A stretch of 64,000 nucleotides of DNA, from positions 930,001 to 994,000 of the forward strand of contig JARUPZ010000020.1 in NCBI GenBank assembly GCA_031213475.1, written 5' to 3'. The DNA comes from Nereocystis luetkeana. Taxonomy: Eukaryota > Sar > Phaeophyceae > Laminariales > Laminariaceae. Positions 1 through 64,000 of this stretch are shown here, one piece after another. Position 1 is the first letter of the stretch. The number at the start of each line of letters is the position of its first letter. Under the pieces are notes generated by a model. That model was not told where the DNA came from, searched no databases, and worked only from the letters and a program-made list of their open reading frames with translations. A program made the position numbers and the translations under genes.

Positions 1-8163
<8,163 letters not shown>

Positions 8164-9274
8164 TGTTCAGTGAGTACGTACTTGCTGCGTGTTGTGTCGA
8201 TCTGTGATGTCCGCACTGCACAACTTTGCAATTGAGGACACGAAGGGTTTATATAGAGCTGCATATTTTATTCCAGACAGGGGCCAACGAACCTGTTCGG
8301 CCAGCAAAATACTGAGCAAAGATCCGAGATCTTTGGCGTTGTTTCCAGGCGGTTTGATAATTTTTATTAAAAAAAAACGGAAGCGATATACCAGGTAGCG
8401 TGTGGATGGAGCCTGTACTGTGGATGCGGCTTTTATGTTTCGAAGATTAGGAGGTAGACGAGCGTGATGCGCGTGCAACTACTACTATATACTGCTGCTG
8501 TACCAATATACACTTTTTAATCCGGCTCATCCTTGGCGGCTGGCTCGCTCTCGCCCCCCCCCCCTCCCCCCCGTACAGGTTTTGTCAGGCCTTCATGTCG
8601 GCGCACAACATGCTTGAAATATGTATTATTTATAGTACCTGGTACCAGGAAGGCGTAATTTGTGGGATCAAGGGCAACATGTATACACACCAGGTATGTA
8701 TTTTTTATTGTAGGCTTGGTGTGGAACACCTGGTATCATCTACCCGCGGTACATCATTTTAGGTACCAGGTACCTCGTACCTGGTAAGCGATATCATCGT
8801 GATGTATATTTCGTTTTGTACTGCTGTAACCACGGGTTATATCCCTAGGTGGAAGGCACCTCCTCTTGAAATACACACGTAGAAGTGATCAGATGCACCC
8901 AAACATTGTTGTATTGTAGCAGTAACAGAAGAATGTCGTCGTGCCAGGTATTCGGTATTCGGTACCCAAAGACGACGCTGCGAAGAGACTTTTTTCGATG
9001 GAAAATCGCGAAAGAGGCTCGCTGCTCGCGCTCCCTCGAAACTTATAGCTGTGTAGTACTATGTTGTTGGGTCATTTAAGTTTGCAACTGCTTAATAATG
9101 ACAGCATTTTGTGCCCATTGTGATACTCGCGATGCCCGCGGTCTTTTTGTTTCGTTTGGAGTGATTGCGGGACTTCAGTGAGAAACAACCAGAACCCGGA
9201 AGCCCCGGTGACGTTCTAACTATTGATAGTAGCTATTAATAGTCTGTTTCCACTCGAAAGCCACCATTAATAAT
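8164..9274. other. Intergenic stretch, no gene recognised
   Basis: This lies upstream of the spermidine synthase start and would carry its promoter. It contains a C-rich tract near 8556-8573 and several TACCTGGTA/TACCAGGTA palindromes (for example near 8389 and 8637). No conserved exon was recognised. Confidence 0.5.
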
Positions 9275-9577
9275 AGCGTTTGTCCTGGAGTTCGAATCGC
9301 ACCGGGGGTGATATTGGATTTATTTGCAGGAAGTAAATAACAGGATTCAAGCAATGAGGGCACCTTCGCAGCGTGGGTATAGGCGCAATTCATCGCGAGT
9401 CGACGAGGGAAAAGGGCTGAAGAGCTCTCTCGCGATAAAAATGCAAGGCGCGAGCGGTGGTGGTGGGGGAAGAATAGCCTACTTTGTGACCCCGAATCTA
9501 TCTAAGTTACGACTGAAGGAGGGGAGAGAAAGAAGGGCAAACAAAATAAATGGGATGGAAAACAAAAAACAACGAAA
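9275..9577 (+). mobile_element. tRNA-derived SINE, diverged copy S1
   Basis: A box B-like GAGTTCGAATCGC near 9292 is followed by the family body: the GTGGGTA block, GCGAGTCGACGAGGGAA, TCTCGCGATAAAAATG and a TGTGACCCCGAATCT-type block. It aligns in order with S2, S3 and S4 but is the most diverged copy. The box A half is not clear. Confidence 0.6.
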
Positions 9578-9619
9578 ACTGCCTAGAAAAGTGATGGACG
9601 GGCCCGACTGTGTGCTTAA

Positions 9620-10451
9620 GGGCCCATCTGAACGGGGAACGCTATAAACGGAAGTAAAAAATTAGTTTCAATGAATTTCAGTTTGATTTCGAAAAAAAAG
9701 GTGTTTGTGTCCTATCGAGGAACAGCGTACTAGCTGTCAATCAAAATAGAATTCGGAAAAAACGCACCGCGTCACACAACGCCCAGCCGACAAATAACGA
9801 CGCGCGTAGACGAGAGCGAAGGTTTGCGCTGCCGCGAGCGCGCCGCCGTCAGCCTCTTCTTTTTGGTCGCGCAGGATAGGAAGCTATCACTCTCAGGGTG
9901 TCTTGGGTGGGCGGAGGAAGCCCTCAAGCGCCACGTGCGGAATAGCAGCGGTGATGCAGCTTTCGAGGTCTCGAGCGTATCCTCCGTATTTTTGCTCGTT
10001 TGCTCAGTTTTCGTGATTGTTGGCCGATCGAGCAGGCCGAAAAGTTGGGATTGCGGCCGCCATGATTACTTTTGAGGCGCCACCGCCGGGGTACGATGTG
10101 CTATGGTCTGTGGGCATGGGCGCGGCCATTGATCCGGTCACCTCTCGTTGAGGTTCGCGTTTTATCGCCTCGATCGTGGTCACCGAAGCGGCCAAGAATC
10201 GCCCCAGACTCCACCGAAGGTGTTGACCCACCATGAACATGCTACAGTACGTCAAGACCGAGGAACTCCCAAATTCCAAATTGAAATAAAAAAAAAAAAC
10301 ACGAAAAAAGCCCCAAAAGACTTTTCACTCAAATTCAAATTTTCTAATTTATTTGCCTGTTTGGTCGTTCACGCTTCGGCCAATCAGATGCGATTTAAAT
10401 TAGAAAAACAAAAAAAAGTGAAAAGAAAAAAGTCCCCGTGAAGATGGGCCC
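9620..10451. mobile_element. MITE family R1, copy a (PIF/Harbinger-like)
   Basis: This 832-bp element has inverted ends GGGCCCATCTGAACGGGG and the complement of CCCCGTGAAGATGGGCCC, flanked by TAA on both sides (9617-9619 and 10452-10454). Two other copies lie at 16846-18480 (reverse orientation, interrupted) and 48618-49768 (reverse, interrupted). Frames of about 90-115 codons stay open in all copies on both strands, but differences between copies include replacement changes, so coding constraint is not supported. TAA target duplications fit PIF/Harbinger. Confidence 0.85.
10243..10249. repeat. TA-CAG-TA micro-insertion in R1a
   Basis: R1c has a single TA at the same place (49136-49137), flanked by the same sequence. 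R1a reads TACAGTA, an extra CTG+TA on the element's other strand. This is the classical three-base Tc1/mariner footprint form. Confidence 0.65.
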
Positions 10452-10501
10452 TAAGGCCTCGCTTGTTGTCTACGTAGCGTCTCCTGGTACCCGGGCTACC
10501 G

Positions 10502-10849
10502 GTGACTCTAGTATCTAGATGTTTCATCGGAACAGAAAAAAAACATCGCTATTTGTTGAACACGCTGCGTTTCCAATTTCGGCTCGTTCGTGCCTACAGG
10601 AAATCGCCCGTGATCCGAAATCATTTCATCACAGCAGCTTGTGTTTCCCTCGAGATTTCTCCCTCGGAGGTTCTCAACAAAGGCCTATACCTCGACTTAA
10701 GTGGTGCTGAAGTGATCGAAATCTGGAATGCTCAAAATGAGACAAAACACAATCCTCAACTGAACGTTAGCACATCACTTGCGGACAGCTTCAACTCACA
10801 GGAAACTACAGCCCGCGAAATTGAGGGATGTTCCTATTGGTGTGTGTGA
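10502..10849 (+). CDS. Unrecognised open frame, 115 codons
   Basis: The frame is open from an ATG to a stop, immediately right of MITE R1a. The translation is mixed in composition, with a stretch reading NKGLYLDLSGAEVIEIWNA, and resembles no family I know. No splice partners were found, and similar-length frames occur by chance here. It could be an exon of a plus-strand gene between spermidine synthase and PSF1, or noise. The rest of 10452-11955 shows no recognisable feature. Confidence 0.15.
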   Translation: MTLVSRCFIGTEKKHRYLLNTLRFQFRLVRAYRKSPVIRNHFITAACVSLEISPSEVLNKGLYLDLSGAEVIEIWNAQNETKHNPQLNVSTSLADSFNSQETTAREIEGCSYWCV

Positions 10850-11955
10850 GGGCGTCGGGTGCGCCAGACCGCAGTCCTAGGCAGCCAGAAACGACTCATG
10901 AGGTGTTTTCGCGCACTCGAAGTTGCGAGCGAGTAGCGCAAAAAACTCCCAAAATCGCTAGTGAAAATGTTTCATTTCACGCGCAGGAGCACAGTAAAAT
11001 GGCTACATCACCGATGCAGAAACGGCCTTCGCCAAAAAATATTGCTTCTCTCCAGGCGGCTGATATGTCTATCTTTGGGTGGCCGTCGAAGATTCTTGGG
11101 GGCGCGAAACTACGTTTAGGATAGTAAGCAAGTTTAGGATAGTAAGCTTAGTAAGGAAGTTAGTGGGGCCAAAAGGGCAAAAAAGGGCAAAAAAACTCTG
11201 GATTTTTGTATATGAGTATCAATCATTCTAAAACTTCGAAACTCGGATCTTGGATGCAAATCCCTTACTCTGATTCCAAGTCGTAAGCATATGCAGAACG
11301 CCTGCGCGCGGGTACTTGACGCATTCCTGAGGGTACTAGCGTCCTCTTAAAACATAGGAAGGTTTCCTGCACTACACCGATACACTCTTGTTTTTATTGT
11401 CATCCTGGCGCCTTGCTCTCTGGGCTCATACAGTAGCTTGACCGTGGTACAATACATACCCCAACGCACCCGTCAGCGCACAGTAGAGCACAACAAGTCA
11501 GGATTCGACGACCCGCACTGGAAATTGCTGCCACTCGGCGAAGTACGGTCACATTCAATTCTTCTGCTGACCATTGGCTACAACCACACAAAAAAGAGTA
11601 GCGCGGGGAGTCTACACGGTCACCGTACGAGTGGACAAGCTTGCAGAAGATGCTCCAATTCCTGCTTCGGCCCGTCTACAATTGTCATGAGCGTCGACGT
11701 GCGCTGTGCATCAAAACGTGAACGTTACGATTCCAGCCTGAAGATTGTCCTAACTCGGTGCCCGGGTTATAAGTCGGATAACCAATACTAGCACCACCAC
11801 ATTCGCTTCGCACATTCCCCATCGGTTGGGCCCCGCCGTCCTTGTAGTATACCCTCCTACTGATAGCGTTGCGGTGACTTACAGCGACACACTCACGCCA
11901 ATACAATGCCAAGTCCATGCATTCTGCACAAAATGAACTCTTTGTTAGTTTAGAA

Positions 11956-14900
11956 TCATGTTGATTCATTTTCCAGTTCTTGGAGCAGGCCTTGTCGTAC
12001 TAGATGCTCCACGTCAGATCTCCGCAAGAGATGGGTGCTTCCTCGGTCAAGCTTCACACACCCCTGCCCAAACATAACGCCGGAAGCACAGTGTTAAAGT
12101 GGGGCGCAGCCAGCGGCCGCCTACAAAACTATCATAGCTTGACTCACTAGAAATCAAGAACAGGTATGAAACATCCTCATGACAAGGTGTGATTCCGGCA
12201 AAAACCGCCTATGCGACTGGTATAGCGTATGTCAGCCGATGACCTTTGTCTATTTCCCACGTGTGAGCTCACGTGATCTGTCATTATTTCCCCGCAGTCG
12301 CTGAGTACCCTGACTTCCACGTGCAGCTCCTTCGGCGGCTGTAGGTCTGCTGTCAGATCTAAGTTCAAGCCCTGGAATTTAGGAAGGACAAGATTGGCGT
12401 TCACTCGATATTATCAGATGGGCCATGGCATCAGCGGGGCTGTGGAGGGAATGGATAGTAGTCTCGCTTTGTGGACAATTGCGTGTGCTCACCGAGAGCG
12501 AAGCAATGTATAGCATAATCACATCAACGTCAATCTTAATCACAATAACCCCCCAACCACCATTATATATCGCCATGCCGCAAACTCCGTCGAATAATGC
12601 TGTCATACGTACCAGAAACTACAGCAGTATGAGTAGTTTGGGTTAGTATACTAGAAAAAAAAATACAACGATCGCACGGATCACAACCAAGGCAGCTCGG
12701 CCACTCCCGCGTGCTCCCGCCGCTGAGCTTCCACGCAGGGCATCTTCCAAGCAGGCGGCTGCCTCTCCTACTAATGTTCCTACGGTGCTATACGTACAGT
12801 AAATATGTTGCGTCGAGGTAACGCGTACACGTTTTTGGGCATCGCATCGTCGGCTTGCGTCTAGCGGTGACATACATCACTGGTGCCATCGCAGGCACTT
12901 CCTCGTGGTTCTCTTACGTACCTGGTACCAGGTACAACTCAACACAAGGCATGTCGGCAAACAGCTTCTCCTGTACATACTACAGCCGATAGCGCAACTC
13001 ACCAAGCGCCTATCATTCTATCGTAAATTAGAGACTGCCACGCTTCTAAGGGATGCCCGGTACACAAACTCACAACTGGCTGCTAAGATTGACAAGGACC
13101 GGCCACGCCACAAAAAAAACAAAGACATGGGCGCGCTATCCATAACTCTATAGTTACAGCTCCGATATTTACCCGTGTACCAGGTAGCTCGCGTCACAAT
13201 AATAATTGAGTTTTAGAGCAAGCACTGCTGTTGCCATGCTGATACTACGATACCTTGGGGGGTACAGTTATGCGCATGCATTTACATGTGATATATGCCT
13301 CTTTTGGTGTCGCATCAATAAAAGTATTCGGCACCAGTTGCGATTTGCTTGACCAGAGCTCAGCTATCGCAAAAACATGTTCCACTATCAGCCCGTGGAA
13401 GGCAGCCCAAAAGGGTCCCTGAAAAAACTTGCCGATTGTTTTTTCGGAGCAACCGTTGACGTGTAGTGGCCCAATTCCACGTTTGGATCTTTGGGGACAT
13501 TCGGCTGGCGCCAATGTGAGCGGCTTTACCTGCGTGAAATTCGTGAGAATTCGATCGTACTTGTTGAATAACTCCATTTCTCTGGCGCTCAAGCTCTGCT
13601 GCAGCTCTTGCGGAACCACCGGTCCTGTTTCCCAGCGTAATTGGGTGATGCTGCACGAAGGTATCATACAAGCGCATGGGCGCGCACAATGTCAAGCATT
13701 AAGGTAGCGTCCTAAAAAAAAAAGAAGACATCGCATATTGCTCTATGATATAACTTCTATATGTGCGACATAGACTCTAACCCCAATAGCTGTAGGCTAC
13801 GTACCACTGCTGCTGAAAAACTTCTTACTCATATCATTAACCATAGGGTTACGGCCAGGGCTATTACTGGAGCCTTAGCTAAAGCTCCAACTCCAACTCG
13901 TTGCATTTATGATATCAGGCACGATCGGTACCTCGTACCTCGTCATATATACATTTGCATTTATATTTACACGCTCATACACTATGATAGCCTACCTTTA
14001 TATGTACGTACGGGACCAATTTTCATTCTTCAGCAAGTGACCCGTGAAGTCGTTCGTACGTATTGATTCTCTTTGTTGCAAGGTCTCTCGGAGTTCATTT
14101 CCTTTGGGCTCTGAAGTCTGAAGTGGTGTGATATTTCGACTCATACTTTCTTTATTGTATAGTTGATACATACAGGTGACCGGTACTAGCTGGCGTCTAG
14201 CTTCTCGCGTTTTCATGACCTGCATGCAAGCGTGCACCACATACACACGCGCAGCGCATATATAGCATATATAGTGTGGAGTATGAGGCGGCCAACAAGA
14301 AATACCTACTCTTAATGTGAACAAGGCTTACGGCGTGTCCAAACATAATCGAAAATCAAAATGATACCTGGTAATAAACAAGGCGCTGATTGGTCCCAGG
14401 CCCAAACATGTTCCCCTTCGTTATTTAGGTTCCGAAAAAATGAACGATTTACAACCCAATGTCAAAACCAAAAGCTGACGGCTGAGATTGGAAAAGCAAA
14501 TCGAAAACACGATCAGCAACAATTCAGCGCGTACTACTCGTCACACCATCCAACCCACAGCTACAGAAGTAGCACGGCAACACAGCCGAACAGACCCCTC
14601 CGTAAACAACTAGCAGGCAAACCACAACACTAGCCCCGACGTTCTCGGGCCTTTGTTTCCCGGCGTTCGAGCCAAGGCGAATATAGTTTGAGGAAATTTG
14701 AGGATGATGCATACACTCCAAAACAAGGTCCGAAGTTCGTTCTCAGTATAATTTCAAGTTTGATTCCGGGACGTCAAGGTTGGATGCACCACCACCTCCA
14801 CGGGAGGGCCAACGACGTCCCGGAATCGAATTACCGTCGCGTTTGCCTGCTTCTATGGTGGATCTGTGTTGCCGAGCGCTAGATTGTCGGCATGTGTGCA

Positions 14901-17900
14901 CAGTTGTGAACGGCCCGAGTAGGTTGTGCTCTCCGTTGCTTTTCGCCTGGATTTTTATTTTCACATTTCGATTCTGTTTGGACACCTCGGCTAATTTTCA
15001 TAGAAATCGGATTAAATTCGATTTTCGATTTCGATTTGTGATTTTGTTCAGACACGCCCTTAGCGTCGATATTGACTGGACTTTTTCTGGTTTCGCGGAA
15101 AATTCTCAGATCGCAGCATGTTGTTTCGCGCTTCTCGGATTTTTCCAGCCTCGGTAAAATACTTAAAATGAATTTCTCAGATCGCAGAAAAACGTCGCAT
15201 CGTCGCAGAGCATTGGGCGGGCGCACGGTGTGAGGGGTGTATGCCGTATTGCCACTCGCCACGGTACATGGTAGATCAGGGTCATCCCCAGAATCATTTC
15301 CAGGTCATGGCTGGTCGCATAAAGCGCCGTGCATCAAGAGCTCTATTTGTCCACTCGACAGAGCCGACTCACCGGCACAGCCGAGATCAACACGATATCG
15401 ACAGTTATTTTCGTGTCGTGGAGGGCTTTGTCGCGCCAGGACTTGATTTAAGCTACACTGTACGGTCGCGAGGTACGGTCGCGTCTCTGGGAGTCGGGGC
15501 ACATCTAGCGGCACGATCAAGCGGACGGCCTTTCCGCACGACGCTAGTTTTGGCGATTCACTCAGATTGACGAGGGTTGCAACCTCAAGAAAAATGATAC
15601 CAGGCGATATTAGGACCCACCGCCTTTTTTTCGCGTTTCTCGAAAAATTCGGGAAACGGGAGAAATCAAGGTTATACGAGTATAAAATACAGATAGATTC
15701 GACCCTACAGCAGTAAGAACCTTCTTGTGACACCATCCCTGAATCACCTTGAGCTTCTTTGTTGTTTTTTGAGGGCAAAACATTCAAGAGTAATGCAGTC
15801 TTAAGAAGAAACAAATGTTTTTTTTTCAGTTGCTACACTATGTCTGGTATGATTTCGACTTTTCATGTCTCCCTACCGAAAACAACAATTCTCTAGTTCT
15901 AATGCTCAGACCATCTCCATCGGGAGTTTTAGAGAGCGTAGATCATAGGCGACCTTTTCGTGTCAGGCGCCGGATTGATCCGACGCCTTTTTCATCACGA
16001 AAAGGGCCTCCTCCCCATACCTCTGTTGCCTATATAGACTAAATTGAAAAATGGAAGTTTCTCAGGCTGCTGATACTGTTTTAATTGAGGATTTCGACGA
16101 TAACACCCGAGCACTATTATAGTGTACCGTAGAACTTACCTGGGCCTCTAGTTTGACCGTCCGAAGCGTCCTACTACTACTACTACTACTACTACTACTA
16201 TTAGGCCGTCACAGCGGAGTGAAAATACCAAGCAGGAGCTCCGAAATTCTTCAAGCAATTTCGATTCGTGATGCAAACATAGCAATGCCTGTCCTCCCTT
16301 GCAAATCCAAGGGCCCCAACACCTCCTACAGTAGAGACCATAACCTAACCCTAACCCTATACGTTCGTCGGGAGATGGTCTAAGCATTAGCACTGATGTT
16401 ATGCCGTGTTCTGTAAGGAGCCATGATAGGGCGTTATTTTGTGCCAAGAGAAAGTACGGCTGCAGTAAAAAATACAATACCTGGTGTTTTATTTCTTCAA
16501 AAGACTCAAGTACGTACCAGGTACGAGTACTCTTTTTTTGTTTTGACCAAAGGGGCCCCTTGGCGCAGATTTCTTATACAGCGCAGTATAGCGTCCTCCA
16601 AAAAGTGAGCGTATCTACCAGGGTATTAATAACTACTGCTGTATGTACAGGTACCTAGTACGCAGGTTCTTTCTTATTCGTGGGCCTGTACTGCATGCTC
16701 TTCATACCAGGTGTCAGTATCCTGGAACAACAAACAGCGCACCCCATCGATACTGCAAACTACAGCAGTCGGAAGTACAAAGTTGAGTATCACAACTATT
16801 TAATCAGTCGAACTCACAGCTGACGTATTTCATAATTTAACATAAGGGCCCATCTTAGACCTACGCAAATGGAAACGCGAACTTCAAATTTTTTTTTTCA
16901 AATATATTGCTTTCAAAGAACAGCCGAAAATTTCCTCGTGCCGCCGCTGTTGGGAAAAAAGAGAAATATATATATAATATACCATACCAATATATTTTCC
17001 CCCACGGCTGCAGGCGGCGCAATTTGTTTTTTCTGCTTGCAAATTGTCAACATGGTGATAGATACCAGCTCGTGCGACGATTGACGCTCGATCTCGATAT
17101 ATAGATGACGGCCTCGAAGATATCAGGTGGATCCATGGTCTAGGGGGCGAGAGCTTGACGGCGGCGTCCTGCGGTATCCTCCCAAACCTGAAAAAAAAAC
17201 TATTTTTTGCCATTCGAGACGGATATAGAAGTTTTGTCTTCTGTTTTGTGCAAACCAGCGGCCAAAAAGTTTTTTTTATAATACGCCTGGTCAGCTCCCG
17301 CCACATGACACCGGCCATGGTGTGAAGACGGTGACCCTAGGGTGGGTCGGAGCCCCTAACGAGCGCACTCTGTTCAGAATTCATGACGCAATCGTTGGTT
17401 TTGTTGATCGATGTCTGTCGAGGACTCGGAATCTCGCCGCTTCGAACTAAAGATCGGCCAGAGTTTTTCTCACGTCGATGTTGGCCCAACATCGGCCCCA
17501 GATTTGTTTTATTCGGGCTTTTCCAAAAGTTAGGATTTTTTTTGTTTTTCTAAACCTGCCATAGGAAGCGTGTTCTAAATATATATCTGGAGGGTATCTT
17601 TGAAATTCAAACTTTTTATTGATACTTCGCTTTCCCATTGGCATACCAGGTAGGTCTTAACGGGGGCTTTGATTTAATTCATTTTTTTTTTGTCTTCTAA
17701 CATAAATCGCATCTGATTGGCCGAAGAGCGATCGACCAAGCAGGCAAATTAGAAAATTTGAATTTGAGTGAAAAGTCTTTTGTGACTTTTTGCGTGTTAT
17801 TTTTTTTATTTCAATTCGGAATTCGGGAGTTCCTCGGTCTTGATGTACTGTTTGTAGCATGTTCATGGTGGGTCAACACCTTCGGTGGAGTCTGGGGCGA

Positions 17901-19079
17901 TTCTTGGCCGCTTCGGTGACCACGATCGAGGCGATAAAACGCGAACCTCAACGAGAGGTGACCGGATCAATAGCCGCGCCCACGCCCACACACCATAGCA
18001 CATCGTACCCCGGCGGTGGCGCCTCAAAAGTAATCATGGCGGCCGCAATCCCAACTTTTCGGCCTGCTCGATCGGCCAACAATCACGAAACCCGAGCAAA
18101 CGAGCAAACAAGCGGAGGATACGCTCGAGACCTCGAAAGCTGCATCATCGCTGCCATTCCACACGTGGCGCTTGAGGGCTCCCTCCGCCCACCCAAGACA
18201 CCCTGAGAGTGATAGCTTCCTATCCTGCACGACCAAAAAGAAAAAGAGGCTGGCGGCGGCGCGCTCGCGGCAGCGCAAACCTTCGCTCTCGTCTACGCGC
18301 GTCGTTGTTTGTCGGCTGGGCGCTGTGTGACGCGGTGCGTTTTTTCCGATTTCTATTTTGATTGTCAACTAGTACGCTGTTCCCCGATAGGACACAAACA
18401 CTTTTTTTTTCGAAATCAAATTGAAATTCATTGAAATTAATTTTTTACTTCCGTTTATAGCGTTCCCCGTTAGATGGACCTAATAACCCACGCGTTGGGT
18501 TTCAAATTTCAAATTTGAAAATACTCGTAGAAAATATGCAGAGAGCTCTGGCCGGAAAACCACTCGGCAGGCTGGCTTATGATGACATTAATACCAAATC
18601 GAATGCCCTACAAGCGCAAACCTGTCTGCTCGCTGCTTGAGGTACGTTAGAAGACAGCGCTTGTTGCGGAGGAGGGCTTGGTGGTGTACCACGAGGCTGA
18701 CCTTGACAGGATCTGGTATGTCATCCTATGTACCGGAACCAGTAGAGCAGCAGGACGTAATGACGTAACGACAGGAGGCCGAGACGAACAATTAGTGCAT
18801 AACGTAGCGGTTCATGTGTAGCTCTTCATACAATAACATGTAAGCGGCACACCAGCCTCGCTTTACACACGGTCACACCATGCCATTTGAGATCGTCGTC
18901 ATCACCGCTGTGTTAATGATTCTTACCGTTGTCCTCCCGCCCAAAGTATCCGTGAGTTCGTCGTAGAGAGCCTGAATCTCGGCTAGGACACCACGAACGC
19001 CGTCTTCATTGTAAGCTGGTAACCAATCGCTCCTCTTAAGCTCCACGAGAAGGTCTCTACTCTTGATCCCGAAGTTCAT
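11956..19079 (-). CDS. PSF1: GINS complex subunit PSF1, complete, five exons
   Basis: PSF1 is one of four GINS subunits; with CDC45 and MCM2-7 it forms the replicative CMG helicase in the nucleus. Exons on the minus strand: 19079-18927, 18701-18622, 13650-13530, 12371-12273 and 12063-11956. All introns are GT-AG and phases match at every join, giving 186 residues (animal PSF1 is about 196). Exon 1 has the start and LPAYNEDGVRGVL. Exon 2 has the family core LLRNKRCLLTYL. Exon 3 has LRWETGPVVP and EMELFNKYDRIL. Exon 4 has QPPKELHVEVRVL.DCGEI. Exon 5 has the C-terminal HLLRRSDVEHLVRQGLLQ and the stop. Intron 2 (13651-18621) is about 5 kb and holds MITEs R2b, R1b and R3a. The start faces the SNARE gene across 282 bp. 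No damage was seen. Confidence 0.92.
14365..14373. repeat. TA-CCTGG-TA micro-insertion in R2b
   Basis: Removing CCTGGTA restores a gap-free alignment with R2a around 2978-2992. This is one of the cases that shows the motif is an insertion. Confidence 0.6.
14562..14571. repeat. TA-CAGAAG-TA micro-insertion in R2b
   Basis: R2a reads CACAGCTAGCACGGCAA at 3176-3192. R2b has the same sequence with CAGAAGTA added after the TA. It differs by one base from the abundant TACAGCAGTA motif. Confidence 0.75.
16171..16200. repeat. (CTA)n microsatellite
   Basis: About ten CTA triplets in a row, inside PSF1 intron 2. Confidence 0.9.
16858..17656. mobile_element. MITE family R3, copy a, nested inside R1b
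   Basis: This 799-bp element has inverted ends based on GACCTATGCCAATGGAAACG and is flanked by TTA on both sides (16855-16857 and 17657-17659). The host sequence is the terminal region of R1b. Two related copies lie at 21404-23034. A TWA target duplication again suggests PIF/Harbinger. Its right TIR carries a CCAGGTA insertion (17644-17652). Confidence 0.85.
17644..17652. repeat. TA-CCAGG-TA micro-insertion in the R3a terminal repeat
   Basis: The R3 end consensus (both ends of R3c) reads ATTGGCATAGG. R3a reads ATTGGCATACCAGGTAGG, an exact addition of CCAGG plus a second TA. Confidence 0.8.
17846..17856. repeat. TA-CTGTTTG-TA micro-insertion in R1b
   Basis: This is at the same site as the TACAGTA of R1a and the bare TA of R1c. 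Three copies therefore show three states of one TA site. Confidence 0.65.
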
Positions 19080-19361
19080 GGCTATGCGGCACCCTGTATA
19101 TCAGCTCGGCTTGGTGACTGGCAACCCGCACGCCGCACGGTACTGGTCGGTCCTGCACACCAAGGTCTGCACCAACATTGGAAGGCCTCGCATTTAGGGA
19201 GCCGGGCTTCATAAAATGACATACCAGAGGTATGATACCAACCAGCTGCTGTGCCAGTGCAGAGCTGCCAGACAAAGACTGCTAGTGCCTGCACCCTTTT
19301 ACCAGCACTGCTCAGTGCCTGCTCTGGGCGTTCTCCTGTTTCCAGCTTCACCCGCCGAGGA
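19080..19361. promoter_or_regulatory. Divergent intergenic region between PSF1 and the SNARE gene
   Basis: Only 282 bp separate the PSF1 start codon (minus strand, 19079) from the first possible SNARE start codon (plus strand, 19362). The 5' UTRs and core promoters of both genes must fit here, so a shared bidirectional promoter is likely. No TATA box or defined motif was recognised with confidence. Confidence 0.7.
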
Positions 19362-22300
19362 ATGTCGCTCAATACGATGGCAGCGCATGATCCATTCTAT
19401 GCAGTACGAGAGTGAGTCCTTTCCCCTCTCTACGATTTAGATGTCTTGGAAACTTTGTACTTTTACGAGGATACCTGTTGTATTAAGTATGCGATCGGCC
19501 CTGTTTCACCGCACACACGTACAAGTAGGAAGCAGCGTTGAGATCTAACCGCGTCGAGCTGTAGGAAGTCAATTGGCGCTGCATCCGAATGCATCGAGGT
19601 GCATGATAAATTGCTGTGTTTGAACCATTGCACGCATTGTGCATCAGAGCGGCACCCAGGGTGGCGGGCCTCCAATGGCGCTTGTGGTCACTGAGATCCC
19701 TCGGAGATTGCGGCAGTCGGAACACTTGTGATCAACTCGGAATGCCATTCTTATGATTACACTTACTTGTCATCAACCCGGTAGGCAGTACCTGGTACGT
19801 ACCAGGTACCTCGTACTATTAATAATAATAACAATAATAATAATACTTCTTGGTTGCATTCTATGGGTAGGCACAATTCGACGCGAGTCGACGAGGGAAG
19901 AAAACGCTGAAATCTTCTCGCGATAAAAATGAAGGCACGTACCGTAGCGGGAAGGGGGGAGAAGAGCCTACTATGTGACCCCGGATCTGAGTTACGAGTT
20001 CGAAGGAGAGAGAGAAGAAGATGTGCGAAGATAATGAATGGGATGAGAAAAAAAAAAAAAAAAAAAAAACTTTGGTCTTGTACCGCTAACACTTCGTGAT
20101 CAACACCAAGCACGGTGGGGATACTCTACCAACACAGACCACATCGTAGAACAATAGAATATACCAGGTATCATTTAATGTTAATGTTAATGTGAATATG
20201 AATATTAATCGCTTGTCATCAGCGGAATGGGATTATGTACTGCAATATGGTACGTGCTGCAGTGCAGTATTACGAGTACGAGTTCAGCTCGTAAATACTA
20301 CCGGACGTATTGAACGTACGTATTATACCTGCTGTACGTATAATACCTGCTGGTTGTCTTACCTGGTACTGCTGCTGTATTCATAGACTTGACTTTTAGC
20401 ACTTTGGGTAATTGTGTGTGCCACACCAAACACCAGCCTGCCAAGCACGGTGGGGGCTATAATAGCCTATTGCCATTTAACGTGGGAGGAAGCACACCCC
20501 CCTTACCAGGTATTAATAGATACCTGGTACCTAGCTGTTAGCTGTTAGCTGATAGCAGTCCCGCCCACATGAGCACACCCGGTGATACATACTTTTTGTC
20601 CGTTTTTCGATCAGCACTTTAGCACCGGGGGTACGTTGAATACCACACCCCGTACGGAGGTGCATCTGATTACGGCATCAAAATCAAATATTTATCACAC
20701 CTCCTTCCTGGTGGATACCATCCACCCACAACGCTGCTATTACTCCTCCTACTCTGTGCCCTAAGTCCCAACCACCGGCGCCGGTAATAGGTTTGTGGCC
20801 AATCACGGAACTTGACGTGTGTGATTGTAGCAATATCTAGAAAACCATCCAGTGCGGAATGCTATCATACGGCGGTGTACTTGTGTTCGGGGCGTCGGCT
20901 ATTAATAGAAAGTAACGTTACATATTATGGCAGCAGTTACTTTTTGAGTGGGGCAAGGGCCTCTGAGATGCAATCCCTCAAGGTTATGTTCTACAGGGTT
21001 TGTGGATTCTGTGTACGGGTATGGAAGTATTACAGAACTTACAGAAGTTTCTGGTAAGGGTGCAGGAGTCTTGCAGAACTCACATAACTTCCGGGTATTG
21101 TGGCACGGGCGTACAGAACTCATAGAAGTTCCGGGTATTGTGACACGGGCGTACATACCTCAAAGAAGTTCCAGGCAGGTACGTATAACAATGTTTTACC
21201 CGTACCCCGGGTATTGTGGCACGGGCGTGCATAACTTACAGAAATCCCGGGCATGGGTATGAAAGTGGTACAGGCCTTACAGAAGTTCGTGGTACGGGTA
21301 TGTGGGCATTGTACGTACAGAACGCACAGAAGTGCCGGTGTGAATTCGCGCCTCAAGGGGATGAAAAGCAACAGATTCACTCGTCAAACAAATACACTAT
21401 TAAGACGTACGATGCAAACGCGAAGTTTGAAAGTTTTCTTAAGAGTATTGCTTTCAAGAAACAGCCGAAGATATGATCGTACCGCCGCTGTTGGGAAAAA
21501 ATAGCTTTTTATGTCTGTTTTATGTCTTTTGTACAAACGGCTGCAGGCGGCGCAATTTGTTTTTTCTCGTTGCAGATTGTCCACACGCTGATAAAAATCA
21601 GCTCGTGCGATGACAGACCTTCGATCTCGACATAGACTCAGCCCAAGGCCAACCTGCTTGGTTTCAGGCAAGGCCAACGCGAGTAGATGACAGCCTCGAA
21701 GATATCAGGTGGATCCATGGTCTAGGGGGCGAGCGCTTGCGGGCGGCGTCCTACGCTCTCCTCCTGAGAAAAAAACTCTTTTTTGCCGTGCGAGACGGAT
21801 CGAGAATATTTGCCATTTGTTTGTGCACACCAGCGGGCATTTTGTTTTCATCATACGCCTGGCCAGCACCCACCACATATCACCGGCCATTGTGTGAACA
21901 TTGCGGGGACCCTACTGTAAGGTGGGTCGGAGCCCCTCACGAGCGCACTCTGTTTAGAATTCATGACGAAGTCGTTGGTTTTGTCGATCGACGTCGAGGG
22001 CTCGGAATCCCGCCGCTTCGAACTAAACATCCACCTGGGTTTTTCTCAAGCCGGTATTCGTCCAACATCGGCCCCATAAATGTTTTTCGTCGGGGTTTTC
22101 CAAAAGTTTGGAACTTTCGATTTGAAGAATCGTGCTCATAGCAAGCTGTACCCGAAAGTTATGGCGGTGAGACCTATGCCAATAGAAACGCGAAGTCCAA
22201 AAGTTTGCTTTCAAATATATTGCTTTCAAATAACAGCCGAAAATTTCCTCGTACCGCCGTTGGGGGGGAAAAAAGAGAGATCATGTTTGATTTCTTCCTG

Positions 22301-25300
22301 TTTTTTTCCCCAACGGCTGCAGGCGGCGCAATTTGTTTTTTCTGCTTGCAAATTGTCAACACGCTGATAGAAACCAGCTCGTGCGACGATCGACGCTCGA
22401 TCTTAACATAGACTCAGCCCACGGCCAACCCGCTTGGCGTCCGGCAAATCCAACGAATATAGATCACGGCCTCGAAGATATCAGGTGGATCCGTGGTTTA
22501 GGGGGCGAGAGCTTGCCGGTGGCGTCGTACTGTATCCTCCCAAACCTGAAAAAAAAGTCTATTTTTTGTCATTCGAGACGGATGGATAATTTTTGTCTTC
22601 GGTTTTGTGCACACCAGCGGCCTTTTTATTTTAATCATACGCCTGGTCAGCTCCCGCCACATGACACCGGCCATGGTGTGAAGACGGTGACCTCAGGGTG
22701 GGTCGGAGCCCCTAACGAGCGCACTTTGTTCAGAATTCATGACGCAGTCGTTGGGTTTGCCCATCGATGTCTGTCAAGGACTCGGAATCTCGCCGCTTCG
22801 AACTAAAGATCGGCCTGAGTTTTTCTCACGTCGATGTTGGCCCAAGGTCGGCCCCAGATCCCGAGATCGGCCCCAGATTTTCTTTTTCTCGGGCTTTTCC
22901 AAACGATTGGGACTTTTTTTTTTTTTTTTCTAAACGCGCCCATAGGAAGCGTGTTCTAAATATATATTTATCTGGAGGGTGTCTTTGAAGTTCAACCCTT
23001 TTATTGATACTTCGCTTTCCCATTGGCATAGGCCTTATCTGTGAAAGGCAAACTTTGAATGGAAACTTTGCGTTTCCATTGGCATATGTCTAAGATACAA
23101 GCTCTGTGACCACAAATTACGACACGGAGATAGTACATCGCAACGCAGTATCCGCAAGCCGATTGGACAACGCAACAATGCCAATGCCAATGCCAATGCC
23201 ATGCCATGCCAATGCCATCGTCCTGTCACGATAAAGACAATGTTAATACGCCAGCAGCCTGCACATATCGGGAGAGAGAGAAATATGTACCAGGTAATGT
23301 CGCACATAGAATCGCACATAGTGTCGCACATAGTGTCGCGCATAGTATGGTATAGTATAGTGTCTATATGCGGGGCCACCAACGCGGCGACAAGATAGTG
23401 CCGTATGGTCATCGCCACGATCTGAGGCGAGACAGCCCTTTTCTCTGGGGTGAAGAATCAGCATGGACATTGGGGTGCAAGTGCTGGATGGAAAATGTAG
23501 ACGTGCGACGTGTAACTGGTACTATGTGACTACTGCATTACTGCTGGAATACAACACATAAAAAATGCATACGAGGTATACGCGGGTACTGCTTCAATTT
23601 ACTACGATGGCATGGCATGGCATGGCGTTGTCCACTCTGCTAGCTGCATAACAATGCACTGGTGTACTATCTCTGTCTCGTAGTTTTGCGACCACAGAGC
23701 TTGTATATCTCTGGGATTGAAGACTTAGCACTGGTTCTGCTGGATTTCAACAGGTAGAAGGAGCGGTTTAATGTGAAGAACACACACACCCGGGGAAATA
23801 CCTCGGGCGTGCTTCTGTACATACCCTACAGAACACAACCTTGCAAGCTTCGGGAGTTTCGACATTACATTCCTCCAGTAATGTACAGTGTGGTGGCGGT
23901 ACCTGTAACTACGGCACACGGTACTTAGCATGTACGGCTCCAGCGCCAGTTCCGTGAAGCGCAACGTGAGCTGGAAAGCGTGTTACGCTCATGCGCCGCA
24001 GCCGTGTAGCCCCCCCCACTGGGGGCCCCAAAGAGCCACCGGAGGCAAAACAATGCCACAATTTCGTTAATATACGTACCGAAAACCACTTGGTAAAGTG
24101 TGTTAAGACACCTAAAACACGTTTTCGACCGCAGCGAAAACAAAAAAGGTGCCTCAATGATACTTCGCACAGTTTTTCGGCTGCCGCGAAACCTCGTGTT
24201 GCGCTGCGCGCAACACGACGCGCGTAACATTCCTTCCGACGTCTGTTGCGCTAAACAGCCATTACTTCTAACCCGAAAGTTGCGCCAGCTCAACAGCCGC
24301 GTCATGCCGTAGCGGTAGTCGGTATGCGCCATTGCAGCAAGGTGGGAATCTTTGCTGTCATCTCCGCTTGCAGGCGTGGACCTCACCATGGCCGGCAGTA
24401 TTGCGTGGGAATGGAAAGCAAGACAAGCTGGTTTCAGATAAAAGCCTCTCCGATGTTAACATGTTAGCACACTCGTTGTTGTCACACCTCTTGTTGGCTT
24501 GGCACACCCCTTGTTGGCGATCCCCTTGGTATCTCACCGTTTTTTATAACGCCATCTGTAGTCTGCCCGAGGTCTTTTAACGCCCCTTAGCAATCACTAC
24601 TAGTAGTACTATTGATACTATTAATACTATTAATACTGTTAGCACACACCCTAGCTGCGGGGCTCTCGTGCATGTTGCTTATCGCCGGGGGTGCGTCAGA
24701 TAGCACACACCATAATAATAGCGTACCTGATGCATGGTAATATCTGTAAAGGTTAGAATATTATATTATTAGCAGGGTGTGCTATAGTCCATGTTATTAT
24801 ATACCAGGTACCAGGTACGCTAGTGACTTGCAGTACAGTACCAACAGACATATTTACAGTGCGGTATATATGTATGTACGTAGCAGATAGAGGGCACATG
24901 CATTGTCGTGCATTGTCATGCATTGTCATGCATTGTCACCTATACTTACGGCGATGGTGTACAGCACTCTGTACCTGCTATAGTGAAACCAGTTCACCAC
25001 TCTGTACCTGCTATAGTGAAACTATCGCATACTGCTGGGTGAAACTGGCACCAGTCATTTGACATGTTTTTTCACCTCGGTTGCACTTGAACACTTGCTT
25101 TGACTGAACACTTGAAACATCTTATACACGGCATGGACACTTTATAACACATTAGCTGAGTTGAACTCTTGAACGAACGGCAGTGAGGTTTCTGCGAAGA
25201 TTGAGTATCTCAAGGTCCGATTAGAGCGTTTCCAAGACTTGCTGCACAACACCGACACGGCACAGAATCGCGACTTTCAGGATCTTCGAAAAGGTGGGAG

Positions 25301-28300
25301 ATGCATGTGCAACAGCTGACGTGCAATGGGCAAGTTGAGGTTCAACTCGCGATTACTGTATTGAGCGGACTCAGCTCACCTCATCACGGGGTATTACCTA
25401 GCCGCGTATGAAAATCTTTTGAGCGGTTTGGTCATGAACATGAGTATGATGCTGGATCTGTTTGTCATGAGCATGAAGATTGCAGCCATGAAATGGGAAT
25501 TAAGCGTCTCCGACAACGTGAGTAGAGTAGGAGACCAATTAGACTCAGGTAGACTCAGGTAGAGAGTGCGAAACGTTAGGCACTAAAATACCTAGGAAAG
25601 GAACAAGTGGAGATGGAGCTGCTAGCCTTGTGGTCTTGTGGCCTTGTGGCCTTGTGGCCTCGGTGGGAAGTACGCACTATTTCCAGTCGTACAGGGAATG
25701 TAATCTTTCAATTTACACATGACGAGGCAGCGGTATTCAACAGCTAGATGGCTTGACAAGGAGGTCATTCAAGATACGTCTTCAATATTTTTGTATTCCG
25801 ACCGCACAAATCATCGCGATCATCTTTTCCTCAAGGCCCCGAGGAAAACGCCTTATTATCGCCGTTGTCTCGTACTACTAACGGTAGCCTACAGTACCTA
25901 CTGAAGCTTCTGTCGTGACTGTCCGTGTGTTGCCGTCGATCCTTCGGAGCAGAATACTAATGGTACCAAAATTGATTAATGGGTAACGCATCTTGTATTC
26001 CGCTTTCAGGCCTTTTGAAGGAGGTCAAGGGAGCAGATGGCCAGCTCAGAGACCTGCGACGGACCGTGGAATACGTGGAGAACAATCGAGACTCCTTCAC
26101 ACACATCGACGACGTGAGCCGTCACCAACACCTCGCACGCCTTGCGCCATAAGGAGCGCAGTCATCCATGCCCGCTATCATACAGTACCATATATCGGTC
26201 CTCGTGTGGTTTATGCAGACTGCAGCAGCAAGATTGGGCAGGACCCATTCGTCAGCAGCAAACAATGACGTTGTTGGCTCTGTTGCTGTCACTTAATTCG
26301 CCTACTACTATACGAATACTACGGATACTACTAATACTACTAATACTACTCCTGTCTGCCGACCGTCTGCCCACCAATCCCTTTATTCTTAAAACCATTA
26401 AAACCATGCAGACCGAATTGTTGGAGCGCAAAGCGTTCCTATCGGAGTCGAAGGGAGTGCTATTGGGGGCCACCGACGCTCTTGACGGCCAAAAAACAAG
26501 GAATAAGATGGCTCAGGACGACCGCTCGGTGAGTGAACCGAATGAAGGGTGCATCCCCCGTACGCTCTTGGATGCCCTTGGATGCCCTGCTGTAGTACCT
26601 ACAGGAAGTAGAGCGATAGACCGAACCTTTGAAGGAGTACGAGCGGCGAGTATTAATAGTATCCCGATTGTATTCATGATGGTTTGGGCGGTGCTTGACT
26701 GTGGTCGGCTCTGTGCACTTCATTTCGCTTCATCTCTTGGTTCAGGAAATGTCCAAGTATCGCAGCAAGGGAGACTTGGGCGCACATACAGATCTGGAAC
26801 GAGACAACACGGAACACATTCTGGATCAACAGTCGCGAGTTCGGGTAAGAGGACAAACGGACCAGTCTCAAGTATGGAAGGATGGACAAGCCAGCAAGGC
26901 GCAGGATGCATTCCACACGCCAGCCGCATCGTTTTTAAGCTTGGGCTAGGACAATTGCCTTTATGTTTTGTTGTTGGCGTCTTGAGGCTGGACATTCGTA
27001 GTGGGTGTCTTTATTTTGTCCATACTCTTATGTTGCTCTTGCTGATACGGTCGTCTGGCAAGTCGTGTACATGGCTTTAGAGTGAACAAAATGGTTGTCC
27101 TCTCGTGTTTTGCCCTACTCTGTACCCCTCGAAATGCTTATGTCAAGTTTCGCGTCTTGAAAGAGGTCCTCGGTTGCGCTCGTGCAGATGCAGTTGGCGC
27201 GACAAGACCAAGACCTGGAGGAGTTGGGCACTCACGTGGAGCGCGTCGGCGAAACCGCGACGATCATCAACGAGGAGCTCAGGAGCCAAAACAGGTGAGT
27301 TTGTTATAGATCAGACGCCACGAATAACCATATTGGGAGGTAACGCACATCGTCAGCCATGTGGATGTTGTTATGATGTGGTCTACCCCGTGGCTGCTTC
27401 CGACTCCCGAGAAACCTATAATATCAAAACAGCAAATATACCGTTGGTATTCGGATATACACCTATCTATGAGGCTGATGCGGTTTTTCCTCCGGCGTAC
27501 AATCTCGCGTAAGACAGCTACTAGTGGGCTTGCATTTTGTGTCCATTCACGTTTTAGATTGTGCGCTATTGCCAACCATGCTCTGTAGTATTAGAGGGAG
27601 TTAACTCTAGTGGGAGAGTCGGTGACCCCAACTTTGATCTACTCGGCAATCTTGTCTGTAGATCAAATCCACTTGGTTGCTGCTGTACCGCACCTACTCT
27701 CTACATATATATGTATATCGCGTGCTTTAGGAAGAACACCAATGTCGTCGTTGCTTCTTTGCCGTAGCTCTTGTATTTGGTCCTCGCCAAACGACTTATC
27801 CACCTGTCCCTAACCCTACCAACATCTTTTCGGGGGTACCGCGTTTGTTGACGTTGGACACGTACTGCACGGTGGCACGCCTTGTGGGCATGCTGTTACA
27901 CTGTAGCCGCGTATTGACGGTTTTTGGTCCGCTGCTTTCCTCCATGTGTAGTAGTCAGCACTGCTGTCACCTGTGGCTTCCAGCCATGTATTGCCAGGTA
28001 TCAGCGTCCTACATAGCGCTGTCAGACCAGGCGTACCGTTTATAATATGTTCAAGGGATTAGTAGGATAATCGTCTGCCGGCAAGTACGCTCGTCGAAGG
28101 GAAATCAACCCATGTGCATACAAGTATCTCTTCCTGTATTGGTACAGCCGCGGGTCGGAAGAATATGGCGCTGGTGCATACACAATACCCATACATGAAG
28201 CCTTCTGTTGTGCCATGTTCGACCTGGGTAATAACCGTTAGAAACCAAGGGCCAAGATACTGGTTGTACTGGTTCGTAGCTGCAGAATTACCTGAACGAC

Positions 28301-29726
28301 GTTACCGCCCCCAGAAAGCACCCTACACTGCAGGTACCGCTGTTAGTGCTACTCTGTGATGTATAATTGCTGTATATCGTTTCGTGTTCCATTCCTGCGT
28401 GGTGGAGGTTGTTATCATCTTTGGATGATGACTTGGACGAAGCGACAGAGCGCATGAACTTCGTTATGGGACGACTGGGAAAACTTCTCAAGACTAAGAG
28501 TGAGTAACCGAGTGTACCCAATACCCAGGTCTGCGCCACGTTCTTGGCCAATACTAAGTATATCATCTAACTAGCAGTAAGACTGGGCTCTTACACCCGT
28601 AACTTTGTATGGTTTTTATCGTATGTACCAAGGGGAATCAGGGTGGGTCTATAAATATTTCTTGTAATGGGGTTGTTTCGAAGCGACACACGAACTGCAT
28701 CATGGAGGAACGCGGTCGAGTGTGAAGCCTGCTCATCGTGCTCCCGGTGGGGTTTGTTTGATCCACGATACATCGATTGGCCCGAAGTTCTTCTTCGATC
28801 ATGTTTCAACGATTCATGCTCACAATATGGTGTAAGGACATCAGGACAGCTTGTGAGCTTGGAAGGGTGTCTAAACCAAACACAGCCTAGCCCTGGGAGA
28901 AGGTGCACGAATGCTTCCACTCAAATTCTCAAAATTTCGGCCGCTCAACAAGTACGTCGCCGCCAAAGTTAGATCGGCCGGTGTGCCTGCTGTATGGAGT
29001 AATGTTGCAACCGTGATCTGTGTGCGCTATTGTATACCTGGTACCTGGTAAATGATATTGCTAGTAGTGTAGACTGGGTAAAAGCGTGTTCCGCTCGACC
29101 GGGCGCTGCTCAAGTGGGGTCAAATCAATTGAGTGCATCTATGATATGTTGCAGCATGTAGATGGCACTACTATGAAATATGCAGTAGTGTCCTGATCCT
29201 GATGTTGGTACTGTGTGTGTTCTTCACATTAAACCGTTCTTTCTACCCGCCGACATCCAGCACAACAAGTGTCCGTGCCGATTCTTTAATCCTAGAAGAG
29301 ATACAAGTTCTGTGGTCACAAAGCTACGCCACAGAGATACTACGTTGCCACGTGTGCAGTATGCACTGCAGTGGGCGATGCAAAGCCATGTCATCATACT
29401 AGATACGACAGGCACGACATACGCAATCTATGAAATAGTGAAACGAAAAGTGGGAAGAGTCGAATCCCTTCTCGGCGTTAATTAATGCCATCGCGGATGC
29501 ATACAAATTGGGTTTACTTTCGACGCGAAACCGTTTCATCGTCAACAGACTCCTATCCTCTCTCCCCATTGGTTCGCTAACGCTTAAAACGCTACACGTT
29601 TGTGTCTACGCACCCGCTGTCGCACCCCTTCTTCTGGCGTTGTACCCAGGCAAGTGTCAAATCTGGACAATTGTGCTGCTGTCCATCGTCCTCATCATTC
29701 TGGTCCTCATGCTAATATATGTCTAG
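19362..29726 (+). CDS. STX6: Syntaxin-6/SYP61-type Qc-SNARE, complete, eight exons
   Basis: Qc-SNAREs of this type act in vesicle fusion at the trans-Golgi network and endosomes. Exons: 19362-19411, 25184-25293, 26010-26113, 26412-26528, 26746-26844, 27188-27294, 28408-28499 and 29650-29726. All introns are GT-AG, phases match at every junction, and the product is 251 residues. Residues about 7-105 form the syntaxin-6 N-terminal domain: HDPFYAVRDEV, then LRDLRRTVEYVENNRDSF and ELLERKAFLSESK. Residues about 163-224 are the SNARE motif (RQDQDLEELGTHVERVGE), with the zero-layer Q at 194 in ELRSQNRLL. Residues 231-250 are a C-terminal membrane anchor ending one residue before the stop. A second in-frame ATG at 19377 is an alternative start. 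Intron 1 (5.8 kb) carries a SINE, two R3 MITEs and a minisatellite. Confidence 0.92.
19855..20070 (+). mobile_element. SINE copy S2 with poly-A tail, 5' truncated
   Basis: The body matches S4 from GGGTAGGCACAATT through GATAATGAATGGGATGAG, then ends in about 22 A residues (20048-20069). The tRNA-like head is missing. It lies in intron 1 of the SNARE gene. The complement reads as a long Phe/Leu-rich frame in several copies, which is spurious. Confidence 0.8.
20990..21345. repeat. Minisatellite, about 40-50-bp units
   Basis: Imperfect tandem units combine ACTTACAGAAGTTCCGGG with TATTGTGGCACGGGCGTAC. About seven units are visible in SNARE intron 1. Confidence 0.75.
21404..22170. mobile_element. 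MITE R3 copy b, right end incomplete
   Basis: It begins GACGTACGATGCAAACGCG and follows R3a and R3c through the GGCGGCGCAATTTGTTTTTTC, AGATATCAGGTGGATCCATG and GGGTCGGAGCCCC blocks. The end abuts R3c directly at 22170/22171, and the usual right terminal repeat is not seen. Confidence 0.75.
22171..23034. mobile_element. MITE R3 copy c, plus an extra terminal piece to 23090
   Basis: It starts GACCTATGCCAATAGAAACG and ends CCATTGGCATAGGCC. Another right-end fragment ending GGCATATGTC follows at 23038-23090, so copies b, c and a solo end form a tandem cluster. The flanking triplet on the right is TTA; the left flank is R3b. Confidence 0.75.
23095..23150 (+). repeat. Dispersed repeat R12, fragment 1
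   Basis: GATACAAGCTCTGTGACCAC and the sequence after it match the reverse complement of 23640-23715 and the plus strand at 29305-29350. Confidence 0.5.
23640..23790 (-). repeat. Dispersed repeat R12, fragment 2
   Basis: This matches 29208-29350 in reverse complement, including TTCACATTAAACCG and TACAAGYTCTGTGGTC. It lies in SNARE intron 1; the partner lies in SNARE intron 7. The family is unknown. Confidence 0.55.
24890..25030. repeat. Short tandem repeats
   Basis: An 11-bp unit CATTGTCATGC repeats about four times (24900-24940). A unit of about 38 bp containing CACTCTGTACCTGCTATAG repeats twice (24965-25021). Both are in SNARE intron 1. A similar six-base tract (AATGCC) lies at about 23174-23216. 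Confidence 0.65.
29205..29350 (+). repeat. Dispersed repeat R12, fragment 3
   Basis: This is the copy in SNARE intron 7, about 145 bp, matching 23640-23790 in the opposite orientation. Confidence 0.55.
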
Positions 29727-31400
29727 AGCTCAGCTAGTGTTTATTTTGGGCGGAGTTGAGCAGGGCGTCGGGGGCTGCGAGCTCACCTTGGCGGGCGGAC
29801 AACTTAGCATCATCCATTGGTCATAGATAGCGTTGTTGCAAAATAACTAAGGCGTCAAGTTCAAAGTAAAGCAACTTCGACACTCTCCAGTCGTTGTTTT
29901 TGGCGATGATGATCCGTCATGTTGGCAAGCATTCTGCGGTTAGGGTGTATAGTTACTATGTCTTGTATATTAGGTTTCGTTGCACTCGCGGGTGTTGGTT
30001 GAGTTTCAAGCATTGGGAACACCGCACCGCATTGGAGGGATGAGCATAAGCAGTGCCGCACTTGTACCGCTTTCAATAATATACTACAGCAGTACTGTCG
30101 ACTGTTCATAGGTGTCATTTTCTCGCGTACTACTCGTCCGCTATGTGTGCATATTATTAATACACCCCACCAAATATCTGGTACCATATGTGACAAGTAC
30201 TAAACGCGTGCGACCCGTGTGATTGTCGCACAAACGCTAGAGTATTGCTGAATGGTATGCGCGTGATAAACATGTTTCAGCACACCCGTTACGTGATCCA
30301 TGGTTTGAACTACTCCACTCTATGCCACCCTTGCGCCAAATACTGAAATTTTGGTGGGTGGGCACCCCCTGGGAGGAGCAAAAGCTCTACCAGGTACTTG
30401 GTAGAAATGTTTTCGATGCACTGATTAACGCACAACAGGGCCACAAACAGAGGCCAGACAATACAACAGTACGAACATGATCACAACCGCATGATGGATG
30501 CGACGAGCCCTGTATACACAAAGCACAAAGGCTTTCAAAATGGCGGGCCGGAAAAAAGCAACAACGCAACACGACACTGGCCCAAGTGCCCGTAGCCGTA
30601 CAGTTACTAATAGCCAAAACGTACAGTAGATTGATATATTGATACATTTGGACGACGATCTCATCTTGACGGGGATGAATCACTCTTTCTCGCGCTATTA
30701 GGTCAACGAAAAACTAACGACTCATCAAGGAATTCTGTCCATGTCACCTAACGTTAATAAGGTTCACTACCACGTCCACTTCAACACCCTCTCCCCTCTC
30801 TACCAGTACAGCACCATCAATATGTATCCTTCCGAGGCATGGAGTGGTGGCATGCAGTATATGCAACCAAAATTCAGCAAAGTGGCAAATCACTGCTGAG
30901 CGTCAACATGTTCGCCATCAACGGGGGTTCTTACTCGTATAAATGAAAGGAATTCACCCTCTCGGCCTCTGCACTATAATGACGCGCGTCGCCGGTCGCC
31001 GGTGACGCGCCAAGTTGAAAAAAAAAAAAAAAAAAAAATTGAGAAAATGAAAAAAACCGGGGATGGTATCCAGGCATCCCCTGGCCACCCCGGGGATTTT
31101 TTTCAACCTCCCCCCCCCCATAATGCATTATAATGACTTTTTTTCCTGTTTGCACTCTCGTATCGCGCTGTTTCGACTGTTTCTGAAAGTAGCTTCGCGC
31201 GTCACCACACTCTCCGTTAACGCTAAAAAGGCGCGCGCCGCGACGCGGACACACCAACACATATTACAGCAGCAAGAACACCACCTACAGCAGTGGTAAA
31301 ACCACTAGGCACCCCCAACTCGTACGAGGAGTACCACAGCAGTAACGTACCCGTACCCGCCCCCCCCCCCCCACCCCCCGCCCCCCCCCCTGACGCGGTT
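29727..31400. other. Convergent intergenic region, no gene recognised
   Basis: It lies between the SNARE stop and the mariner. It contains a stretch of about 20 A residues near 31018-31038 and C-rich tracts near 31110 and 31360. A minus-strand hydrophobic frame at 30425-30664 was considered and not accepted. Confidence 0.5.
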
Positions 31401-32714
31401 TCACTCGTGAGCCTTGAGCCACGCCTCCTCGCTGCATGGCAAGGCCCGCGCAATCGACGCACCACGACGGTCCGCCGTCTGCTTGTGCAGGTGGGGCAGC
31501 TTGAAGGTGTTGTCACCTTTCGCCAGCATGATTTGCTCGAGGACGGCCTGGTAGGTCGTCCAGATCCTGCCAAGGACCACCGCCTCCTGCGCCACGAACA
31601 CCCTGCCCACCTCCTCGATGAGCTCGTCCACCGTTAGCAGCGTCGTCCGATCCTGGAGGGACTGGATGGAGTTAAAAAACCCCAAGTCCAGGATGTTTGT
31701 GTCGGGGCTGTTGGGCGGCTGGTTGATGAGCCGAATATTCCACCCGTCAGCAGTACCCGCCGCCACAATGTCCGGGTCGTCGACGATGTTGTGTGCCGGA
31801 GCATTGTCCTGCTGGACGTAGACGTCCCCCGGCCCACCCGGCCACGCAGCCTTGATGGCAGGGAAAACTTCCTCCAGCATCTTCTCCTTATACACCTGCT
31901 TGGTCACCTCGACCATGTGCGTCACCATCGTCCCCGCAGCCCTGTTCCTGCTGTTGCGTCGGGCCGGCGCCCTCCTGGTGAACGGGAAGATGCCGATCTT
32001 CCCGTCGAAGGTCCTGTTGTTCACAGTGTCCCTGCGCGGTCGCCCGACGACCGCCAGGAACATTACCTTCTTGATGTCCGACTTGTGCTGCACCTTCTCC
32101 ACCGGCAGATCTTCGCCGTCAGCGAGGTAGTATCGCTGACCATTCTTCTTGATGAAGAACCATTTCTCGTCTACCATGACCACGTTGTCCATCGTGTCGA
32201 AGACACGAGCACCACCATGGCGTTCACGCACCCAACGCAGGGCCCAATCCACCCTCTTCTTCTTGCCCTCTTCCGTGAGAAGCGGCTTGAGGAATCGAGA
32301 CGCCGCACGCAACCCCAGGCGCTTGAGGTTGTTGCGAAGGGTTTGTTGGGAGAGGCCCAGTTGGGTTGCAACAGCCCTCTGGGTGGTGCGATTTTTCAGC
32401 GGTATGTCCGTCAGTAGTTCCTTGTATTTGTCGACGTCGATGCGTTTCCTACCCGAGTTTCCACCACGGCTGTTGCGCAGTTTGATGTCTCCCACACCGT
32501 CGGCCCTCTGCTGCTCGAAGAGATGCCACACTGACATGACCTGCCAGCGGGAACACTTGAACGTCTTCGCTGCGTTCAGGAGGTCGCCCCGCGCAAGTTT
32601 CCCTGCAGTACTGCCGGAAAGGAGGTGCTCGATCAAACGCTGTCTCGTTTTTTCGTCCAGATTATTGCGTCGCGCCTTGTTGGGAGCAGCTCCAGAAACT
32701 GGCATCTCGAACAC
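31401..32714 (-). CDS. Tc1/mariner transposase, DD39D type, intact frame
   Basis: A 437-codon uninterrupted frame encodes a mariner-family transposase that cuts and pastes DNA at TA sites. Residues about 19-140 hold helix-turn-helix DNA-binding segments (for example TQRAVATQLGLSQQTLRNNL). The catalytic DDE/D domain follows: D182 in VMVDEKWFF, D303 in QQDNAPAH and D343 in ILDLGFF. Exactly 39 residues separate the second and third acids, the DD39D class known from plants and heterokonts. NSPDTNILDLGFFNSIQ is the family C-terminal signature. Composition is GC-richer than the surroundings. It lies just downstream of the ATG13 stop. I could not locate the terminal inverted repeats or TA duplication, so element ends are undefined. 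The frame looks functional. Confidence 0.93.
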   Translation of the reverse strand: MFEMPVSGAAPNKARRNNLDEKTRQRLIEHLLSGSTAGKLARGDLLNAAKTFKCSRWQVMSVWHLFEQQRADGVGDIKLRNSRGGNSGRKRIDVDKYKELLTDIPLKNRTTQRAVATQLGLSQQTLRNNLKRLGLRAASRFLKPLLTEEGKKKRVDWALRWVRERHGGARVFDTMDNVVMVDEKWFFIKKNGQRYYLADGEDLPVEKVQHKSDIKKVMFLAVVGRPRRDTVNNRTFDGKIGIFPFTRRAPARRNSRNRAAGTMVTHMVEVTKQVYKEKMLEEVFPAIKAAWPGGPGDVYVQQDNAPAHNIVDDPDIVAAGTADGWNIRLINQPPNSPDTNILDLGFFNSIQSLQDRTTLLTVDELIEEVGRVFVAQEAVVLGRIWTTYQAVLEQIMLAKGDNTFKLPHLHKQTADRRGASIARALPCSEEAWLKAHE

Positions 32715-33120
32715 AATGTGGGAAGTACTCCAACCGGCGATTGCCGCGCGCGAGCTCCGTTTGCTGGTTGGCGAGGTGGCTCGAGCGAGGGGGTGGTGTG
32801 GTTGTTTTGCTCCAAAGCTCGGTTTTTGGAGTTCCAGTGATATCCACGAATACGATGAAAAAAACGGGGTCTAAAAAAACATGAAACAACACAAGATACG
32901 CCGCAAAACGTCTGAAAGTAGGTTATATTTTTTGTCGGACTCCTGGTATATCATACTGCCTGCACTCATTCATGTGCTCTTAGAATGATTCAGAAAACAA
33001 GCGCTATTTATGGAGCACGTCCTTGGCTCTTTCTCGCTTTTCTACCCAAAAGCGCTTCCCTCCGTTGCTCCGTCACTCCTAGCGGTGGCGACACTGCCAC
33101 TGCTACCAGGACCTCGGACG

Positions 33121-36100
33121 TTACGACCGCTGACGCTCCAGCTCCAAGTGAAACTGTCGGAAGCCATCCAGCTCCTCTTCCAATGACCGCTGCCACAAAC
33201 GCAAGCACGGACGGCACGCAACGGCACGTAGCGGCTCAACTCAAAACTTCACGTTGCGGTTATCCTCCTCTTGTTGTTGCTCACTATTGCAGGCGGCAAG
33301 CGTGATCCGTGACTTTCACGTACCCGCGATCAAGACGCAACGCCACTACCGTTTCACAGCTTCGGTTTGCAAAGTAAAATCCGACTAAGTACTGCTCGTC
33401 AAGTGTTTGGGTGAACACGGAATATCTAGACAGGACGCGACAAAAATGTGGAATTTCGCCAAAACGTCGCGGTGCCTATGGTCTATAGATAGAGTACCAG
33501 ATAATATCATAGAGGAAGATAATGTAGAAAACCAAAGACAAAAAAAACATGTTTATTTCCTAGCAATATACCGAAAGCGATGACAGTCTATGAACAGAAG
33601 AAGTAACTATACAAAATATCACGATTAACACGAGCACTCACCACTGTTTTCCCTACCCCCTCCTCCCCATACATTTCGCCTGCATTAGAGTACGATGTGG
33701 CCGTGGCAGCGGCAACCCCTTCCCAGTTTGCCGCATCTGTATCTGCATCACCACGTTCCCGCGAAAACCCCAGTGCCTGTGCTGCTTGCTCTGTACTTGC
33801 CATTGGCGGGCTATTCTGCATCAACAAATCAGACCTAAGACGGCGCAAAGGACAACGCACGTATCATACAAGTGTCACACGAAGTATTAGTAAAAAGTTT
33901 CGTTAGGTACGATTCAGACAACGTAAAAATCGTACCGTGGACCAGCTTCGGTTATAACACAAATACGAGCTCGACACGGTGTGCGATTATAACAAAACGA
34001 GTTTTTCGCAAAGCAGACTTGTTTTCAAGGGCGGAATAGGGGCTTGATGATAACATTCCACGACTGAAGAATTTCGGGTTTACGCCCGATCCACCCACGC
34101 TCACACGGTGAACATCTCTCTGTTTACGTCTAGCACATGACGAGGTGCACACGGTTCATAGGGCCTACAGTAGGTCTGTAATGCCCACGCAACAAATTTC
34201 CGTCCGTTGCCTGTGTTTTTTTTTACATACTTGCAGCATCTAACAATGCCTTGGACAGTGATTTTCAGGTGAGTTACCAAAAGCATAGACGCCAGTCGTC
34301 AGTGGGCCAGCGGTACCGTGCCCACCACGGGAGCCTTCGAAACCAATCCAACTATTAACCCTTTTAGAACCGCAGTCCCGTTCTGGGGACAAACCAGTCA
34401 AATTTCAAGTAGTTTTGTCCCCAAACGGGACTGCGGTTCTAAAGGGGTTAATACGCTTCACCAATATCGCACGCCAATCAGGATGGTCGTCCGGCGCAGC
34501 GGCACAAACGCATGAGGCAAAATGTAGTGGCATTAGCAGGTCGTGCGGCAAACACACGCTGACCCCGTCGACTCGCGGCGCAACTGCCGTGTGGTGTATT
34601 TGATTTGGTGAGCAAAGTTGCAAATACTGCACATATATCTATAAAGTCTATTAGTTGTTCGTTCGTACCTACTGTAAGTTTCCAGTTAGCAGTTAACAAT
34701 GCATGAACGTGGTATACGATATACAGCAGTAGACTCTATAATCTACTCCAAACTAAGTATTGTACCATATTCTACTGACAACGCGGCGTATGGCAGAATA
34801 TTGCCAGGTACGAGGTACCCGATACGTAGACTGTATGTAGGTGGGCCAGAACCCATCTAATTTTTCAACATAACCTATAACCGTGGCGAATATTCATGGT
34901 GAAAAAGTCCATTGCACTCCACATACTATACTCACTTTGAACTCGAGGCAGAGCACAACGCGAACAGGCTAGTCGGAGGTAAACTTGCCGCGACGCCCCT
35001 CCCATCATCGACCCCAAAAACGCTGGGATCTTGCGCAAGTGGTTCGATTCGTTCGTCGAGCATCTCCACCGCAAACGGCAAGCCCTGCCAGCCCTGCCAA
35101 GAGACGGACGACGAGCGAGCGAGACAGATTGCAAGGCACCACCTTACACGTTAGAATGAAGTCAGTGATTAAAACACCGGCGAACCAACAGTATAATCTG
35201 GAACGGCAACATCAGCAGCGAAACCAACGATCCATATGTGACCGTTCCGACAGCGTCTCGGGGACTCACGTCAGGAAATACTGAAACATAGTTGGGTGGA
35301 ACGCATGACCGAAGTGCGATGATACCATAATCGGGGCAATACGTGCGGGAGGGTCTGCCGTTCTGCCGCAGTAATATAGTACCTGCCTCCTTCTACATGC
35401 TACATGGAAATGAAGAAGAACGCTGGCAGGCAGGTCCATATCAACATCTCATATCTCATTACATCCCACCCACACCTCTGAAGGGTCTGTTCCCGCCACT
35501 TTGTTGGGTCTTGCATGCGCCAACCTTCCTGTTGTGATGGGCGATGATCGAGATGCTGGTCGACGTGCAGAAGTGGCCTTGTCAACCACCGTGGGAGGCT
35601 GGATGTTCTCTGGTCTGCGCCCCTTCCACGAGAAAGGCGACTCTGGAAGCGTCTCAAGGAGGGCAGGCGAACCACTCGCACTACCAAGCAAGCCCAATGC
35701 AGCGCGAGGCCCCTGACACGTTACTTCTGAACCATGGTGCAACTTGGCATCAAGGCCCAGGGAAGGCGACTCCTCCGCCCCCCGCCCGCTGATTCCTTGC
35801 CCAACTACGCCTCCGTGTCCACGAGGGTCGACACAAGGGGGTTCGAAGGGCGGGCTGAAACTGACCAAGGGTTGGCCCAGTCGGAACGGCGAGCCATCGG
35901 CCTCCACCCCTGCAGGTCTCGCCGATGAAAACTCTTCGCAGTACGAGAACGGAGGTGTCAACGCAGGTGGTCGTTGGGCGTACGTGTCGGGCCCATGCCC
36001 TGCTGTGCTACCATTGCCGTGCACCTGCGAAAAAGAAAACAATGCCCGTATCAACATGTCACGTAGGGGCCGCCACAACGTCGCTGAAGCAACAACGTGC

Positions 36101-39100
36101 GCGCCTTACAGGATAATCCGTTGATTGATTCCCTGTAGAACTTGTCATAATAGAGCTGAAGTAAACGCGTGTGAAAATAGTACCAGACCAGATGCATACC
36201 TGGCAAATACTACCAGTTCCTGTAGTATAGTGCATGTAGCACCTAAGACAGCACTTGCTACTCCTGTGAGAGCGAGTAAGGCAGCGAACAAGTAACGCGG
36301 TTTTAAGGTCGTAGACACCACTCCTGCTAAATATCACGGCTGACACAACTCTAGTATTCGAGTATCTCCGTGGGGGGGAAGGGGAATACTCGGCTTACCG
36401 ACAGCAAGGCCTGTTCGCGTGGCACTGGTGTTGCCGACGGCGCCTCGCAAATCGAATTTCGCCTGTAAAACCGCCGTGCCGTGGCATCGGTTCCCTCCTC
36501 TCCTCCCAGTGCACGTGCCGTCTGCACAGTACGGGCAAACAAGGGACATTTGTGACAACCACCCGCGTATTCCTAAACATTACCCCACCATGAGCGAACG
36601 GGCATGGGTTTCATACTGTAGTACAAGTATAATACAACGTCAGCAGGCATACGTCAACAAAAAGCTGGTTCACTACTCGTACGATACGCGGGAGGAGTAC
36701 GAGCACTCAAACAAACCACAGCACAACGGCGGCAGAGTCCTGACACCCGTCGGTTTGTATCACGGCTTGGAGAATCGAAGTCAGAACGCTCACCAAACCT
36801 CGTTGCCCCAAAATGCCGCCCCGTAAATGCTTGTCTTGCACGTGGAAGCCAGCCAGGTGTGGCTCCGGCAGAGATCCTTCTTTTCCGTCAACGTCGCTCT
36901 GTACACCGGCACATCAGTACGTTAACGTCAACATCAACATCAGGGTAATTGAAATTTCTCAATCAACTGTGAAGAAAGTGGACTGCTGATTTTACAAGAC
37001 CTTCCCCGCAATCGCATCGATCAGTAAACCCGTCATAGCTGCTGCTCTTCAAAATCATCCAAATGATCGAAATCATCCAAATGATCCAGCAACGTTGCAA
37101 CATTAATCGGCATACCTCAAGGCTACCGTGCGGCTCGAGGGAGCGAAACGCGTCAGGTGCGCAGTGAGCCACATATTCTGCCGAGCAATGTCGGTCAGAG
37201 TTCCTCCTCCCCACGCTGCGAGCAAATGCCTCCACATTATTCTGCGCCATGCAGCCACCATGTCCTGGCGGCTGCAGCCTAAACAAAATGAGCATGGGGA
37301 AGAGCGGGAAGTTGGGCGTTTGTGCGTGTGTGCGCTCGACGGGCGTTCCTCGTCGGCCACTGAAGTACACCAATAAACCTACCGAGCACAGTGGCCTGCC
37401 TCACCATTGGCACCATGGCACTAGCCGCACTTTACAGGAGCGGCACCGCTAACGCAGACATACAATATCCATCATAGCGTGTAGTCATTCAATGCAGCCA
37501 GAGGCGCGAACTGCAGCACCCCATTTCGGTGTCATCCTTTGCCGTTTGGTGAACACACGCAAGTGGAATCGCTCACAAAGGAGTTGCGATTCTTGTATCC
37601 CAAAGGGGCCAACAATTAACATGACATGGGAACCCATAAAAAACGGACAGCACGAGTTTGTCTGCCACGACGGCGCTCTTGTACGTTAGGATACGCGCAG
37701 TGACCCATGCCCGTGTAGGCTCAGGGGCTGTTTCAGGGGTTGGAATGACGGGGAGTCCACGTGCGTTGGAGTGACGATGCGCCTTGCGTTCGCAGAGGAG
37801 GCACAGCTCTCTTGCACGCGTGTCTCGCGCTAGGCTGTTAATGTTGTTGCGCGTGCGGCATCGGGCTTATATATGGTACACGTTTGACTATTCTTCGTCC
37901 GTGATTACCTGGTAAGTTACTACCTTTCGCAGATCAGACTATGGTGGTGGTTGGGCTCAATGACTCAATTTTTCCATGGGACTTGTTTCTTGTGGCTGCA
38001 AACCATATTGCTCGTGCAGGGTTGCACCATTTTCAGTACGTCTTGAGACGTAAGAATCGCCTCTGACGAAAGCTGTAAATGAAAAACATGTCATATATCA
38101 CATTTCGATTCCACTACTCCAAGGCTAGCCGGAGGCAATCTCACATGTGCAACACTACTGTGCCTCGTGCAGAACTCACCCAGCAACAGCTCGCACACAA
38201 GGATCTCGCGTGTCCGCGTCAGCATTAGGCCCCAAGTCTAGCGGCTCCATGTTCACGTCGGGCCTGGTCGAGCAAGCATTCAATTGCACACAATCAACTG
38301 TGTAAGACTCACGTGACACCACACTAAATAACGACACGGACGTTTGGTCGACCGTGCCCAGTCACTACTCGGCAGACCAAATCAATGTTCAGCTCACCCG
38401 CTCGGCGCAACGTGAGCAACATCGTACGTAATACCACAATGAAAAGGCCCGGATTTGACCTCACCCTTGCCGTCCACCTGGCAACAGTTTATGCCGATGA
38501 GGTCCCGGCGTCAGAAATGGAGCCGGCCCCTGCCCCAGAGGTTTGTTGCCACGCTTATGGGCGTACCCATGCCCTTGCTCTGGAGACGGCCAGTGCAGCA
38601 CGTCTGGCCCTTGTCCGGGGTTTGCCTCATCGACCGTCCCAGCATCATCGTGACGGTGGTGCTGCAAATCTATTCGGGAATGTGGATCGATCGCTGCCCC
38701 CGAATCGGAGGGAAGAGCAATCTCCAGACCCCCCGTGGCGTCGGTGCAAAATCGTTGCCTTTCCAATCCGGTACCTCGGCTAGAGCTATACCCATCGGAC
38801 CCATCGGTACCAGTGCCTGCCGCCATGGCTCCGTCCTCTTGCATAGTGGCTAGTCTTTGCCACTGCTCGTGGCTCGTTTCTCCTCCAGATACCGCCGCCA
38901 CCGCCGTCACCGTGGGTGAGGCAGCCGCAGGTGAAGGTGAAGGTCCCGGTGCATCTCCCTCATGCTCATCACGAAGACCAACGGTGTGCTCGTAGTCGTG
39001 CGGCACGTAGTCCTGGATGATGCTCGTCGTCATGTTGGGTGCCAGACTCGAAGTTTTCTTCTTGACCGTCTGTCCGTGCTGATACGCCTGGTGATCAGGG

Positions 39101-42100
39101 TGAGCAAGCCAACATAAACGGGCATGGAGACCAAAGCAGCACGGTATTAAGCCATGATACATACCCTGGTAATCTACAAGATCTGTTCACAATGCATGCT
39201 TGCCCTTAAACCATGACCAGCATCTTCCACCATCATCCAGCTAGCCGCCTGAAACGTTAAATCGCTTGTTTATGACCACGAGCGTTTATAATTCACTTCC
39301 GAATAATGCTGCTCGTGCGTACCTGGTATGATTTAGTTGCTGCATTTGACGCGTGACGCGCTTTCGGGCGGTAAACGTTAGGAGGAAAGGTGCACAGGGT
39401 GTTTGGTAGTACAGTTGTACCCACGACATCACACAGTCGACGCATGAGATCCAAAGGCCGAAAAGCCAATAATGACCTGCAACAACCCAATCGAGCTGCC
39501 AAGTGAGGAACACCCGTTCAAGGCCACACCACGTGGATAGCATGTCAACATAGCATGTCAAGACATAGTTCAGTTGTAGGAGGCCATACCCTCGAAGGAC
39601 CTTACTGGAAAACAAAACGAAACCAACGGCATGCTCATGCATAATAAACACTTGTCCAAAGACATACACGATCGTGGCGCACCTTCGAGTCGACGCCTCT
39701 AAGATACGTCACCTTCATCTTGATTTTCCCATGGGGTGCTTCCAACGGCTTGAAGGAGTACGAATCCGTCGTCGATGCAGTTTGGCCGCCATGACCCACA
39801 TGGGTGTTCACATGAGTCTCGTCTTTCTCTCCACTGCCGGCGCTGGAAAACTCCAGACCTAAGCCGCCTCTGCTCAAATCGAGTATGGGGTATAAGCAGA
39901 ACCCCATGTCATCCCGCGTGTCCACAAGGGCTCTATCCCTGCTGTCATACGCCTTTTCGATCCGTTCATGCACCTGCACTCGGTCGGCAAGATATTCATA
40001 TAAATGAATAAGGGTTGAGTGCACAGCAGTAACACAAATGCTGTAGACTACAGTACTCGTACGTATTATTAATATTAATAGTAGCGGTTATTTACCATAC
40101 TTCGTGTTCACTCCTACTGTACTCTCATACTATTATTAGGTACTGTATGGTATAGTACAACCCGACAACGATATGCGTTGCGTGCTGCCCCTAGGCGTTA
40201 CCTTGTAACACGCGTCTTATGATCAGGGCGGTAGAGGTCGGTGTAAGTCTTAACGTTAGAGTTCGGTTGGGAGCTGCCCATCCGAACAGACAGCCAACGA
40301 AGGATGGTTACTGGAGTACGTACGTAGGGTTTGCGTGAACCATTTTTCCAAGTGGATGGGCGTCAGCAATTTGAACCAAAAATGATGTACAGGAATCGTG
40401 GTCCCGATATGGCGGTCCATACTGTGAAGAGAGAGGTATTGAACCCGCTGTTTAGGGCGATACCGCTACCGCTATCTCGGAGGTGTCAATAACAGCGGCG
40501 TCACCCGCTATATCGGGAATAAGCGCTACAATCGCTGAACAACACTATCTTGACAGTGTCATGTGTGTTATATTCTTGTTGGAGTACGAGGTACGACGTA
40601 CTAAAGTACAGCGGGGGTGCAATGCATTTGTACACACGTGCGTATAGTATACATGTGGAGTGTGTCACTCAAAGAAAGAGAGCTCGCCGGAACAACACAG
40701 GTATGCACAGATGCTTCCACCAACTGAGATTAAACAATGTTTGAAAGAAAAAAAAACTACAGGTACTTTGCGTACGGTACACAAAGTACTTCGGGAGAGT
40801 ATTCCCGGGTTCAATACTCTTGGATATTCCCCGTACTGGAAGTATTTGGGATGTTGGTACATACTGCTGCACTCTTGTGGTTCTGTACTGCACATACTCT
40901 CGGGGTTCTGCACTGTTTATACTCCCAGTCAGTACTCGCAGTCTTTAGGACTTACATATGATAGGTGCCTTGAATGTAACGGCCATAGTACTTGCCAATT
41001 ACATTTTCGGCTTCTTGTTCCTTTGACCGGTAACAAAGCAAAACAAGCCGAATATTACTTCTTGTACTCCCAGCACTCGCAGTAGTTAGGCCGCATGTAC
41101 AGCAATACTATGGTGTTTGCGAAGTTCAGATTATGGTTCGGTTTAGCCTATTTCTATTCTCCCGATCCCAAAGAATAATTAACGTCCCAAAATCGGGACT
41201 CAAAATCGGCTCATATGACCCATATCTTTACAATTTTTTCGGGTTGGGTTTGGCTTTTTGGGTTTCGATTAGGATCATCAAGTTATTGGCCAGGACAACC
41301 CGGAATCGCCCCGGACGAATGAAAACATCGTATTTGGCAAGAGATCATAATCGTCTACGAGTACGTCAGGTACTCATCGCAGAGCGTACTGCAGCAGCCA
41401 GAAGGAGGGAGGCATGATACATGGGTTGCCTCTCACCACCAAGCTATCTAACCAAGCGCACGGCCCATTTGGAGCCCTCGGTATGGCCGGCAAAGGCATA
41501 CGGCCATATGAGGCGGAGGGCTGGCAGGGTGCAGCTTCAACATCGTTGACGGCGCCGTGTGCGTTGTGGACTGCTGCTGAAGTTGTTGCTCTGCTGTGCT
41601 GCTTGTTGTTGCTGCGGCAACAAAGTAGCGGTAAACTCTGGGCTCTGGGGCGTGATACCGCACCACAGACACACCCACAGCACGCCTACGCATGCACTGC
41701 ACAACAGGCCCCGGTCGATCGATTGGCACTCTTCGCATGACTGCCATAGAGCACACACAAACGCAGCGAGCCAGCAGCAGCAGCAGCAGCAGGGAGCAGC
41801 GTCTCGTACGAAGCCGTTGGTGTTCCATTTTTCGTGCTTTTATTTCGTTATTTGTCATTTGTTGCTGTATTCTAAATTCCTAGAATTTTATTTCCAGTTC
41901 AAAGCCCGATTATGTTTTGGTTTGGTGAGTAGCCTATGGTTCTCAACCCAACCATAATCGGTTCTTTCGCAAACACCCTAAACTCCGTACTCGGGGTACG
42001 ACATGTACTCGATACACCGAGCTCGGAGTATGGCGTACCACTATTAATACTGTAGGAGTATCTGTGCAGATATGAAAATACTTCGGAGTATGTCATGCTG

Positions 42101-45094
42101 CTATGTGATCGCCAGGGAGGTCTTTCCGCCGCTATGCCGGCAGAGGTACGCTGTACCCAAAAAGTAGTCGTCTTGTCCGTGTGTGTATCGATACGCGCTG
42201 CAGCGAGCCGTCCAGAGGCACTACGTCCCGACATCAGCACTACAACGAAGCAGAATGCACTCCCACTCGTATACTTGGTATGGTATACATGTAACAGTTA
42301 GGTCTATTCATACGCGGAGCATTATCATACGTACCCTGACCCGAGGTCACATGGTCGGCGTCCCCCCCCTCCTGACCTACTACCCCTCTTGCTGTTACGT
42401 AAAACTATTACAGAGTGTTGTTCAGCATTCCCGACGTCTGACGACTCGCGTCCAATTGAGCGTACACGCCGTATTGCCGCTTTGACGATACCTGGTACCA
42501 GGTATTGATTATTGATGGTGCACGCGCTTTCCGCGCTGTTCTTTCATCCACAACAAACGCTACTACTGCTGTTGCTTCTGCTCGATTTCGTTGTAAGCAT
42601 AGTATATCAATCAATCAAGACGTTCTCTTTGTGAGTCGACAATCGATTAGTTTGCGATAACCTAATCGGCTACTGCTGTCAAAAGGTCTTCGTAATGGTC
42701 CATTCCGGCTAATAATGTGAATAGCCCCAACTTCCAAGCCTATGCATGGCAATATCAAAGCAATCTCTGAGGAATAACGCCCCAACGGGTAGGGTGGGAC
42801 AGGCCTCAAAGCCCAGGTTTTGGTTCGTGGGTGAGCTCTCCCTCCCTCACTACCCGGGAGTGATGACTCTCCCTTAATGCCTACTGTATCTACACCGAAC
42901 CTACTACTGCCCCTATCGGGGGTCAGGTCGGGTCGGGTCAACATGCTCACGCGTCTGTGGTAACAGCAGCACTGCGGCCGGTTCTTCTGCTCTTGCGAAC
43001 CGTAGCGACGGGATAAATTAACACACGACGCGTATTCTAAACGTGGAAGTGTGGCGAGCTTAACCTATATTTTCAACAATCCACCATAGAATAGACATAA
43101 AATAATTATCATCGCACGGAGGCTAGGTGCGTGGTCGGGCTCACCTGATACGCTGGTATCATCCTCACAAAGGCGTACAACGTCCTTAGAAGGATAATCG
43201 CCCGCTTGTAGAGATGTCTCAATTGAGCGGATTTCGTTTCGACGCCATCTTGAGCCTCGTACCTATAGTAGTACCAGGTACAGTATTAATAGTAGCAGGT
43301 ATAGTAGTATTAATAGTAGCAGGTATATATTATATAGGTGTATACAGCAGCAGTGGCAGCGGCAGGCAATACCCCGTAGTCGGTATACAAGTACACGGGT
43401 ACATAGGTAGGAAGGTACAGAGGAGTGCTACAAAACAGTAGTAGCGCTCGTAGCGCACGAACCGGTCTCATACGAGGCACGTGCGTATACTCGTCCATGT
43501 ATGCACCAGGTAATACATCGGAGCTGCCAGAACATGTATACTCTTAACATCATTAGTACTAGTATCTACTATTAATACCAGGTACCAGGTATACGATACT
43601 GCTGCTGTGCTTCTGCCACGAGTAGCCTTCCGATTGCTCCCTCGGCCACACAAGTTTACAAAGAAACATATTCAGATGCATTCATACCTGGTGAATATTA
43701 AATATTGATACTGGTAGTAACAAATGCGGACGTGGCCTTCGCTAGTGCCATCGCGAACTCCATCGTACGTGCGAGTACTTGTACGATTATCGCGAAGTCT
43801 ACTGCTGTATATATGAGGTATAAACGACAAGAGAGTGCAGGGAATGCCTCCAAGGAAACCACTAGAAACACCAAACATCAACTGCCGATAGTTGGCTCTT
43901 GGCTCTGGTGTACTACTCTACCCGTATACGAAGCCTGTGCCTGTAAGCCTGCTTCTGTCTGGTTGTACTGTAGGTAGAGAGGTAGACCCTAAACTGTACA
44001 AGTACGTCGTATATACACCACGTGCTTGTTGCACGTCAAGTTCAACTCAAGAGTTCAACTGCGCCAAGTCATTGTGGTATCGAAAGCCAGCGATTCAACC
44101 CAAAATCATCTTCGACGCAGACATATCAATCTCATCGCGACCTCATTGCGACTCGTCTCTCATCTCACGACCGGCACACTAGCACTCTATCAACAGCACG
44201 ACTTACACTATATCCCATCGCTCCAGCAGTTCCACGCTTGGCGGCGCGTCTCCCAACCCCAAGCGCTCTGACTGCTCCGAATGCTCTTGCCAGAAGACAT
44301 CGATACCTAACGGCATGTGAAGATCGTCCTTCCACGCCTCCATAGAGTGGCGAACAAAAGCCAGTTCTTCCACATGCAAAGAGAACTGCTCGTGATGTGC
44401 GACGCATTGTTGACAACGGTAAGGGTATACGTACGGTGCATAATGAGAGGCTCATCGTATTAAGATATGATCACACTGCTGCTGCATCTAAGTGCTAAGG
44501 AGACCACAGACAGCAGCAGCAGAGCACCGACCTTCAACCATCAACCCCCCCCCTACCCTGAGAATAAAAACTATTTATACTATTCATACTATTAATACTA
44601 TTAATACCTGGTATTATTAACAATTGAAGGTACCAGGTACCTGGTAGTAAACAGCAGTAGTACAGCAGTATCAATAGTGGTCCTGCAGAAAATCACGTAA
44701 AAAAATACCGGTAAAAACTCGCCGACACACATCGAACTTGAAGAGCGAAAACCAGGGGGAGACTGGTGCGTTCTTTATCACTTCCGTATGATATACCATG
44801 CATGCCCTTGACGATCTCACGGCCATGCTTTATAGGATTAATTTGTGCGAGTAGGTGGGGCGTGGTTATTAGCCTGCTGTTGCTGCTGCTGCTGCTGCTG
44901 GTGCTGCTGCTGCTGCCGATCACGTGAATAACGTAGAGAACAAGACACCTCGACACCTCCCTCACCTTGCTATTTATTTCTCGGTCGCGTCTCTGCTTCT
45001 GGTGAAGGCTAACTCTGCTCGAGATGATAACCTCGGCGACCTTTTGCATGCATTCGAATACGACCTGATCACACTTTGATACATCGCTGCTCAT
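33121..45094 (-). CDS. ATG13: ATG13, regulatory subunit of the ATG1 autophagy kinase, eleven exons
   Basis: ATG13 binds ATG1/ULK1 and starts autophagosome formation. Exons on the minus strand: 45094-44966, 44385-44207, 43262-43145, 39973-39683, 39087-38465, 37278-37116, 36521-36399, 36024-35476, 35093-34936, 33834-33642 and 33189-33121. All are GT-AG with matching phases, giving about 864 residues. Residues 5-240 are the HORMA domain: SKCDQVVFECMQKVAEVII, PLGIDVFW, PPSVELLERWDIVYE, LYKRAIILLRTLYAFVRMIP and SFKPLEAPHGKIKMKVTYL. A long Ser/Pro/Gly-rich, probably disordered tail follows. It includes LPFAVE (about 730-735), seen in plant ATG13, and a charged C-terminus (SLEEELDGFRQF). Exon 4 could end at 39713, and exon 9 could start at 35084; both alternatives keep frame. 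The HORMA part is firm; tail exons rest on splice-phase logic. Confidence 0.82.
34359..34447. mobile_element. piggyBac-like micro-MITE, 89 bp, in ATG13 intron 9
   Basis: An almost perfect hairpin is flanked by TTAA on both sides (34355-34358 and 34448-34451). The arms begin CCCTTTTAGAACCGCAGTCC and CCCCTTTAGAACCGCAGTCC and pair for about 35 bp with one substitution and one small indel. TTAA target duplication and CCC termini are the piggyBac signature. Near-identity of the arms suggests recent origin. Confidence 0.8.
41773..41793. repeat. (CAG)n microsatellite
   Basis: Seven CAG triplets in ATG13 intron 3. They drive long but unsupported Gln/Leu frames. Confidence 0.85.
44876..44917. repeat. 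(CTG)n microsatellite
   Basis: An interrupted CTG tract in ATG13 intron 1, just after the first exon. Confidence 0.85.
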
Positions 45095-45407
45095 CGCGCG
45101 ACTGCAGCTGTACAGCACCAGTACCGCCGGAGCTTGTGGCGCGTACAGATTTTCTATTTTTAGTTTTCTGGTTTGTTGAATGAATCAAGGAGTTCCAAAG
45201 AGAAACGGTGGCAGATCCCCAAGAAAACGAGACCATCCCCTTTTTTTCTTTTCTTCTTTTTAAAATCAGAAATTAATTCTTTTTTCCCCCCATCCAAACC
45301 GTTTCCTCTTTTTTTTTTCTTGTTTCTATAATATAAGAAGGCTCTCCCTTTTTCGTTGTTGTTATTGTCGCACGGCCCAACCAACCAATGTCTTGCAGAC
45401 GACCCCA

Positions 45408-45758
45408 ATGTTTTTCAAGCCAACGAGGCCCGCGGAAAGCTCCCCTTTGCTCTTTGGAGTAGAGACGATGTTGTTTGTTATGGCCGGGGAGACGGCTAAA
45501 AGAGCGGGGAAAAAAGTGGTAATAATACCGGGGCGGGTCGTCGAAGCGCGGCGGACTGTTTTACGACGAGGCATCATCAGGGACGAGAGGCGCAGAGAAG
45601 CCGGCTGCACCACGCAGCTGAGGACGCCAAGAGCAGCGACAAGGGGATGGCGGGGGGGGGGGGCAGCCGTATTGATACAGCTGTCTGCGACTGCAGAAAC
45701 GAAAATTATTCAAAATGATCACACCTCGGACAGATCAGCTCACCGTAGCTCGAGCTAG
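45408..45758 (+). CDS. Unrecognised open frame facing ATG13
   Basis: A plus-strand frame opens at an ATG 314 bp from the ATG13 start and reads for about 116 codons. The Arg-rich part includes ETAKRAGKKVVIIPGRVVEA. It runs into the palindromic element that starts at 45723, so any gene would be broken or spliced before that. No family was recognised. The opposite strand is also open here. It may be a divergent first exon or chance. Confidence 0.15.
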   Translation: MFFKPTRPAESSPLLFGVETMLFVMAGETAKRAGKKVVIIPGRVVEARRTVLRRGIIRDERRREAGCTTQLRTPRAATRGWRGGGAAVLIQLSATAETKIIQNDHTSDRSAHRSSS

Positions 45759-45779
45759 CTCTTTTCGGGGGTAGCTCAC

Positions 45780-46275
45780 CAGTGAGCTATATGAGCTACA
45801 TGAGCTAGCTCGTCCGCCCCCGGCTTGAACTATAGGCGGTAGCTCATCTGCACATGTTTTCAAAGCTTGAGCTATAGAGGATAGTTCATCTGCACATAAA
45901 TGCCCAGTGTGAGCTATATAGGAGCTACATGAGCTAGCTCATATCTGCCCCCGAGATGAGCTATATGAGCTACATGAGCTAGCTCATATGCCCCCGAGAT
46001 CAGATGAGCTATAGGCGGTAGCTCATCTGCACATCTTTCGAAGGCTTGAGCTATAGGCGGTAGCTCATCTGCACATGTTTTCAAAGCTTGAGCTATACCT
46101 GGTAGGCGGTAGCTCATTTGCCCATGTTTTCAAAGCTTGAGCTATTATAGGCGATAGCTCATCTGCCCATGTTTTCAAAGCTTGAGCTGTAGGCGATAGC
46201 TCATCTGCACATGTTTTCAAAGCATGAGCTATAGGCGATAGCTCATCTGCACACATTTTCAAGGCTTGAGCTCCT
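45780..46275. repeat. Tandem array of 42-bp palindromic units, array 1
   Basis: The unit has an inverted pair, GAGCTATAGGCGGTAGCTC, then CATCTGCACATG, then TTTTCAAAGCTT. About eight to ten imperfect units are present. One unit (46096-46104) carries an extra CCTGGTA after a TA. Confidence 0.8.
46096..46104. repeat. TA-CCTGG-TA micro-insertion in an R10 unit
   Basis: Neighbouring units read GAGCTATAGGCGGTAGC. This one reads GAGCTATACCTGGTAGGCGG, an exact gain of CCTGG plus a second TA. Confidence 0.85.
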
Positions 46276-47261
46276 CTGCTTGTTTTTTTAGGCGATGTAG
46301 ATGGTTTTCTGTTTCTGCCTCTCTTTGTCTCTTCTTCCTTGCACCGTATGGTAGGCTGTAGCCACGAAAGCCATGTTTAAGGAACGGTGTGTACGGATTG
46401 AGATGATGCTGATATTCAATATAGCCTTATTAATGGGTGGTGGGTGGGTTGGACGGGTTGACTTTTCGCTGGCGTTGCAGCGTACCACTAGTAAGTAGTA
46501 GCGTTGTTAGTCATGTAGTGTATTCTTAGATGCGAATAAATGCTACCTGGTACCTGGTAATTAATGATAACACTCATAAAGATTAATTTACTGCTGTAGT
46601 AGAGGTATGGTATGTGGGGGGAAGGGTTGGAGAATAAGGAGGAAGAGCCGCAGGAAGAGCGAGACGGCAGGGACTCTCTCCTAGGCACTACCGATAGCAG
46701 TGTAGACCAGGAACACCGCACGACCTTCTGCGCGTTGAAACATGTGCGCGTAGCAGTAATAAACCAGCCATTTTGATGGACAGCGGCGGGTTTTTGGTAG
46801 ATGCTTCTTCGGGGGTGAGTGGTCGTTTTTTGGTGGACGAGATGGAGGGATGTTGGTTGTAGTATAGTCTTCATGAGCGGTACATCAGTTATGATTTGTC
46901 GTAGGATACTGCCGCGCTTTTGTTCTGGACAGTGCTTCACTTTCTGTTAGTCGTTTATTTGAACAACACTACACATTGTCGGATGGCTAGCATAATGATA
47001 ATAATTAATTTTTAATACTGATAGTCTCTAAACTTGAACTTACCTTTAACCTCGGACAGATCATGAGCTAGCTCATCTGCATGGTAATGTGTCCAACCGA
47101 TTTGTAGATAATGTTAATGCTATTCCTATACATACACATACTCGTATACATTCGCACTTGCCCCCAAGAGCGGGCTTTGTCGGCGACTCATCTTACATGC
47201 ATACGTTGCCGAGAAAGAGCTACATCGAGCTGCGTATATGAGCTATAATTACAATCTTCGG

Positions 47262-47600
47262 GGGTGAGCTATAGGCGGTAGCTCATCTGTACATGTTTCG
47301 AAGGCTTGAACTATAGGCGGTAGCTCATCTGCACGTGTTTCGAAGGCTTCAGCTATAGGCGGTAGCTTATCTGCACGTGTTTTGAAGGCTTGAGCTATAG
47401 ACGATAGCTCATCTACACACATTTGCCCAAGGTGAGCTATAGGAGCTACATGAGCTATAGCTCATCTGCCCCCGAGATGAGTTATATATAGGAGCTACCT
47501 GAGCTACACATGTTTCCCCCGGCTTGAGCGGTAGCTCATCTGCACATGTTTTCAAAGCTTGAGCTATACACGATAGATGAGCTAGCTCATGATCTGTCCG
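47262..47600. repeat. Tandem array of 42-bp palindromic units, array 2
   Basis: The same unit family as array 1, about seven units, inside the 47049-47604 TIR element. Confidence 0.8.
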
Positions 47601-47813
47601 AGGTGTGAAATGATAGATCGGGAGGTATATCGGTTCGACTATAAATAGCCTCGAATTCGATCTATTAAAGGACGCGTTCCTAATGAACCGAGAAAAAATC
47701 ACGATTCCTGACTTTTTGGCATGCCAAAAGATCACAATCCGTGACCTTTCAGTTCTAACGAAACAAGCCGGGAAACGTCACGTTTTGTGATATGTTCATA
47801 TTGTAGGAAATCG

Positions 47814-48127
47814 AGTAGGTTTAGCAGGTTGGGAGAAGGGATCTTTAGGGATGTTCTTTACTTGAAAAATGTGTAGCGTGGTCTGCACTTCGGAATCGTC
47901 GTCCGCAACTGAGAAATTTCCTGGTTCGATGCAAACTCGGCGCAGCCGCGTTTATGGCGAGTTTTGGCCCGTTTTGGCTGCGGTTTGGGGTCAGGGTAGG
48001 TTAGGGTTAGGGTTAGAGTCAGGGATGGGGTTGGGTCTTTGCCCGTATCTTGATCCCAACAGGAACCAAAACACCCGAACAGCCTACCAACCTAAAGATC
48101 CCTTCTCCCAGATTGTTAAAGGTCCTC
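47814..48127. mobile_element. MITE family R5, copy a, with telomere-like core
   Basis: This 314-bp element has inverted arms TGGGAGAAGGGATCTTTAGG (starting 47830) and their complement (ending 48110). A TTAGGGTTAGGGTTAGAG tract lies near 48000-48019. Copy b (48771-49086) is the same element in reverse orientation 0.65 kb away. The target duplication of copy a is not clean. Confidence 0.75.
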
Positions 48128-48617
48128 AGAATTTCCGATGTCATCAAACCCAACGGTTTTCGCGAGTGGAACCAACTCTCGCGAGTGGGGCACGGCCAGG
48201 CCGACCCGGGTCACCCGCGCCTGGCCCGGCCCGTGGTAGATTCGAATCACGGGCCCAATAAGCCTGACCCAGCGTGCGAGATTCCTATTTCACCGACCGT
48301 TGGCCAAACCCCGTTCGCGACATTCCATCTCGCAGGGCGTCTCTGCCCGGCCTGGCCTGTGACATCCTCAGGTCATGTTCGCGTTTGTTGGTCTTCATGT
48401 TCCCCCCCCTCGAAATTTCGAGGCCACTACCTGCTCGTTATATAGCCCGCGCCCAGCGGTGTCTATGGGTAGCCGCCCGTTGTCCCCAAGCGGCGTACGA
48501 AGCAGAGTCTGCTCTGCCCCTTTACCGCGACCTTCGGATACCGTTGGTGCGCGTGGGTTGCGTAGTGCCTTGACAGGCGTGATTGGAGACACGATAAATG
48601 TTAGGGCCGGTCCTTAA

Positions 48618-49768
48618 GGGCCCATCTTAACGGGGGGTTTGATTTTTTTTTTTTTTTTCTTCTATTTTAATTTGCATCTGATTGGCCGAAGAGTGAACGG
48701 CCAAGCAGGCAAATTAGAAAATTTGAATTCGAGTGAAAAGTCTTTTGGGACTTTTTTCGTGTGATTTTTTTACGACCTTTAAGAATCTGGGAGAAGGGAT
48801 CTTTAGGTTGGTAGGCTGTTCAGGTGTGTTGGTTCCTGTAGGGATTAAGGTACGGGCAGAGACCCAACCCAACCCCTGACTATAACACTAACCCTAACCC
48901 TAACCCTGACCCCAAACCGGAGCCAAAACGGGCCAAAACTCGCCATAAACGCGGCTGCGCCGCGTATGCATCAAACCAGGAAATTTCTTAGTTGCGGACG
49001 GCGATTCCGAAGTACAGACCACGCTACGCATTTTTCAAGTCAAAAACATCCCTAAAGATCCCTTCTCCCAGATTTCTAACCCTACTTGATTTTTTAAATT
49101 TCAATTTGGAATTTGGGAGTTCCTCGGCCTTGACGTAGCACGTTCATGGTGGGTCAACCAACACCTTCGGTGGAGTCTGGGGCGATTCTTGGCCGCTTCG
49201 GTGACCACGATCGAGGCGATAAAACGCGAGCCTCAACGAGAGGTGACCGGATCAATAGCCGCGTCCACGACCACAGACCATAGAAGATCGTACCCCGGCG
49301 GTGGCGCCTCAAAAGTAATCATGGCGGCCGCGATCCCAATTTTTCGGCCTGCTCGATCGGCCAACAATCACGAAACCCGAGCAAACAAGCAAACAAACGG
49401 AGGATACGCTCGAGACCTCGATAGCTGCATCACCGCTGTTACTCCGCACGTGGCGCTTGAGAGCTCCCTCCGCCCACTCAAGACACCCTGAGAGTGATAG
49501 CTTCCTATCCTGCGCGACCAAAAATAAAAAGAGGCTGGCGGCGGTGCGCACGCGGCAGAGCAAACCTTCGCTCTCGTCTACACGCGTCGTTATTTGTCGG
49601 CTGGGCGTTGTGTGACGCGGTGCGTTTTTTCTGAATTCTATTGTGATTAACAACTAGCACTCTGTTCCCCGATAGGACACAAACACGTTTTTTTTACGAA
49701 ATCAAAATAACATTCATTGAAATTAAATTTTTACTTCCGTTTATAGCGTTCCCCGTTCAGATGGGCCC
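48618..49768. mobile_element. MITE R1 copy c, nested in R13 and carrying R5b
   Basis: It starts GGGCCCATCTTAACGGGG and ends GTTCAGATGGGCCC, flanked by TAA (48615-48617 and 49769-49771). With R5b and its 9-bp duplication removed it is about 826 bp. It is in the same orientation as R1b. Confidence 0.85.
48771..49086. mobile_element. MITE R5 copy b, nested in R1c
   Basis: This 316-bp reverse copy of R5a is flanked by TGATTTTTT on both sides (48762-48770 and 49087-49095), a 9-bp duplication expected for Mutator-like elements. The comparison with R1a and R1b shows the insertion cleanly. It contains CTAACCCTAACCCTAACCC near 48890-48910. Confidence 0.8.
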
Positions 49769-50603
49769 TAACGGGGGCAAAATAAAGGACAAAAAAAACG
49801 AAATAAAAAACGAAGAGAGAACTAAAGAGCACGTGACTTTTATTGGTCAAATTACAAAAATTAGAAGTAGATATGCCGATATACCTCCGTTTTCACATTT
49901 CTTTTTTTTTAAGTCCCAGAGGACTTTAAAAAAACGAAATGGGTGCCAAATAAACGAAATATGGGATACCCAGGGTCGAAGAGGAACATAGGAGGAGCTC
50001 GAAGCGTTGGGATGAAGTTCCGATAAAGTTTCGACGACCGGTTGGCAAGCGCACGATGGCCGAGGTAGTGCATGTGGCTGCCATGCGGCTTGTCTGCTGA
50101 CGGCGCGAGCACATACGGCTAGGGAATCACCATGGGGTACCCTCGCAAGAAACCGGGGGATCAGGAAGTGGCTGTGGCGGTATTTTTTCGACATGAGTCT
50201 TACTCAACATTCAAACGTCTGCCATCGAACAGCGATGGCCAATCCACAAGTTCTAGACCTCTCCGTAGGGAGCGGGTTGGACCACGGGAACCGCCCGCTG
50301 TGGAGGGTGCCTCACGTGTGCGAGTTGTGTCTATCCACCGTCGCTGTTGAGCGCTATCGCCGGGAATCACGTGCTGTGGCGGTTGAGTCATTCCGAAAAA
50401 TTGCACCACGTAAAAATTCGACTCGGCCTCTTCTTTCTGTTTCGTTTTTTTTTCGTTTTTTTCGTGAGGACTCAACCTCCTGTTTTTTTCGACAAACGAA
50501 AGTCTGCTCGTTTTTTTTCGTTTTTTTTTTCCATTTTTTTTGCCCTCGTTAAGACCGGCCCTTGAGGAAAAGCTAAAACAAATGGCGCCATGACTCACTC
50601 GTG

Positions 50604-50647
50604 ACAAATCACGATTCACGACAAGAATCTCACGAATCGTGATTTGT
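50604..50647. repeat. Short inverted repeat (hairpin)
   Basis: ACAAATCACGATTC and its complement are separated by 16 bp. It lies just outside the R13 right end. A protein-binding or terminator role cannot be judged. Confidence 0.6.
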
Positions 50648-51629
50648 TTTGTTCGTTAGGAGTGGCCCTAACAACAACAACAACAGAAAGCAGTTTTTTA
50701 CATTATTTGTTCGTTTCTTGTAGAAGATGAGTTGTTCAATTGGGGGGAGCGCGACAGCGGCAGTAAACTTGCAATATCATACTGACACTAGACAACGCTA
50801 TAGACGAGAGTAGGAAGGAGATAACTGAGGATGTGTGGCTCGTAGGTTCCCGACCGGTTTTCTAGCAGAGACAGAGACGCGGGCACCTACGGTGTTGTTG
50901 CTATCATCTCATCATACCGCCTGCAGTACGATTTTCTATTTTCCCCGTTTCTTTTCTCTCTTCCTTCTTCTTTTTTTACCTTGTCTCCCCCTTGTTTCCT
51001 TTCCCCTCCCCGCCATCCTCACGCTTGTATTTTCCTCTTCCCCGTGTTGCTTCGTCCGTGCAGCAGCTATCTGTGCTTCTTGAGTACGTATATATTTTCC
51101 TTCTACGTATAGAAGCTTTTCTGATCCCTCCTTTTGTGCGTCGTTGCGTTAGTTTTCTGCTTTGTTTCGTTTCAGAATTTAGTTTTGTTTTCTTGTCCTA
51201 ATGTTCTGATCTTGCTTGCTTGTTGTGTTGCTGTGTTATTCTCGTACCCGGTACGATACGCTGGCATTTTTCACTTACTTTACACTGCAATTTGCGATTA
51301 TTTTATTGTTTTTGGTCATTTTGTCTTTTTCTCAGTCTTCAATCACTGAATTAGTGTCTCTAGGATAAGGAACCAGGACGCACATGGGTGTATACTGGTG
51401 ATGAAGCTGGGTAGAAATGACGATTAAATATCAAGTCAACACACACATCTATGTATCTACTGTACAAGGAACTTCACGTAACGGGCGGTTCCGCCCACTA
51501 CGCTCACGAATATTAATAGAACGGAAGAAACGGTGGAGACAATGGGGTGCAAACAGGCGACTTGCAAGTGCCAAGAGCTCCATATGCTCCACCCAGGAAG
51601 AAACCAACCCAAGCGCCGCATGTATGTAC
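50648..51629. other. Pyrimidine-rich stretch, no gene recognised
   Basis: Mostly T/C-rich sequence (50930-51350) with no conserved exon on either strand. Confidence 0.5.
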
Positions 51630-52165
51630 TGTTACAGCGCCGAGGAATTGTTACAGCGCGACAGTGCTTCGAGGAGGATAATAAGGCGCGAGATATCTGC
51701 TCTAATCAGTGTCACGCATCGGGTCTATTCGATGGGCAGAGGGCAAGCTATGACTAGCTCCTCTGGCGAATCTTGTAGGGGCAGGGACGATCCCCGGCGT
51801 GGGAATGCCTTCAGTCCAGTGTAAAGAACCAGTAACGAGGTCACGGAACCACCCGGTGTTTACTAAACACCACCAAGTGAAGAAAGAAAGTCAAAGCCAA
51901 GTGCTATGTGATATATGTCCTATCGATCCCCAGCCTTTTGGGCCCTGCCTTGCCCGTCGAGCCCGTCATCGTGTCTGTGGTGCTTTATTGATTGCTCACT
52001 CTGGCTGCTTGCAACTACCGCATTGCATCGATTCACGTTCTGCGTGACCCGATCATTACTGCGCAAAGACACTTCTCGACCTCTCAAACAACAGGTGAGC
52101 CGGCCTCAGAGATCTAACGAGCGCGGGTCCTTTTTACCGTCTGAAAACTGTACCCTGCTGTAACA
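51630..52165 (+). repeat. LTR (probable 5' LTR)
   Basis: 536 bp bounded by TGTTACAG and CTGTAACA. It is about 96% identical by eye to the interrupted 3' LTR and more distantly related to 53042-53607. Confidence 0.75.
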
Positions 52166-52547
52166 CGGTGAACCCAGGGAGATCGAAGTGCGTTGCAGGG
52201 GATTGGAGTGTTTGCAAAACGGTTGCAGGAGATCAGAGAGTTTGCAAAAACGGGGGAATGATGTCATTGTGCTCAGGCGTGTGTCATCTCATATTTATCG
52301 TGTACCTCACATGACACGCATGTGTAAACCCACAACTTTTCTTGCGCATCATCCATATTCCTGGTACATAAGCCACGTTCGTATGCATGTGTAAATCCAC
52401 ATGTTTTTGTTTTGCCTACCTGGCGTTATGGCCATACTTGCAATGCGGTTATGTGTGCACGCTGCCAATGGCACTCCGCCTGTTCGTTTCGTATTGCTTT
52501 GAAGATATGTGTTCGGTCAATGCATGCAGGCATATTCGTTGCTTGTG

Positions 52548-52883
52548 CTCCGTTTCGCTCGTCCCCTTTATTATCTTCGCACATCTTCTTCTCTCTCTCC
52601 TTCCAACTCGTAACTCAGATCCGGGGTCACATAGCAGGCTCTTCTACCCCCTTCCCGCTACGGTACGTGCCTTCATTTTTATCGCGAGAATATTTCAGCC
52701 TTTTCTTCCCTCGTCGACTCGCATCAAATTGTGCCTACCCACGCTGCAAGGCGCTCTCAACAATTGAATCCTTTTTATTTTTATTTTTGCAAATAAAGTC
52801 AAAGTCCGACCCACCTGGGGCTCGAACCCAGGACTCAAACACAAGTAGAATTCGAGGGATAACCACTTGAACCACCGGGGCGA
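52548..52883 (-). mobile_element. tRNA-derived SINE, copy S3
   Basis: In reverse orientation the head reads TCGCCCCGGTGGTTCAAGTG (box A) and then GGGTTCGAGCCCCAGG (box B). A block of Cs/As and the family body follow, to GATGTGCGAAGATAAT. It matches S4 nearly end to end. It lies inside the retroelement span. Confidence 0.85.
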
Positions 52884-53041
52884 CCGTTTGCCTGTTGCCC
52901 GTGCTCGTCTGTCTGCTCGTTGGTTCATGATCGCACACATGCATGCTCGTTAATAAATGACTACATGCTATTGCCCACATATTATCTTTAAAAACAAGTG
53001 CAAGCGACAGGTGTCGGTACAGACCAAAGGTGACGTACGTA

Positions 53042-53607
53042 TGTTACAGCAGGGTACAGCTCTGAGACACTAAAAAGGACCCGCGCTCGTTAGATTTCTG
53101 AGGCCGACTGACCTGCTGGTTGGGAGTTCGAGAAGGGCCTTCGTGCCGTAATGATCGGATCACGCAGAAAGTGAATCGATGCAATATAATACAGTAGTTG
53201 CAAGCAGCCAGAGTGAGCAATGGAACAGGAACCACAGACACGATGACGGGCACGACGGGCAAGGCAGGGCCCAAGGGGCTGGGGATCGATAGGACAGGTA
53301 TCACAGATCACTTGGCTTCGACTTTCTTTCTTCATGTGGTGGTGTTTAGTAAACACCGGGTTGTTCCGTGACCTCGTTACTGGTTCTTTACACGGAACTG
53401 AAGGCGTTCCCACACCGGGGATCCTCCCTGCCCCTATAAGATCCGCCCAGAGGATGCTATCCAAAGCTTGCCCTCTGCCTATCGGATAGACCCGACACGT
53501 GACACTGATCAGGACAGTTGCCTCGCGCCCTATTATCCTCCCCACAGCGCTGGTCACGACAGTCGCAGCGCTATGAACCTCCTACCCTGGCGCCACTCGC
53601 TGTAACA
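53042..53607 (-). repeat. Reversed LTR of an older related family
   Basis: 566 bp in opposite orientation, with the same TG...CA type ends (TGTTACAGC and GCTGTAACA on the two strands). It is collinear with the 536-bp LTR but clearly more diverged. No internal element is attached, so it is probably a solo LTR. Confidence 0.7.
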
Positions 53608-53825
53608 CCGCCCGACGCATGGCCATCGTCGGCACAAAGCGGGCATCTCAGTACTTGCCCGGCGACAGCGCGTGCGCTTTCCTCCTCGGTCGGCCCAACG
53701 TTTGTACCACCCCCCCAGCGGGCATTGCGATCATGAACCGCTGCAGAGCGTGCACCTTCCATCTCCGCACCTCGCCGTCGGCTCGAAGTTGCAGCTCCTC
53801 TCCTTTCCTCAGTGTTGACTCCAAA

Positions 53826-54700
53826 CGGTGGTGAGAAGAGCGGCGATCCTGACCTTCGTCCAGACGTTCTTCAGCATTCTTCTTCCATCCATGGCCGTCG
53901 GCCCGATGTTGCAGCGCCTCTCCTTTCCATGGTCGCCCCGGTGGTTCAAGTGGTTAACGACGAATTCTACTTGTTTGAGTCCTGGGTTCGAGCCCCAGGT
54001 GGGTCGGACTTTGACTTTATTTGCAAAAATAAAAATAAAAAAGATTCAATTGTTGAGAGCGCCTTGCAGCGTGGGTAGGCACAATTGGATGCGAGTCGAC
54101 AAGGGAAGAAAAGGCTGAAATCTTCTCGCGATAAAAATGAAGGCACGTACCGTAGTGGGAAGGGGGTAGAAGAGCCTGCTATGTGACCCTGGATCTGAGT
54201 TACGAGTGGGAAGGAGAGAGAGAAGAAAATGTGCGAAGATAATGAATGGGATGAGCAAAAAACAAAATGGTATTGCCCTTCGACGGTGGTAAGAGCGGCG
54301 GACCCGACCTTCGTCCAGATGTTCTTCAGTATTCCTCCTACGTCCATCGCCGTCGGCCTGATGTTGAAGCGCCTCTCTTTCCCGCGGTGCTGACCGTAGA
54401 CGCTGTTGAGAAGAGCGCGGACCTGACCTTCGACCAGATGTTCTTCAGCATTCCTCCTCCGTCCATCGCCGTCGGCCGGGTTGCAGCGCCCCTTTTCCCC
54501 GTGGTGCTGGCCATGGACGGTGTTGAGAAGAGCGGCGGACCTGACCTTCGTCCAGACGTTCTTCAGCATTCCTCCGTCCTTCTACGTCGGCCTGATGTTG
54601 CAGCGCCTCTCCTCCCCGCGGTGCTGACCGTAGACGCTGTTGAGAAGGGCGCGGACCTGACCCCCGTACATTCTTCACGACTTGTAATTCCCAGCGCCCC
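53826..54700. repeat. Minisatellite of about 118-bp units, split by SINE S4
   Basis: Units start near 53826, 54286, 54404, 54522 and 54638. Each has TTGAGAAGAGCGG, ACCTTCGTCCAGATGTTC and TTGCAGCGCCTCTCC. The gap after the first unit is the SINE. Confidence 0.8.
53933..54271 (+). mobile_element. tRNA-derived SINE, copy S4, inserted in a minisatellite
   Basis: The head has box A TGGTTCAAGTGG and box B GGTTCGAGCCC in tRNA-like spacing. A 3' body shared with S1-S3 and an A-rich tail follow. ATGG occurs at both borders, a possible short duplication. Box A and B make it a likely RNA polymerase III unit; mobilisation would need a LINE, and none is seen here. Confidence 0.85.
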
Positions 54701-55338
54701 ATCTGTATAACGCGCTCGGAGCATGTACTCACCTGTGAAAAATATGTTTTCCTTCCTGCCTCACCTGCATCTGATGTGGGGGCCTCACCTGCATCTGAGG
54801 TGGGGGCCCCTCTCGAGGGCCTCCATCTGTAATTTGACACTAACCTACCTGGTACCTGGTACACATTTACTGTTTCGGCCCCGGCATGGGTTCCACTGTA
54901 AGCTACCATCGTCCTACCATACCACCTCATCTTTAACTGAAACTTCACATAGTTCTGCCAGTCCATAGTCGTGGGGCTATACGTGGCCACACTAGCGCTT
55001 GACTGCCTAACCTGTAGTAACGGACTGTAAGCTACCATCGTCCCACCATACCACCTCACATTTAACTGAAACTTCACATAGTTCTGCCAGTCCATAGTCG
55101 TGGGGCTATACGTGGCCACACTACCGCTTGGCTGTCTAACCTGTAGTAACGGTCCACCGCTTGGTACCCAAATATACTTGCGTACTCTGGTCGGTCGATA
55201 TTGCAAAGCTTCACGTCCCTTTGGCAAACGTTTCAACCTGCGCAGTGGACTGTGTCGACACTGCCACCATTCACTTACCTTCGCCAGACGTTTCTCACTG
55301 TACCTTCCTTCAACAACAATTTCTGTGTATATTAGCAT
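54445..55338 (-). CDS. Repeat-built open frame, 297 codons, unrecognised
   Basis: This minus-strand frame spans a 129-bp tandem duplication (54895-55155), which encodes a duplicated 43-residue block with VATYSPTTMDWQNYVKFQL, and then runs into the 118-bp minisatellite. The N-terminal part is Arg/Lys-rich (LRRLKRLPKGREALQYRP). It resembles no family I know. Because both repeat types are conserved at the DNA level, the open frame may be a by-product of repeat units whose length keeps frame. Confidence 0.25.
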   Translation of the reverse strand: MLIYTEIVVEGRYSEKRLAKVSEWWQCRHSPLRRLKRLPKGREALQYRPTRVRKYIWVPSGGPLLQVRQPSGSVATYSPTTMDWQNYVKFQLNVRWYGGTMVAYSPLLQVRQSSASVATYSPTTMDWQNYVKFQLKMRWYGRTMVAYSGTHAGAETVNVYQVPGRLVSNYRWRPSRGAPTSDAGEAPTSDAGEAGRKTYFSQVSTCSERVIQMGRWELQVVKNVRGSGPRPSQQRLRSAPRGGEALQHQADVEGRRNAEERLDEGQVRRSSQHRPWPAPRGKGALQPGRRRWTEEEC

Positions 55339-55599
55339 TTATCTGCCACTCTGGAGTATGTCCGGATGTCTCTTAGTCTCTTGGTACGGATTATCACGTT
55401 CTGACTTATTGATTAACTTCGATCGCGCGTAATACGGGGTTTATATGACTTACGCCTACCTTTTGGCGATTATCTCAAACTTCTCTGCATTGAGAGTAGG
55501 TACTTCTTGCGAATGTGGAGGTAGTTCTATGTATGGGTTCGTCACGGACGTGCTGTAGGAAGTTCATGATGAGTCCCCTTTCTACTCCCTCCTCCTGAT

Positions 55600-56400
55600 G
55601 TAGAAGTCTGCTTGGTATCCTTCGAGTGTTTCGACTTTCAGGCACTAGCCAAAGTAATTATTCGATTCCGAGTGACTACATCGTTCGAATTTCTACTCCC
55701 TCCTCCTGATGTAGAGTTCTACTTGGTATCCTTCGAGTGTTTCGACTTTCTGGCACTAGCCAAAGTTATTATCCGATTCCGAGCGACTACATCGTTTGAA
55801 GGTACTGGCGTTTACGCCACTTCGACTTACGGGCACTTCTAAATTACTTCCAAGTAGTGTATCTGTTGAAATATTGCGCTAATGTGAGGGGCTCAGGAGC
55901 TTCTGGTGCACCCCTACTGTGGGATGGCTCACTAGCCATAGTAACTACTTTATTCCGAGTAAGTAAGTCGTTTGAAGGTACTGACGTCTACGCCACCCCC
56001 CCAGCACGAACAGTGTCCACTGGTGAGACGTTTTCGTGCTAAAACAAATAATGAGTCCTTAAACGGCATTCATACACAACCACTTCCGGATCGCATAACG
56101 GTCTTTGGGGATGTAGTTGTAGAAAGGTGGTGACAAACACCCACCCAGAACGGAAACTGCCCACCGCCTATTGGCATTCCAATTACACCTCTCGATTCGT
56201 TCCTTTAATGCTACACGCATAGTCTCGAGTACCGTTCGCCCGGGTTAGGTGATACAAGTACCTAACGATGTAGAGCCTACTTCTGTAGGGATGCCGTCCA
56301 AGACCAAAGGTCATTTATAACACAGGCTTTAACGAACAAGTAATTCGCTCTCAGACCAAGTGCGGATCAAGAATTTGAAAACACAAACACTTATATGTTT
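55600..56400. repeat. About 110-bp tandem duplication and unassigned sequence
   Basis: A block with CTTCGAGTGTTTCGACTTTC and CCAAAGTWATTATYCGATTC is present twice (about 55585-55800), with a diverged third piece near 55930-55990. The rest, to the start of the pol remains, holds nothing recognisable. Confidence 0.6.
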
Positions 56401-56409
56401 TTTTTAGGC

Positions 56410-59400
56410 GATCGGGGGCAAACCACCAGCTGCTGGACGCCCTCTCGAGGCTGCCGCCGAGCGACGCACCGCGTGCGCACATCGACGACTCATTCCCAGA
56501 TTATCCCTCCTCGAGGACCACGCACTGGGGCCCCAAGGGACCGGTGCTCGACGGCGTATTACTCAGCGAACTGGGGACGGACGAGGTGAACAAGCCAACG
56601 GAAAAAACTGCCGCGGTTGCGGCGAGCGTAATTTTTACCCCAGGCAACGACGCAGACACTGAGAGGGCCGCCATAACGTCCGCAGCCGAGGAGCACCCAG
56701 TAGCCGTGGTGCTCTGCTGCGAGGGGGAGGTGGTCTTATGGCGACGAAGGAGCTGGTCGCAGTCAAGGTTGCCGCGGACCACGACTGGAGAGCGCTCGAG
56801 TGTGTTAGGGAAAACAGGTTGGACCAAGGAGTTCGACTGGTGAGAGCGGAACCAGCGGGGAAGATTGCAAGAGGCTTCTAAGCGACTTGATCCCGAGCGT
56901 AGTGATTGGAGATGCATCCAGAAAGCCAGGTCAGCGGGGGCCCGGTGGAGCAGCAACCTTGGCAACGAATATCGTGAAGGTCTTCATTGATTCCAGCCAG
57001 GGTTCTTCTGCTGGAATGCTACCCGAACTTACTTCGCTCGACGGAGTGGGGGCAGGTAGTGCTGCATGCGTTGAGGGAAGCGGCGTGTACGGTGGAGACA
57101 GTCGAAGTCGCGGCGAACATCGTGGGGGTCCCCGTAGGGGGAAAGAAGGGCGTTCGCTGTAGGGATCAGGAGAGGGAGGCCCGAGAGGGGAGGTGAGAGG
57201 TCTAGAGAGTGGAAAAGGGATATCGAAGGGTGCGACTCAGGGTGTGCATATCTCTAGGGGGATTCTTGAGGAGGAGAGGAACCTACATCCTCAAGTGAGG
57301 CGTGGAAGAGAGGGGGGTCTTTTCTTTTGATGATCCCATTATTTCCATCACTCGAACGCACATCATGGGCGAAAAACCCCCCGAAGGAGCGTATAGACCG
57401 CACCCCTTGGACGTAGGCGATATCGACCAGGCAGACGAGTTGACCTTTGCAGAGTACAAACAAACTTGCCACCGGACGAGCGGACTACCGTCTTCCCCCA
57501 ACCGTCAGCAGGGGAGCAGCGGGAGTGATATTGGCCGATTTTGCATTGCCCCCTATGGCTAGAGAGGCCTTGTTGGAGTTGTGGGTGAAGGGGCTATTGA
57601 TTGACAAAGTCAGGGGGGTGCAGCTCCACGGAACCAGATTACTGGAAGGCTTGCAGGCGCTCTTTGGGGAGGACATAGCCGAAGTGACGCCGGCGGTCAA
57701 AAAGTCCAGAGTGGGCGCAGAGAGAGGGAGGTCAACAGAGCAACCAGCGCAGGTGCCAATGCCGCTTGTCACACAGTCGACCCCGTCAGCACTGCCGTCG
57801 TCGTCGCCGGTTCAAGCAACGGAAAACGTGCAGCCACAGTCCAAATCGCAGGCCCAGCTGAGGCGGCGAGAACCGAGCGCGGAACACTTGGAATACCCGG
57901 GACCGCTTCCTCCTATGATTGACCAGGTAGCGGAAGTGCTGCGTGATACGCCACGAACGGTGCAACAGCTACCGGGGGACGCGCGACTTGGCCCCATTTG
58001 GGGCAGATTGCGAGGAAGAGGTGACAGACAGTCATCGGAAGGGACGGCGAACTATGTTTTAGACGATAACGACTTACTGTGGAGCGCCCCTCGAGGGAAG
58101 CACCGAAATTGGCCGTTGCGCGAGCATTAGTGCCAGGGGTGCTGGCACTCGTGCACAGTGCCTACGGCCACCCGGGCGTTGCGCGGACCCTCCTGCTGAT
58201 TAAGGGCAAGTACGGATGGCCAACAGTGGCCCAGGACGTCAGGGAGTACGTACTATCGTGCGGATGCAGGAAGAGAAAAAGAGCCCGGAGCCAACGCGTG
58301 GTCATAATGCCTGCTCGGTTACTGTGGCCTTGGGAAGTGCTCGAAATGGACCTCCAGGACACGAAACAGGTATCCAGCGCAGGGAACAGGGACCTGCTGG
58401 TAGTGGTGGACTGGGCCAGCAGGTTTCCGTTTGCGTACCCTCTGGAGTCTAAGGATTTTGTAAGAGTGGCGAGGAAACTCCTTGAGCTGTTACTCGCGTT
58501 TGGCGTGCCGCTGTCGATTAGGAGCGATGCCGCGGGGGATTTTACCGGCGAGGTAGTCGCCCACCTGTGCCATTGGCTGAGGGTGGAGCTAGATCATGGC
58601 GCCCCGATCACCCCTGCAGTCAAGGAGCCGTGGAAAGGATGGGTGGGTGGCTCCAGGAGGTCTTGGAGGACCTTTGCAAATCTTGGTCGGCGAGGTGGGA
58701 CAAGTATGTAAGGGCGACTTGCTGGATTCAAAGGACTACGCCGGACCCGGCTCTCCCTTCAGGTGAGACACCCTTCAAGATTTTTCTTGGTCGCGATGTC
58801 GGCACAAACCTGGATGCTCTTACTCCCGCACTGGACGGTGATAATTTCCGCACTGGGCTCGACAATTTCGTGGTGAAGAGACACCAGACGTTCATGGAAC
58901 AGCAGGAAGTCTTGAAGAAGCGTCAGGAGGACAAGAATAAGCGACGCGTACGCCACAATGCGGCCATTGGGCGACAGTCTCCGGGCGAAAGGGCGCGAGT
59001 GGGAGACCTGATGCTGGTAAAGGAGGCAGACAGCAAGTTGGCGCGGGAGGGCACTCACGCCAAACTAGCACATGAACACTGGACGGGGCCATGGCGGGTG
59101 ACAGCCTTTTAACGGCCGGGTATCAGTTACCAGGCGACAATGAGCGGCCGTCGGACCCGGAGGAGGACGGTTTCGTCGGCCAACATTAAGGCATTTCACG
59201 TTCGACCGGAGCATCTGCGCCATGCCTTTGAGGACGAAACCGCGCATCTGGCATGGGGCGCGGGCTTGGGGTTGGCAGATACCTCGACGGTAGCGGTGCC
59301 GCTCTACACTCTGACGGACCGGCGAGCCGTGGAGGGCATGGGGACCGGGTGGGAGTGGCAGTACCGAGGACGATCAGAAAATGGGGGTGGAATCAGAGTG

Positions 59401-59448
59401 GTTACCGGAAGGGGAAGTAAGGGACAGTTTCATCCCTCCGCAACTTGA
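56410..59448 (+). pseudogene. Retroelement pol remains with integrase
   Basis: The best-preserved part, about 58.1-59.1 kb, is an integrase. It has an H/C zinc-binding block (HSAYGHPG onward), the catalytic core with LLVVVDWASRFPFAYPLES and RSDAAGDF, and a C-terminal GPY/F-type block (LAHEHWTGPWRV). Domain order and motifs are those of Ty3/gypsy-like elements. Upstream sequence to about 56.4 kb is GC-rich like the integrase and probably belongs to the same element, but reverse transcriptase was not recognised. It is broken in several places. Confidence 0.65.
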
Positions 59449-59864
59449 CGTCTTCCAGACCCTGTGGGAAGCGTGCAAGGGGAAAGGACTGCCGCCCCCG
59501 GCCGCCGGAACCACTACCGAAGGAAGAGCGTGACCAGGGGTTGCGAACGAGAGCGCTGCAGACTTTCCGACGGGAACGCAGGTCAGACGGTCGTTCGCTG
59601 GATCTGACGGGGTGAGTCGAGCGTCATTTGCAGCTTTCGGGAGCCGTATTGGCGAGTGTGATACCCTGACGGCGGTTGGGAGGAGCTTAGCCGCAGCGAA
59701 GTGACTCGCGGGGTCGAGGAACACCGGAGCGCCGCGGGCCAGCGGTGACCTCCGGCAGCGATAGGCGGGGAACGGAAGTGGTGAGCGTACGGGGGAGAGA
59801 AAGCATTCGGCTGGTAGGGGGGGGCAGTTTTGCTCCAACGCATTCTTGCGTCGGGCAGGGGGGG

Positions 59865-59900
59865 TGTTACAGCGCCGAGGAACTGTTACAGCGCGACAGT
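59865..59900 (+). repeat. First part of the split 3' LTR
   Basis: It begins TGTTACAGCGCCGAGG directly after a purine tract and stops at GCGACAGT, where a 2.2-kb element has inserted. Confidence 0.8.
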
Positions 59901-62122
59901 TAGGCTCAGGAACGTGGTGCTTTTCGACCACGAAAAAGTGGCATGATGAACGCGATGAAATACATGCTACCAGGCTGATCAACTTTTTCTACCACAGGAG
60001 ACAAGAAAAAGGCCAAAAATGCCATTTTTTCCCTCTGGTCCTAGAACAACTCGAGAATAGTATACAACTCAAAAGTACGTCATAGAATCATAGCTAGCTC
60101 GCTCCACGTCACGATTTGGGGCTTCAAACTATGCTGACACCTGTACAACCACATTATCTAGTGTTTGGTCGAAAAAAAAAGCTTATCCGCTCTCTGGCGA
60201 CCACGCTACGAGTGAAAATGTCCCCAAAATCAATGATTTCACGCATATTTCGCTTTATTCAACTCCAGCATGTTCGTCAAGTAAGGTATATAGAATGTGA
60301 ATCGCCCGGACACTGCATCTGGTTTTAGTTGACGCTTCGCACGAAACCGCACCGCCATTTGCCAAGGAGATACAGTCCGCCAAAAATCGCATGTTTGAGT
60401 AAAATGGGTAGCTATTCGCGACCAGAGACCATGACAAAAAAAGAGAGGCAGGCAGCTCTAGAAAAACTGGTGATGAGTTCCTCGCTCGGACTGGGGTTAC
60501 GATGTCCGAAGCAGGGAGGATCGGGCGTGTTGGGAACGCTGCGGAGGCTCGCGAGCTCCAAATGTTGGACCGACGCCACAGCGTTGCAGCTAGGGCTCGC
60601 GATGTGGCGCTATTTCGCTGCGATGAGGAGGTCGAAGCCCGCCGACAAGCCGAAAACCTGGCAGAGGCGGTGGAGAAGGAGAGCAGGCTGCGCGTGCAAG
60701 CGGAAATGTGCTTAGTGCCAGCTGCGCTGGGAGACAAGGAGGAGCGAAGGCGAAAACAAGAGGAGAGGAGGCGTGAGGAGGAAGGCCCCAGTCGTGCAGA
60801 GGAGGCGCGAGCTGTGAATCTGGAGCGGAAAATGGGCGATTGTTTGTCACAGATGGGCTGAGAAAAAGGGACGAACTGGTATAGGCAATTTATCACGGAG
60901 CTGACCAAGAACCACTTTCATCTCGAGCAGGGAGGTCGACCCGAAATAAATGTAGATCAAAGAGCGGCTTGGCTTCGAGAGAGCAAGTTCAGGCAGATGG
61001 AGAGAGGGGTGGCAGCCACGGAAGCATGGGCCGGTACGCAGCGGGCGAAGCAATCTCTGCTGAAGCAGGTCGGCAGCAACGTTTCTTTTTTCACGTGTTG
61101 CTCGGCTTGGCATCCGAGTCGGTCGAGTTTTGTATTGTACGAGTATTTAGTGCGATAGCGATATAGGCATCTTTTTTATTATCCAGCAGTACAAATAGCA
61201 GAAAGTATCGTATGTAGGATATCGTACTGCTAATAATATAGTTCACAATTTTAAAAAGTAGTTTTATCGTATTGATACTAAAGTTCATTCATTGTTGTCC
61301 GAATTTAGAACCTATTCGTACGAGATTCACTCTTAATATTAGTACCAATGTTTTGTTTTTGCTCTTCTGCTGCTGCTGCTGCCGCCGTCTGTCTTTGGAT
61401 TTGCCCCGGCGACCCGTCCTGTCCTCCACGAATACAGAGCAAACGTCAACGGTCAAGGATTGAAGCCCTCTACCTCGTAGTCGTAGAAGGCTGCCCCTCA
61501 AGCACCATCCCCCCGCCACCCCCTGCCGCGGCAACGCCGCTGCAACAGCAAAGCGCAAACCAAAAAATCTAGGCAAGGATTTTGGATAATCTACGGCTGA
61601 AAGCGAGAGCGAGGGCAAGGGGGGTGGGGAAGGCATCAGCCGCAAGAAAGGCAGGAGGCGCGCGTACTAGATGAAGACGGCGCGTTTACGTCAGAAGAGC
61701 AGCAGAACGGACATGCAAGAGACGCCCAGTCTGAAACGCGTAGATAATGAGACCGGCAGCGTCAGCAGTCGCCTACGCAGCTTCGCCATCATCCTCCATC
61801 CCCTTTCGCCTCTTTACCTCCTGCTCTAATTTCAATCATCTCTCTCGAAGGTGCTACGTCGCCAGGCAACGCGTATGTCTTGCTTTCACTTTTCACATCT
61901 CTCGCCGCAGGTGGTATGCCCCCCAGTAAGAAGTATACCAGGTATGGTATTTTCACGCTGGGGCTGTTGACACTTTATCCGCTACATACTGAAATTTATT
62001 GATGGCAGGCGTATTTGGGATACGTTGTGATTAATTGAAAAAATACATTTATTTCTCATACCGACCTTCGGACACGTTGTTGGCTTAAATCGGCTCTAAA
62101 ACACACATAGTTCCTGAGACTA
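59901..62122. mobile_element. 2.2-kb TIR element inserted in the 3' LTR
   Basis: The ends are TAGGCTCAGGAAC and the complement of TAGTCTCAGGAAC, and ACAGT is repeated on both sides (59896-59900 and 62123-62127). The uninterrupted LTR at 51630 has ACAGT once at this point. The superfamily is not clear: a 5-bp duplication with TAG termini does not match the common groups. It carries an Arg/Glu-rich coding-like segment but no recognisable transposase. Confidence 0.8.
60406..61160 (+). CDS. Coiled-coil coding-like segment inside the 2.2-kb element
   Basis: Two overlapping frames read like coding sequence. The first starts at an ATG at 60406 (MTKKERQAALEKLVM a little downstream). The second, 60502-60861, is rich in Glu, Arg and Ala (KEERRRKQEERRREEEG) and predicts a long coiled coil. 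A further segment to about 61160 contains EQGGRPEINVDQRAAWLRES in another frame. I recognise no family. It could be a captured host gene fragment that has decayed, or the element's own accessory gene. Confidence 0.35.
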
Positions 62123-62127
62123 ACAGT

Positions 62128-62627
62128 GCTTCGAGGAGGACAATAAGGCGCGAGATATCTGCTCTAATCAGTGTCATGCGTCGGGTCTATTCGATGAACA
62201 GAGGGCAAGCTATGACTAGCTCCTCTGGCGAATCTTGTAGGGGCAGGGAGGATCCCCGGTGTGGGAATGCCTTCAGTCCAGTGTAAAGAACCAGTAACGA
62301 GGTCACGGAACCACCCGGTGTTTACTAAACACCACCAAGTGAAGAAAGAAAGTCAAAGCCAAGTGATATGTGATATATGTCCTATCGATCCCCAGCCTTT
62401 TGGGCCCTGCCTTGCCCGTCGAGCCCGTCATCGCGTTTGTGGTGCTTTATTGATTGCTCACTCTGGCTGCTTGCAACTACCGCATTGCATCGATTCACTT
62501 TCTGCGTGACCCGATCAATACTGCGCAAAGGCACTTCTCGAACTCTCAAATAACAGCTGAACCGGCCTCTGAGATCTAACGAGCGCGGGTCCTTTTTAGC
62601 GTCTGAAAACTGTACCCTACTGTAACA
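62128..62627 (+). repeat. Second part of the split 3' LTR
   Basis: It continues the LTR exactly where 59900 stops (GCTTCGAGGAGG) and ends CTGTAACA. Confidence 0.8.
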
Positions 62628-62960
62628 TGCTTGTTTTCTTCTTTTGGTATGTACGAAGAAAGAGAAAGCCCACAGCGCGGTGTAGCATCGCAAAAACAGA
62701 AAATGAAAACGAGTTTTTGACAAAATGAACAATTCCTTGTCCTCTCTGAATGGCAGAGGGAGATCTAACGCGCACGGGTCCTTTTTAGCGTCTGAGAGCT
62801 GTACCCCTAATGGTACGTTCATACATGCGTGTTTTCTTCTTTTGGTATGTACGAAGAAAAATAAAGCACACAGCGCGGCATAGCACCGCAAAAACAATGA
62901 AAATGAAAACCATTTTCTGAGAAAATGAACAATTCCTTGTGCTCTCTGAATGACAGAGGG
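62571..62960. repeat. 189-bp tandem duplication that includes the LTR end
   Basis: GAGATCTAACG followed by GGGTCCTTTTTAGCGTCTGA occurs at 62571 and again at 62760. The 3' flank (TTTTCTTCTTTTGGTATGTACG onward) is duplicated with it. The duplication post-dates the LTR insertion. Confidence 0.75.
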
Positions 62961-63039
62961 GGCAGGGACTTTTTTTTCCATCTCAATTTTTCGGTGACGT
63001 AATTGTTTCCCAGCTGATTGTGGAACATCTTGCTTGGGT

Positions 63040-63500
63040 AAAAATAAAGAAATCAAACAGCAAATCTTCTTTCAGTCTCGTACGCTGCCCGCCCCGCTCA
63101 CCTCTCCATCGATTCGGTCCGGGTAAAGCTTTAGTTCATCTCTTCCACAGTGAGCCCCGTCGCCCGCCTCGCGTGAAGCACGGTGCTCACCAGGGTGGCC
63201 GACAATGTTCAGTTCCCATTGCGATGCCCTCTCTGACTTTCAACTTGGTCGCAAAAGTTAGCACCGCTTGAATTTCTTTTGCAACCTTAAACGACGCATC
63301 CTGCACATATTTTCTTCAACCGACACCAGGAGAACACCAGACAGAGCCCATGCATGCTTCCCTCGTGTCTCGATGCACACGCGACGAAAACGGCGACCGT
63401 GCTCCTTCCACCCCCCCCTCTACCCGATAGCATCCGCCGATACCCGCGATAGTGCCGCGCTCGCCCGCGGTGCCTGCTGTGCTCTGGATACACGCAGGGG
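63040..63500 (-). repeat. Dispersed repeat R16, copy b
   Basis: The reverse complement matches 6068-6565, for example TTTCGGTCCGGGTAAAGCTTT-type sequence near 63112. It is moderately diverged. Confidence 0.6.
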
Positions 63501-63529
63501 TTACAACGAGGGGTGCCAGTTCAAAGCGC

Positions 63530-63860
63530 TCGACTGCCGTGACCAGCGCTACGAGGAGGATAATACGGAGCGAGAAAACCATTCCGATCAATGTCACACG
63601 TCGGCTTTATTTGCATGGGCAGAGGATAATGAGCTTTCATTAGCCCCTCGGTGCGCCTCTTATAGGGGCAGGGTGAATCCTCAGTGAGGGAACGCCTTCC
63701 GTCTCGGGTAAAGAGCAAGTAGTGAGGATCGGGAACAACGATTGTTGACCAAACGCTACCAAGTGACCAAAAGAAAGTCAAAGTCGAGAGATCTGCGATA
63801 CCCGTCTTATCAACCCCGAGCCCCTCTGGTCCTGCCTTGCCCGTCGGGTCCCCTCGTACT
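63530..63860 (+). repeat. Diverged LTR-like fragment
   Basis: Blocks GAGGAGGATAATA, CTTATAGGGGCAGGG, CCAAGTGACCAAAAGAAAGTC and GGTCCTGCCTTGCCCGTCG follow the same order as the 536-bp LTR, with many differences. It is a distant relative and incomplete at both ends. Confidence 0.6.
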
Positions 63861-64000
63861 CGTGGACAAAATTCGATGCTCCAGCCAAAGCTCCTACTTC
63901 AACCGCCGGCTGCTGCTCCACTCGAACAGTCAATCGCCCCAACCGTCCACCACTCGTCCAGATGACAGACACCTCGCACCCGAATGGAGCCAAAGATCCC

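Follow-up and report, generated by a model that had tools for sequence, protein, structure and literature searches.

The genome (465 Mb, 1,987 contigs) has 182,395 copies of the 9-mer TACCWGGTA, against 1,744 of a reversed-pattern control. This 9-mer is most likely a footprint left by excision of DD39D-type Tc1/mariner-like elements and their MITEs, a lineage that targets TA and whose ends begin 5'-CCASTCCGAC. The genome-wide density is about 1 per 2.5 kb. The window, by which we mean the whole stretch of 64,000 nt that was analysed, has 43 copies, and a 239-kb sample comprising the window and 18 other loci chosen across contigs has 92, where about 1.5 are expected from dinucleotide composition. 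With 13,345 TAs in the sample, these 92 sites put a footprint on about 0.7% of TAs. The CCWGG insertions are thus real and far more numerous than was visible in the initial annotation, which had described TA-flanked micro-insertions distinguishing repeat copies and had proposed a test for CCWGG+TA well above expectation. The copies in the window (1243..61944), given by their first bases, are as follows, those 7 bp apart having one TA in common.

1243, 4709, 5495, 7362, 7693, 8389, 8636, 8764, 8778, 12919, 12926, 13178, 14365, 16515, 17644
19789, 19800, 20162, 20360, 20504, 20521, 23288, 24802, 24809, 29035, 29042, 30388, 37906, 39320
42489, 42496, 43272, 43576, 43583, 44605, 44631, 44638, 46096, 46544, 46551, 54846, 54853, 61936

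Five sites in the window can be compared with related repeat copies.

7362..7370, no strand assigned: footprint TACCAGGTA, gained by comparison with a related repeat copy
14365..14373, no strand assigned: footprint-like TACCTGGTA in R2b
14562..14571, no strand assigned: TACAGAAGTA in R2b, a gain of the CAGNAG class
17644..17652, no strand assigned: footprint TACCAGGTA in an R3 copy
46096..46104, no strand assigned: footprint TACCTGGTA in an R10 unit

The reported insertions were borne out in substance, with one case that is not clean. For the R3 gain 20 other genomic copies were fetched, of which 14 carry unrelated sequence at the site and 6 span it, and all 6 are without the insert, reading GGCATAGGTC in five cases and GGCGTAGGTC in one. 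The R10 gain is also present, with plain TA or GTA in the adjacent units. The second R2b insert is, as had been described, a gain (CAGAAG) of 8 nt relative to R2a; at the first, TACCTGGTA is indeed there but its R2a counterpart is GATGGTAACC and not the plain TA that had been supposed. The CTG+TA-type inserts attributed to R1 are seen as a gain of CAG+TA in the copy at 10243 relative to that near 49.1 kb, with a longer variant in the copy near 17.85 kb. R10 itself consists of tandem units of about 42 nt around GAGCTATAGGCGGTAGCTCATCTGCACATG (window 45784-47449), with indels at the TA. Many R3 copies (window 17655 onward; L025-L038, where L numbers denote fetched loci) begin at GGGCCCATCTTAACGGGG after TTA or TAA, which we take to resemble a PIF/Harbinger-type 3-bp target.

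At the sites tested the repeat copies show insertion rather than loss. When the 239 kb were compared with themselves, insertions of 3-60 nt were seen at 257 sites; four of these are of low complexity and were dropped from the dinucleotide tally and kept in the length table, and TA-CCWGG accounts for 6 of the 13 seven-nt insertions. The strongest test of gain comes from a 109-bp MITE, at a TA whose exact context is CCATAGTWAATA, the junction, and then GGACCWAA. Genome-wide there are 15,192 copies empty at this TA and 342 with an insert of 2-30 nt. Among the first 100 listed of these 342, exactly CCAGGTA or CCTGGTA is found in 35 (16 and 19 respectively), which is 35 of the 47 inserts of seven nt, 41 start with CCWGGTA and 86 end in TA. 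The same 100 include CCGG twice, CCATGG once, and TACCCTGGTA nine times, the last invariably in one orientation and perhaps copied by descent. A non-TA junction two bases along in the MITE, with a slightly different right-hand context and with inserts counted without a matching count of empty copies, has 57 inserts, all of which were inspected, and none is CCWGG+TA. At intervals of about 56.6 kb three MITE copies (G000:C2:8624468, 8681113 and 8737685) have a CCTAG+TA insert in common, as duplications that carry their inserts along would produce.

The same MITE TA links the footprint to an element. Of the 38 element ends beyond which a further TA follows at exactly 7 bp (see below), five have a TA in common with a TACCWGGTA footprint, two of them being L059 and L060, and L060 lies within the counted 109-bp MITE at the counted TA. 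When its joined flanks were aligned to MITE copies, L012 has CCWGG and L018 a 3-nt core at this position, the remaining copies being empty or too short to tell. One homologous TA is thus found in three states: empty, with CCWGG, and with an element next to a CCTGG footprint. No copy was seen at the counted site with an element alone, the sole element found there adjoining the footprint. A search of the 239 kb for abundant elements ending in TACCWGG found none: there are 96 TACCWGG without a following TA, of which one is the mariner end in the window, the recurrent contexts inspected are not termini, and no recurrent terminal repeat starting TACCWGG or TACCA stood out.

The mariner-like element in the window has the following parts.

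30980..31195, plus strand: piece from the opposite side of the element, inverted in place by comparison with other genomic copies
31401..32714, minus strand: open frame for a putative mariner-like transposase, the DD39D residues being D182, D303 and D343
32912..32948, minus strand: terminal repeat followed by CCTGG and TA, reading inwards TACCAGGAGTCCGAC, 3 bases longer than the usual TACCAGTCCGAC

The transposase has the motifs VDEKW, QQDNAPAH and NILDLGFF, its second and third D being separated by 39 residues, a spacing that we take to correspond to the DD39D label. It scored 31.4 bits with Pfam HTH_Tnp_Tc3_2 (PF01498; cut-off 31.5) and 38.8 bits, E 7e-10, with NCBIfam IS630 (cut-off 100), and its match to Mos1 is weak (E 0.033). 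A fold predicted from the single sequence (pLDDT 41.7) was too poor for use. No terminal repeat was seen beyond the 30980..31195 piece. This copy is damaged, and the likely source lineage is one of DD39D-type mariner-like elements. Of three other window frames scanned with Pfam, two had no match and one is a piece of a retroelement integrase (window 58079-58711; Integrase_H2C2 and rve). Elsewhere in the genome there is a series of diverged, stop-bearing relatives of the transposase, tens of kb apart and in two orientations (G000:C29:3890716-5049678).

The initial annotation had proposed a search for elements with termini matching the core. The related elements have terminal inverted repeats and ends of the form TA-CCASTCCGAC...GTCGGASTGG-TA, so that their first bases are CCA. 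Among 20 fetched stretches the usual end, TACCAGTCCGAC or TACCACTCCGAC, is present in seven (L042, L044, L046, L048, L049, L050 and L058). Other bases stand between the TA and the repeat in the window copy (TACCAGGAGTCC), in L054 (TACCTGGAGTCT) and in L039, L040, L041 and L057, L039 being a near-identical relative of the window copy; the remaining stretches are truncated, diverged or without an end. The end pattern TACCASTCCGAC occurs 192 times genome-wide with 84 for the control, about 108 net, and the number of independent ends is lower than this, because 15 of the first 100 listed are in one tandem array (G000:C16:774120-986417), where they form a regular series with main steps of roughly 22-25 kb. 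Of ten elements with both ends, five are MITEs of 573-583 bp, two others measure 621 bp and 83 bp, and the other three are longer. All have TA on both sides, as have L039 and the window copy; the latter two were found by homology, and the ten were chosen by a pattern that contains TA, for which their TA borders are no independent test. Identity among four of the MITEs (L060-L063) is about 90-92%, which points to an old family.

Elements and footprints have one unusual target signature in common. In the 239 kb a TA lies exactly 7 bp out (TA-N5-TA) in 49 of 158 non-tandem footprint flanks, compared with 9-18 at nine other spacings, and genome-wide it does so in 115,718 of 364,790 footprint flanks (303 for the reversed control), the background among other TA flanks being 7.5%. 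For element ends the figure is 38 of 192, with 6 among the 84 control ends. Net of controls the signature is on 30% of element ends and 32% of footprint flanks. In the ten two-ended elements it is on 10 of 20 flanks (p = 5e-7 against the 7.5% background), on both sides in four, on one side in two and on neither in four. Of these 20 flanks 15 start with a pyrimidine, a preference that is not significant (p = 0.17). The element would thus appear to favour a TA with a second TA 7 bp away, and as the footprint is itself TA-N5-TA, footprints should become new targets and stack. Head-to-tail stacks with a common TA are found as 13 pairs among the 92 sites of the 239 kb, the four A/T combinations being represented 4, 3, 3 and 3 times.

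The form of the core suggests how the footprint would arise. Tc1/mariner transposases are described, in the excerpts consulted of PMC7827188 and PMC2642840, as cutting the 5' strand within the element, at two or three bases from its end, so that the flanks keep 3' overhangs. The core between the two TAs is CCWGG and the element ends are CCA, and if excision left each flank with a 3-nt 3' overhang, CCA, two such overhangs could meet with a one-base overlap, A opposite A. Filling of the 2-nt gaps would give TACC(A.A)GGTA, and resolution of the mismatch to A or T would give TACC(A/T)GGTA. Such a joint predicts A or T at the centre in an even split, and the plus strand of the 239 kb has 47 CCAGG and 45 CCTGG, with C or G at the centre of just four sites. 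The initial annotation had ascribed the W to repair of a mismatch, and this fits both these numbers and the 16 and 19 among the first 100 listed MITE inserts. CCGG, with the A lost, and CCATGG, with no overlap, could then be slips of one joint. In the 239 kb TACCGGTA, the CCGG form, is 3.7-fold over expectation (22 both-strand counts, 11 sites), with the 7-bp signature on 16 of 44 flanks, each counted on both strands, and TACCATGGTA, the CCATGG form, is 9.9-fold over (4 both-strand counts, 2 sites). The initial annotation had also spoken of an unusual 5- or 6-base core. A model with a 5-nt overhang was rejected: CCAGT or CCACT ends would then leave ACWGG and CCWGT cores as well, and TAACAGGTA is absent from the 239 kb and TACCAGTTA present twice, against 92 for CCWGG. 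The 5-base core is therefore probably not a 5-base overhang, and two CCA ends with a one-base overlap fit instead.

Several points count against these elements as the source: their number, about 108 net ends against 182,395 footprints, the presence of the usual end in seven of 20 stretches, the four two-ended elements with the signature on neither side, and the MITE site, where no copy has the element alone. Footprints would be inherited and pile up with each jump, even for an element of persistently low copy number, and many scars must be old, as there are 104 one-mismatch forms of TACCWGGTA, where 38 are expected, next to 92 perfect ones. Long accumulation by a low-copy element is the simplest account of the number of scars. 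The scarcity of the CCASTCCGAC-ended elements and the variation of their ends between copies would also suit an origin of the footprints in another TA-targeting, CCA-ended family, now lost or much diverged, to which these elements would be minor relatives sharing its target preference. We think this unlikely, as no such terminal repeat stood out in the 239 kb, and the signature of the few elements is close to that of the footprints in size.

It is very unlikely that transposons played no part and that, for example, faulty break repair at TA added CCWGG. Such micro-insertion would suit the great excess of footprints over elements and the presence of other cores in some TA inserts, but gives no account of the 7-bp signature shared with CCA-ended elements, of elements at the same MITE TA, or of a core made of the element's first bases. 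Programmed or somatic excision, with elements present in the germ line and removed in the sequenced tissue, would account together for few elements and many footprints, and is nevertheless most improbable, given the many footprints that look old from their one-mismatch forms and the related CCTAG+TA insert in three C2 copies, which recurs as if duplicated. That TACCWGGTA is an ancestral or functional palindrome lost from some copies, as its near-palindromic form and high abundance might suggest, is scarcely conceivable: the gain duplicates the TA and is absent from the junction two bases off, and an ancestral motif was rejected at the R3 and MITE sites on the prevailing empty copies (6 of 6, and 15,192 against 342 with any insert). 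Excision by the DD39D-type lineage, which is what the initial annotation had proposed in general terms for TA elements, is best supported for CCWGG; the CAGNAG inserts, for which the same had been proposed, are not explained by these elements.

With regard to known systems, the chemistry belongs to a familiar superfamily and it is the scale that is unusual. The TA-flanked IES of ciliates are excised precisely and leave a single TA, whereas here two TAs and CCWGG remain. The Sleeping Beauty footprint is TA-C(A/T)G-TA, also with A/T at its centre. In the excerpts consulted of PMC7827188 this Tc1/mariner element resembles ours in duplicating TA, in leaving a few bases of the element end and in having 3-nt 3' overhangs on the flanks. 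However, the core here has 5 bp, which we read as 3-nt ends overlapping by one base and not by three. We take the DD39D spacing of the window transposase to be that of the plant mariners, and not the DD34D spacing that we assume for Mos1 and the animal mariners. The latter have TA as target and are cut, on the 5' side, within the element at two or three bases from its end, according to the part consulted of PMC2642840, but the footprint here is another one. For plant mariner and Stowaway elements (Osmar5, Ppmar2 and Triticeae Stowaway) the portions consulted of PMC1925063 and PMC9632168 describe 1-4 bp of each end between two TAs, and PMC1925063 a new element inserted next to an older footprint in Australopyrum, in both respects as found here. 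Those portions deal with a handful of sites and varied footprints, whereas here one exact 9-mer is present 182,395 times and follows a 7-bp TA rule. We met no report of footprints on this scale in the parts consulted of the CC0, CC BY and CC BY-SA literature of PubMed Central.

Most work on excision scars deals with a few of them, and here one 9-mer appears to record excisions genome-wide, so that past jumps of transposons could be counted, dated and placed even in the absence of the elements themselves. At 7 bp per scar the 182,395 scars have added about 1.3 Mb, and a gain of 7 bp shifts any reading frame that it enters. We suggest tentatively, and with more doubt than confidence, that the main lasting product of this transposon may be its scar, which would recreate the preferred target TA-N5-TA, seed insertions and stack, so that an element of at most about 100 copies and scars on about 0.7% of TAs would give a readable count of jumps in one lineage. 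Such re-creation of the target by the scar would, if true, amount to a simple positive feedback, and the 7-bp spacing of TAs is a trait of the transposase that can be put to the test.

There are other classes of TA-flanked insert. The CAGNAG/CAGCAG class is a second one, unexplained by CCA-ended elements: TACAGCAGTA occurs 42,001 times genome-wide against 955 for the reversed control, has a weak 7-bp signature (6 of 38 flanks), and in the 239 kb lacks a CAGCTG partner, CTGCAG being present at one site. TATTAATA, with a TTAA core, is 16-fold enriched and lacks the 7-bp signature (20 of 204 flanks). An inverted-repeat MITE of about 100 bp with ends TA-TTAACCC is present at window 34353-34453 and at L012 8546-8639, and as its first four bases are the TATTAATA core, TATTAATA may be its footprint.
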